This document shows positions 1 through 64,000 of a DNA stretch of 64,000 bases, one piece after another. Source of the stretch: Buxus sempervirens (lineage: Eukaryota > Streptophyta > Magnoliopsida > Buxales > Buxaceae). The translations under genes and the position numbers were made by a program. Under the pieces are notes generated by a model. That model was not told the DNA's origin and did not search any database. It saw nothing but the letters and a program-made list of their open reading frames with translations. The stretch covers positions 18,214,048 through 18,278,047 of the forward strand of contig OX387194.1 in assembly GCA_947561395.2 (NCBI GenBank), in the 5' to 3' direction. Position 1 is the stretch's first letter; each line of letters begins with the position of its first letter.

Positions 1-543
1 GTACAACAGTTACCAGAGATAGAGTTGTGAGCTAACCTTCGGAGATGTTACTTTTTAACATTTGTCCTGCTGAGATAAAGTTGTATTCGGCTAGGTCTAT
101 TATAAAATTTTTGATGAGATGCTGTTTAAATGTTAAGGAAATTTCAAGACTCACTTTCTTTCTATGAGATAAAAACAGCTCATTTTTCTTAAGATGCTTC
201 CTTTTTTCTTTTGTCCATAAAGTTACTTCATGTGTCGCCTGCTGGTTCTGACCATTCTCTTCAATCTAAAAAAACCTTTCCTTGGCTTTTCTGTTTCATG
301 GTTAGGTTATTTTGTAGAACAGTTGGATTACATGTTCATCTTAATCCTTCTAATGAATATCTTTATGCTATATTTAGACTCTTATAACATTTATTACTGT
401 TAGACTTGTTCTTGCATTATGGAGACGTCTAGAAACCTCTAACGTTATTTCAAATATTGCTGGTTCTGTTTCCATTCCATGTTTTGTTTATACCAACTGA
501 TTCTTATTCGTTTAACGGTTGTTCAAAACTTTTGATTATGTAG
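1..543 (+). other. APT intron, duplicated upstream copy
   Basis: No coding sequence. This stretch aligns by eye with 60612-61382, the intron before the third visible exon of the second APT pseudogene. The shared text includes the acaacagttaccagag block, the ttaagatgcttcctttt block and the attgttcaaaacttttgattatgtag run into the acceptor. The 60-kb copy carries an extra segment of about 160 bp (61028-61190) that is absent here. The window therefore opens inside a duplicated APT locus whose earlier exons lie to the left. Confidence 0.7.
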
Positions 544-686
544 GTGAGGTAATATCTGAAGATTATGTACTAGAATATGGGACAGATTGTCTAGAGATGC
601 ATGTTGGTTGTTCAGCCTGGAGAGCGTGCACTGGTCATTGATGATTTGGTGGCTACTTGTGGAACCCTCTTAGCTGCAATAAGACT
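544..686 (+). pseudogene. adenine phosphoribosyltransferase exon, truncated copy 1
   Basis: One exon of a plant APT, the purine-salvage enzyme that makes AMP from adenine and PRPP. After a TAG acceptor the frame reads GEVISEDYVLEYGTDCLEMH. A 2-bp loss follows (GGT-TGT where GGT-GCT-GT is expected), and the next frame gives VQPGERALVIDDLVAT, the PRPP-binding loop of type I phosphoribosyltransferases, then AAIRL. The conserved ATGGT is ATCGT here. At the normal exon end the sequence runs straight into an RLP 3' end instead of a splice donor. The gene is broken and lacks its C-terminal exons. Family assignment is strong because the second copy at 60-62 kb carries the same exon with its neighbours. 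Confidence 0.85.
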
Positions 687-924
687 GTCTGGAATGATTC
701 CTTCAAGTATATCTTCTTTGACATCCATAAACCATTTGAATTTGTCGCACAATAACTTTTTTGGGAGAATTCCATCAGGAAACCAACCACAAACCCTGAA
801 TGATTCATCAATTTATGAAGGTAATCCTGAACTCTGTGGACCACCTCTAACCAAGTTGTGCCCAGATGATGAAACTACTCATGATCCATCAGTTGTTCAT
901 GGTGAAAGACAAGATGAAGATTAA
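601..924 (+). other. chimeric APT-RLP open reading frame (107 codons)
   Basis: An ATG inside the broken APT exon opens a frame that reads the PRPP loop (VQPGERALVIDDLVAT, then AAIRL) and passes without a stop into the RLP C-terminal ectodomain (SGMIPSSISSLTSINHLNLS, then the NPELCGPPL cap). It ends at TAA 922-924 just before the membrane segment. The upstream APT 2-bp deletion is what puts this ATG frame in register. Nothing shows that it is translated, and it is most simply an accident of fusing two pseudogene fragments. Confidence 0.5.
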
Positions 925-1126
925 TCTGAAGACGTAGTTTTACATTGGCATGGGATTGGGATTGGGATTTGCAGTAGTAGGGTTCTGGGTTGTATGCGGA
1001 ACTTTGGTACTAAAAAGAACTTGGAGGCATGCCTATTTTGAGTTCCTTGATGACATGAAAGATTGGATCCTAGTGATTGTTACAGTCAAGGTTAATCAAT
1101 TGCGAAGGAAGATGAATTTACAATGA
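687..1126 (+). pseudogene. receptor-like protein 3' end (RLP copy A)
   Basis: Last LRR and C-terminal cap of an EIX2/Cf-type receptor-like protein: SGMIPSSISSLTSINHLNLS, GRIPSGNQ, then the paired-cysteine cap ELCGPPLTKLCPDDE. TAA at 922 replaces a Glu codon in the acidic stretch. A frameshift just after it puts the transmembrane segment (GLGFA-type, about 945-1015) out of frame. The short cytoplasmic tail ending KVNQL-RRKMNLQ-stop is still readable to 1126. The LRR ectodomain upstream is missing and is replaced by the APT exon. The closest copies in the window are at 31020-31507 and 54300-54774. Confidence 0.85.
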
Positions 1127-3209
1127 AACTAAGGTCGTGGAGTAATGGGGAAATCTTGTGAAGGTGCTTTCATATTTTGTGTAAACTTTTATATTATTGT
1201 TCTAAACGCTTCAAATATGGATCTTGTAAATAGCAAAATGAATGGATATTAGTGAGTACCTATGCTGGTTGGCTTAAATAAAATAAATTATTTGTCAACT
1301 ATTTATTGTGAGGAAATGAAGGTAGCATGCACTTTTTCGGATGCGTATTCTTAGCATCACCCAATAGATTGGTTTCTTAGTGGAATTAATTGAAAAAAAA
1401 AATATTCCTACTTGTACTAAATAACCTTACAATAGGTATAATGCTTAATTAATTTGTACTTATGAAAAAAAAATAGCAAAAATAAACAGAAAATTAAAGT
1501 AAACAAAGATAAATTGTGGATGTAGGGGATATCCCCTACATCCACAATGATATGGGAATTCCTTCACTATGTTTATGAAAATTAGGGTTACAACGTATAA
1601 AATCCTCTCCTAGTCAAAAACTACATTTTCAAAAATCTAATTGAAGTATAAGGCAATTAATATCCAAATTATAATTTTACCCTCAAGGCACATAAATAAT
1701 ATCCTCAACCTTGTTGACTGGGATGAGCGGCATGAGCCTGACCTGTCTTTTCTAACGTGCGTGGTAGATGGCAAGGCAGGTCAAGTTTCCTTGTTAATGT
1801 GCTTCTAGGTCAGAACTTCATTTAGCCATTAATGGTTAGCTTTAACTTGGTAAAGTTGCCACATTTTCCTATATATATAGTTAATTTTACGTCTCCTAAT
1901 TTCGATCCTTGATTTGTTTAATATTGTTAGTGGGAGCCTTGTGAATTTCGATATTATCAACAATTTTTCATCAGACCTCCCATTCCTGATGCTTTTGCAA
2001 ATACAAGTCTCTTAAAGAACTTGTTTTCTATGTGTGGAAAGTTGAATAGTTGGTGTTTCAAAACTTAGAAAAGCTATTCCATTTAAAATTTGAGATCCCT
2101 TTTCTTTTCCCTTTTTTTTCCCCTTCTTGGTAATCTAAATTGTACATGAAATTGACACAAATAACCTTCCCACAGAAACTTGATCCATAGTCACTGTTTG
2201 TGATCTGTTTGGACTATATTTATTGTCCCAATCATCATCCTTTTATTTTGTTGAAGTGGCACCGGCATATGTCTATATTATTACATCTATATATGAAAGT
2301 TGAGAGATTCTGGCTCTACATTTGGTTTTTTAAATATGCATAGCTTTCAAAAGTTTAAAAGATGTTTAAATTGTTTAGTGTACTTATATTTTAGAAAACT
2401 ATTGTATCCATCGAATAATTATTCACACCTAATTTCTATGAATAGAACAAATAAACATGCTTCTCAATGAAAGAACCTGGCTTCGTTTTGTATTTTTGTT
2501 AATTATATATATTAGGAAAGGTTGAACCCTATGGCTACACATCGTGAGCTGAAGCATATATGGCTCAATGAATGATTAATTAGAGTAAAACTAAACAGGG
2601 TTTTGGGTTGATTAAAGGTATTAATAGTCAATTAGAATTCACTTCAACCATTTTTATGCACAAGCTTGAGCCTCCTGGATCGATAAATCATTAATTCTCA
2701 TATCATAATTCTATATTAACATCAAAATAGTTGGTGGTACAAAATATGCATTTTTTTCAAATTTCGCATGCACCAACCCTTTTTCAATGTGAACCCTAGC
2801 TTGCGAGGTCGGTGGGGGCTGCATCACCTATTGACATGGTTAGCGCTTATTTTGTTGAAGGGCAAGAATTACATGCAAATGGACGTAGTTGGCAACTTGG
2901 CATGTTTTATAAGGTGGTATGAGCTGTAGAGAGAACACTTAGAGGTCTGAATCAAAACCACGTCTTCGGTGTGTCTCACGAGTAATGGCACTTGTGAGAA
3001 AAGGAGCCACTTCTAGAAATTGCAGGACTTGATTTCCAAATCTCAACCTTTTTTGGGCTGTCCTCCACTAACCTATTTGATATGCTAGCTTTTGGACCGA
3101 GATGACTTGGACCAACTTTATTTTAATAAAGCAACTATAATGACTTTGTGAAGACTTTCGTGCCTTAAAAAGCGCCCTGCATGGTTGGACTAAGCATGCT
3201 ATTAAAAAC
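1127..3209. other. intergenic, no gene seen; one perfect palindrome
   Basis: AT-rich, with no credible coding frame. It contains the 36-bp palindrome at 1513-1548. The last 150 bp (3054-3209) resemble 33545-33690, a block that recurs near RLP copies (tttggaccgagatgac, actttattttat). Confidence 0.5.
1513..1548. repeat. perfect 36-bp palindrome
   Basis: ATTGTGGATGTAGGGGAT is followed immediately by its exact reverse complement, with no spacer and no mismatch. The centre is GGATATCC. It could extrude as a cruciform, or mark a fold-back repair event. No terminal repeats or target duplication were recognised beyond it. Confidence 0.95.
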
Positions 3210-3399
3210 ATGGATACAATTGCCATCACCTCCATTAAACTCTTTTCCTTTTTCATTTGGTCATGTCTGGAATTTTTTCCTTGAGAATCATCAAACTATG
3301 TTTTTGCAAAGAACTATATCAGGGGGTTGCACTGAGGTTGAGAAGAAAGCACTCCTTAGTTTCAAAGAGAGCCTGAAAGATCCTTCCTTATTAAATCCA
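3210..3399 (+). pseudogene. receptor-like protein 5' stub (RLP copy B)
   Basis: Starts with MDTIAITSIKLF, matching the signal peptide MKSMDTIAIS of the copies at 46618 and 51744. A frameshift follows, and then GGCTEVEKKALLSFKESLKD, the start of the LRR N-terminal cap. It stops at DPS, where a poly-T tract (from about 3401) leads into a repeat block also found at 33430-33560 and 45050-45160. Only about 60 residues remain. It was probably cut by the recombination or insertion that brought in the repeat block. Confidence 0.8.
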
Positions 3400-5474
3400 T
3401 TTTTTTTTTTCTTTTAGAGGGTCTATTAACCATAAGGGATTGGAGAGTCCATACTTGTTGAATGAAGGGCATTCAAAGCTTTTCCCCTGTTTACAATACC
3501 AATGTGTTGCCATTTGCTCTTTGTTTCTCTAATATTTTAGTAAGATTTTAATAGATGATGAGATAAATGAATAAGTATGCAATGCATAAACAAAATGTAA
3601 TTTAGTGTATGTAATTGTATGAAGAAAAATTTTAAAATATATGTGAATGCAATAATTTGTAAACATAATGAGTCAGTATTTATGGTTGAAGGCTCCATTT
3701 GCAAAAGAGGTCGGTTTTCATGGTTTCCATTTTGAAGGATATTCATCAACATAATTTAGCAGCCCAAAACACAATTTGTTTGATGGCACGGTTATTTAAA
3801 ACTACCTTTCTCAATATACTCTCTCAGACCAAAGGGTGCAACTTGGTTTGGTTAAAACTGAGAATAAGCTTTGGGCCAGTTTTGGTTGGGTTTCAAAGCA
3901 TATGGCTCGGTTTTGGTTTTAAAATCTATACCTTTAGTTCAATTTGAGGCTGATGTTGTGTATAAAAAAAACATGAACCCGAACTTAAAATATGCTTTAC
4001 TAAACTGAACCGAACTAATTAAACGAAACATGTGTATAGACATATATATTTCGAGTTGGAATAATCGGTCATCAAATTGGTTCAATTCTATTTTGGGTTA
4101 GTTGTTACAAATCTCAGTTTGGTCTTAGGAACTCGACCAAACCGAATCAACTTGTACCCGTACTAGCACCTACAATCACAATTTGAAATTACTTGGGACT
4201 ATCTCTAATGTCCTACATCATGATATTCATTTTTACTTACGTGAACCACATATGCACTACTACAACACGTTTTCTAAATATTTTACCCAAAAAAAAAAAG
4301 CCAAGTTTTCTAAATGAAAAGGGTTTTATTTATTAGATTTTTATTTCTTTTAACTATCTATCACAAATGAAAAGGTGTTTGTTTTTATTATTTAAGGGGA
4401 AATGTAAGGGTCACCTTTCTATGAGAGGAGTATACAAATTAAAAGACTAGCCTATAAATACCAGTCTCTGGCTATAACTTTGGTAGCTCATGATGACTAA
4501 CACTTTTAGTTAACATGTTTAACAAGATGCTAATGTTACCTTCTATGCTATGGTAAATATGAAGTTTGAGGTATTGTGCATGAATGAGTTGTTGTTTATG
4601 TAACTCTATTACGTTCAGTTTATATATGTGCTTTCCCATAAGAAAGCTTTAAAAGCTTTAACATAAAGGTTTTGCTTCCATTACAATTTTCAGCCATTGA
4701 AAGGTATTTCTTTTCTGGTTTATGAGATGCCTTTAAGATTTATTCATTGTTTTCTCTAAATCATCTGGAGTTAAGTTTGATCTAGGTGTGGTGTTTTGAA
4801 GTCAAATATCCATAGAATGTTTTATCTGTTCTCTTGATTTTCAAGCATTTTCCCCTGCAAACCATCTTGGTTCTTTCATTCAATTTTGAGTTAAAGATCA
4901 CGTGAATGAAAATCACGGAATTTTTGGATGCTGTCCTAGCAATATTATCATGGGATCAATTGGATGGATGTGGCTTAAAGGGGTTGATTTGATCCAATGG
5001 TAGTGGCTCCATTGGCACATGCAAGAAATATTCATATCTACTGGAATTCTTCACCCTTGCATCTCCAAGTATCTTCTGCTATATTGATCAAGCTACTAAT
5101 TTGTGGCTGGAAGCAATGCGTCAAAGTATTGATTTTGGAGAAATATTTGTACTATTGAATTATCTTCTATACAATTGAAATTTCTAAACACGTCTTTGTC
5201 TCCTAGTTCCCAAGTTGTCAAGTCTGATTGTGAAGGAAGAAGCATAATGGTTTGCGTAACCTTGCATCGTTATCGTTTATCTATGGAGACCCCAATCATG
5301 TGTGGTTGAAAGCTATGCACGTTGAAAACAAAGAATTTAGTGTATGCAATGACATAAGATTTTAATGAAAAGGGAGCCAATAGAAGTCCCAAGACTTGAC
5401 TTCTCAAACCAGTTAGAAATCCAAAAAGACTTAGTTCACTTCGGAAGACTTTGCTTCTTTAAAACGCCCCTACA
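3400..5474. other. intergenic, with RLP upstream block and dispersed repeat
   Basis: No gene. 3400-3560 belongs to a repeat block shared with 33430-33560 and 45050-45160. 3820-4190 is a dispersed AACCGAACC-rich repeat (see 44005, 45670 and 55240). 4985-5474 is the conserved region upstream of the RLP start codon (actggaattcttcac, ctactaatttgtggctgg), up to the retrotransposon insertion point. Confidence 0.55.
4985..5474 (+). promoter_or_regulatory. RLP upstream (promoter-side) block
   Basis: About 490 bp that recur before other RLP start codons or as orphan copies at 44545-44885, 46090-46600 and 51240-51743. Shared landmarks are actggaattcttcac, ctactaatttgtgg, caattgaaatttctaaaca, tgtctcc-agtt and the final ctttaaaacgccc about 30 bp before the ATG. 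Conservation between paralogs suggests it contains the native RLP promoter, but no clear TATA box was found. Here it is cut off from its gene by the retrotransposon. Confidence 0.5.
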
Positions 5475-5579
5475 TGTAGACACCCCAAATTGCACTACAG
5501 AATGAGAAAATAGTAAAAACATGTAATTGGAGCTTAAAACAGGTCAAAAATGCATAAAATCTGGCTAAGCAGGCTTTGC

Positions 5580-5677
5580 CCGTATTTTATTCACGGGTCG
5601 GTCGCCCGAAATTTCTATACGGTCAGGCGCGCCCGTATTGGAAATACGGACACCACTAGACCGTAAATCATTCACGG
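5580..5677 (+). promoter_or_regulatory. dyad array 1 (4 units CCGT-N9-ACGG), 5' LTR
   Basis: Units at 5580-5596, 5606-5622 (CCGA), 5633-5649 and 5661-5677, with starts 26, 27 and 28 bp apart. Each is a 4-bp inverted half-site flanking exactly nine bases, equivalent to CCG-N11-CGG. The third is extended to CCGTATT-GGA-AATACGG. It lies about 200 bp upstream of the TATA box, where an upstream activating or repressing site would sit. It recurs in the 3' LTR and in both solo LTRs. Confidence 0.85.
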
Positions 5678-5880
5678 GCACTATAGACTCGTGCGAGTTT
5701 TATTCTTCTCTCGATTTCTGAGCCTTATCTTTAGTCCAATATCCCTTTAAATGAGCGAAATAGCTCTTTTATTCGCTGAAACCACCTTGGTTGGCCATGG
5801 ATGGGCATTATCTCCGTTTTTGACTATATCCTCAAGATCAGGATATATCCTTCTGGACCAGCCTTGCCCCTGTGCTTGTC

Positions 5881-5888
5881 TATAAATA
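5881..5888 (+). promoter_or_regulatory. LTR TATA box
   Basis: TATAAATA followed by gaggtgagattctc, in the middle of the LTR. The same box is at 25313 (3' LTR), 38189 and 27463 (solo LTRs). Start of transcription is expected about 30 bp downstream, so U3 is about 435 bp long. Confidence 0.8.
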
Positions 5889-6110
5889 GAGGTGAGATTC
5901 TCAAGCAAAAGGCCACGAAATTTTGAAGACTCAAGAGCTCCAAGAGAAGAAAGGAATCCCTGCTGCTCTGCTTGCTGAATCCAGGTAAGTCCCTTTCCCC
6001 TTTTATTTCATATTTTCAATTCTAGAAGTAATAGGATCTTCTCTATTGCTGTAGAATAAGGCCACCTTTTATCTTGTATTCCTAAACTTGTCTCTAAGTA
6101 CCTCAAGAGT

Positions 6111-6294
6111 CTCTCTAGCCGTAAAACGTGAAGAGAGAGCTAGGGGAAAGGGGAACAGGTGGATCCCTAGAATAGAACCCCATAATTTGTTTTTTCTTTT
6201 CTTTTTAGAATAAGGCCTTTGATTGTGTTTGTGTACCCAAACCTATTTCCAAGTACCTCAAGAGTCTCTCTAGCCGTAAAACGTGAAGAGAGAG
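6111..6294 (+). repeat. duplicated CTCTCT-GAGAGAG stem-loop element in LTR
   Basis: Two copies of CTCTCTAGCCGTAAAACGTG followed by AAGAGAGAG (6111-6139 and 6266-6294), each embedded in a longer direct repeat of about 80 bp running from aagtacctcaagag to caggtggatcc. CTCTCT can pair with AGAGAG, and the loop holds CGTAAAACG. It is also in the 3' LTR (twice), in solo LTR 37781 (twice) and in the diverged solo LTR 26883 (once, about 27702-27732). It lies in transcribed R/U5, so an RNA role such as dimerisation or packaging is possible. Confidence 0.7.
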
Positions 6295-7279
6295 CTAGGG
6301 GAAAAGAGAACAGGTGGATCCGTAAGGTAGGCCCCCATGTGCTCTAATTTGTGAGATATGGCTGTTTTGATATCCTGATCATGTTTTAATGATTTTATCT
6401 TGAATCTAGATTAATCCTATGAGTTCATGGTGATTATAGCATGAGATCCTCGCTTTTTTCTAAAATTTGGATTATTCACACTTTTGCACCTATAGCACTG
6501 TTTTCGTGATTTTTGTGATTTTAGGCTAAGATCCTGGATTTATCATGATCAATATGGTAGATCTGGATCCAAAAGCCTGAAAACAACTTCTAGGGTTTCA
6601 TGATATGGTTTTTGAGTTGTTTTTCACTTTTGAGAGAAGACCCTACGGTCTAAGTTCTCCCCTTTTGATGTTCTTCATTAACGTGGGTATTTTTTGGTTT
6701 TTATTTTTTGATTTAATGTGAAATTTGGGCTTTATCTATGTCCTGGATTATTCAGGTTCAATTTTGAAATATTTCATAAAAATCATATTTTTCTAGATTT
6801 CTAGAATTTAACTTGAAGCTAGATTTTTGGATTTTTCACATTATTTTGGTTTTATTTGATTTTATCTCAATTTTATTTTAATCATGAAACCCTAGGAATG
6901 GTATGATCATATTTGAAAGTTCTGGATCAATCAGACTATTCGTATGAAAAAACCATACATTTTTGTCTTTTTTATGATTTTTCATGATTTTTGTAGCAAG
7001 CCCTTTTTCCTTTGAAAAACATGAACAATACCTAGCAACCACCTTGTGTGGATGAATAGGGGTGCCTAACACCTTCCCCTGTTCATAACCTAATCCCCTT
7101 ACCCATCTCTGGTTGTTTTTTTTATAGGGTTATTTTTACCCTAAATTTGCCTTTTTGTGCTTATTTGATATTTTGGTGTTCATTCACACCTAAAAAGAAT
7201 GGTGGCGACTCTTTGTTTTTAATGAATCTCGCGTGATGATAAGGAAGTCATTAAATTGATTTTTCCCATGTCTCACAAC

Positions 7280-7298
7280 TGGCAACTCTGCTGGGGAC
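7280..7298 (+). other. primer binding site, Arg-tRNA type
   Basis: TGGCAACTCTGCTGGGGAC begins 2 bp after the 5' LTR. Plant tRNA-Arg ends in ...CCCCAGTGGAGTCGCCA, whose complement is TGGCGACTCCACTGGGG. The site matches with a few changes; TGGCGACTC is the form I know from Tat/Ogre elements. Confidence 0.75.
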
Positions 7299-8529
7299 TT
7301 GTGGATTTCAGCCTATTGGTATTTTTGTTCGTGTTTTTGATGTTTGGTTTTGCTAGCTATTTTGTGTTTTTTAGCATGTTTTTGTTTTGCTTGCTATTTG
7401 GTGTTCTTAAGCATGTGGGGTATGTTTTAAATCTAATTTATTGCTTAAGAATTCATGGGGGTAGAAACATGCTTAATTTTGATTTATAGGATTGTTTCTA
7501 GAAACATTCGTAGGGGAGGTTTATTTTGCTAAACCATGCTGATTTATTGCTGTATTTTTATAATAGCATGTTTTAATCTTTAGCATGATCTCCATGATGT
7601 ATTTTGGCTATATACCATGATCCTATGATTGCATGATTTGGATGATTTTTGTGAGCATGTTTAGGTGCTATAGGGTTGCTTGTTTACTTATGTTTACTTG
7701 CTTTAATATGCTCCCTATATGCCTTGGTTTGTTTATGCATTGCTGCGAAAATAGTGGCAAGGGTTGAGACGTTATGAATGCACCCTATTTTTACAATGCA
7801 CTGTGCACATTTTATTTTTTTACACAGCCTACCTATAACCTATAGGAAGTTGAACCCGAATGTGTGTAGCTTGGTGCACCGAGGTCGTTACTTCAGAAAG
7901 CGAAAGTGAAAACATTCACCTTAGAACTTTGGGCCAATGATGTGATGATAATGTGGATCTGGGATTCTGGTCATCATTAGGCTTGAGTTCTAAGTTGCCA
8001 TTAAGCCAAAACCCAAAACCCCTACGCTTGAAGGTGGAGATACACGTTTTTGGCTAAAGTACACAATTACGTGGGGATATGGGTTTGTAATTGAGGGAAG
8101 GCCGTTTGCATGGCTTACAAACCAGGGCATAATGTGGATGCCATATTGAAGGTAAACAAGGTAACAAGGTAACCTTAATTTTTGCATTATTTTCATGTCA
8201 TAGGGGTGTCATGGTGCCCATTGGTTTGGGGACAAAATTTGTCCCAAATATGCATAGTTCCTAAGCATGGTGTAACCCATTGGAAGAGTCTCTAACTCTG
8301 TTTAGAATCAATCCTACCCAAGGTTTGTACAAAAGGCAACGAAAAGGGTACCAAAGTATGGTATGGTGTCGATTTGAAGGGAACATGTGCCCTCCTAAGC
8401 ATGTATTTTTGCAAATAGGTCAAAGTCCACTTTGGGACAGTTTAGAGGCCTAGCATGGGTGAACCGTATGTTTGGATGAGCAATCAAAGTGATCAAACCA
8501 TGAAAAAACAGAAAAAACATAAAGCAGCT
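7299..8529 (+). other. retrotransposon leader, non-coding
   Basis: No protein-like frame in 1.2 kb between the primer site and dyad array 2. It lies inside the predicted leader intron. One long low-complexity frame near 7256-7489 is Phe/Leu/Val-rich and spans the LTR edge, so it was not called. Confidence 0.6.
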
Positions 8530-8537
8530 CCGTATAA

Positions 8538-8666
8538 CCATAGTCATAATACGGGCTCGGCTCACCCGTATAGATTATACGATCTGGGCTCGCCCGTATT
8601 AATCATACGGTCACGGCTTGCTCGTAATTTCAATACGGGCACAGCCGGATCGTACTGTGTATACGG
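8538..8666 (+). promoter_or_regulatory. dyad array 2 (5 units, exact 28-bp period), leader
   Basis: Units start at 8538 (CCAT), 8566, 8594, 8622 (TCGT) and 8650 (TCGT): exactly 28 bp apart, each half-site / nine bases / half-site, the right half ACGG in four and ACGA in one. An extra CCGT half-site is at 8530. The units share the dyad but not the nine core bases, so this is not a recent tandem duplication of one sequence. It lies upstream of the gag repeat array. Confidence 0.85.
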
Positions 8667-8800
8667 TCTTAGCAGAGAATTCAATTTTAATCAGTTTTTC
8701 CCAACTAAATCCTGTTCCTTTAACCTTTAAATGATGAAAGGGAGATGAGTTTGAATAAAATGCTTCAAAAAAAAAGAAAAAAAAAGGTAAATAAATAATC

Positions 8801-9790
8801 TTTGGGCCTTTGAAAGCCTTTGAATTTCATACTTTAACCTTTTGGGCCTCTGAAAGCCTTTGAATTTCAAATCTTTCTCAAAAATATCCTTGGGCCTCTG
8901 AAAGCCTTTGAATTTCAGACCTTTTGCAAAATACCCCTGGGCCTCTGAAAGCCTTTGAATTTCAGACTTTTTCCAAAAATACTCCTGGGCCTCTGAAAGC
9001 CTTTGAATTTCAGACTTTTTCCAAAAATACTCCTGGGCCTCTGAAAGCCTTTGAATTTCAAACATTTTCCAAAAATACTCCTGGGCCTCTGAAAGCCTTT
9101 GAATTTCAAACTTTTTCCAAAAATACTCCTGGGCCTCTGAAAGCCTTTGAATTTCAGACTTTTTCAAAAATATCCTTGGGGCCTCTGAAAGCCTTTGAAT
9201 TTCAGAATTTTTCCAAAATATCTCTAGGCCTCTGAAAGCCTTTGAATTTCAGATTTTTTCCAAAAAATCCTTGGGCCTCTGAAAGCCTTTGAATTTCAGA
9301 CTTTTTCCTTTTAGGCCCTAAAAGCCCTTGAATTTCAGACTTTAACCTTTTGTGCCTCTGAAAGCCTTTGAATTTCAGACTTTAACCTTTTGGGCCTCTG
9401 AAAGCCTTTGAATTTCAAACTTTAACCTTTTGGGCCTCTAAAAGCCTTTGAATTTCAGACTTTAACCTTTTGGGCCTCTGAAAGCCTTTGAATTTCAGAC
9501 TTTAACCTTTTGGGCCTCTGAAAGCCTTTGAATTTCAGACTTTTTCCTTTTGGGCCTCTGAAAGCCTTTGAATTTCAGACTTTAACCTTTTGGGCCTCTG
9601 AAAGCCTTTGAATTTCAGACTTTAACCTTTTGGGACTCTGAAAGCCTTTGAATTTCAGACTTTAACCTTTTGGACCTCTGAAAGCCTTTTGAATTTCAAA
9701 CTTTAACCTTTTGGGCCTCTAAAAGCCTTTGAATTTCAGACTTTAACCTTTTGGGCCTCTGAAAGCCTTTGAATTTCAAATCTTTTTCGC
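8801..9790 (+). repeat. 23-copy tandem array with CTGAAA-N9-TTTCAG dyad
   Basis: Invariant core CTGAAAGCCTTTGAATTTCA, usually closing the dyad with G. About ten copies at 46-49 bp spacing (8850-9300, with a CCAAAAATACTCCTGGG linker), then about twelve at 40-41 bp (9327-9782, with a CTTTAACCTTTTGGG linker). The first copy is at about 8810. Units are open on both strands in places (48 bp is 16 codons), which produces repetitive peptides, but there is no coding signature. It lies in transcribed leader between array 2 and gag. Confidence 0.92.
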
Positions 9791-10012
9791 TTATGGGACC
9801 TGTTGGAAGCCCTAGAATATTCCAACAATTCTAAAAAAATAAAAAGAAGCAAATAAAAAACAAATCCAAACTCGTGTTCACCCAGCTAGCACATAGGCAT
9901 TCCTAGGTAGGTGAAGGAGATTAAACGAGCATTGATATATTCTTTTTTATTTTTGCCAGGTACCAATACACTTGCAATCATAGCTCCTGTAACCAGATCA
10001 AGAGCTCGCGCC

Positions 10013-11456
10013 ATGAATCCCATTGAGAATGAAGCTGATGCTCCTCATCCAGATGTTGCCCTGCTCCAAGAGCAAGTAGCAGGACTAGCCCGAATGCTAG
10101 AGAACATACTGTCCGTGCAGGCCCAACAAGTGCAGGCCCAAAACCAAGCATCCACTTCCAACCCTCCACCTCCACCCCAAATCAATATTCCACCTCCAGT
10201 TCAACCAATTCCTGAACCCATCTATGAACCCACCCCTGAACCTATACTGATTAGGGATGAGACAGTCGAGTCAGACAAAGCTAAGGAAAAGGAAAGGATG
10301 AGGGAAGAAGTTGAAAGGAAGTTCCTGCACAAACTAGAAATGATCCAAGATGAACTAAGAGAAGTAAAAGGGGTGAACAACTTCGGGGGCACCAACTTTG
10401 AGGACTTATGCCTATACCCCAATGTTAACCTGCCAGCTAAGTTCAAGTGCCTAGACCTAGACAAGTATGATGGCACTAGCTGCCCCCATGAGCCATCTGA
10501 AGTTGTATTGTGGTGCCTTATGCCAGTTTGGTCGAGATGAAGGTGTTCTGATTCAGCTCTTCTAAAGGAGCCTGATTGGAACCGCTTTAAGGTGGTTCGC
10601 CACTTTGGACCATGGAAAGATTAGAAGATGTAAGGACCTAGCAGATGCCTTCCTGGCTCAATACCGGTTCAATTCAGAAATCGTGCTAGATAGGTACGAC
10701 GTAATGAGAATGAGCAAATGAAGGGATGAGACTGTAAGGCAGTATGCAAAGAGATGGAGGGAAACAGCCTCTCAGGTTAGGCCACCTATGCTAGAGCAGG
10801 AAATGATTTCCACTTTCATCAGCACATTGGGCCAACCATTCTATAGCCATTTGGTGGGTCAGACCACCACGAATTTTGCTGCCTTGGTTCAAGTGGCTGA
10901 CCGAATAGAAGACGGGATCAGATCAGGTAAGATAATTGACCACTCTGCCATGGTTAGTCAGCAGGACCCTAATCTAAAGAAAGGAAGCGGGATAAAGAAG
11001 GATGGGAACAAGAAAGAAGGGGAGGTGAACGTGGTACAGCCACCATCTGGCCCTAACAAGCCCATACAAATCAACATACCTGCCCACTTTCCTATTCCAT
11101 CTGCTCCATCTACCCAGACCCCCATGAGGGTTAATGTTCCAGCAGCACCCTCAGACCAAAAAAGGGTTTTTACTAAAGAGGAAAAGGATGCCTACTTTGC
11201 AGCAAGGAGAAATAGGGTTTTCACCCCTATTCCAATGACTCCTTCTCAGTTGCTACCTACTTTATTGCAAGCAGGGTATATCACCTTAAGAAAGCCCAAT
11301 CCGAATGCATCTAAGGGGAGAAATTATGACCCCTCCATCACTTGTGATTTCCATATGGGTGCACCTGGGCACCCTACTGACAAGTGATGGCCTTTGAAAC
11401 ATGACATTCAGGATTTACTAGACCAGAATACCCTGTCTTTCAATACAGGGGATCCC
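10013..11456 (+). pseudogene. gag (capsid/nucleocapsid), decayed
   Basis: Frame from ATG 10013: a Pro/Gln-rich N-terminus with a coiled segment, then KFKCLDLDKYDGTSCP, the conserved start of the Tat gag core. A frameshift near 10490 moves to the next frame (HLKLYCGALCQFGRDEGVLI, then GTALRWFATLDHGKI and LADAFLAQYRFNSEI). Stops follow near 10565 (TAA) and 10720 (TGA). The Zn-knuckle-like CDFHMGAPGHPTDK ends in TGA (11385-11387) where the Tat consensus has Cys, and continues WPLKHDIQDLLDQ. Packaging protein for the element RNA; non-functional as it stands. Confidence 0.9.
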
Positions 11457-13060
11457 AATCCTCCAAGAACTAATATTGGACAAAACCCGCTGCCCCAGCA
11501 TCATGGGGCAGGCCCATCTAATGTCATAGGGGTCATCTCCTCTGACAAAATAACCTTTCACCCATCTCAATTAATTGCTCCTATAGGGACAATGGTCAAA
11601 GTTTATTTTGACAGAAGAAATGAAGACAAAGAGGTAAATGTAATTTCAAAAGGGAATGATAGTGCTACTAAGAACATTAGCTCTTCTCTGGACCGGGTCT
11701 CGTCTCTCATGGCCCAAATGAATATAGCCAAACCACCGTTGGTCATCAATTGCAGTCCATCCACCTTTACTTCACCCATTCAGTCCAAACCACCATTGGT
11801 CATAAACTGTGACCCTCTTAGTGCATCAGTCACTTCTGCAACCCCTCAACCAAAACAACTTCCACCATTGGTTGTTAATGTTCCCTTTACTCAGACTTCC
11901 ACAGCCAAGTCCAAACTTCCTCCATTGGTGGTAAATGTCCCTAAGCCTACTTACTCTGAATCGGCTGTACCATGGAACTACAGTGAAGCATTTACCACTA
12001 CATTCCCTGCTGCTGAAAGCAATAAGAAAGTAAACCTCATGACAAGGTCAGGAAAAGGTATAGGGGAGGAAGAAAAACGGAAAGAAATCGGAAAAGAAAA
12101 GAAGGAAGAAGAGAAAAATAAAGGAAAGGCCAAGGTAGGGGAAGATGCCCCTCAGGTAGTTGACAGTGAGGCTGCTGACCTCATTAAAATCATAAAAAAG
12201 AGTGAGTTCAATGTTGTTGAGCGGTTGAACAAAGTCCCTGCCCAGATCTCAATATTGGGCTTGTTGTTAAATTCTGAAAAACATAGGGAATCTCTGTTGA
12301 GGGTACTTCAGGGGGCTCATGTGCCTAAAAATATTGAACCAGACCAACGAGGCCGGATGGTTGGGCAGATTTTATCCCACAATGTTATAACTTTTTCTGA
12401 GACTAAAATTAGCCCATCAGGGTACCATCATGTTGATCCTTTGCACATAGCTGTGCTCAGTAAGGGTTGCATGATAGCCCGGGTTTTAATTGATAATGGG
12501 TCGGCTCTGAATGTCTGCCCATTGATAACCTTTGTTAAGCTTGGTTTGGAGCAAAATAAAATCAAGCAAAATGGAAGAATCATAAGAGCCTTTGATAGCT
12601 CTAAAACACACTCTCTAGGGGAGGTTGAACTGCCGGTCACAATTGGACCGTATATTTTTAACATCACATTTGAGGTGATGGATATACCTGCAGCCTTCAA
12701 CCTACTCTTAGGAAGGCCGTGGATTCATACAGCTAGGGCTATACCATCTACCCTCCACCAGAGAGTTAAATACATTAGAGGGCAAAAGGTGATTACTGTC
12801 CTAACTGAGAATTTGGTTCCTCCCATGTGGTCCCCTGATGTACCCTTCATAAACATGGAAATGACTGCAGACAAATTGACATTTCACTATTTTCAATTTG
12901 AAACTGTCAATTTTATACCTGGAGGGCATCAGGAAAAAGAAGGAAAGATGACCTGTGCTAAGAAAATGGTCAAGAAAATGATGGGAAAGTACAATTTCCA
13001 CCCTGGAAAAGGTCTAGGGGTTAACTAGCAAGGAAGAATAGAACTGGTAAAGGCCAAGAA
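11457..13060 (+). pseudogene. aspartic protease with C-terminal G-patch
   Basis: Continues gag in the same frame after a Pro/Ser/Thr-rich linker with repeated PPLVIN/PPLVVN motifs. The protease core is around 12470-12720: ARVLIDNGSALNVCP carries the catalytic D-x-G (DNG, as in other Tat elements) and FNLLLGRPWIH the downstream Leu-Gly box. A G-patch follows (KYNFHPGKGLGVN, then QGRIELV) interrupted by TAG 13026-13028, one C-to-T change from CAG. A G-patch behind the protease is a known feature of several plant and retroviral elements and may bind RNA. Confidence 0.88.
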
Positions 13061-15420
13061 GCTGGTTCACAGAGTGGGATTGGGGTCCAGGTCAAGAGTT
13101 TGGAAATGACAGAAGCAGGAGGAAGGCATGAAATTCCCTCACATCAGGGAAACTTTTCCAAAGCTTTCTCATATGATTCAACTGTCTCCTCCTCAGGATC
13201 AATCCAAACTACCATACTATAACATTAACCCTTTCCAAAAGCCTTATGTCCCTACCTTGCAACCATATGTTCCACATACACCTACCCAGGCACTGGTTGA
13301 GCCTGAACCACAGGCAGAACAGGAGCAGGATTTTTCTGAGGACATTGGAGCCTTTTTTGTCATGACTGAAGGCAACAAAGAAGAAGGAGCAAAGGAGCTA
13401 CCTTTCATTGATTGGGCTGCAGTAAAAGTTCCATCTGGGACCAGTCCTACAGAAGAAGCAGGCGATGCAACTCATCCAGTATTGGTGATTTCAGATGCGG
13501 ATCCTAAGCTTGAGGAGCAGGCTTGTATCCCTGCCCCAGATTCTTTTATTTTGAACAATTGGGAGGAAACTCCCCTTACTTTTGAAGCTGCGTTTGTTTG
13601 GCAAACAGACATGGCTTCCAAAAAAAACTCCATTAGTGGAAGGCCCTTTTCCTAAAGGTTTTAATGAGCCTTCATCTTCAGGAAAAGATTTTTTAGAAAG
13701 CTCTCAAAAAACACAAAAAGATTTTTCAATTTTTTATAGAAAAGATAAATTTTTCAAAAAGGTCCAAACCATTTATGAACCATATAAGCAAACGGAATTG
13801 GATCAGGTTGAGTATGACTTCGACCTCGAGCTCGACTTTGACCTAATGGGGGTTGAAGAAGAGACCGAGGACGAAGAAGACGACCCTCCAAAAGAGATCA
13901 CATATCAATTAGAGCGTCATGAAAAGGGGGTCCAACCCAATATTGAAGAGACCATATCTGTAAACCTAGGGACCGAAGATGACCCACAAATAGTGAATAT
14001 TGGGGTATGCCTATCTGAGGTACAACGTGATGAAATGATACGGTTCTTAGCTGACTACAAAGATGTGTTTGCTTGGTCCTATCGAGATATGCCTGGATTA
14101 GACACAGACATGGTTGTACATAGGCTACCAATTCTACCAGATGTTAAGCTAGTTAAGCAGAAATTGAGAAGGTTGAAACCTAAGTGGACATTGAATGTCA
14201 AAGATGAAGTGGTTAAGCAATTTCAAGCTGGATTCTTGACAGTCTCCACATACCCTGAATGGCTTGCAAATATAGTACCAGTACCAAAGAATGATGGAAA
14301 AGTTAGAATGTGTGTAGACTACAGAGACTTGAATAAAGCAAGCCCAAAGGATGATTTTCCACTTCCACACATAGACATCTTAGTGGACAACACTGCTGTA
14401 CATAGCCTGTTCTCATTCATGGATGGCTTCTCAGGGTACAATCAGATTAAGATGGCTAAGGAGGATCAAGAGAAAACAGCCTTCATTACACCTTGGGGTA
14501 CCTTCCACTACATTGTCATGCCATTTGGGCTTAAGAATGCAGGGACAACCTACCAGTGGGCCATGACAGCCTTATTCCATGATATGATCCATAAGGAAAT
14601 GGAGGTCTATGTGGATGGTATGATAGCCAAATCGTGTAAAGAAGAAGACCACTTGATCAATTTGAAGGTGTTTGACAGACTTAGGAAATACAGTCTAAGG
14701 CTTAATCCTGCAAAATGTGTCTTTGGGGCTACATCAGGAAAATTGTTAGGGTTTATAGTAAGTAGAAAAGGGATTGAGATTGACCCAGCCAAAGCTAAAG
14801 CAATCATTGAAATGCCATCACCCAGAACAGAGAAGGAAGTTCGGGGTTTCCTTGGAAGGATTCAATACATAAGCCGGTTCATAGCACAGCTTACTGCTAT
14901 CTGTGAACCAATTTTCAAGCTTCTAAGAAAGAATAACCCGACGGTCTAGAATGACGATTGCCAAGAAGCCTTTGACACAATAAAGAAGTATCTATTGAAC
15001 CCACCTGTGCTAGTGCCACCAACCCCAGGAAGACCACTAATCCTATACTTGTCAGTTTTGGAGATGTCAATGGGATGTGTTTTAGGGCAGCATGATGAGA
15101 CATGTAGAAAGGAAATGGCGATTTACTACCTAAGCAAGAAATTCACAGAATATGAAGCAAAGTATTCCCCTTTGGAAAAAACTTGTTGTGCTTTAGTATA
15201 GGCAACTCAAAGACTGAGACATTATTTCCTTAGTCATTCCACCTTATTGATATCCCGAATGGATCCTTTGAAGTATTTGTTTGAAAAACCAGCTTTAACT
15301 GGCAGAACAGCAAAGTGGCAGTTGTTACTATCTGAATTTGACCTCACCTATATCACACAGAAAGCCATTAAGGGTCAAGCCATTGCTGATCACTTAGCTG
15401 CACATCCTCTACCAGAATAC
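13061..15420 (+). pseudogene. reverse transcriptase and RNase H, decayed
   Basis: A spacer (13128-13640) leads to an A8 tract near 13619 where the reading frame changes by one, consistent with an A7-to-A8 expansion. RT then reads KLRRLKPKWTLNVKDEVVKQ, VPKNDGKVRMCVDYRDLNKA, HYIVMPFGLKNAGTTYQ and VYVDGMIAKS. The catalytic YVDD is YVDG (GAT-GGT at 14614-14619), which should abolish polymerase activity. TAG stops at about 14947 (V-stop-NDDCQEAF) and 15199 (ALV-stop-ATQRLRHY) each stand where the family has Trp, so TGG became TAG. The ordinary RNase H region follows RT (QEAFDTIKKYLLNPPVL to LRHYF). Confidence 0.93.
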
Positions 15421-15900
15421 CAACCTTTGAAGACCAATTTTCCTGATGAAGAAATACTGTTCACAGAAGAAGAGGAAAATGAAAGCTCATGGCAAATGTT
15501 CTTCGATGGGGCCACCAATATGAATGGAAACGGAATAGGGGCAGTTTTGGTCAAGCCAGATGGGTCACATATCCCAATCGCAGTAAAATTGAGATTCCAG
15601 TGTACAAACAATATAGCAGAGTATGAAGCATGTATAATTGGGTTACAAGCAGCCTTAGATCATGAAGTAGAGGAACTTGACGTATATGGAGATTCGAGTC
15701 TTATCATCTTCCAAACAACTGGTGAATGGAAGACTAAGGATCACAAGTTGATCCCCTATCACCAGTATTTGGAAGAAATAAGCACCAAATTCACTCGAAT
15801 TTCCTTTAATTATATGCCAAGGGCCAAGAATCAATTCGCAGATGCTTTAGCAACATTGGCTTCAATGGTTAGTATGCCAAAAGGTGTTGATATTAAACCA
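15421..15900 (+). pseudogene. second, archaeal-type RNase H domain
   Basis: WQMFFDGATNMNGNGIGAVL, then NIAEYEACIIGLQAALDH, DVYGDSSLIIFQ and KNQFADALATLASM: the acidic residues of an RNase HI fold (D, E, D, D) are all present. A second RNase H of this type between RT and integrase is diagnostic of the Tat lineage. It has no break of its own but sits in a polyprotein broken on both sides. Confidence 0.9.
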
Positions 15901-17220
15901 CTAGAAATTGAGGTTAGGGATGAACCTACTTATTGCCTTGTTCTAGAAGGGGCACCAGAGGAAGAGGTACCATGGTTTCAAAACATTAAGAATTTCCTAA
16001 AGGATCGTAGTTGGCATGAAAATGTCATGTCTACAGAGAAAAGGACAATACAGAGGTTGGCAGGTCAGTTCCTACTAAGTGGTGGGCAGTTATACAAGAG
16101 ATCACACAATGATATCCTACTCGGATGTGTTGCCAAGACTGAATCAGAAAGGTTAATTGATACGGTACATGAAGGAGTTTGTGGACCCTATATGAACGGG
16201 CACATGCTTGCTAAGAAGATTCTGCGATTGGGATATTACTAGTCGACTATGGAGCACGATTGCTATATACATGTCAAAAGGTGTCATTTATGCCAAGTGT
16301 ATGCTGATAACAAGAATGCACCTCCAAGTGCATTGCATAACATGACATCTCCATGGCCCTTCCCTATGTGGGGCATAGACGTCATTGGAATGATCTCTCC
16401 AAAGGCATCAAATGGTCATAGATTTATACTTGTAGCAATTGATTATTTTACCAAGTGGGTAGAAGCAGCTTCGTATGCAAACATCACGAGTAATCACGTT
16501 CTTAAGTTTGTAAAGCACAACATCATTTGTCGCTATGGTTTGCCAAGTGCCATAATAACAGACAATAATTCAAACCTTAAGAACAAGGATATGAGGAAAA
16601 TGTATGAACAGTTTCAGATTACCCATCACAAGTCAGCTCCTTATAGACCAAAGATGAATGGGGCAGTGGAAGCAGCAAATAAGAATATAAAGAAGATTAT
16701 TCAAAAGATAGTAGTGAGTTTCAAAGATTGGCATGAAATGCTGCCACTTGCTCTACATGCCTACAGAACCTCGATTCGGACTTCTACTGGGGCCACCCCG
16801 TATTCCCTAGTCTATGGAATGGAAGCAGTGTTACCAGTGGAAGTAGAAATCCCTTCACTGAGAGTGTTAATGGAAGCTGAATTAGAAGAAGCTGAATGGA
16901 TACAGTCAAGACATGATCAACTCAATTTAATAGAAGAAAAGCATTTGAAGGCGCTTAGTCATGGCCAATTGTATCAGAAAAGGATGGCCAGGGCTTACAA
17001 TAAAAAGGTGAAGCCCAGAACTTTCCAAGAAGGAAATTTGGTATTAAAGAAGATCTTACCCTTTTTGGAAGACCCACGTGGAAAATTCAAACCAAATTGG
17101 GAAGGACCTTATGTTGTCAAAAAGGTCCTATCAGGGGGTGCTCTTATCTTAACAGAAATGGACGGGAGGGATTTTCCTGAGCCAATAAACTCTGATGCCA
17201 TAAAGAGATATTTTCCATGA
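15901..17220 (+). pseudogene. integrase, decayed
   Basis: HHCC zinc finger: HEGVCGPYMNGH, then a TAG at 16240 (RLGYY-stop-STMEHD, again a Trp codon), then CYIHVKRCHLCQ. The catalytic core has D in WGIDVIGMISP (about 16380), D in AIITDNNSNLKN (about 16560) and E in MNGAVEAANKN (about 16670), so the D,D,E triad is intact. The C-terminus is a GPY-type module (NWEGPYVVKKVLSGGALIL) ending DAIKRYFP at TGA 17218. There is no chromodomain, as expected for Tat. Confidence 0.92.
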
Positions 17221-18163
17221 ATGAATATTACTAGGAAATGATCTGAGGCCATCTTTCCTTATTCCCTAAAAATTTTTCATTCCTAGTCAAATCAATTTGA
17301 GCCTGTTCGTCTTCTTTGATAAACCCAAACTGGACTTACAGTTTTATACTGGGGCAAGGCCAATAAGGGCAAAGCCAATAGGGGCAAAAAGAGAAAAAAT
17401 AAAGAAAAAAGAAAATAATGGCAAATGCAAGCCAAATACAAGGAAAAAAGGGAAATGGGATTAAATTCATCATGACTGTAAGTCCGGTTGACCTATTTTC
17501 ACACTTAGAAAATTTTGAGCCTTTAATACCTTTTCTTTCATAAACCGAGCTTAGCCTTTGTTTCGTCCTATTCTTAAGCCCTCGGTGATTTTAGTATATT
17601 CATTCAAATATCAGAGTAATATTGGTGATGACGGAATACAAAAGCCGGCCTTAGTGAATTAGTGAAAACCATAATTGGCGCTAGGGGCAATAGAGGCATG
17701 CAAAAAAAAAAAAGAGAAGAGAATTAAAGGATTGAGTTGATCGTGTGGTCCAAGTTGAAGACAGCATGAGCATTAGAAATTGAGCAGATTAGCAGGGTTA
17801 GTCATGGAGGAAAAGCCATTAGGGGATGATTCTAAAGGTCGTAGGATAGACAGATTTGGTCTCTCCCTACTGCTTGGACTACCCTTTTCATTATGCAACC
17901 TGATTTTAATTCCTTTGATTATATGTGATTAAGTGCTTTGGATTAGCTTTTCAAAAAAAAAAAAAATACTATACTTTGGCCAGTGATGAGAAATCAAATA
18001 CTTTTCATAAAACTTTTGTTTTTACAAGCATCTGAGAATTCTGAGGCCAATAATATAAAACCTATTTTTGTATTAAAACCTTTGTCTTTCCACTATTGGA
18101 GTTTACTTTTGTACAAAGGTATGAAAAAAGAAAAAAAAAGAAAGAAAAAAATGATAAAAGAAT
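17221..18163. other. spacer between integrase and antisense gene 1
   Basis: No protein-like frame on either strand. It contains a short imperfect repeat at about 17350-17395 (ggggcaaggccaataagggc and similar) and A-rich tracts (17700, 17950, 18130). It must hold the 3' end of the antisense gene 1 transcript; no clear terminator can be named. Confidence 0.5.
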
Positions 18164-19900
18164 CTAATCCCTATGCTTTAGCTGCTCCTCAAGCTCACGA
18201 ATCCTAGCTACCTGAGTTGCAATGATTCCTGAAGCTCCCTGTGCACCTGGATTGCCCAGAAAGGAGATTACTTCATCTGAAAGTGACAGCTTGAGCTTTA
18301 AAGTCCTAAGGTCAGTCAAGGTACCCTGATATTTCCTACGAATCGATCGGACTTCAAAGCAACGAGACTGCCTTTGTTCTTCAAGCTTCTTTTCCATGGC
18401 AATGCGGCGAGATGTCTGCTCTTCAAGTTGCCTCTCCATATCAATACCCTTTATCCTAAGTTCGTGGGCTTCTCGTACCCATATTTTTTTAAGCCGTTTG
18501 TGGGTTGCCCTTTCAGACTCCAGGATATCTTCATAGGTAGGGGGAAGAATTGTAAGAGGATCCTCTGGTACTGGGGCATGACTCTGCACCTGCTCTTTGA
18601 TCCAAAAAAGATAATCCTTTACATGAGACTCAGAAAAGACTAGGCCTCGCAGAAAACGGACATAGGACCACTCATTCATTAATCGAGCATTCAGTCCCAT
18701 GGTGGCTGGTGTAAGTGGTCCAAGGAAGTCCTCATATCCAGATGGGATCGTGATCCCCTGTGTTGCTCTAAATTGTCGAAGAACTCTCAAAGGAAGGTAA
18801 AGAACAGCAGATTTCAAGCCTACTAGGACCAGAAAATTTCTATCTCTGAAGCTGATCACTGTCTCTGGATTAGGCTGATAAGTACCACGCCATCTCACCT
18901 GATCATCCTGGAGGGTACCTAAGAAAGTGAACCAACCTTGCTTACCACCATGGATGTTGGGACAACCCTTGTTGCTCATCAAAACAGGAACTTTCAATCT
19001 GGGAAAAAAGTGGCGAGTTATCTCTTCGACCTGACTCAAGTGGTCTAATAACCAAAGCTGCAAAAAAAAGGGATGTATCTTGATTCAGTTCAAAAAGAAA
19101 GAAAGAAAAAAGAGAAAAAGAAAAAAGAAAAAAAAAGAGAGAAGAAAAAAAAAAGAAGAAAGAAAAAAGAGAGAAAAATTTTTCTATGCTATTCTCCTTA
19201 CCTGTAGGATAGGGGCACATGCAAGGAAACGTTTCTTCTTCCTAAAATAGCAGTCAGTTAGAGCTTGATATATCTCTACCAAAATCATAGAAGCCAATCT
19301 CTCACCTTCTCTAACCTGGCAGATAACTGATATAAGAGCCAAGTCAACCTGTTCATCACCCCGTGGAAAAAACAGCTGATTAACCACTATCAGGGTCAAT
19401 GCATTGAACCTGGCATCCTTGTCCTTACCCCTTAGAAGTTTTTCAGTCAAAAAGGTCTTAGACAAGGTCAGAAGTGTGTCAGAATCCCCTAGGTATTTCT
19501 TCCTTATGCCTAAGAAGGTGGAAGCTTCCTTTTTGTAGCTAGGCTTTAGGGGTGGGTTTATAACTTTTTCAGAAAACCTTAAGCCAAGGATGGTTTCTAT
19601 CTCTTCTATGGTAAGAGTCAGCTCTTTGTCATCAAAACGGAAGAGATTGAGTTCAGGAACCCAATGCCCAATAAGAGCTTCAATGATTTCCCACTTAAAG
19701 GGAATTTTAGGGATGTGTAGAATATGGCCTAAGTGGATGGAATCCCAACAACTTTCCTCAGCAAGAGTCATGGAATTAACTCATCTATCATAGAAGGAAT
19801 CTACAACGTTATACCTGGTGAGATTAGGAGGTTTGGATCTAACATGTTGTCTTGCAGGAGGAGATTCAATGGCAGAAGAGAGCGGGACAAGGGAAGCCAT
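18164..19900 (-). CDS. antisense gene 1: DUF7745/plant-mobile-domain-like coiled-coil protein (2 exons, one stop)
   Basis: complement(join(18164..19057,19202..19900)), 531 codons including the stop. The intron (donor CAG|GTAAGG, acceptor TTTTTTTTGCAG, pyrimidine-rich) joins CAPILQ to LWLLDHLSQ in phase. The start is ATG 19900 (MASLVPLSS). The extension is open to ATG 19771 except for a TGA at residue 40, which would be CGA before a C-to-T change. Residues about 44-330 hold an all-helical domain (PELNLFRFDDKELTLTIEEI, then ETILGL) like the plant-mobile/DUF7745 proteins carried by Tat elements. About 413-530 is a charged coiled coil (RQLEEQTSRRIAMEKKLEEQ). Function unknown. A TATATAAA and dyad array 3 lie just upstream. 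The domain name is from memory of the pattern. Confidence 0.75.
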
Positions 19901-19991
19901 GGAAGCACCAAAGAAGCCAAGGAAAGCGAGAAACGACGTGCTCAGGGAGTTTTCAAACTGTTAAAAGTGTCACAATGACATTCCCCATGAG

Positions 19992-19999
19992 TTTATATA
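19992..19999 (-). promoter_or_regulatory. TATA box of antisense gene 1
   Basis: TATATAAA on the minus strand, about 92 bp before the ATG at 19900 and 25 bp downstream (in gene direction) of the nearest dyad unit. Array, TATA and gene in that order make a compact promoter. Confidence 0.6.
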
Positions 20000-20024
20000 G
20001 AAAAAATCCTTAAGGCAGTAAAAT

Positions 20025-20151
20025 CCGTAATTATAATACAGGCATAGCGCGCCCGTATAAAGAATACGGACACACTTGACCGTGAAAAATTCACGGCAGA
20101 GTGCGCCCGTGTTAACATTACGGGCACGGCTTGCTCGTAGTCTAAGTACGG
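20025..20151 (-). promoter_or_regulatory. dyad array 3 (5 units), promoter of antisense gene 1
   Basis: Units at 20025-20041 (right half ACAG), 20053-20069, 20080-20096, 20107-20123 and 20135-20151 (TCGT), with starts 28, 27, 27 and 28 bp apart. It fills the 470-bp gap between the stop of antisense gene 2 (20370) and the ATG of antisense gene 1 (19900). Confidence 0.85.
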
Positions 20152-20369
20152 TTTCTCCGGAAAAATGCAAAAAAATTGGCAATTTTGATTTCATTGTTTC
20201 CCTAAGCTTCACCTGTCCCTGCTTTAACATTCATCATGCAATAAAAGCTGAAAAGAAAGAAGAAAAGAGCAGAAATGAATAAAAACCAAACTTCTTTTAT
20301 ATATATATATATGAATGTATACATCAGTTTGTCAAATACAAATATACATGAAGAATCCTAATCTACTGT

Positions 20370-23238
20370 CTATGCAGGTCCACCCCTACGGCCACGGCCT
20401 CGTCCTCTACCTCAACCCCGGCCTGAAGATCGCCTGCGCTCAAAAACATGCCGCACAATGTTGCGGGCTGTGCTATGGGTCATCCTGCTCAAAATAGACT
20501 GAATATCATGCCACATATATAAAGGCACAAGGCCAGCAGTGGGATGATCAAGAGGAACGTACCCTGAAGTATCTACATATCCCATAGACTCGGTATCAGA
20601 ATCAGTACGGGAAGAATCCGTCGCAAGATCAGCGGCAGCAGGCGTCTCCTCTGTAGGCTCCATGGCAGGACCAGCAGGAGTAGATGTCCCAGGCACATCA
20701 GTCTCTACCTCAGGCTATACAGGATCAGCTGAAGCCTCCTCTATCACCATAGCCTCCACGGCAGGCTCTACCACAGCGGCATCCATAGCCGACTCCATAT
20801 CCACATCTGCAGATGCATCAGGAGTAGTCTCAGGTACTGGGGCAGACTCGGGCACATCCTCAGCAGCAGGTGCAATATCAGCCTCGACCTCAGGCTCAGC
20901 TACAGGTGCCTCTACCGAACTGGGAGAAGTCACAAACTCCACCCGTGCCACAAAAAAAACCTCACCACGAAGATGCATAGGCACAGGTGAAGTAGGTGAA
21001 GAAGGGCCGGGTGTATCATCCTGAAAATAAGAGAAGAAATTACAGTCAGAACAAGATAAACAGATATAAGAGCAGGAATGGAAAAAGAAGAAATTAACCT
21101 GAGTATGAGATGGACCCGCCTGGTCCTGTGCATCAGAAGGGCCTGCCTGGCCCTGTGCTCTGGCTAGCTGTCTCCGGAGGTCTAAAATCGTAATGTAGAG
21201 GGCGTCCCGCTCAGCGATAGCAGCATCTCGCTGGCGCTCTATATCAGTGAACCGAGACCGGATCTCTGCCAACTGAGCCTCCTAAAATAAAAGGGAAGGA
21301 GTCAGAAAATGCAAAGTTCAAATGAAATGAAAATAGAAGATCACAAAGAAAGAAGGCATACTGTCGTGTCATAAGCCCTGATCACCACCCTTCCTATCTC
21401 CGTGACTCCGCCACGGACATGCATGGGTGGCATAAGGCACCCAACTGAAGCTCACCTGAACCAGGCATCATAGTCACCCTCCTCTAATAATGTCTCTGCC
21501 TCAGTCCAATCTAGGAACTGGGCAGGATCTACAGGCATAGGAGGAAAAGAGGGGGTAGTATCTGGAGGAATGGCAGGAATCCGCGGCTCTCCCACATGCT
21601 GATAGAAGAAGCGCTCGCCGCAGTACCAGATGCTGCCCATCTGACCAATGAAAAACTGATATCTCTGACGTCTCTGGTCAGGGACAAAAGCATCATCTCT
21701 GGCTGCATGCAGGGCCAGCACCTCATGAATGTCCTCCATCCTGGGGACAAACAGCTGAAAAAAAAACAGAACGAAATATGAGATATGTGATTCAGGAAGA
21801 AAAAAAAAGAAGAAAGAAGAGGAATTAAAGTAGATTACCTCAGACCGGTATAGCCTGTCCAAGTGGGCATGGGCAGACCTAGGACGACTCTTTTCAGAGT
21901 CATGCTCCACATGACACCATCTACGAGCCAGGGGATATGTCTCCTCAGGCATCGTAGAAGTAGGGCGGAAATAAGGTATATAGACCTTAGCAAAAAACTG
22001 CAGAAAGAAGAAAAGAGTCAGAAGAATAGAAAAAGAGAAAGAGAGAAAGAAAGAGAAGAGAAATAGATGATTCACTTGCAAGAAGGGCAAGAAGAATCTG
22101 CACCCAACTCCAGCCCCTCTAGAAGTAGAGAGGCCGCTCACTGATCGGCGCAAACCGGCCAAAATGGTACCAAAAATGAGCGGGCCCCAGGCGTATCTCC
22201 TCGCTCGATGAAGATCTCCCAGTAAGCTCAGAAAATGAGGACTAACTGAAGTCGTGTCCTCTGGGAAGAAGCAGGAGCCCATCATGTACAAGAAAATGAA
22301 TCGAAAGGCGAAGGGAAAAACTGGATCACCAGTGACAAGCTGTCCAAGCCGCCTCCTATGGAAAGTCTCTCTCAACCATGTTAGAGACAATCTCGCTCTC
22401 CCTCTATCCCATACCTCAGGAGGCAAAACTATGTATCCAAGATAGGAGGCGATCTCATCGGCATCTGGCATCACCATCTCAGGGATAATATCACCGATCA
22501 TCCTAATCCCGGTGATAAGCATGAAGTCAGACGGCCTGATCCCAATCTCGATATCCAGAAAATGGAAGCTCAGGGTCTCGGGGAAGAATCTCTCAAGCAG
22601 TGCAGCAATAAGGGCCCTATCTAGGCGCACGTCTCGAATGGTGATGAATAGGCCAAAGCCATACAAGCCTAACTCCCGACGGTAGGCCGAACTGCAGGCT
22701 CCCAAAAATCTAATGAAGCTGGCCCAACTCCCTCTATAATGAGACATGGGATACTCCAGAGGGATATCCGCCCTAATACACGGTGAGGGATGAATCCTCA
22801 AGCCATGCAAGAGGTCGGTATCCCTAATCTGGGCAGCCACCTCATCAGAAACCTCAACTCTGGTCCTGGCCTCATCTCTGCCACGACCTCCTCTGCGACC
22901 TCCTCTATGGCCCTCATCATGGCCTCTGTCTCTGTCTCCACCTCGGCGCCTGCTACGGCTCCTGTCTCGGCCTGAAGCCTCAGCTGCCAGCTAAAGAAAT
23001 AATTGAAAGAAGGAAAGAATCAAGGGGAGGTTTTTTGTGAAAGAATATTGAATTCATAAGAGTTAGAGTATACCTCTGGGGTCGCCTCACGTGAATCCCC
23101 AGAAGGGAGATCTGGGATATCTGAATCCGAATCCCTCTCGGCTCTAGAAGATGAGGCCACATCAGCATGATCCCGCCTAACCCTCGAGGAGGAAGGCTCA
23201 TCAGCAGGATCCCTGGAAGCTGATTGAAGGCGGGCCAT
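20370..23238 (-). CDS. antisense gene 2: RGG / mobile-domain-like / coiled-coil / acidic protein (6 exons, three stops)
   Basis: complement(join(20370..21020,21099..21281,21362..21754,21839..21997,22076..22990,23074..23238)), 822 codons. All five introns are GT-AG with pyrimidine tracts and every junction is phase 0. Residues 1-110 are Ser/Arg- and RGG-rich (RGGDRDRGHDEGHRGGRRGG). About 115-360 is a helical domain (GSWASFIRFLGACSSAYRRE, FLDIEIGIRPSDFMLITGI) resembling plant mobile domains. About 545-590 is a coiled coil (IERQRDAAIAERDALYITIL). 620-700 is acidic and Ala/Pro-rich. The C-terminus is GRGRGRRGGPA. In-frame TGA (residue 514), TAG (707) and TGA (808) would each be Arg or Gln codons before one C-to-T change. 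The layout suggests a nuclear nucleic-acid-binding protein; not demonstrated. Confidence 0.72.
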
Positions 23239-24386
23239 CTATGGTTCAAATCAGGGAGATGGTTAATTATTCATTTAAAATTTTTTAGTTGCTTGATTTT
23301 CATTCTAACCAAGTTTAATTGATTTGCAGGAAAAAGAGAAATGGAAAAAGAAAAAAAATACTTCAGAAACTCCTGATCAAATCATGAATCCCCTAAAGGA
23401 GTTTATTTTTAAGAAATTTTATTGTTCTATTTGGTTGCATCTGCTTTAACCAGGAAATTATAAAAATATAAGAAGTACAAACTTCTTAAAGAAAGAAAAA
23501 ATGTGTATATTTGAGATGCCTAATCATATATTTTCGCTTGGTTTCAGGACGATTCAGCATTTGGATAGATTAAGGACTAGAATTTCAAGCTCTCATTGTT
23601 TGCAGAAAAATCAGTCATGAGTTAAATGGGAATTTGGAATACATTCTCACAGATGCAAAGTTCATACAAATACAAACAACAAGTTTCGAGAGAAGGCTTA
23701 GCAGAAAGTCAGATATTAAAGCACTTCGAAAATTTGGGAATATGCGTCATGCTCAAGAACAGGAAATTGCATGGAAGGAACGCATTCTCACAAGGCATCC
23801 AAAATTATGCAAGCATACAGGTGATAAACCAAAGTCAATAATTTAGCAAACATCACAGACTAAGAATCTATCATCTCAAAGGCCGAAAGATGCAGTCATG
23901 GGTCAAACATGAACTGAAAGTTATCAGAATACAAATCAGATGTCAAACCATGAAGAAATCAGAAATTTGGGAACAAATGAATGTTCCTGGTTGCAAGGAT
24001 ATATGTAACCTGTGCATTGGGGATTATTTTCGATCAAGAGCAAATTCATGCATGAGCCAAGCTAGTTCAGTCATATGGTCACTTGCAATATACTGTTTGC
24101 AACAGGAATGAGTGTTTCGGCCACTTACCAGGAATGATCGAAGGAAAAAAATGCAAGTAAGTAGCAGTCGAACCTTTGCTCCACCAAGCTCCTAGAAAAA
24201 AGGAAGCCAACGAACGTGAGCAGGTCAATGGAGAACCTTCTAACACTGTTCGGATGATTGCAGAAGAAGGGAACAGTCACCCAAGGAAGAAAGCAGGACT
24301 CGCCGGAAATAGGAGAGTCACCGGAGAAAGAGAGAGTTGCCGGAGAAGAACAGTAGTCGTCGGAGATTGGAAGAAGGAAGCAAAGA
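23239..24386 (-). other. 5' region of antisense gene 2
   Basis: About 1.1 kb with no protein-like frame. It lies between the ATG of antisense gene 2 (23238) and dyad array 4. It probably holds leader and promoter sequence, perhaps with leader introns. No convincing TATA box was found. Confidence 0.45.
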
Positions 24387-24551
24387 CCGTAAGAGAGAAT
24401 ACGGGCGCAACAATTTAGGGCTGAAATGCGAGCAGAGGAGAAGAAGTCGCGGTCGCGATATTAAGAAGGAAGATAAAATCCATAAAATCAGTACGGGCAG
24501 CAGGTGACCGTGAAGGTAATACGGTCCCACTTGCCCGTGATCAAAATACGG
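24387..24551 (-). promoter_or_regulatory. dyad array 4 (4 units), upstream of antisense gene 2
   Basis: Units at 24387-24404 (ten-base spacer), 24480-24496 (CCAT), 24508-24524 and 24535-24551. The last three start 28 and 27 bp apart. It lies 1.15 kb upstream of the antisense gene 2 ATG and about 350 bp from the 3' LTR, so it could serve either. Confidence 0.75.
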
Positions 24552-24890
24552 GCGAAGCAGAAGATTGCATATTTTATTATTTTCTCCACATTTTTTCAGG
24601 AGATTAATGTCTATATTAGTTGTAAGTTGCAAGGATTGCCACCATACTCACTTTTGTTTAAATTTTTTTGTCTCAAATCTCACTTCATAGCCACGAGTGC
24701 TCAGTGAGAGGAGAGAGGAGGAGCTGCCCCTTAAGCTGAGGGACTTTTCAGCAGATCTTCCACAATAAATTCTTTTTATAAAATCACCCATTTAATCCTT
24801 GCAAAGTGCAATTGATTAGACAAAAATCTCAGAAAGTGCAATTGGTGGGTCTTTTTTGCTCTTTGCTTGTAATTGGTTCCAATTACCAGC

Positions 24891-24904
24891 AAAGAGGGGG
24901 CAGC
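24891..24904 (+). other. polypurine tract
   Basis: AAAGAGGGGG then CAGC, directly before the TG of the 3' LTR. Plus-strand DNA synthesis of such elements starts at a tract like this. Confidence 0.75.
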
Positions 24905-26383
24905 TGTAGACACCCCAAATTGCACTACAGAATGAGAAAATAGTAAAAACATGTAATTGGAGCTTAAAACAGGTCAAAAATGCATAAAATCTGGCTAAGC
25001 AGGCTTTGCCCGTATTTTATTCACGGGTCGGTCGCGCCCGAAATTTCTATACGGTCAGGCGCGCCTGTATTGGAAATACGGACACCGCTGGACCGTAAAT
25101 CATTTATGGGCACTGTAGACTCGTGCGAGTTTTATTCTTCTCTCAATTTCTAAGCCTTATCTTTAGTCCAATATCCCTTTAAATGAGCAAAATAGCTCTT
25201 TTATTCGTTGAAGCCACCTTGGTTGGCTATGCATGGGCATTATCTCCGTTTTTGACTCTATCCTGAGGATCAGGATATATCCTTCTGGACCAGCCTTGCC
25301 CCTATGCTTGCCTATAAATATAGGTGAGATTTTCAAGCAAAAGGCCACGAAATTTTGAAGACTCAAGAGCTCCAAGAGAAGAAAGGAATCCCTGCTGCTC
25401 TGCTTACTGAATCCAGGTAAGTCCCTTTCCCCTTTTATTTCATATTTTCAATTCTAGAAGTAATAGGATCTTCTCTATTGCTGTAGAATAAGGCCACCTT
25501 TTATCTTGTATTCCTAAACTTGTCTCTAAGTACCTCAAGAGTCTCTCTAGCCGTAAAACGTGAAGAGAGAGCTAGGGGAAAGGGGAACAGGTGGATCCCT
25601 AGAATAGAACCCCATAATCTGTTCTTTTCTTTTCTTTTTAGAATAAAGCCTTTGATTGTGTTTGTGTACCCAAACCTATTTCCAAGTACCTCAAGAGTCT
25701 CTCTAGCCGTAAAACGTGAAGAGAGAGCTAGGGGAAAAGAGAACAGGTGGATCCGTAGGGTAGGTCCCCTATGTGCTCTAATTTGTGAGATATGGCTGTT
25801 TTGATTTCATGATCATGTTTTAATGATTTTATCTTGAATCTGGATTAATCCTATGAGTTCATGGTGATTATAGCATGAGATCCTCGCTTTTTTCTAAAAT
25901 TTGGATTATTCACACTTTTGCACTTACAGCACTGTTTTCGTGATTTTTGTGATTTTAGGCTAAGATCCTGGATTTATCATGATCAATATGGTAGATCTGG
26001 ATCCAAAAGCCTGAAAACAACTTCTAGGGTTTCATGATGTGGTTTTTGAGTTGTTTTTCACTTTTGAGAGAAGACCCTACGATCTAAGTTCTCCCCTTTT
26101 GATGTTCTTCATCAATGTGGGTATTTTTTTTGGTTTTTATTTTTTGATTTAATGTGAAATTTGGGCTTTATCTATGTCCTGGACTATTCAGGTTCAATTT
26201 TGAAATATTTCATAAAAATCATATTTTTCTAGATTTCTAGAATTTAACTTGAAGCCAGATTTTTGGATTTTTCACATTATTTTGGTTTTATTTGATTTTA
26301 TCTCAATTTTATTTTAATCATGAAACCCTAGGAATGGTATGATCATATTTGAAAGTTCTGGATCAATCAGACTATTCGTATGA
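24905..26383 (+). repeat. 3' LTR, right end deleted
   Basis: Matches the 5' LTR from its first base to position 6947 (TTCGTATGA); the last about 330 bp of the LTR are missing. Differences are mostly transitions. Four dyad units lie at 25010-25026, 25038-25054, 25065-25081 (CTGT) and 25093-25109 (ATGG). TATAAATA is at 25313 and the splice donor at 25416/25417. The sequence then folds back on itself (see 26367-26404) and enters RLP coding sequence. Confidence 0.95.
25010..25109 (+). promoter_or_regulatory. dyad array 5 (4 units), 3' LTR
   Basis: Same four units as the 5' LTR, spaced 28, 27 and 28 bp. One unit has lost CCGT to CTGT and another ACGG to ATGG, both C-to-T changes at the CpG. Confidence 0.85.
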
Positions 26384-26404
26384 ATAGTCTGATTGATCAT
26401 ATTT
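26367..26404. repeat. fold-back junction between 3' LTR and RLP
   Basis: GATCAATCAGACTATTC (LTR), spacer GTAT, then GAATAGTCTGATTGATC, an exact 17-bp inverted copy. The LTR ends within this palindrome, and RLP sequence begins right after it (tttaaaccacttgcttgg). This is what snap-back synthesis at a broken end, followed by joining to distant DNA, would leave. Confidence 0.9.
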
Positions 26405-26877
26405 TAAACCACTTGCTTGGTTTAAGGCACTTGAATTACTTGGATCTAAGCATGAATAATTTTGATGGAATCCCTATCCCAGAATTCATCGGATCACTAA
26501 ACACATTGACTTACCTTAATCTCTCCCAAGCATCATTTGCGGGAAGTGTTCCAACCCAACTTGGAAATTTGTTAGCCTTGAATTATCTTGATCTCTTTGT
26601 AGATAGTTTGGATCTAACATTGTATGTGGACAACCTACACTGGCTTTCCAGTCTCACTTCTTTGGAATATCTTTGTATGGGAGGTGTGGACCTAGGATAT
26701 GTAAAGAATGATTGGCTACAATTAGTTGATATGCTCCCTTCTTTGTTAGAATTGCACTTATAATATTGTAAACTTGATAACCTTCCCCTCACCCTTCCTT
26801 CCGTTAATTTTACTTCTCTTTTGGTCCTTGATCTTTCTTACAACAATTTCAACACCTCAATACCTCGATGGTTGTTT

Positions 26878-29302
26878 AGTGGTGTAGACACCCCAAATTG
26901 CACTTCCATAGAAGAAAACCTTCGAAAGAATTTTAAAAGTCTTATTTGAGCCTTGACATATGTCAAACACTCAAAAACTCTCAAAATTGGTGCCAACCAT
27001 ACTGAGTATACGGTTTTTATAATTTTGATCTCAACCGCCCTATATGTACGGTTGCAACCGCACACACAGCACGGTTGATATCCATGCTTGTTGCGTGAGC
27101 TGCCACGTGGCTTCGCGAAGCTTCGGCCGTTGAGCCACGTCGACAGCAATCATGACGAGCATAACTAAATTGAACCGTCCTGTATGTGCGGTTTGGTTAA
27201 ATTTGCATAGAAACCGCACTTATAGTGACGGTTCTGTGGAAACCGTACTGTGTATGCGGTTTTGGCTGTTTCGGGGATTTGCGAAATTGCTCGATTTCTG
27301 AGCCTTATTTACGTATATTACCTCTCTCTCAGGGACTTGAACTCCCTATTTCACCCTCCGAAACTTCTAGTATTACTCCAATTCAAGCCTTGGAGGAGAA
27401 TTGGAATAATCTAGAAGGCTTTTTAGGCCTACCCTTGGGACTCTTCTACCCCTGACTTGACCTATAAATAGAGGGGTCCTCCTCTTGCAAATGACTGACA
27501 AATTGAGGCTTAGAAGCTCTGCAAGAAGAAGGAGAAGCTCTGCTGGATTGTCTACTCAAGTGTTCAAGCTACCAAGGTAAAGCTCTTTACATTTCCAGCA
27601 CTCTCTTTACATTTCACTCCCAACTTCTACCTTTCTGTAGTGCAAAGCTAATTTGTGATTGTTTGCAAGCCCCAAACCCCTTCCAAAGTACCTGGGAATC
27701 CTCTCTAGCCGTAAAACGTGAAGAGAGAGCCTTGGGAAAAGGAAGGTGGAATGGATCCTCTAGGCTTAGAACCTACAAGTGATGAAGAGCATGCTATGTG
27801 GTTATTTTAAACCTATGGATGTTTATTTTCTGATGTTTTGCACTTGCTCATGGAGAAATATGTGAATCCTTGCTCTCAGTAGCAAAGGATTCCATCATTC
27901 TCCTAAGGAGTTAATTTTCACATATTCACACACTTTCCACCATTTTTTATCAAAGAAGCTAGATCTTGGATTTCCATGTTCAATACGAGAAATCTGAATC
28001 CATTGGCTTCAAAATGAATCTTAGAACTTCATGAGATGGTTTTTGTTGATTTTTAAGAGTTTTGGTCGAATTCACTTGCACACATGTAATGATTTTGGTT
28101 TTTATCCAAAAATCTTCAAAACAGGGCAAATCTGTGGCCTGTCTTGGAATGCTTATAACTTCATCCTCTGGATGAATTTTTGAGTGATTCCAAAGACATG
28201 TGATAGATGGATATGCCTATTTCATATCTGGAAAATTTCGTCCACTTTTATGTAGCCAATTTTTGACACCACCTGTTCAAAGTCTGTAAGTCAGTTCAGC
28301 CCAGATTGCTGAACTTGCCGCTTTGATGGTGTACCGTTTATTCAATTTTAATCCGTTTTGAGTGATTCTAATTCCTGAGTTTTCCTTGAGAAGTATATTT
28401 TCATTTCCAATTGGTTCCAGCAGATTTTAATCTGTTTTGTGCCTTGGGTGCTCAGTTGACTCAGAGGTGCTCGCTGGCATAGTCTAGAGCTAATCTGTGG
28501 TCTTCTAGGCATGTTCAAGAGAGCACACAAGTCACATCCGGATAGAGTTTGGTGTGAGGTTTTTTTTCTTTGGAAAGATGGCACTACATACTTCCCCCAT
28601 ACCAATTTTCATGAATTTTTATTGAGCCAAACTCCACGAATAGGACTTTGAAAATGCCTACTCATCACTTTTGATATATTATAAACAGCAAATTTCAGAT
28701 GTGGATTTCTCTCTTATTTTGAATCAGATTGAGTTGAAATTTTTACTGTATACTCTACTATATACCAGTTTTCAAATAGCTTTGGTTTCATTGGATTTGG
28801 ATTTAAATTGAGTGAGTTATGGTTAATCGAAGCTTTCTAGCTCTTTTGATCTAATTTCTCCAGATTTGCAATAGCTTGATTTTCTTCATTTTCACTTGGA
28901 TTTCCCTTCACTCATGAAGTTTTAGAGGTGATGAATCCACAAAGAGAGTCCAAGCTCATTAGATTTCTCATGTGGGATGGTCACACACATTGTGCTTGTT
29001 ATAAGCACCCTTTTTATTCATTTCATTAGCAAACAATTTCTAGCATAAGCAAGCATGTGGCAACCGTCTTAGACAGATGAGTGGGGGTGCCTAACACCTT
29101 CCCCTGCTCATAAATAATTCCCCTTACCCAATCTCTGGATTTTTCCTTATCTTAGAGCTACTTTAGCTCTATTTGATTTCTATGAACCCTTTGGTGTCCA
29201 TTCACACCCTAAAATGGATGGTGGCGACTCTTAGCTTTTATTGATCCTCGCATGACGATATAGGAAGTCATACGAGATGACATTTCCATGTCTCACAAGT
29301 GG
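26878..29302 (+). mobile_element. solo LTR, diverged Tat subfamily (2415 bp) with perfect TSD
   Basis: The LTR is 26883-29297, from TGTAGACACC to TCTCACA. It is flanked by AGTGG at 26878-26882 and 29298-29302. Removing LTR plus one AGTGG restores the RLP reading (tttagtgg-caatcttgtg, against tttagtgataaccttgtg in paralogs). It is longer than and clearly different from the 1.8-kb LTR but shares both ends, TATAAATA (27463), the CTCTCT..GAGAGAG stem (about 27702) and six dyads. There is no internal region, so it is a product of LTR-LTR recombination. Confidence 0.97.
26997..27259 (+). promoter_or_regulatory. dyad array 6 (6 units), diverged solo LTR
   Basis: Units at 26997-27013 (CCAT..ACGG), 27035-27051 (CCGC..ACGG), 27058-27074 (CCGC..ACGG), 27175-27191 (CCGT..GCGG), 27214-27231 (ten-base spacer) and 27243-27259 (CCGT..GCGG). 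Outer bases favour AACCGY-N9-RCGGTT. Core bases differ from the other LTR family, but the half-site and nine-base spacing are kept. Confidence 0.8.
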
Positions 29303-32300
29303 CAATCTTGTGGAACTAGACCTCCGCTGGAATCACTTCCGAGGTCCCATTCCTGATGCCTTTGCAAAGGCGACTTCTCTTCAGGGGCTTTTTCTTTTCG
29401 ATAATACAAACATTGAGGGTCAAATACTGAGAACTTTGGGTAATCTTTGTCAGTTGAAGAGTTTATAGCTATCAAGCACCTCTGTCAATGGAGGGATATC
29501 TGATTTTGTGGACTATTTGTCTTCTTGTGCTAAGAATAGCTTGGAGATGCTGGACCTGAGTGGAACCAAACTCATCGGGTATTTACCCGAATCAATAGGA
29601 TCACTTGAAAGCTTGAGGATTCTTCGACTATCCAATAATTCATTTTGGGGTTCGATCCCAACATCAATCAGTAACTTGTCTTCCTTGAAAGAGTTGGACC
29701 TTGCTTCTAGTCAAATGAATGGGACTATTCCGAAAAGCATCGGATAACTCTCAAATTTGGTCAGATTGCGTCTAGGTTGGAATTCATGGAAGGGTGTCCT
29801 AACCGATGCTCATTTTGTAACCTCATGAGATTGAAAGACTTGACCATATTCCTTTTGGGGTCTTCATCAGAAAAATCCATTGTCTTCAATGTCACAAACG
29901 AAAGGATGCCCCCTTTTAGGCTTGAACGCATCTTGATGTATGACTTCAATTTGGGCTCGACATTTCCTGCATGGTTTCAAACACACAAGCAACTCAAACG
30001 AATAGTGCTTACCAATGTCGGTATTTTAGATACCATACCGAATTTCATTTGGGAGTTATCCTCACAGATGAATATATTGGATCTCTCTCATAATCAAATA
30101 AAAGGAAGGGTGCCAAAATCATTATCATTCCCTTATGACTCGGAAGTGTACCTAAATTCCAACTGTTTGGAGGGTGAACTGCCATTATGGTCCAATGTGA
30201 GCTCACTATGGTTGAATGATAATTTGTTTTCTGGATGCATTCCCCTTGAGATTGGCAATATAATGTTGCCAACGTTGACTGAATTGAATCTGTCTAATAA
30301 CTCTTTGAATGGTATCATTCCCTCATCCATTGGCAAGCTTAAGAATTTGCAGATGCTTGCTTTTTCTAACAATCATTTCTTCGGAGAAATTCCATGGTTC
30401 TGGAAGGATCTACAAAACTTGAAGTATGTAGATCTATCACATAACAATCTATCAGGTGGCATTCCGAGTTCAATGGGATATCTGCTCAAAGTAGAGTTGT
30501 TACAACTTAGTAGCAATGATCTTTACAAGGAATTGCCTATGACCTTGAGCAACTGCACAGAATTGAGATCCCTTGATCTTGGCAAGAATAGACTCTCTAG
30601 GAACATATCACCATGGATAGGAAACAGGTTATCACATTTGTCAATTATGCGCTTGCGATATAACCTGTTTAGTGGTAATATTCCTTCACAATTATGTCAT
30701 CTTTCTAATCTTCATATCTTGGATCTCGGAGATAACAATTTTTCGGGATTCATTCCTCAATGTTTGGGAAATTTGAGGGGTATGATTGAGATTGAACCCT
30801 CTTTCTACAATTTCAATTTCGTTGATCATATGGAGGTAGTTGTTAAAGGAAGAGAATTCGAGTATTATGAAACTCTTTGTTTTGTGAAGAGCATAGACCT
30901 TTCAAGGAATAGTCTTTCTGGAAAGATACCTGAAGAGCTAAAAAACTTGTCTCAACTAGGTACCCTGAATTTATCGATGAATCATCTTACAAGTATGATT
31001 CCAAGGAAGATTGGGAGTTTGAAATTGCTAGAAACACTTGATTTGTCCAGAAACCAACTTATCGGCCTGATTCCTTCAAGCATCTCTTCTTTAACATCCC
31101 TAAACCACTTGAATTTGTTATACAATAACTTGCATGGGAGAATTCCAACAGGAAACCAGCTACAAACCCTCAACGATTCATCAATATATGAAGGTAATTT
31201 TGAACTCTATGGACCTCCTCTAACGATGGTGTGCCTGAGTGATGAAACTGCTCATGCCCCATCACTTGTTCACAGTGTAAACCAAGATGGAGATGAATTT
31301 GAAGACTTATGGTTTTATATTGCCATGGGATTGGGATTTGCAACAAGGTTTTGGGTTGTATGTGGAATTTTAATATTAAAAAGATCGTGGAGGCATGCCT
31401 ACTTTCAATTCTTTGATGATATGAAGGAGTGGATCCTAATGGTTGCTACAGTGAAGGTCAATCAATTGCAAAGGAAGATGAATTTACAAAGGAACCCACG
31501 GTATTAGGTGCGGAAAGCTTGTGAAGGTATTTCCATATTGTGTACCAAGTATGGTTTTTTAATTATACATGTTTTCAGAGATGAATGCTGCAAACTATTA
31601 ATTGAATGAGTATTATTCACAACTACTATTTTGTTGCAAATTCACATGCAAAAAAATTGGTTTACACCATGCTTTCTTTTGTATGGCTATATTTATATAA
31701 ATAGCATAACTTAATAGATTTGATTCTTAAGATGGTATTTCAAATAAAGATTTCCCATTTATTATCTCAAATATATCAATCATACATAATATGCCTTTTT
31801 CACAAAATAAAAATTTAACTAAAAAAAAAGCTATATTTAACAACAAATCTATCTCCTCCCCCAGCAAAATGACTAAACAAATTAATAATTGCTATTTCAA
31901 AATAAGTATACTATTGTTCCTTTAAAATTTAGTCCTCAATTGAGTTCACATCCTCTGTGACGTGAGACAGGACTATTGATACATTTTTTCGACCATTAGT
32001 TTGGCACTTGCCAATACACACCGTGCCAAATGTAATATTAGCTTGGTGCCTTGAAAATATGAACCTTGGATAAGCCTTTGATTGGATGGGCTTTATTGTT
32101 GGTATGGTGTAAATTACACACTGCCTAAGGTTTAGTGTAGTAGATGGATTCTTCCCTTGCCTTATTTGCAATTACACTAAGTACTCGCTTGGCAATGAGA
32201 TTTAAACAGGCCATGTTTGGTCCGAGTCAATGTGAATCTAGCTAACTAGTTGTCTTGATGAGAACCTCACCTATCTTGTGATTATTTTGCAATTACACTA

Positions 32301-33852
32301 ACGTCTCCTACATATTAGCCTTGAAAGTAAATTTCTCTCTATTTATACCTCTCTTGCTCTCTGGTTCACATGTTGACTATTATTGTGCAGAGTTTTCAGC
32401 AATGTTTTCCTATGTTTTTTATATTTACAAGATGTTACCTCTCACCTTTTTTTTTTTTTTTTCTCTTAGTGATCAATTAATTTTCTTTCCTTCTTATTTG
32501 CTCTACATAAGCTACTGTTAACTCGCTCTTAATTATTTATTATTGTTTTACAAGTTTTTGAACCGCTTATCTTTAGTTTCCTAAATTTAATTTTTCATGC
32601 CGTTTTTATACTATTGTAATAGAATTTTCTCAAAAATTTTTTTATTTGAATTGTCTTATTTACCATTATTTTAATTTTTTATTTTTGGCACTTGAATTGT
32701 GAATATAAAATCACATGCCTTTTCATAAAGGCAAGTAAGGATCCTTGTTTTTTTTTTCTAGCCACTGCATGATTTAGTTTTTGTAATTCCTTCATCTGAT
32801 TTTAAGTTTAGATCTTTTATTGGTGTTTCTTACGCATAATTTGATCTTCATTATCAAATGAGCTGAAGTTGGTAGAGACAGTTCTGTTGCCTAGATTGGT
32901 TTTGGCAATACAATGATATTGAAATTAACTATAAAGTTTAAAATACTATTATACCTTTAACCATTTTGTGACGTTTTTAAACTGTAAGATTAAATTTTGT
33001 TGAATGATCATTTGAACTTTAGTTAAATATTTTGAATTATCATTTAGACTTTGAAATAACTCTTAAAACCATTTGCAAAGCCTTAACATATCTTGTTTGC
33101 TGTCTTAATATTAATATGGATGATGTGGATACTATTTGAAGGACATCCTATTTGATCTTTGAATTTGCAATGATGGACAGATATCTGAGATGTAATGTGT
33201 TGCAAGTTTGGTTTAGTTTTATTTTGCTCTCATTATGGCAGCCACTTTTATACATCTTATGTATGATTAGAACTGCAAGAAAGGAAATAGTTTCATGATA
33301 ATTAAGTAAAGATCAGATCAGATGGTGGTTTCTATGTTTTAATGAATGAAATACAGATGAAAATGTTGTTCAAGAACAATGACACAATGAATTCATTGAT
33401 AAGGGGAAGTATTGGAGTCTATCCTTTCTTATCTGATCCTTTTTTTTTTCTTCTTTTGAGGGCCTGTTAATCATAAGGATTTGGAGAGTTAATACTTGTG
33501 GAATGAAGGGTATTGAAATTTTATGCCCTGTTTACAATACCAATGTGTTGCTAGTGGTTCTCTGTTTCTTCTCCACTAACCTACTTTATATGCTAGCTTT
33601 TGGACCGAGATGACTCGGACCGACTTTATTTTATTGAAGCAACTATAAATCCAAAAGAGTCTGGTTCTTTAAAAACCACCCCCCTGCATAATTCAGTTTG
33701 GGCTTGAGGTCAACCTTGGCCAAACTGAAGTAAATTGCACCCCAAGTGCATTACGCATACAGTTAAAGGCACGGATATCACTGATTCACCATTGTTATAA
33801 ACATCGCAAATATTAAATAATGGCGGCATTTATACAAAATGTCACATTAATG

Positions 33853-33941
33853 TTAAATTAAGGTGACTTTTGCTACAAAATATCATAATATTATTAAATT
33901 AAGGTGACTTTTGCTACAAAATATCATAATATTATTAAATT
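33853..33941. repeat. 41-bp tandem repeat, 2.2 copies
   Basis: ttaaattaaggtgacttttg and the following 21 bases recur exactly at 33853 and 33894, with a partial third copy from 33935. Confidence 0.85.
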
Positions 33942-34849
33942 ATTATAATGTTTGCTACAAAATGTCATTTAATTTTTTATATAAGGTGAATAATTTTTAA
34001 ATAAAGAATCTGACCTAAGGTTACTTTTATATAGGAAATGTCGCAATTAAAAAGAATTTAAAAAAATACAAAATAGAAACCATGTTCCTACCATCTTGGT
34101 GATGGGCAAATTCCACATTCAAAATTTGGAGTTATTTCTTAATCCTGATGAATAGTAACTCAAAGTAAACAAAAAAAAAATCCCATCTTCATTGTCAATT
34201 GATGTGAATGTTTACTCATTCCTTTGATGTTGCAGAGGGATTAAAACCCCAGTGTCCCTATTCTTTCTTTAGTCCTTAGGGTGAGTGATCATTATTCCAC
34301 CCAAGGCTTCCTTATTGAATGATTCCATGAAACCAACAAATGGTTTTTTAATAATGACCTGAGATGCGAAGTATAGAAATAATAAATTTCTTCTTCCAAA
34401 ATCTCACAACCTTCTCACAAGCAATAACTAGACATCTTCTGCCAGGAATATTGGAGAAAAGGTGAACACGGAATAATACCGGTTTAAAAGAGGTGAAATT
34501 GAATAGACTGCATCAGAGAATTAATTATTTGCATATGCGAGCCACAACAGGACTAAACCAACCTAGGCTTTTGAATGGAGAGATTTTCTTGCTTAAACTT
34601 AATGGTTTTCATCGATCAAGCCACTTAGGTGTGTAATCATTTTTTGATTTTTATTCTTGCATTTGATTATTAGCTTTATTTCTCTGTAATATTAATGATC
34701 AAGGCTTCAAAAGGAAAAATATAACCTCGACTTCGGAGCATTATTATTTAATAATCCTTTGAATTTTGTATAACTTTATAATCGTGATGAGCAACATTAG
34801 TGATACTTATTTAGTTATATTAATAACATTAATTTTAGAGATGCTTATA

Positions 34850-35420
34850 AAAAAACATGAGCAATAGTAGGTTTCTTATTGGGCTGACTGGCACAGGCAC
34901 GGCATGGCCCAACACACTTAAAGCATGCACGTGCTTGGCACAGATCTTGCCCTAATAGCGCGCTGTGCCGTGCCATGCCAGCCTTATTAGACCGTGGGTT
35001 TGGCAAGGCATGGCCTGTCAAGCATGACGGCCCACGTGCTGGCCCATGGGCTTGTCCAATTTTTACAATATTTTTTAGAATTTCTATGTTTTTAAGTAAT
35101 GCATAGTTTACAATTTTTAGTAATAGAAATTCTTTATTTAACTTTTTTTTTTTGAGAAAATTGTATCCCAATATGTGTAAGAAATTTTTATGAATATTAA
35201 ATATATTTTTTAGAATTTTCTGTAATTTATCTTTTTTTTTTTACTATTTTTTGGATATTTAATAAATATATTACATGGCCCATGAGCAGCCCGCTAACCT
35301 GTGTGCCTAGGCATGACACAACCCAGTCTTAGCTATGCCACGAGCTAACCTATGTGCCTAGGCATGACACGACCCAGTCTTAGCTATGCCACGACTTGTC
35401 AGGTTGGGCTAAATGTGCTT
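34850..35420. repeat. GC-richer dispersed-type repeat
   Basis: Unlike its AT-rich surroundings: runs of ggcatggcc, gtgccgtgccatgcc and ggcccacgtgctggcccatg. A 55-60 bp direct repeat (gtgcctaggcatgacac, cccagtcttagctatgccac) lies at about 35298-35395. It looks like a non-autonomous transposon or recombined fragment; class not determined. Confidence 0.4.
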
Positions 35421-35972
35421 GTGCCGTTAGGCAACCTTAAGTAATACTAGCATTGGAAATACGTTTAATACATATAATAGTTTGAGAAATTTTTTTATAA
35501 ATATTAGGAAATATAGGAAAAACAATTATTAATATTGACATTTGTATAATTTTTTTTTTATTTTCCAAAAAAGAATATATTTTTATAAGTTGTAAATATT
35601 TTTGTGTACCAAATTTCTATATTTTTCATCTATTAAAACTGGTTGACGATGTTTGATTCTAATATACAATATATGAAATAAAATTAAAGAATATATGAAT
35701 AAGGAAATATTCTTTAAACCTCAAGTGCACAGTATTAAAAAAGTAAAATGAAATTGTTGCTAGTTAGATGGTAGTGAACATGGAGCAGCTAGTAATGGTA
35801 GTTTAGATTACTTAGTTGTTAAGCTGTGAATGATGTTTATGATAGTTTAAAAAATGGAATAATTGTTTTATTGTTAGTAGACCTATTTTTTGTTGAATGA
35901 CTATAGTTTGTCTTTAACTTTATTTAATTATTTGCTCATTGATAAGTTTGTATGAACTTATAAATTTTAAAA

Positions 35973-36092
35973 AATCAGCAAGTTATAAGTTTATTCAGTC
36001 AATATTAACTTGCTGATTTATAGCCAGCAAGTTAATATTTTACAATTAAAATAAATTGTAAAATCAGCAAGGTAATTTTAACTTGCTGATTT
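35973..36092. repeat. pair of AATCAGCAAGTTA hairpins
   Basis: AATCAGCAAGTTA (35973) faces TAACTTGCTGATT (36006-36018). A second, near-identical hairpin is at 36062 (aatcagcaaggtaa) and 36078-36092 (ttaacttgctgatt). Possibly a small MITE remnant. Confidence 0.6.
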
Positions 36093-37775
36093 GACTTTAC
36101 AGTTAATATTTCATTAAAATAAATTATAAAATTTCGTCAGTTAATATCTCTAATTTAAGTAAAACGCCTCATTAATAATATAAAATAAATTGTAATTGAT
36201 CATCCATTTCTGTAATTACATTAATGGCTTATCTGACAAAATGTTGTCGGCGTTTATGGTAGATAGAATACCAACGGGCATGATTTTCACTTGCAATTTT
36301 ACGTTGCTAGAGCTGTCTTCCCTTTTGGGCTTTGGTTGTGCGGGGGGATCCTTTTTCTCTTTGTTTTGAGTGAAAAATCATAGAAACAGTAGGCATTTAA
36401 GTCAGATTATCATGTCCAAATACCAGGTTAAGAGTTTGATCTTTGAAGCTCCCATTGGGCTTCAAGGAAACAGATAGCACTCCTGAAACTATGACAAAAA
36501 GATTTGTGTAAATCTAATTCCCAATACAACATAAAACACCCAATAACTTGTTGGCACAACAATCAATTTCCACACACTGAAGAAATAATTAAATCAAGAA
36601 ATACAGCAGCCCATCACAGATTACACTCACATCACCACCCCCTCCATCTTGACAAAACCTCTGTCACAGAAGTCATCCATGTCATACAACCTAAATGTGA
36701 ACATGGATACACAAATCGCATTGGAAAAAACTTGCTTAGACTTAAACCACAGCAATAGCATAGCTGCAGGACATCCTGTCCACTAAAATTGACAAAGCAC
36801 TGTAATCAGAAAACTTCAAACCTGGAGACTACGTAAGCTGCTTGCAGTCTTTGGTTATGAGAGTTCTATTGAGATTATTTATAAAGCAAACCAACACACA
36901 CGATGAAGCTATAAACCAATTAGATGTCTCAATACATGGGAGTTCAAAGCTATACCATTTTAACCAATGGGCTCATCAGAGCTGGTAAACATGAAATACC
37001 AAGGTTTCTTCGACACTGCATTTGAGAAGTTCCACAATGACCTTCTGGAATTAACACGTCACTCCATCTTTTACACATGGAACCTCCTATAAAAATTGCT
37101 CATTATGGGAAGATAAGCAAGGATCTATTCCAGCAAGTCATCAGGGAGGACTTAATCCATTGAAACCATAGTGCTTTTTTAAATGCCTTCATCAACAAAG
37201 TAAAGAATCCTGAACATAAGGAGGAAGCAACAGTAAGGTATCAAGTCATTGAAAAATCAGGTAAAAAAACGATGAACTAATCATCCGTATAAAATATGAG
37301 CTACATGTTGAATCGAAGTGAAGATCAACCCATAAATCTAAGGAAAATTTTGTGGACAAACTTTGAACAAAATCAGTCGGAAGACATGTATCTCTTAAAA
37401 CATTTCTTACTCTGTTTCGGTGTTCTCATCAAAGTATGGTACAACCTCATACCCTTTGGAAAGACCTTAACATGGAAAAATTTTTTGGTCAATTCCACCG
37501 TCGAACTGGCACCGAATAGATGCCAGAAACTCCACAGCATGGGTCTCCCCATTGGCGAGCAAAGTCTAAAACTTTGTTTTAGTTCCCATAAAAAATGATG
37601 ATGATGAAAATGTACGATGAAGATGAAGCTGTAACCCCGCTTGAGTATATCGGCAAGCACTTGAGTTCTCCTCCACATCATCTTTATAAAATCTACAGAC
37701 ATGTAAAGCTTCTCGCCGCCGAAGTCCACACCGTCCTTTGAAGCCTGTAGCAATGTAGTCAGAGAAAATTTTAGC

Positions 37776-39601
37776 GGTCGTGTAGACACCCCAAATTACA
37801 CTACAGAATGAGAAAGTAATAAAAACATGTAATTAGAGCTTAAAACAGGTTAAAAATGCATAAAAATTGACTAAGCAAGCTTTGCCCTTATTTTATTCAC
37901 GGGCCGGTCGCATCCGAAATCTCTCTACGGTCAGGCGCGCCCGTATTGAAAATACGGTCACCCTTGGACCATAATTCATTTACGGTCACTAAAGACTCGT
38001 GCGAGTTTTATTCTTCTCTCGATTTCCGAGCTTTATCTTTAGTCCAATATATCTTTAAATGAGCGAATTACGTCTTTTATTTGCTGAAGCCACCTTGGTT
38101 GGCTATGGATGGGCATTATCTCTGTCTTTCACTCTATCTTAAGGACCAAGATATATCCTTCTGGACCAGCCTTGCCCCTGTGCTTGCCTATAAATAAAGG
38201 TGAGATTCTCAAGCAAAAGGCCACGAAATTTTGAAGAATCAAGAGCTCCAAGAGAAGAAGAGGAACCCTTGCTGCTTTGCTTGCTCAATCCAGGTAAGTC
38301 CCTTTTCCTTTTTTATTTCATATTTTAATTCTAGATGTAATAGGATCATCTCTATTGTTGTAGAATAAGGCCATCTTTTGTATCTAGTATTCCTAAACTT
38401 GTCTCTAAGTACCTCAAGAGTCTCTCTAGCCGTAAAATGTGAAGAGAGAGCTAGGGGAAAAGAGAACAGGTGAATCCCTAGAATAGAACCCCATATCTGT
38501 TTTTCTCCTTTTTTCTAGAATAAAGCCTTTGATTGTGTTTGTATAACCAAACCTATCTCTAAGTACCTCAAGAATCCTCTCTAGCCGTAAAACGTGAAGA
38601 GAGAGCTAGGGGAAAATAGAACAGGTGGATCCGTAGGGTAGACCCCTATGTGCTTTAATCTGTGAGATATGGCTGCTTTGAATATCCTGATCATGTTTTA
38701 ATGGTTTTTATGATGAATCTGAATGAATCTATGATGTTCATGATGTTTATAGCATGCGATCCCCACTTTTTCCTAAAATTTGGATTTTTCACATATTTGC
38801 ACCTACAGCACTGTTTTCGTGATTTTTGTGATTTTAGGCTAAGATCCTGGATTTATCATGATCAATATGGTAGATCTAGATCCAAGAGCCTGAAAATAAA
38901 TTCTAGGGTTTCATGATATGGTTTTTAAATCGTTTTTCATTATTGAGAGAAGACCCTACGGTCTAAGTTCTCCCCTTTTGATGTTCTCCATCAACGTGAG
39001 TATTTTTGGTTTTTATTTTTTGATTTAATGTGAAATATGGGCTTTATCTATGTCCTGGACTGTTCAAGTTTAATTTTGAAATATTTTATAAAAATCATAT
39101 TTTTCTAGATTTTTAGAATTTGACTTGAAACCAGATTTTTGGATTTTTCATTTTAAATTGATTTTATTTGATTTTATCTCAATTTTATTTTGATCATGAA
39201 ACCCTAGGAATTGTATGATCATATTTGAAAGTTCTGGATCAATCAGACTATTCGTATGAAAAAACCATACAATTTTTGTCTTTTTCGTGATTTTTCCTGA
39301 TTTTTATAGCAAGCTTTTTTCTTTATTTTAACATGAACAATACCTGGCAACCATCTTGTGTGGATGAATAGGGGTGCCTAACACCTTCCCCTGTTCATAA
39401 CCTAATCCCCTTACCCATCTCTGGTTATTTTTTTTAGGAGGGTTATTTTTACCCTAACATTGTCTTTTGTGTTTATTTGATATTTTGGTGTCCATTCATA
39501 CTTAAATTGAATGGTGGCGACTCTTTGTTTTATTTAATCCCGTGTGATGATAGAGGAAGTCAAAAAGGAATTTTTGATTTTTTCCCATGTCTCACAAGTC
39601 G
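37776..39601 (+). mobile_element. solo LTR of the Tat element (1816 bp)
   Basis: The LTR is 37781-39596, from TGTAGACACC to TGTCTCACA, and closely matches the full element's 5' LTR along its length. It is flanked by GGTCG (37776-37780) and AGTCG (39597-39601), a 5-bp target duplication with one change. It carries TATAAATA (38189), the GTAAGT donor (about 38294) and both CTCTCT stems. It lies inside the sugar-transferase pseudogene, in the opposite orientation. Confidence 0.96.
37886..37985 (+). promoter_or_regulatory. dyad array 7 (4 units), solo LTR
   Basis: Units at 37886-37902 (CCTT), 37914-37930 (CCGA), 37941-37957 and 37969-37985 (CCAT), with starts 28, 27 and 28 bp apart. Right halves are ACGG in all four although the nine core bases differ from the full element in several units. 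Confidence 0.85.
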
Positions 39602-40280
39602 AAAGCCGTTTAGTCGGCGGCCACGATCAGGAGCTGATTAACCAACCACCGGTGTCTTCGCCGAGCCAGAAACCGTCGAGGAAAATGTCAAGCATCGGCT
39701 TGTCTCCCTCAACATAAGCTTTGTTCACCACAGCGATTATCAGTCTTTTCGGCCATTGAAGCACTTTCAAGAACTTTCTCAAGCTCATCCCTGTGATCGA
39801 AAGTCATGACACTCTGTAGCAAAGATAACGTTCAAGAAAAGCTCAAAATGGAGACAAAATCTAAAAGGGTATCAAAGATTCGAGCGAAGTTTTACTCACT
39901 GTGTTGGATAACGATGAACATCTGGGGTTCTGGCTTGTCTTGAGCCTGATTTGGGAATTTCAGCATTCGGGGCTTGCGGGGTGGGGGTGGGGGCAAGGGC
40001 AGAGGGTTGGGGTTGTCGTGGGCTCAGAGAAGACGGGATCCTTCTCGACCTTTCTTGACGATGGAACATTCTCTCTGAAGGTTGAGGCGAGAGGGAAATC
40101 CCCAAGAAGAGAGGCGGTGGAAGACGGGGAGGCCTTTGTGGTGGTGGGGCTGGACAGAGGTAAGTTTGAGAGGAGAGAGGTGGTCAAAGAGAGGGTGAAG
40201 AGAGAAGAGTAAAACCTTCTAGGGTTTTCGTTGGGAAAGAGAGGGAGGGAAGGAAAGGGTTTGATTTGGTAGCTTTCCAA

Positions 40281-41130
40281 TCAGACGTTAAAAATGGGAA
40301 TGGACAGATTCGGACCTGCAATCGCACCTAATCCGTTGTAGAAGGATGAGGGACTGAGGAAGATGACGACAGGTGAGAAAGGCAGAGATGAGTGATAGAA
40401 AAAAAAAAACATGAAAAAACGAAAAACAAATAATAAAAGGAGGCTCGGGAGATTAAAAAAAGATAAAAAAGGAGGCTCGGGCGGGTGAGGCTAGGCGAGG
40501 CGGCCATATCAGCCCGAGCCTCTTTACCTTTATATAATAGATAGATAACTTTTTAATGGTGTTTAAATTTAAAACGTCATAATTATAAATTATGGATGAA
40601 ATTTATTATACGAAAGTCACAACTTCAAAAAACTATAAATAAAAAAATAATAAATCTTTTTTTAAGGAAAAAAATAATAAAAAATCTAACACTCATCACA
40701 ACCTTCTTCCTTCAACAGGGGATGAAATCTGCTGTAGTGAGAGCTAGTTTCCTTGCAATTGGGAGAATCCGGTTTGGCGAATCCTTTCCAATCGGCAGAA
40801 TCCCAAACTCCTCTGTTTCAGCCGTTTATTGGCTTCGTTGGGTCTCAGGCGAGCAAATCAACTCCGTCGATAGCGATTCGGTTCAGGTGTTCCATCGCGT
40901 CCAATAAACCTCCCTTCAATCCCCAATGATTAGTTGGCTGGTTTTTTCTACTCGTATGTATCGATAACTTTGGATTTTGCAGTGATTCTGGTGACCTTCG
41001 TTCACTCCCAGATCTCCTTACTACTATTGTATAGTCGCTCACCATTTCCTGTGATCGTTGCCATAATCAAGTCTGTCCTCCATCGTTTCGAGCGGCTGTT
41101 GCTAATCAGGTAAGCAGAAGCTCCCATTAA
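40281..41130 (+). other. possible divergent 5' exon, unidentified
   Basis: 40470-41110 is richer in G+C and CpG than its surroundings and ends in a good splice donor (atcag|gtaagcag, about 41109). An ORF at 40596-40907 (MKSAVVRASFLAIGRI region) has no family I recognise. 40470-40530 contains GAGGCTCGGGC facing GCCCGAGCCTC. This could be the start of a divergent transcript opposite the sugar-transferase pseudogene, or a transposon fragment. Confidence 0.25.
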
Positions 41131-44100
41131 TCCTCCATATTCTTCTTATTCACTCGTACTTTTTCTTCATCTTTTTTGCGCCTGAATATCACCTGTGTTA
41201 ATCCATTCAGTATATAATCTTGTGTATTGAAAACAGAGACTTCCCAACCTGTCATCATATACGAATTATGTAGAATCACTTGATCATTTCATCCGACATT
41301 CCTCTGCTACATCAACGTTCATAGTTGGTCTACAACATCCAACCTTACGATTAGTATACTTCATTGCCAAGATAGGTCCCCTGATAATGGAATTTGCGAT
41401 CCCTAATTCACCTAGATTGAGTTCAAATGAGATAATTGCTTTCCCTAATTGACAGGGATTTTATTTACTCAATCTTGTTATTGTCAATTACCTATATTTA
41501 GGCTGAATCACAACCACAACAGAATCCTTGTGTTTGGGCTGAATCACAGCCACAACAGGTTATAAATGTGATTGGTCTCTGCTGTAACCAGCAGGTCATT
41601 CAAATCTAATTGATTCTCTTACAATATAGGCGACACTCAAATCTAATGATTCTCTTACAATATAAGCCACACACAATGAGGTTACAAAGAGAGATCTTCA
41701 CTAGTGAGGCTTGAATGCAATTCACTAACTGAGAGCCGTTCTTCTTTCCTTGGAGAAGGACTTTATTATACAAAAACACCTCCTTAATTTGCCCGACTTT
41801 TTGGGTTACCTCTACCTGCACCTGCCATAGGGTTACCTCTCCTCTCAAGTAGGATGTTGACTTTTTCTACTTCTCCATCTTTTTTGTAAAATTCCTTCCA
41901 CTGTATTAATCAGCCATCTCCAAGTAGTACCATCCTTAAGAGGTTTCACAGGCTGACGATGCTTATGACAGTGCAAAAGCCAAAAGCATAGAGACTTCCT
42001 CATTGTTTCTCTACGACTGATTTATAGAGGATTAAAGTAGTTGACACAAAAATCATTGATAAGAAGAAGAGTAGAAATGGCAAGGATGAAGGCAGTTTTC
42101 AGAAAACTAACTTCATGTGCAAATTTCATGAAAGAATGATGTGCTTACATTAAAAAAAAAAATTATTGCAATGTCATGTACGAATGATATGCTTACATTT
42201 TATAAAAAAATTGTTATACAAAAAATATAGGACTAGAGTATCCTGATTCATTTCCACATTTCAAACAAAATGTATGGCTTTGTACTCCTAAAAATCAAGT
42301 CTTGAGATCTAGAGTTGTTTATTCCTTGATATCTAAAGCTATTCAGTTGTTCAATCCAATTGCTAACATATTGGTTGTTTCCTAGGTTGCAACCTCCACG
42401 TGCGCATGATGTACTATTTATTCATTTATTTGTATTTCTTTATTTATGGTGCATACCTCTATGTGATGCTAAGTCGTGGTTCTTGGTCATATGTTTATGG
42501 GTGTGATTTGCTGGATTCAGTTTATGATAAAACCAAGACTAAACTATGTTATAGTGAAGCAAACTGAAAACTGAACCAAGCAGACTAAAGCCTAAGAAAA
42601 TTCTAAAATTGACTTGTAGACAACCTTTTTTCTCCATTTATTTCACTACTTAACCTTTCCATTGCTTCCTTTATTACATGCTTGCTCATTGTTTCCAAGT
42701 GATGGATATTCTATTTCTTTGATATTTTCCAATGCTATGAATTTTTTGTTGTGTTGTTCCACTCCTCTGGGTTCTATTCCAAATGGTAATTTGACGGTTA
42801 TTTTGAAGTCTACGATGTATTAAATGGACTAATTGTGATTTGAAGTTAATATCTTGTCATTGAAAGCACGCTTTAGAGGTATATAATGTTTATACACATA
42901 ATGTGTATTATTTGTTTGCTATAACAATGAATTCATTTGTCCAGCTTCGCATGGACATATTGTAATGTTTATAGGCAAGGAGCAAAATAAATAAGATTTC
43001 TCTAACCCTTAGAGATTGTTGTCCAGGATGGCATCATCAAGCAACTTTATTTAAATTTAGACAGTATCAAAATGTCATTTTTTATATTTAATTTATTTTC
43101 TTTCTTCCTTGAAAATTCTATATTGATAATTAAAATATGTGGCTATTCCGTGCAGAGATGAACTCGTCTGCCGCAAGACCCTACGGCAGACATGTGTAGC
43201 CACCTGAGATGTTGCCACGTGCAACATCTCACAGCTTTTGTCTTTACACACTTTTCAATGTGAAAAGACACTTTGACAATGAAAAATACGGCCGTGAGAT
43301 GTTACAGGTGGCAACATCTCACGGCAGCTGCACATGATTGTGCGGCAGACGATTTCAACCCCAAGCAACATGCCTCCTTGGGCATTGACTCGGTCTTGCT
43401 GTCCTACTCATAAGACTGTAGAGCAAACTAGGTCACAAGTAACTCATCAAGTCAAAACAAAGACTTGAGTCGACGTCATGTCTTAGAACCACACGGGCCT
43501 TATCTAATGCTCACTATGTGTAGCAAACTAGGTCTGTAATCAAGTCCTAGGACCATGACAAATGATGATTTTTGGTTCTTTAAATTCCCTCCCTACTTGC
43601 ACAGACGCGCATACATCAAGCAATATGTCTTATGCTTTATACTCTCTAATTCGTTCCACTTTTTTGGCATGAATTTCCATACATTCCAATGATACAAAGA
43701 CAAATTAGAAGGAAAACCTTAAGTTAGAATAGATTTTATTTTGATTTACTAATAAGAGTTGAACAGACAATTTTAGCGATGAAAAAAAATTCTTTTTTCT
43801 TTTTAATAAAACAACGCTATAGTTTTATTAATCGGTTATAACAAGATGTTTGTGCTTTAATAGATCAATAATCATGGAAAGGGACAGGTTGCACAGTGTC
43901 TCAAATAATAGAAGACATTGCAGATTCACATGGTACATGATCATCTACCAAATTGTACATGTACCACATGTAATTGATCAAAACTACCTTTTCTCCATGT
44001 ACTAAGACGGTAGGGATGCGTCTTGGTTCGGTTAAAACTGAGAACTTATTGACCTGAGCTAACTTTGGGTTTGTTTGGGTTACGTTTCAAAGCCTATGGT

Positions 44101-46617
44101 TCTGTTTTGGTTTTAAAATATGTAAACTGAATTAATTTTGGTTCTGTTTTAGGTTGCCAATAAAATCCAACCGAAACTTGGCCTCGAATGAACCTATATA
44201 TACCTATATGTTTAGATGTCAAATCGAACCAAACCAAACTGAGCTGCACCCCGACCTTTAGTTACCGAGGGAGGCTTCAATTGAAGCTGCTCTTGCTCGA
44301 ATTTAAAGATTTAAGAGCTTTGTAATCTAAAATGTAACTTGAACGAACTAAAAGTTCTTCTAAGATTAGGAGTTCAGACTCATATTATTGTTGTTTGAGA
44401 CTTTGAATGACCGGTGGGATGTGCATCATATACAATCTATAGGGGAACCTTGCCTCCATTGCTGTTTGCAAGCATTCATGCTGTGTCTTACCTACTTGGT
44501 TTATGGAAAAGAAATTAAGAAGAGAGATTATTAATCTGGCTTGATTTCTAGGTGATACCTACTGGAATTCTTCACTCTTGCATTTGGAAACATCTTCCAT
44601 TTTCTTGATGAGGCTACTAATTTGTGGTTGGAAACAAAACATAAAGCGGAAGCAACGGGTCAAAGTATTTATTTGGGAGAAATAATTGTACCATTGAATT
44701 CTCTCCCACACAATTGAAATTTCTAAACATGTATTTGTCTCCCAGTTTCCACGTTGTCAAGTTTGATTGTGAAGAAGGAAGCACAGTGGGTAATTCATTT
44801 GGTGCAACTTTCGTAACCTTGCATCGTTTATCAATGGAGATCCCAATCATGGTGTGGTTGAAAGCTTTGCACATCGAGTAACGAGGACTTTAGTGGCTGT
44901 ATGATTAGAACTACAAGAAAGGAAAGGTTTAATGACAATTAAGTAAAGATGGGATTAGATGGTGGTTTCAATGTTTTAATGAATGAAATACAGATGAAAA
45001 TGTTATTCAAGAACAATGACAATGAATTCATTGATAAGGGGAACAATAGGAGTCTATCCTTTCTTATCAAATCCCTTTTTTTTTTCTTCTTTTGGGGGGT
45101 CTGTTAACCAAGGATTTGGAGAGTCAATACTTGTTGAATGAAGGGCATTGACTGTAGAGCGGAGTAGGTCACAAGTCACTCATCAAGTAAAGATGGTCTT
45201 GTCTAAATAAAGACTTGAGTGGATGTCATAACTTACCGTAAGATTGGGGCTAAACACACCGGCCTTATCTAATGCTCACTATGGGTAGCAAACCAAGTCA
45301 ATACTCCTTTCATCAATCAAGTTTTGGAGGGGAAAAAAATTCAGGAAATCTTAGGACCATGACATTTGATGTTTTTTGGTTCTCTAAATCCCCCCCCCCC
45401 CCCCCTACTTGCACACTCACTTGTATCAACTACTACTATCAAGGATCCGCCTTATGCTTTATACTCTATAATTATTTTTTCTTTTTAAATTAGAAGGAAA
45501 ATCTTAAATTAGAATAGATTTTATTTTGATTTACTAATAAGAGTTGAATAGACAAGTGTTAGCGATGAAGAAAAAAAAATTCTTTTTTCTTTTTAATAAA
45601 ACAACGCTATAGTTTTATTAATTGTTTATAACAAGATATTTGTCTTTTAATAGACAACGCTATAGTTGGAATAATTGTTCTCAATTCGCTTTGATTCGGT
45701 TTTGGTTGAACAACAACAAATCTCAGTTTGCTCTTGGGTTGATGTCAAACTAGACCAATCTGAACCGAGCCAAAAGCCAACTTAAAATATGCTTTACAAA
45801 GTAGAACCGAACCTGTTATATGTTCAATTATTTTGGTTTTCGTGTTGGAATGATTGATTCTCAATTAGTTCAGTTTGATTTTGGGTAAAAGTAACAAATC
45901 TCGATTTGCTTTCGGGTTGATGTCAACTTGAACCAAACCAAGCTGCATCCCTACCTATAGTCACCAAGGAGGCTTCAATTGAAGCTGCATGCTCTCGTTT
46001 GAATTTAAAGATTTAAGCTCTTTATAATCTAAAATTTATCTTGAACTTACTAAAAGTTCTTCTAGGATTAGGAGTTAAGATTCATCATATACCATTTGTA
46101 ATGGAACCTTGCCTCCATTGGCATTTGCAAGAAATCATGCTCTAGGTAAATACCTACTGGAATTCTTCACTCTTACATTTCAAAGCATCTTCTACTTTCT
46201 TGATCGGGCTACTAATTTGTGGTTCGATTTTGGAAGCAAAATATAAAGTGGAAGCAACGCTGCAATGGGTCAAAGTATTGATTTGGGAGAAATAATTGTG
46301 CTATTGAATTCTCTTCCACAAAATTGAAATTTCTAAACATGTCTTTGTCTCCCAGTTTCTACGTTGTCAAGTTTGATTGTGAAGGAGAAATAGTGAGTAA
46401 TTCATTGCATTGTTTAATCATGGTGTGGTTGAAAGTTGTGCACGTCGAGTTGCAAGGACTTTAGTGGCTGTAATGACATAAAGTTTGAGAAGATAAGGTA
46501 GCCAATAGAAGTCCTAAGACTTTACGTCTGACGCCTCTTAGAAATCTAAAAAAGCTTTTTGACTTTGGAAGAATTTGCATCTTTAAAACACCCTTGCATA
46601 TCTACACTCCTCATCTC
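41131..46617. other. intergenic, RLP-flanking repeats, MITE-like element
   Basis: No gene. It contains the fold-back element 43157-43361 and the RLP-flanking P block (about 43380-43640 and again 45150-45450). AACCGAACC-rich dispersed repeats lie at 44005-44265 and 45670-45965. An orphan RLP upstream block is at 44545-44885, a 16-C tract at 45390-45405, and the upstream block of RLP copy D at 46090-46600. Confidence 0.55.
43157..43361. mobile_element. fold-back MITE-like element (about 200 bp)
   Basis: Left end GATGAACTCGTCTGCCGCA, right end TGCGGCAGACGATTTCAACC; CGTCTGCCGCA is an exact terminal inverted repeat. The arms pair almost throughout. Each arm contains its own smaller hairpin: TGAGATGTTGC-CACGT-GCAACATCTCA at about 43208-43234, and GTGAGATGTTA..AACATCTCAC at about 43292-43321. 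No transposase. Target duplication not resolved. Confidence 0.7.
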
Positions 46618-49240
46618 ATGAAAAGCATGGATACCATTGCTATCTCCTGCGTTAAACTTCTTTTTCTTTTTCATCTGGTCTCGTCTGCCATTTTTTCCCT
46701 ACGAATCATCAAATTGGGTTTTTGCAAAGAACTGCATCATGGTGGTTGCATTGAGGTAGAGAAGAAAGCACTTCTTAGCTTCAAAGAAATCCTAAAAGAT
46801 CCATCCGGTTGGTTGTCTTCCTGGATAGGTGATGATTGTTGTAAATGGATGGGTATAGAATGCAACAACATGATCGGGCATGCCGTCAAGCTCAATCTTC
46901 GCAACCCTTATCCAATATTTGATGATGACACAAGATATGATCTTGAAGCATTCAACAAGTTCTGTTTAGGAGGTAAGATAGATCCTTGTTTGGTTTGAGG
47001 CACTTGAGTTACTTGGATCTAAGCGTGAATAATTTTGATGGAATCCCTATCCCAGAATTCATCGGATGACTAAACACCTTGACTTACCTCAACCTCTCCT
47101 ATGCATCATTTGCGGGAAAAGTTCTAACTTAACTTGGAAATTTGTCAGCCTTGAATTATCTTGATTTCTATGCAAAACCCTATCTAACATTGTATGTGGA
47201 CAACATGTACTGGCTTTCCGATTTCACTTCTTTGGAATATCTTGGTATGGGAAATGTGGACCTGGGATATGCAAAGAATGATTGGCTACAAGTAGTTAAT
47301 ATATTTCCTTCTCTGTTAGCATTGTACTCACCGTATTGCAACCTCGATAATCTTCCCCTCACCCTTCCTTCTCTTAATTTTACTTCTCTTTTGGTCCTTG
47401 ATCTTTCTAGCAACAATTTCAACTCTTCAATACCTCAATGGTTGTTTAGTGATAACCTTGTGAAATTGGACCTCACTTGGAATGACTTTGGAGGTCCAAT
47501 TCCTGGTGCCTTTGCAAATGCGACTTCTTTTCAGGGGCTTTTTCTTCACGGTAATATAGACATTGAGGGTCAAATACTGAGAACTTTGGTAATCTTTGTC
47601 AGTTGAAGAGTTTAGACCTATCAGTAGCCTCTGTTAGTGGAGGGATATTTGATTTTGTGGACTATTTGTCTCCTTGTGCTAAGAATAGTTTGGAGATGCT
47701 GGGCCTGAGTGGAACCGAACTCACAAGGTATTTACCCAAATCCCTAGGATCACTTGAAAGCTTGAGGATTCTTCGACTTTCCTGTAACTCATTTTGTGGT
47801 TCGATGCCTACATCTATCAGTAACTTGTCTTCCTTGGAAGAGTTGGACCTCACTAGTCACTATTAGTCAAATGAATGGGACTATTCCGAAAGCATTGGGC
47901 AACTCTCAAAGTTGGTCAAATTGCGTCTATATGGGAATTCGTTGGAGGGTGTCCTAACTGATGCTCATTTTTCTAACCTCACGAGATTGAAGGACTTGAG
48001 CATCTTTTTGGAATCTTCATCAAATAAATTTATTGTCTTTAATGTGACAAAGGAATGGACGCCTCCTTTTAGACTTGAAAGCATCTGGATGTTCAGCTTC
48101 AATTTGGGCCCAACATTTTCTGTATGGCTTCAAACACTAAAAGAACTCGATGAGCTAGTGCTTACCAATGTCGGTATTTCAAATACCATACCGAATTTCA
48201 TTTGGGAGTTATCTTCATAGATGCATTACTTGGAACTCTCTCATAATAAAAAAAAAGGAAGGGTGCCAAAATCGATATCCTTCGCCTATCGCTCAAGAGT
48301 GTACCTAGATTCCAACTTTTTGGAGGGTGAACTTCCGCTATGGTCCAATGTGAGCTTACTAAAGTTGAATCATAATTTGTTTTCTAGGTGCATTCCTCTA
48401 GAGATTGGCAATATAATGTGGCCAACGTTGATTTAATTGGATCTGAATAACAACTCCCTGAATGGTATAATTCCCTCGTCCATTAGCAGGCTTAAGAATT
48501 TGAGGACACTTGCTCTTTCTAACAATCATTTCTTCAGAGAAATCTCCATGGTTTTGCAAGGATTTGAAAAACTTGGAGTATGTAGATCTATCACATAACA
48601 ATCTATCAGGTAGCATTTCGATTTCAATGGGCTATCTGCTCAAACTACACGGGTTACAACTCAGCAGCAATGATCTTTATGGGGAATTGCCTACGACCTT
48701 GAGCAACTGCACAGAATTGAGATCCCTTGATCTTGGCAAGAATAGACTCTCTGGGAACGTATCATCATGGATAGGAGACAGGTTATCACATTTGTCAATT
48801 ATATCCTTGCAATCAAACTTGTTTAGTGGTAATATTCCTTCACAACTATGTCATCTTTCTAATCTTCATATCTTGGACCTCGGAGATAACAATTTTTCAG
48901 GGTTCATTCCTCAATGTTTGGGAAATTTGAGGGGTATGATTGAGATTCCTTTCTCTACAACAGTAGTTGCAATGATCATATGGAGTTAGTTTTGAAAGGA
49001 AGAGAATTCGAGTATTATGAAACTCTTCGTCTTGTGAAGAGCCTAGACCTTTCAAGAAATAGTCTTTCTGGAAAGATACCTAAAGAGCTAACAAACTTGT
49101 CTCAACTAGGTACCTTGAATTTATGAATGAATCATCTTATAGGTATGATTCCAAAGAAGATTGGGAGCTTAAAATGGCTTGAAACACTTGATCTATCAAG
49201 CAACCAACTTACTGGTCCAATTCCCTCAAGCATCTCTTTG
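46618..49240 (+). pseudogene. receptor-like protein (RLP copy D)
   Basis: Start MKSMDTIAIS with a hydrophobic signal peptide, then the LRR N-cap (CIEVEKKALLSFKEILKDPS, DDCCKWMGIEC) and LRRs homologous to copy C. Breaks include TGA 46996, stops near 47070 and 47130, frameshifts at about 47590, 47860 and 48215, a stop near 48434, a shift near 48520 and another near 48960. It ends abruptly inside PSSISL at 49240, where unrelated sequence begins; the cap, membrane helix and tail are missing. The native upstream block precedes it (46090-46600). Confidence 0.92.
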
Positions 49241-49325
49241 TCCTACCTCTATTGTCTCATTCTCAACTCCAAGGCCTGTACCCTCCTCCAATCTCCATTG
49301 TCTTCGCTTGATCATCTCAGGTGTT
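49241..49325 (+). other. segment shared with 63092-63165, fused to RLP copy D
   Basis: tcctacctct, then ttgtctcattctcaactcc and ttcgcttgatca, recurs with few changes at 63092-63165. It ends in cag|gtgtta, a possible splice donor. It replaces the last 400-500 bp of the RLP. Origin unknown; it may be an exon or the end of a transposon. Confidence 0.5.
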
Positions 49326-49434
49326 AAATATTAAAAGAAGTTTTACTTGATTTTGATTCTTTGTTCCTGTTTTTGTTTATTGGTTTCATGTATTTGGGCA
49401 TTTTTTATTTTCGTTGGCTATTGTGGCTTCTAGG

Positions 49435-50241
49435 TAGAGCCAAAAATTTTTGAACCAACCAATCAACCGCTCGAACCTAACCTGAATAAATGGGTTCGGG
49501 TTGACCCATTTATTATTTAGGTTGGGTTGGGTTTAGGTTTTTCCAACCCATATGGATATGGGTCAACCCATCAACCCATTGGATACTTGAGAATATACCA
49601 ATATTTTTTGTTTTTATTTTTGTATAAGCATTATAAACCATTAATCAAACTAACACACAAATAGAAACCTGAAAAAAATTAGTAAGTTAGTTGAAAAGTG
49701 AACAAAAAAAAATGGAGTGGAAGCTTCGTCTGTGATTTGTCTTCAACCCTTGTTCTGCATAGTGAATAGATTTGCACCTTCTTCAACGCTTTCACTTTTC
49801 AATCAGGTGGCTCTTGTTGGTTAAGATAACGAGAAAATATTGTAAATATGCTCAATCCTTAGTGCTCGTCCTTTAACTGAATATTATATATATATATATA
49901 TATATAATAACGAGGACAGCACATTTAGGCAAAAAATGTTTCATGATTTTTATTTTCTCAATTTTCGAAACATAAATATCTAATTTTAAGTTAAAAAGTG
50001 AATTTTAAACATTTATCCTAAAAAAAACAATGATCCACGTCTCCATGATTTCTAAGTTCTCCAAAAATGCTAACTTAAAAGGAACTTTTTTTTAAAAAGT
50101 TTAAAAAAAAATTTAAATGGGTTGGTCGAGTTTCAACCCATTTATTTGTGGGTTAGGTCCGGTCCATGATTTTCCAAAGCCTGACTCAACCCATTTAAGG
50201 CTCAACCCTCCCAAATCCAACACAACCCATTACCACCTCTA
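49435..50241. mobile_element. possible non-autonomous hAT-like element
   Basis: About 0.8 kb rich in gggttgggttggg and aacccatt motifs, with tagag at the left end and ctcta at the right. Flanks CTTCTAGG (49427-49434) and CTTATGGG (50242-50249) match at 6 of 8 positions, as an aged 8-bp target duplication would. Repeats starting tagaggtggcaatgggttggg are common non-autonomous hAT elements in plants. An inverted copy of its right part lies at about 59527-59700. It contains an (AT)n tract at about 49884-49907. Confidence 0.4.
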
Positions 50242-50249
50242 CTTATGGG

Positions 50250-51743
50250 TCTCTTTCTCTAGGAGTATTAGTGGGCCAACTCTTTAGGTTTGGATGTTCC
50301 ATTGGTTAATATAGAAGTAATTATAATAGATCTTCCATTGGTTAGTTTAAAACTAATTACAACTTGTTACGTCAGTTGAAACAAACTTGCTAGATTGGTT
50401 GCAACTAACATGATCATGCCTGACTAATTGTTGACCACCACCACCACCCTCCCCCCCCCACAACAAAAAAAACCATCAAAAGAATTGACTTCGACAATTG
50501 ATTAATTTTTATCAATGCGTGACTGGAGACATACCTTACTCTGTTTCCACCTATCTTTGACAGCAAAATCCTTCATTAGTTAACTAAAAACTGACTAAAA
50601 CTTATCAAGATAAAATTAAATGTCATTGATATAAGCAATGTCAGCTGAAATTGTATCTAGTAAATCATTAACTATTTTCCTTGCCATTGATATAATATTG
50701 CCTAAGAGTGTGCTTGAGCTTGACTGGAGTATTTGGCTATTTGGTGCACAAACAACATCCCTCCTGGGTCATTGACTAGGTCTTGCTGTCCCACCTATAA
50801 TATTGTAGAGCAGCCTAGGTCACAGGTAACTCATCAAATACATATGGTCTTGTCTCAACAAAGACTTGAGTGGATCACCTTAAGATTGGGGCTAATGCTT
50901 AACTATCTAATGCTTCACAGGTCAATACTCCTTGCATCAATCAAGGAAATCTTGGGATCCACCATGACATTTGATGATTGTTTGGTTCTTTAAATCCCTT
51001 CCCTACTCTCAAAGACTCACATATATCAAGGATATGCCTTTGTCTCCTAGTTCCCAAGTTGTCAAGCCTGATTGTGAAGGAGGAGGCACAGTGGGTAATT
51101 CATTTGGAGCAACTGGCGTAACCTTGCATCATTTATCGATGGAGATCCCAATCATGCATGGTGTGGTTCAAAGCTTTGCACGTCGAGTAACAAAGTCTTT
51201 AGTGGTTGTAATAGCATAAGCTTGAGAAGATAGGGTTATATGGGAAAGAAATTAAAAAGAAAGATTGTTACTCTGGCTTGATTTCTAGGAAGATACCTAC
51301 TGGAATTCTTCACTCTTGCATTTGGAAACATCTTCCATTTTCTTGATAAGGCTACTAATTTGTGGTTGGAAGAAAAATATAAAGTGAAAGCAATGGGTCA
51401 AAGTAGTGATTTGGCAGAAATAATTGTACCCTTGAATTCTCTCCCATACAATTGAAATTTCTAAACATGTCTTTGTCTCCCAGTTTCTACGTTTCCAAGT
51501 CTGATTGTGAAGGAGGAACAGTGAGTAATTAATTGCATTATTTAATGATGGTGTGATATAAAGTTGTGCACGTCGAGTGAGAAGAACTTTAGTAGTGTAA
51601 TGACATAAAGTTTAAGAAGATAAGGGAGCCAATAGAAGTCCCAAGACTTGACGTCTGACACCTGTTAGAAATCTGAAAAACTTTTTCACTTTGGAATACT
51701 ATGCTTCTTTAAAACGCCCTTGCAGATCTGCATTCCTCATCTC
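50250..51743 (+). promoter_or_regulatory. upstream region of RLP copy E
   Basis: Two repeated blocks: the P block (about 50745-51030) and the RLP upstream block (51240-51743) ending ctttaaaacgcccttgcag just before the start codon. The P block has an inverted copy at 58785-59080 before RLP copy F, and others at 43380 and 45150. Its apparent ORF (50733-50993) is open in the inverted copy too, but it contains no recognisable domain. Confidence 0.5.
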
Positions 51744-54700
51744 ATGAAAAGCATGGATACCACTGCTATCTCCTCCGTTAAACTTCTTTTCCCTTTTCAT
51801 CTGGTCTTGTTTGGCATTTTTTCCCTGAGAATCATCAAATTGGGTTTTTGCAAAGAACTACATCATGGTGGTTGCATTAAGGCAGAGAAGAAAGCACTTT
51901 TTAGCTTCAAAGAAAGCCTCAAAGATCCATCCGGCTGGTTGTCTTCCTAGATAGGTGATGATTGTTGTAAATGGATGGGTACAGAATGCAACAGCTTGAC
52001 TGGACATGTCATCAAGCTCAACCTTCGCAATACTTATCAATTATTTGGTGTTGGGGGGAGTCGATGTTTCAGCATACAACAAGTCCTATTTAGGAGGTAA
52101 CCTACATCCTTCCTTGCTTGGTTTGAGGCACTTGAGTTACTTGGATCTAAGCTTGAATAATTTTGATGAAATCCTATCCCGGAATTCATCGGATCACTAA
52201 ACACCTTGACTTACCCCAAACCTCTCCCATGCATCATTTGCGGGAAGAGTTCCAACCCAACTTGGAAATTTATCAGCCTTGAATTATCTTGATCTCTATG
52301 CACACCCCATTACAGTGATGATCTCACATTGTATGTGGACAGCCTGCACTGGCTTTCCGGTCTCACTTCTTTGGAATATCTTCATATGGGGTATGTGGAC
52401 CTGCGATTTGCAAATAATGATTGGCTACAAGTAATTGCTATGCTCCCTTCTCTGTTAGAATTGCACTTACCATATTGTGAACTTGATAATCTTTCCCTTA
52501 CCCTTCCATTAATAATACTTCTCTTTTGGTTTTTGATCTTTCTTTCAACAAATTCAACTCTTCAATACCTCAGTGGTTACTTAGTGATAACCTTGTGAAA
52601 CTGGACCTCAGCGACAATGACTTCCAAGGTCCCATTCCCAATGCCTTTGCAAATGCAACTTCTCTTCAGGGGCTTTTTCTTTCCGATAATACAGACATTG
52701 AGGGTCAAATACCGAGAACTTTGGGTAATATATGTAAGTTAAAGAGTTTAGACCTATTACACACCTCTGTTAGCGGAGGGATATCTGAATTTGTGGACTA
52801 CTTGTCTCCTTGTGCTAAGAATAGCTTGGAGATGCTGGACCTGCTTGGAATGAAACTCACTGGGTATTTACCCAAATCCTTAGGATCACTTGAAAGCTTG
52901 AGGATTCTTTGATTATCCTTTAATTCATTTTGGGGTACGATCCCTGCATCAATAAGTAACTTGTCTTCCTTGGAAGAGTTGACCCTCGGCTTTAATCAAA
53001 TGAATTGGACTCTTCCAAAAAGCATTGGGCAACTCTCAAAGTTGGTCAAATTGCTTCTATTTGGGAATTCGTCGAAAGGTGTCCTAACTGATGCTTATTT
53101 TCTAACCTCATGAGATAGAAAGACTTGAACATCCTTTTGGGGTCTTCATCAGAAGAATCCATTGTCTTCAATGTGATAAAGGAATGGATGCCCCGTTTTA
53201 GACTTGAAAGCCTTTTGATGTGTGGCTTCAATATGGGCCCAACATTTCCTGGATGGCTTCAAACACAAAAGCAACTCAAACAGCTAAAGCTTAGAAATGT
53301 TGGTATTTTAGATACCATACCGAATTTCATTTGGGAGTTATTCCCACAGATGAAGCTATTGGATCTCTCCCATAATCAAATAAAAGGAAGGGTGCCAAAA
53401 TCAATATCATTCCCTTATTAGGCGTTTGTGTACCTAGATTCCAACTGTTTGGAGGGTGAACTGCAGCTATGGTCCAATGTGAGCGTTCTAATGTTGAATG
53501 ATAATTTGTTTTCTGAACACATTCCTCTAGAGATTGGCAATATAATGTGGCCAACGTTGACTGTATTGTATCTTTCTAATAACTTTTTGAATGGTATCAT
53601 TCCCTCATCCATTAGCAGGCTTAAGAATTTGATGACGCTTGCTCTCTCTAACAATCATTTCTTCGGAGAAATTCTATGGTTTTGGAAAGATTTGAAAAAC
53701 TTGGAGGATGTAGATCTATCACATAATAATCTATCAAGTAGCATTCCAAGTTCAATGGGCTATCTGCTCCAACTACGGGTGTTACAACTCAGCAGCAATG
53801 ATCTTTATGGGGAATTGCCTACGACCTTGAGCAACTGCACAGAATTGAGATCCCTTGATCTTGGCAAGAATAGACTTTCTGGGAACGTATCATCATGGAT
53901 AGGAGACAGGTTATCACAGTTGTCAATTCTGCGCTTGTGATCTAACTTGTTTAGTAGTAATATTCCTTCATAGGTATGTCATCCTTTTAATCTTCATATC
54001 TTGGACCTCGGAGATAACAATTTTTGGGATTCATTCCTCAATGTTTGGGAAATTTGAAGGGCATGATTGAGATTGAACCCTCTATCTACATCACTAGTGG
54101 CAATGATCATATGGAGTTAATTGTGAAAGAAGAGAATTCGAGTATCAAGAAATTCTTCGTTTTGTAAAGAGCATAGACCTTTCACGGAATAGTCTTTCAG
54201 GAAAGATAACTGAAGAGTTAACAAACTTGTCTCAACTAGGTACCCTGAATTTATCAATGAATCATCTTACAAGTATGATTCCAAAGAAGATTGGGTGTTT
54301 AAAATTGCTAGAAACACTTGATTTGTCCCCGAAACCAACTTACCGGCCTGATTCCTTCAAGCATCTCTTTGTTAACATCTCTAAACCACTTGAATTTGTC
54401 GTACAATAACTTGTGTGGGAGAATTCCAAGAAGAAACTAGCTACAAACCATCAACGAATTATCAATATATGAAGGTAATTCTGAACTCTATAAGCCCCCT
54501 CTAAGAATGGTGTGCCCCAATGATGAAATTGCTCATGCCCCATCACTTGTTCATGGTGAAAACCAAGATGAAGATGAATCTGATGACTTATGGTTTTATA
54601 TTGCCATAGGATTGGGATTTGCAATAGGGTTCTGGCTTGTGTGTGGAATTTTAATTAATATTAAAAAGATCATGGAAGCATGCCTACTTTCAGTTCTTTG

Positions 54701-54774
54701 ATGACATGAAAGAGTGGATCTTAGTGGTTGCTACAATGAAGGTCAATCAATTGCAAAGGAAGATGAATTTGTGA
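51744..54774 (+). pseudogene. receptor-like protein (RLP copy E), nearly full-length
   Basis: Start MKSMDTTAISSVKLLFPFHL, N-cap with TAG at 51948 (SS-stop-IGDDCCKWM; paralogs have Trp), LRRs, C-cap, membrane helix and tail ending KMNL at TGA 54772-54774. Other breaks: frameshifts near 52060 and 52170, a small deletion near 52510, TGA about 52910, a shift near 53100, a stop at 53419, TGA 53938, TAG about 53972, a shift near 54025 and one near 54330. The membrane segment keeps GLGFAIGFWLVCG (GxxxG present). It is the only copy with recognisable ends on both sides. Confidence 0.93.
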
Positions 54775-56606
54775 AGGAACCAAGGTCCTTGGTGGGGAAA
54801 GCTCTTGAAGATGTTTCCAGATTGTGTGAAAAGTATGATATTTTTATTTTAGAAGTTATCAGATATGAGTGCTGCAAACTATTAGCTAAATGAGTATTAG
54901 TCACTACTACTACTTGTTTTGCATTCACATGCAGCCATATATCATGCTTTCTTTTGGATAGCTATACTTTGCATGACTCAATAGATTTGCTTCTCTTAAG
55001 CTGATTTTTCAAATAGAAATTTCCAGAATATACTCTCAAATATATCAAAGACAGGTCTTATGCTTTCCACTCCCTAATTTGCCCCCCTTCTTTGGCATGG
55101 GTTCCCACGCAGTCCAATAATGCCACTTCTTTTGACAGAAGGAGTGTTATATTTGAAGGAGGCCAGTAAGCCATTCTATATATCTAAAATGTACATATGC
55201 CACGTGTAATTAATCAAAGGTACCTCTCTCATTATTCTCAGACCTAGACATGCAACTTGATTCGACTAAAATGGAGAACTAACTGATCAAACTGAGTTTG
55301 GTTTGATTTAGGTTACATTTCAAAGCCTACTGTTCGCTTTTGCTTTTAAAATAAGTAAACCGAATTATAATTTTTGTTTAGTTTTGGGTTAATGTTTTGA
55401 TTAAACCAAATTGAATCAAACCAATAGATTAAACAAACCATTTTTAAAACTTTATGATACTTTTAAAAGATATTAGCACTAGAATGTCAATCTCATTGGT
55501 CAAATTGTTTTTGAGAAAGAGCCGTTATCTTAGTCGTAAGATTTAATATTATTTAGCTACTTGAGGAGTGGTTTTTTCAGCTCCCTGAATTAGAAAGAAA
55601 AGATGACAACATGAAAGTGGGTGAAATCCCTTTGACATGGACCAACATGGCATGGGTCTTACGGAAGAGCAGAAATCATATGGTATTTGAAAACAAGAAA
55701 CCTTCCATACAACTAATTCTTTCTACTTCAAATTCAGGTGACTTGGCTAAGAATTCAAAACCAAACCAGCCTTAAGCTAGCTTGGTTGAAAAAAAAAGGG
55801 CTAAGAATTCAAGAAATAATATTTAGTATCTCATTGCCAAAAAAATAAAAATAAAAAACAATTTAAGGTTATTGCTTTGAATGATAAGATTCAAGGAAGG
55901 ATATAGTTCTCAAGGTAAGGGTTCACCTTATCCACCACTTCGACAATGGCTAAGAATTTAAAACCAAACCAGCCTAAAACCAGCTTGGTTCAACAAATTA
56001 ACTCGTAGGAAAACAATTCCTAAGTATTGGTCCAGACCTCTGGTCTGATCCTTACTATGCTATTACCAGACTTATGTTTAGCTCTTATAGGTTGACTTCA
56101 ATTGAAGGAGGTTCGCTTATAAATTTCTACATGCAATTAAAATTACAATGTAATTTCGTTGGTTTGGTTTGGTTTGGTTTTTGTACCAAACCTAAACCTA
56201 AACCAAATTATGTTGATTAAAACCGAAAACTGAACCAAACCGAATTTCAAAACAAAAACTGAACCAAAATTAATTAAATTAACCCAAAACCAAACCGAAA
56301 AATACAAGCTTTGACTTCTTAGGAAAAAAAAAACTCAACATCAGATCAATGGAATCTTGTAAGCAAGGCCATTCACAACTTTTAGACTTTATTTTCCTCA
56401 AATTTTTAGCAGCAATGAGGATAATGATATCCTTAGAAAGGGAGAGAGAGGAAACAAAATAATATGCTTATTTTAATCAACTGGTCCACCTAGAGCGTTT
56501 ATCAATCTAGAGATTTTTATTTATTTATTTTGTTTCAAGATGGCTAGAAAGGAACAAATCATAGTCCTAGTTATCAAAATTGATGCACATAGACACAGAG
56601 CAATAG

Positions 56607-56611
<5 letters not shown>
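54775..56611. other. intergenic, no gene seen
   Basis: Downstream of RLP copy E. It holds an AACCGAACC-rich dispersed repeat (55240-55460) and a related stretch at about 56155-56300 (ggtttggtttggtttgg, then accgaaaactgaacc). No coding frame. Confidence 0.5.
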
Positions 56612-56637
<26 letters not shown>

Positions 56638-56686
56638 TGGGTGGGTGGGTTATTTTCAATGCTAGAAGGTCCTTCTAGCATTGAAA
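56612..56686. repeat. G26 tract, GGGT repeats and 16-bp fold-back hairpin
   Basis: Twenty-six consecutive G (56612-56637), then TGGGTGGGTGGGT, then TTTCAATGCTAGAAGG (56654-56669), one T, and its exact reverse complement CCTTCTAGCATTGAAA (56671-56686). The hairpin is where RLP copy F stops. The G-run can form a quadruplex; its true length may be uncertain in the assembly. Confidence 0.9.
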
Positions 56687-58463
56687 TGCCAGTTTCCAGA
56701 GGAATGCATCCAGAAAATAAATTATCATGCAAGTATAGAATACTCACATTGGACCATAGTGGAAGTTCACCATCCAAACAGTTGGAATCTAGGTACACAT
56801 ACGCTTTATAGGTGAATGATATTGATTTTGGCAACCTTCCTTTTATTTGATTACGAGAGAGATCTAATTATTGCATCTTTCAAGATAACTTCCAAATGAA
56901 ATTTGATATGGTATTTGAAATACTGACATTGGTAAGCACTAGTTGTTTGAGTTGCTTTTGTGTTTGAAGCCATGTAGGAAATGTTGGACCAAAATTGAAG
57001 CTAGACATAAAGATTCTTTCAAGTCTAAAAGGGAGCATCCATTCGTTTTTCATGTTGAAGGAAATGGATTTTTCTAATGAAGAAGACTCCAAATAGATGC
57101 TCAACTGTTTCAATCTCGTGAGATTATAGAAATGAACATCAATTAGAACCCCCTCCCATGAATTCCCATATAGAACCAATGTGACCAATTTTGATAGCTA
57201 TCCAATGCTTTTCAGAGAAGTCCCATTCAAATTGTATCCTAGGCCCAACACTTCCAAGGAAGACAAGTTAGTTATTGATGCAGGGATAGAACCCCCAAGT
57301 GAGTTTTCACATAGTAAAAGAGTCCTCAAGCTTTCAAGTGATCCTAACGATTCAGATAAATACCCAGTGAGTTTGGTTCCACTTAGGTCCAACATCTCCA
57401 AGCTATTATTAGCATAAGGAGACAAATAGTCCACAAAATCAGATAACCATCCACTAACAAAGGTTTATGATAGGTCTAAACTCTTCAGCTTACAAATATT
57501 GCACAAAGTTCTAGGTATTTGACCCTCATTGCCTAAATTAGCGGAAAGAAAAATCCCCTGAAAAGAAGTCGCATTTGCAAAGGCATCAGAAATGGGACCT
57601 CAGAAGTGGTTATAGCTAAGGTCCAATTTCAAAAGCTTGCCACTAAACAACCATCGAGGTATTGAAGAGTTGAAATTGTTGTGAGAAAGATCAAGGACTG
57701 AAAGAGATGTAAATTAAGGGAAGGAAGGGAGAGGGGAAGATTATCAAGATCACAATATGTTCAGTGCAATCTAATAGAGAAGAAAGCATATCGACTACTT
57801 GTACCCAATCATTCTTTGCATATCCCAAGTAAACATATCCCATACCAAGATATTCCAAAGAAGTGAGACCAAAAAGCCATTGCAGGTTGTCCACATACAA
57901 TATTAAATACTCATTGGAATAGGAGTATCCAAAGAATTCAAGATAATTCAAGGCCGATAAATTTCCAAGTTGAGTTGGAACTCTTCGTGCAAATGATGCA
58001 TAGGAGAGGTTGAGGTAAATCAAGGTGTTTAGTGACCTGATGAATTCTGGGATAGGGATTCCGTTAAAATTATTTAAGCTTAGATCCAAGTAACTCAAGT
58101 GCCTCAAACCAAGTAAGGAAGGATCTATCTTACCTCCTAAACCAGTCTCTTTTAAGATATAAGATACTTTTGGTGGTTGCAAAGATTGAGCTTGACGACA
58201 TGTCCACTCATGTTGTTTCATTCTATACACATCCATTTACAACAGTCATCATCTATCCAGGAAGATAATTGTCTAGAAGGATCTTTTAGGCTTTCTATGA
58301 AGTTAAGATGTGCTTCCCTCTTTGCCTTAATGCAAGCACCATGATGTAGTTCTTTGTAAAAACTCAATTTGATGATTCTCAGGGAGAAAATGGCAAAAAA
58401 TATTAGATGAAAAAGGAAAAGAAGTTTAAGGGAGGAGATAGCAATGGTATCCATGCTTTTCAT
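56654..58463 (-). pseudogene. receptor-like protein (RLP copy F), 3'-truncated, inverted
   Basis: Minus strand from ATG 58463 (MKSMDTIAISSLKLLFLFHL), N-cap (DDCCKWMCIE then a stop), LGGKIDPSLLGLRHLSYLDL, and LRRs down to SGCIPLE at about 56690. It ends at the fold-back hairpin; the second half of the ectodomain, membrane helix and tail are absent. Breaks include a TAG after CKWMCIE (58219), a stop near 58150, a shift near 57715 and others near 57440-57200. It pairs with copy E as the right arm of an inverted repeat. Confidence 0.9.
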
Positions 58464-60188
58464 GGCATAATGAATGCTGATATTCTGGGGCGTTTTAAAG
58501 AATCGAAGTCTTCCGAAGTCACAAGTCTTTTGGATCGATTTCTAATAGGTTTCACAAGTCAAGTCTTGGGACTTAGTATTGGCTCCCTTATCTTCTCAAG
58601 CTTATGCCATTACAACCACTAAAGTTTTTGTTACTCGACCTGAAAAGCTTTGAACCACACCATGCATGATTGGGATCTCCATCGATAAATGATGCAAGGT
58701 TACGCTAGTTGCACCAAATGAATTACCCATTGTGCCTCGTCCTTCACAATCAGGCTTGACAACTTGGGAACTAAGAGTCAAAGGCATATGTTTGATATAT
58801 GTGAGTCTTTGCAAGTAGGGAGGGGATTTGAAGAACTAAACAATCATCAAATGTCATGATGGGTCCCAGGATTTCCTTGATTGATGCAATGAATATTGAC
58901 CTGTGAAGCATTAGATAGTGAAGCATTAGCCCCATTCTTAAGTTTATCCACTCAAGTCTTTGTTGAGACAAGTCCATATTGACTTGATGAGTTATTTGTG
59001 ACCTAGGCTGCTCTACAGTATTATGAGTGGGACAGCAAGACCGAGTTAATACCTCAAGAGGGATGTTGTTTGTGCACCAAATAGCCAAATACTCCAGTCA
59101 AGCTCAAGCACACTCTTAGGCAATATTATATCAATGGCATGGCAAATAGTTAATGATTTACTAGATATGATTTCAGCTGACATTGCTTATATCAATGACA
59201 TTTAATTTTATTTTGATATGTTTTAGTCAGTTTTTAGTTAACTAATGAAGGATTCTGCTGTCTAAGATAGGTGGAAATAGAGTGAGGTATGTCTTCGGTC
59301 ACGCATTGATAAAAATTAATCAGTTGTCGGAGTAAATTCTTTTGATGGTTTTTTTTTGGGGTCAATAATTAGTCAGGCATGATCATATTAATTGCAACCA
59401 ATCTAGCAACTTTGTTTCAACTAACGCAGCAAATTGTATATTATAATTACTTCTATATTAACCAATGGAGCATCCAAATCCGAAGAGTTGGCCCACTAAT
59501 ACTCCTAGAGAGAGAGACCCTTAACTAGAGGTAGCAATGGGTTGGGTTGGGTTGGATTTGCGAGGGTAGAGCCTTAAAAGGGTTGAGTCAGGCTTCGAAA
59601 AATCATGTGACCGGACCTAACCCACAAATAAATGTGTTGAAACCCGAACAATCCGTTTAATTTTTTAAAAAAAAATTCCTTTTAAGTTAGCATTTTTGGA
59701 GAACTTAGAAACCAGGGAGACATGGATCATTGGTTTTTTAGAATAAATGTTTAAAATTCATATTTTAACTTGAAATTAGATAGTTATTTTTTGAAAATTG
59801 GATAAACTAAAGATTATGAAACATTTTTTTCCCTAAATGTGCTATGAATTTACTGTCCATAGTGCAATTTCTAAATGCCTGAGAAGGTCCCGTGGGTTAT
59901 TTCCAATTCAATTTCTAAATGCCTGAGATATTGGTTTGAATTGCATCATAATTTGGATGTCCATAATTTTTGTGAAATAATCCATCAAGAAATTAGGATT
60001 TTGCTGCTCTTGTGCAAAACAATAAATTTGTGAAATCTTAATGAAATTGTCTACTGAGTTGGGAAATACTGAAACTAATATTGATTCTGCTGACAGTAAT
60101 TGTTTGGACTGTAACTCTTATAGTATAAATTCTTTCTGTGTGTCTTTTTTAATTATTTGCTTACAGAATCAAATTTAAATTTTAAGAG
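58464..60188 (-). other. upstream region of RLP copy F, then APT intron
   Basis: 58600-59090 is the inverted P block and adjoining sequence. 59527-59850 is the inverted hAT-like tail. From about 59850 to 60188 the sequence is non-coding and leads into APT exons. No gene. Confidence 0.5.
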
Positions 60189-62360
60189 TTGAAGCTAGAG
60201 GGTTTATCTTTGGTCCTTCAATTGCCTTAGCAATTGGTGCAAAGTTCGATCCTTTATGAAGACCTAGAAAGTTGCCAGGTATGCTGTCCTATTAGGATTT
60301 TTGACTTTGGGTAATGAAATTAATTGTAAATACTGCAATTTCTTTGAAATTAATGAGGTGAAGTGATATTGTATTTAAATGTTTATTTCTTTGACATTCT
60401 TAGTTTTTTATTTTTTACTTTCTTTTATCTTATCTAATGCCTGCTTTGCTGTTTTATGTAGCTGGTGAATGAAATTATTTTGCTAATGTACATTGATGAT
60501 CAATTTGTTAAAGAAAAGGATTACGATTGTAATGAGCTTAGTTTATTACCAGAAGAACTTCTCTAAAAGCTAATTTGTACGTGGATGTGGCTGAAATCTC
60601 AAGACATCTAACTACAACAGTTACCAGAGTTAAAGTTGTGATCGAAACTCTGGAGATGTTGTTACTTATTTAACATTTTGTCCTGCTTAGATAAAGTTGT
60701 ATTCTGCTAGGTCTATTATGAAATATTAGATGATATGCCATTTGAATGATAAAAAAATTCTAAGACTTACTTTCTTTCTATGTGATAAGAACAGTTCATT
60801 TTTCTTAAGATGCTTCCTTTTCTTTGTCCATAAAGTTACTTCATGCGTCACCTGCTGGTTCTGCCTGCTCTTTTCAATCTAAAAAAACCTTCACTTGGCT
60901 TTTTTCTTTCACTGTTAGGTTATTTTGCAGAACAGTTGGATTACATGTTCATTTTAATCCTTCTAATGAATATTTTTATGTGCTATATTTAGACTCTTAT
61001 AACATTTATTACTGGATAAATGTTCTCTTATTTTTGTACCTTGGCATTTTGTAAGGAATATGTGGAGTAAGTCAGTGAGGAAAAAATAACTCAGCAATAA
61101 AATTGGGTACAGTCAATAGTGCTCCAATTCATAGCTTTTTATGTTATCAATTTCCATTTCTACCAGAAGGCCCTTCTAGCCTTGTTCTTGCATTATAGAG
61201 GCATATATAAACCTCTAAAATCGATCGGTAATATAATGCCCTTTTAAATATTGCGGCTTCTGTTCCCTTATAACCTCTTCCATGTTTTCCTAAACCAACT
61301 GCTAAGTGGAGTTCTGGAAACTCTATTATTATTACTATTTCTTATTCATTTTAATGGTTGTTCAGAACTTTTGATTATGTAGGTGAGGTAATATCTGAAG
61401 ATTGTGTAGTAGATTATGGGACGACAGACTGTCTAGAGATGCATTTGGTAGCTACTGGCGGAACCCTCCCAGCTGCAATAAGACTATTAAGTAAGATTTC
61501 ATTATCCTTGTTGGGTCTTCCTTGATTTCTGATATGCAGTATTATCTTCTTTTAACCAGTTCTAAGCTCTGCTCCTAATTTTCACATGCTTGGAATTGCC
61601 TTTTCAATAGAACGTGCAGGGGGTGAAGTTTTAGAATGTGCATGTGTTATAGGGTTGCCTGAGGAGAAGGTAATGCTTAAAATATTTAACCATTAAATGT
61701 TTAGTTCCTCGGACCGTACTTTGGTGCGAAGTGGCTTTTGATGATGATGATGATGAAATGTTTAGTTTCTCCAATGTTCAATTATCTAATTGTCTACACT
61801 GATTCTTATACAGGTGACTATGTACCAGGCTTGGATACATAAGACTGTACCAGTTTGTCAAATTGCAAATTTTTTTTTTTTTTTGGGTTCCTCTGATACC
61901 CAGTACATAGTGGTACATTTTCGGCTCAACAGTTTAAGCATTATCAGTGATACAAATGTCTGACCTGAACAGTTCGAACATTACCAGCTCTAGATCTTAT
62001 AATGATTCAATTGTTTTATCTAGTTTGGCTGCATAACATTGTTAGGCTTGTGAGATTATACTTAATTTCTAGTCTCCTGATAGTTATCTTGAGCTTTAAC
62101 TTTTTTTTTTTTTTTTTGGTAATGTTGATCTTTATCTTTGAACTGCTCTTGAAATACTATAGCAATTAAATTTCTTGAGCAGTGATTTTGTTTTTTTTTT
62201 TCGTTTTTTTAGGAGTTCTCTGCAGTTTGAACTTTTACACGATTCATCTATTCCAGTTTGCTCATGATCACTCATTCTGCAGGGACGGTGCAGGCTAAAT
62301 GGGAAGCCATTGTACATTCTTGTGGAGCCTCGTCAGGGTGTCACTGCATTTTTCTATTGA
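60189..62360 (+). pseudogene. adenine phosphoribosyltransferase, 3' half (copy 2)
   Basis: Four exons recognisable: 60189-60278 (EARGFIFGPSIALAIGAKF then a stop, then KLPG), 61383-61490 (GEVISEDCVVDYGT, CLEMH, VATGGTLPAAIRLL), 61611-61669 (ERAGGEVLECACVIGLPEEK region) and 62283-62360 (GRCRLNGKPLYILVEPRQGV, TAFFY, stop). Splice sites are GT-AG. Defects: TGA at about 60257 in exon 1 (a CGA or similar codon), and a deletion of about 44 bp in the second that removes the PRPP-binding loop GERALVIDDL. The enzyme cannot work. The 5' exons are absent, replaced by the RLP/hAT-like sequence to the left. Confidence 0.9.
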
Positions 62361-63169
62361 GCATATCAGCCATTCATGATTTGGAAAAATGAACATATGA
62401 GAAAACGGGGATAAAAGATGCAAGTTCTTGTGGAATTTAGATGTTAGATTCACTGTAACTCTGTTATCAATGACATGGGTGTAACCTATTAACTTAGAAC
62501 TGGACTCAAAACAATATTCTGGGTGTTGCCCAAAACTTTTACCTGGTTAGCTGCATTCTCGTCATCGAAGATTTTATTACTGGATTGTTTTTGGGTTGTT
62601 GATTTTTGCAGTTATGTGATTCAGTGATTCTCTAGCTATTGGTTGCAATATCTTTGGCTTTGTCGTGAACGGAGTCTTGGGATCGTGTTGTCCTGTAACT
62701 TGGTTGTCAATTTTCTGTTCCTATCATGTTTTGAGGACTTCTTTGAGTATTATCATTTGTATCATTCTCTCTTTCACTATGTTGTTCTTGAGGAGAATGA
62801 GCAATTTTGAGGATGTAATGTTTCATTTACAAATTTGAGGAGCACATGATCAAACAGTTACTATGGTGAAGTCAGTCTGCAAGGTTTATGAAGTCACATC
62901 AGAAATTTGTGATTTAATTTTGTACAGCTCTTGAATAGTTCTTGTCAATGAAAGATTTGGAAAGCCAATTATATATATATATAATTAAAAAGAAAGAAAA
63001 GACACCCACACAAGATTATATGTTGTAATTAACGTGCCAAAGTTCACTAGAAGGGCTACCAATTACCATTTCGAAGAGAATTTTGTAGTTCTCCTACCTC
63101 CACGGTCTCATTCTCAATTCCAAGGCTGGTACCTTCTTCCAATCTCCGTTATCTTTGCTTGATCTGAAA
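62361..63169. other. APT 3' flank
   Basis: No coding frame. 62361-62960 is probably the former APT 3' UTR and flank. An (AT)n run is at 62970-62985. 63092-63165 is the segment shared with the end of RLP copy D (49241-49325). Confidence 0.5.
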
Positions 63170-64000
63170 AATAGGGTTTTGATTCTAACAACACCTAGAG
63201 GAAGTGAATAGGCACAGCGGAATAAAAATTTCTATTAACTAAAGACAAATCTTTAATTGATAGGCATGCATAAGTCTTGAACAAATAGCAACCAATCACA
63301 CAAAATTGCAAATAAAGTAATGAGACAACACAGGCAATTTTGGTGACGAAGGAAAAACTCTAAAAGAACTCTCAAAGAGAAAAACCCTCCGAGCTATGCA
63401 GGAGCCACCTAAAAGATCCAATATGAAAAGAAGACTTACAACCTGTAGTTCAGACGACTCAACATCCCTATGCTAGAATCTGCAACTCATAGACTTGAAA
63501 GTATCTGAAGAACTCTTTAGATTTGCTCCATAGCAACACTTCAGAACTCTGAAGATCTTCTCACACAATCACCCAAATGAACTCGCCTGGTATCCGTAGG
63601 AACTCCCACGATCAATCTCCCCAACTTGGAACTCCAAGGTTTTGAACAAGGAAGAATAGAAGGTTTGATGGCTCAAAAAAAGAAAAGGAAGGAGAGAAGT
63701 TTCTCTTCCTCACACACAACTATTTAGGGTTCCAAAAAACGTCTTAGGTTACCTTAAGGAACGTCTAAACAATCCTTATATAGGTTAGAAAGAAGTAGAG
63801 AAAGAATAGAAAACAAATTAGAAAAGATCGGAATTTTAAAACTGAATTTTCGTATTGAACGTTCAAACGTTCATCGAACGCGGCTCTAACGTTCAATGCG
63901 AAAACTTACTTCCCCTCTCGTTCGAACGACTATCTCACGTTGCGTTAAAATACTATGAACGGTCAAACGACAAAGCCCACGTTCATGAACGCAACTCTCG
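63170..64000 (-). mobile_element. putative LTR or retroelement promoter region, minus strand, runs off the window
   Basis: The character changes at about 63170: evenly AC/GA-rich transcribed-type sequence without ORFs, with TATATAAGG on the minus strand (63782-63774) and a cluster of GTTC/GAAC palindromes upstream of it (63855-63991). This resembles the U3-TATA-R organisation of an LTR. No LTR end or internal domain is visible, so the class is open. Confidence 0.35.
63855..63991 (-). promoter_or_regulatory. GTTC/GAAC palindrome cluster
   Basis: TTGAACGTTCAA (63855-63866), CGTTC-ATC-GAACG (63868-63880), AACGTTCA (about 63889), CGTTCGAACG (63919-63928) and CGTTCATGAACG (63980-63991). It lies 70-210 bp upstream of the minus-strand TATA box and continues beyond the window. 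Confidence 0.65.

Follow-up and report, generated by a model that had tools for sequence, protein, structure and literature searches.

The window analysed here, a 64-kb stretch of DNA from Buxus sempervirens, contains three insertions, not the single Tat retrotransposon described in the initial annotation: an LTR retrotransposon (element A) and two solo LTRs, one from a second family and one from the family of element A. The 5' LTR of element A (5475..7277, + strand, 1803 bp, TGTAGACACC...TCTCACA, with ends read from alignments and sequence) matches 24905-26384 at 97% and 37781-39597 at 90%, and is directly followed by a stretch that we take to be primer-binding-site-like (7280..7298, +). The gag-pol region (10013..17220, +) encodes RT, RNase H and integrase domains, and a truncated 3' LTR, assigned by its match to the 5' LTR, lies at 24905..26384 (+). 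The solo LTR of the second family, termed class II below (26883..29297, +), is flanked by a 5-bp duplication, AGTGG, read by eye, and matches L021 at 79% and an LTR in L078 at 83%. The solo LTR of the element A family (37781..39596, +) has the flanks GGTCG/AGTCG, with one mismatch. The layout of element A is Tat/Retand-like, with LTRs, integrase after RNase H and antisense ORFs in the long region between the end of pol (17220) and the start of the 3' LTR (24905); a scan of three antisense ORFs found nothing similar to the Retand hallmark TRP28 (PF04195) at E ≤ 1. With its RT, RNase H, integrase and antisense PMD, element A is an LTR retrotransposon and not a VANDAL element with VANC, VANDALs being Mutator-type DNA transposons.

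Antisense gene 1 (PMD/DUF7745, 18164..19771, - strand) consists of two exon-like ORFs. The first (19184-19771) matches PF24924 (2.6e-17) and PF10536 (1.6e-10; 41.2 bits against the curated PF10536 cut-off of 34.9), and the second (18164-18979) stays below the curated cut-offs (PF10536, 13.9 bits against 34.9). The PMD ORF of antisense gene 2 (21452..22747, -), with an intron-like stretch inside, scores above the same 34.9-bit cut-off (PF10536, 2.8e-21, 76.5 bits). dN/dS was 0.21 for gene 1 against L070, and 0.04 and 0.09 for gene 2 against L068 and L069, the gene 2 copies being among 97 scored out of 7,012 first-look candidates; judged by these ratios, both antisense genes are under purifying selection. 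Searches with the two antisense ORFs found no protein database relatives at E ≤ 0.001 (118 and 7,995 candidates) and no PDB relatives at E ≤ 1. A structure model of the gene 1 exon, made without an alignment, was unusable (mean pLDDT 35) and yielded no DNA-binding fold. In the accessible part of PMC5418596 the function of the PMD is called undetermined, and PMD-A1/A2 are said to be encoded by Gypsy elements only. The antisense gene of maize Grande is driven by a promoter of its own and its product is a nuclear protein, according to the portion available of PMC7264820.

Seven arrays of a CCGT-N9-ACGG dyad are present in the window, all at the coordinates first assigned to them. Array 1 (5580..5677) lies in the 5' LTR and has four dyads at steps of 26, 27 and 28 bp; array 2 (8538..8666) lies in the leader and has five dyads, every step being exactly 28 bp, as originally described. 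Array 3 (20025..20151, five dyads) is at the promoter of antisense gene 1 and array 4 (24387..24551, three dyads and one N10 unit) is upstream of antisense gene 2. Arrays 5 (25010..25109) and 7 (37886..37985), with four dyads each, lie in the truncated 3' LTR and in the solo LTR of the element A family. None of the arrays is assigned a strand. These six share the class I form GMCCGT..ACGGKC, so that the single motif of the initial annotation has to be divided: array 6 (26997..27259), in the class II solo LTR, is of a second class, AACCG-N11-CGGTT, with AA..TT as outer flank instead of GM..KC. It comprises five dyads, the first with one mismatch, and one N10 unit (AACCGY-N9/10-RCGGTT). Some units, e.g. 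that at 5633, are perfect inverted repeats.

The excess over dinucleotide shuffles was large: 12 exact dyads against 0.055 expected (200 shuffles, 1-kb blocks; shuffle maximum 1), and 33 against 2.85 when one mismatch was allowed. Thirty of these 33 sites fall inside arrays 1-7 (4, 5, 5, 3, 4, 5 and 4, respectively) and three are lone (21400, 34992, 37498). Together with the two units that are one base longer (N10; 24387 and 27214), the array sites make up the total of about 32 given at the outset. The reported spacing of mostly 26-28 bp was borne out as well (19 of 32 successive distances against none in 100 shuffles of 500-bp blocks), except at array 6, where the steps are irregular (38, 23, 117, 68). 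In the stricter CCG-N11-CGG form, array 2 has one site only, and 4.2% of 2,000 shuffled versions of this array reached as many; window totals were 20 for this form and 8 for the Gal4-facing CGG-N11-CCG.

As originally proposed, the arrays stand at promoter-like sites, namely the LTR promoters, the leader and the regions upstream of both antisense genes, TATA boxes being consensus matches throughout. The TATA box of the 5' LTR (5881..5887, +, CTATAAATAG) begins 204 bp past the end of array 1. The same distance separates array 5 from a TATA box at 25313 and array 7 from one at 38189, i.e. all three class I LTRs of the window, and it is found again in the class II solo LTR (array 6 to 27463) and in the class II LTR of L078. 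From 8,348 candidates, 31 of 42 listed LTR matches were fetched; 22 gave an array-TATA pair and nine did not, and the distance was 202-204 bp in 20 of the 22 (199 and 228 bp in the other two). L066 and L067 gave further distances of 17 and 183-184 bp, and L065 gave 45 and 184 bp. At antisense gene 1 a TATA box (19993..19999, -, CTATATAAAC) follows array 3 by 26 bp on the minus strand, and this sequence is also present in L069 and L070; in L016 no canonical TATA box was found between the array and gene 1.

The arrays recur in other insertions. Of the two findings initially named as fatal to the proposal, a motif no more frequent or regular than in shuffled sequence and its absence from other insertions, neither was obtained. 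Array 2 was found in all three other copies examined (L045, L048, L051), array 4 in all three of its set (L047, L050, L053), and array 3 in L069 and L070, L068 not being covered there. Among five further gene 2 copies, two carry array 4 (L079, L081), two are pieces that apparently end short of the expected place and one has seemingly unrelated sequence. Families that otherwise resemble each other little at the DNA level share the dyads, and arrays are also present in stretches where no gag, pol or PMD match was detected (L017, L018, L066, L067). L017 contains one array of each class, ~7 kb apart, in one or two elements. Genome-wide, the exact dyad occurs 41,383 times against ~1,270 expected from composition; its reversed control occurs 24,928 times, itself 4.8 times over an expectation of 5,234. 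Neighbouring pairs of dyads numbered 14,368, against 17 for the reversed control, and the first 50 + strand pairs listed, which come from a single contig and include some copies of the same family, all repeat at 27 or 28 bp, though gaps of 5-25 were permitted. With N10 spacing the count was 6,158, below that of its own reversed control (18,625), and 28 of the 50 N10 places listed are one other repeat. A regular 200-kb sample had five exact class I sites, all of them within two arrays that precede a TATA box by 203-207 bp. A scan of IMG/VR for the phased dyad pair gave no match; a phased-triple scan of GTDB returned seven bacterial stretches, which by eye resemble unrelated tandem repeats. No description of the dyads was found in the parts of the open-access PMC literature consulted.

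Across 34 LTR copies, half-sites vary least (5.1%), compared with 21.9% for inner bases, 19.4% for spacers and 10.4% for the rest of the sampled LTR, in agreement with the earlier view that the arrays reflect constraint and not recent duplication. CpG positions vary 6.9% in half-sites versus 18.5% elsewhere, and the outer half-site letters are fixed. The inner nine bases, initially described as free, do vary more than the half-sites, but the base beside the half-site is A (84) or G (12) in 96 cases and the class II inner bases are directional and anti-palindromic. The two halves do not covary: inner positions 5-8 matched in 36, 17, 25 and 20 of 48 cases, against 37.4, 15.0, 25.1 and 19.2 by shuffling. 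Independent halves and a fixed 17-bp span (41,383 N9 against 6,158 N10 places) support the original comparison with sites of dimeric proteins.

Forward counts for class II were 7,039 versus 34, and the half that comes after a class II dyad is of class II in 7,039 cases and of class I in 394. Most listed class II steps are 28 or 38-39 bp, with helical phase kept in 93 of the first 100 matches listed, again from a single contig with some same-family copies. L016 and L078, which adjoin each other, contain 14 exact class II dyads. These are grouped behind pol, in the upstream regions of gene 1 and of gene 2, and in the 3' LTR, four places in all; the sole class I match of the two pieces is a lone one with two mismatches. 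Thus, near gene 1, gene 2 and the LTR this one relative has class II where element A has class I, and in element A no class II match occurs at up to one mismatch. Within an element, all arrays seen are of one and the same class. Two related families with two site versions at the places examined suggest that each may carry its own control protein. Between the classes gene 2 has a dN of 0.301 versus 0.059 for integrase, a five-fold difference that comes from one class II element with saturated synonymous sites; within class I, gene 2 differs little (dN 0.025-0.048), the copies used there for gene 2 and for integrase not being the same. Between classes, exon 2 of gene 1 comes close to gene 2 in divergence (0.265). 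Gene 1 divergence does not track motif class, because L065 has a gene 1 fragment only 36% identical to that of element A and yet class I dyads, whereas gene 1 of the class II element is 65-79% identical.

Several explanations of the arrays were weighed. Neutral tandem repeats, with the dyad as the remnant of a duplicated 28-bp unit, would account for the prevalence of a single step size, 28, and elements of this kind often contain tandem repeats according to the part of PMC11963269 at hand. Such an origin is nevertheless very improbable given that inner bases and spacers show roughly double the variation of the remaining sampled LTR while half-sites and spacing are preserved, that families with little other DNA similarity share the dyads and that most listed class II steps are in helical phase (93/100); the differential constraint led us to reject a simple 28-bp satellite. 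The perfect inverted repeats among the units (e.g. 5633) would also suit RNA hairpins or DNA cruciforms serving in packaging, processing or recombination. We find this scarcely credible: the arm covariation expected of structured RNA is absent, which indicates a protein-type dyad and not a hairpin and on which hairpins and cruciforms were rejected, the inner bases of class II are anti-palindromic, the outer letters of the half-sites do not vary, Rfam gave no match at gathering thresholds, and in the LTR the array precedes the TATA box.

Two further explanations place the reader in the host. A host activator with a dimeric CCG-type site, whose sites the elements acquired for expression in certain tissues or conditions, would be in keeping with arrays upstream of LTR TATA boxes, with arrays in stretches devoid of detectable coding sequence and with a class I form common to families whose gene 1 proteins are very different; the plant element Tnt1 reportedly has host-read tandem boxes in its LTR. 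We consider it rather unlikely. Since each of the two flank classes occupies every array seen of an element, two host factors would be needed; the antisense gene promoters bear the same arrays, the 200-kb sample had no exact class I site outside the two TATA-linked arrays, and a search of open-access PMC for such a plant factor yielded a single paper, on an oomycete. A host silencing factor that recognises the families, with sites retained by descent only, would be compatible with two CpG per site in non-coding control regions, and host factors that bind element families are known, such as the KRAB zinc fingers (PMC7289599). This is improbable, as a harmful site should decay or vanish and the half-sites, CpG included, are instead the best conserved positions.

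What the DNA shows directly is the arrays themselves, with their constraint, their geometry, their placement and their division into two classes. From them we infer protein binding, a candidate protein and a sign of regulation, activation or anti-silencing being favoured. We judge the chances about even that the arrays are operators for a dimeric DNA-binding protein, the reader probably being an element-encoded antisense PMD protein and a counterpart of VANC in VANDAL elements. Counting against this are the unusable gene 1 model and the empty searches for relatives, the divergence of gene 1 regardless of motif class, the arrays in stretches with no gag, pol or PMD match, and the dissimilar motif linked to the PMD proteins MAIN/MAIL1. 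A dimer would occupy two inverted half-sites (class I YACGGKC, class II RCGGTT) over the 17-bp span, and dimers would line up every 27-28 bp, in class II also every 38-39 bp, about one helical turn more. Recognised in a sequence-specific manner, such rows would serve as upstream activating or anti-silencing sites next to the LTR promoter, within the leader and ahead of both antisense genes. The likeliest reader would be an antisense PMD protein, with gene 2 as first candidate; on arrays of its own and related copies it could switch sense and antisense promoters together, and its specificity would keep families apart, as VANC proteins do for VANDAL transposons. More tentatively, the gene 2 PMD protein may bind the phased arrays of its own family, with GMCCGT..ACGGKC and AACCGY..RCGGTT as non-cross-reacting classes split by coordinated change of all arrays and the protein.

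Gal4-type sites, CGG-N11-CCG, have two CGG triplets over a 17-bp span; the dyads share triplets and span, but their half-sites face the opposite way, and to our knowledge proteins of the Gal4 type are not expected in plants. HTLV has Tax-responsive U3 repeats and the antisense gene HBZ, and Tax works through host CREB. The likeness lies in U3 repeats tied to an element-encoded regulator and in an antisense gene, whereas proteins and sites are unrelated; the antisense promoter of HTLV is noted in the part of PMC7264820 available. In Arabidopsis, as far as the accessible sections of PMC5735166 and PMC10398659 go, VANC21 has the motif YAGTATTAY and VANC6 the motifs AGTTGTCC and AGTTGTAC. As here, a short motif is arrayed in tandem-repeat layout in non-coding regions of the copies and related families have different motifs. 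However, the VANC arrays are built from 9-mers or 8-mers in a single orientation and the dyads span 17-21 bp, VANC belongs to another protein family than PMD, and in those sections an element-encoded protein, its binding and demethylation are proven for VANC, where our arrays are known from sequence and their protein is proposed. Retand/Tat accessory genes (TRP28, Grande gene23) are likewise antisense and placed between pol and the 3' LTR, that of Grande having its own antisense promoter, and a regulatory, DNA-binding role has been proposed for them; in the parts seen of PMC11963269 and PMC7264820 target sites are not named, whereas here a PMD/DUF7745 protein, not TRP28, is accompanied by candidate target arrays. 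MAIN/MAIL1 are PMD proteins of the same domain family, linked to an activity-associated promoter motif, DOWN (CATGCAGTTT), in the portions available of PMC7156037 and PMC9899485; that motif is unlike the dyad, they are host genes, and direct binding is not shown there either.

The role of the antisense gene in these elements is called undetermined in the accessible part of PMC11963269. The phased, conserved arrays offer a concrete target for the question of DNA binding by the PMD, and the two classes a built-in specificity control. If the proposal is true, tens of thousands of predicted sites would be usable for annotation and methylome analysis, and self-regulation by sequence-specific element-encoded proteins would have arisen in plant retrotransposons as well as in VANDAL elements. 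Should the gene 2 reading hold, the PMD would be a DNA-binding domain, host silencing genes of the MAIN/MAIL1 type would be relatives of a retrotransposon control protein, and plant Ty3/gypsy elements would operate a self-recognition system of their own.

The dyads of the window had been ascribed by the initial annotation to a single Tat element; the span instead comprises three insertions, namely element A and two solo LTRs. Element A, an LTR retrotransposon, has its 5' LTR at 5475-7277, gag-pol at 10013-17220, two antisense ORFs of the PMD (plant-mobile-domain)/DUF7745 type at 18164-19771 and 21452-22747 (genes 1 and 2), and a truncated 3' LTR at 24905-26384. The solo LTR at 26883-29297 belongs to a second family and that at 37781-39596 to element A's own. 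A minisatellite of 40- and 47-48-bp units lies in the leader of element A (8785-9870), adjoining array 2. The elements are inserted into a cluster of repeated copies and fragments of an LRR receptor-like gene (26385-26882, 29298-31507, about 46.2-49.2 kb, 51.4-54.8 kb and 56.7-59.7 kb, inverted), which also holds a 771-nt inverted repeat of 92% (50465-51235/58586-59356). Both the PMD proteins and these LRR genes point to a plant genome.

The dyad observation itself was borne out. Exact CCGT-N9-ACGG (class I) occurs 12 times in the window versus 0.055 in shuffles, and 33 times versus 2.85 when one mismatch is allowed; for each of the seven arrays, the one-mismatch count was reached in none of 2,000 shuffles of its own sequence. 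Under the stricter form CCG-N11-CGG, array 2, in the leader, was weaker, its 1 site being reached in 4.2% of 2,000 such shuffles. Genome-wide counts were made on the 676.5-Mb assembly, in which the window is C21:18214048-18278047, with expectations calculated from base frequencies in a regular sample of 200 kb. Exact class I dyads numbered 41,383 versus about 1,270 predicted, and the reversed pattern 24,928 versus 5,234. With one extra inner base (N10) there were 6,158, the reversed N10 control giving 18,625; one other repeated sequence made up 28 of 50 N10 places among the matches listed. One N10 relative, CCGTTGGAAGGCCCACGG, forms a repeat in its own right in the genome, and dyads with ten rather than nine inner bases also occur within arrays of the window, at 24387 and 27214. 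Paired dyads separated by 5-25 bases were found 14,368 times (reversed control, 17), the gap being 11 in 44 and 10 in 6 of 50 plus-strand pairs among the matches listed. Across the fetched loci, distances below 70 between dyads with at most one mismatch were 27 or 28 in 108 of 126 cases and 55 or 56 in 15 more. An exact lone dyad lies near gene 2 (21400-21416) and is kept in another fetched stretch, L069, at 1563 in reverse-complement coordinates.

The distance between array and TATA box is nearly fixed. In all three A-family LTRs of the window the TATA box starts 204 bp past the array end, and the second family's LTR likewise has it at +204 bp, counted from the last array unit. An array-TATA pair was present in 22 of 31 fetched A-type LTR parts (202-204 bp in 20, 199 in one and 228 in one); the remaining 9 had none because the array or the TATA word missed the search criterion or the piece ended. 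In the 200-kb sample the exact class I sites, 5 in all, fell within two arrays (L017 and L018), which each precede a TATA box by 203-207 bp. In other LTR families the array ends lie 17 and 183-184 bp (L066, L067) or 45 and 184 bp (L065) ahead of the TATA box. In all three, a further array follows the LTR TATA box at a distance of about 0.8 kb, apparently within the LTR in L065. On the antisense side, array 3 ends 26 bp ahead of a minus-strand TATA box leading to gene 1, and both were found again in L069 and L070. For gene 2, the PMD exon lies 1.6 kb downstream of array 4, with what looks like a leader intron in between.

The motif of array 6 (26997-27259, in the second family's solo LTR) is AACCG-N11-CGGTT (class II), found 13 times in the 200-kb sample versus 0.095 expected, and 0 or 1 time at each other inner length from N7 to N15. 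Genome-wide, class II dyads with another class II half after them number 7,039 forward and 7,109 in reverse (controls, 34 and 42). The steps in 100 matches listed, non-independent because strands and copies repeat, were 28 (41), 38 (29), 39 (23), 41 (5) and 36 (2); roughly one helical turn separates the 28-bp step from those of 38-39 bp. Class II dyads followed by a class I half numbered 394/371 (controls, 26 and 15), many of those listed being one dyad type with class I inside and TT flanks; mixing therefore does occur, at a frequency about 18-fold lower. Together, L016 and the adjoining L078 span the part of a second-family element that begins at RNase H and ends with the 3' LTR. Class II arrays follow pol, lie upstream of each of the two antisense genes and stand in the LTR; the two pieces contain 14 exact class II dyads, and the sole class I-like match is a two-mismatch site at 9795. 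L021, a separate insertion of this family, supplies LTR and leader. At its equivalents of these LTR, leader, gene 1 and gene 2 positions, element A carries class I; when all 21 letters are compared, five of its dyads match exactly and the rest have one to several mismatches. Within an element, the motif thus seems to have switched jointly across the arrays. The class II array that follows pol (L016 2859-2974), with the 3' end of antisense gene 1 on its other side, is additional and has no counterpart in element A at up to one mismatch. In one array type the terminal unit (window 8650; L045 545; L065 744; L066 835; L067 5869; in reverse-complement coordinates, L048 581 and L051 546) carries a directional core, CTGNGTAT or near it, that is class II-like even in class I elements; this unit is possibly a heterotypic site.

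Judged by its sequence, the dyad reads as a protein-type site, because its halves match at inner positions 5-8 no more than shuffled halves do (48 distinct dyads). The outer flank of class I contributes K and C (GMCCGT-N9-ACGGKC). Constraint was assessed in 34 LTR copies, 3 from the window and 31 fetched from 42 among the matches listed (8,348 first-look candidates). Non-consensus letters made up 5.1% of half-sites, 14.6% of dyad positions 5/13, 21.9% of the inner seven bases, 19.4% of spacers, 13.2% of the flanking two bases and 10.4% of the remainder of the 420 LTR bases; at CpG positions the values were 6.9% in half-sites versus 18.5% elsewhere.

Among class I copies, gene 2 shows strong conservation (dN 0.025-0.048 and dS 0.475-0.625 in three pairs), and gene 1 there resembles integrase (dN/dS 0.21 and 0.20). 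Between element A and the class II element, a single comparison with saturated synonymous sites, dN was 0.059 for integrase, 0.069 for RNase H, 0.147 and 0.265 for the gene 1 exons and 0.301 for the gene 2 PMD. This would fit a specificity change in gene 2, in one comparison in which gene 1 exon 2 is nearly as diverged. L065 has class I dyads, yet its gene 1 fragment is 36% identical to that of element A, which argues against a simple link of motif class with gene 1.

The nearest described system is VANC/VANDAL of Arabidopsis (PMC5735166, PMC10398659), whose motifs are arrayed in non-coding regions and differ between related families. The Buxus arrays would work in a similar way, but they are not a member of it, because element type, protein domain and site type differ. 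The antisense TRP28 proteins of Retand elements have been proposed to regulate by binding DNA, in the excerpted text without target sites (PMC11963269), whereas candidate arrays are at hand here; for PMD captured in MULEs, anti-silencing use has been speculated upon (PMC5418596). The dyads, extended from one locus, are a genome-wide two-class system. The likeliest reading is that a PMD protein encoded by the element would bind the arrays as a dimer and control sense and antisense promoters together; binding, protein identity and the sign of control are what we infer.
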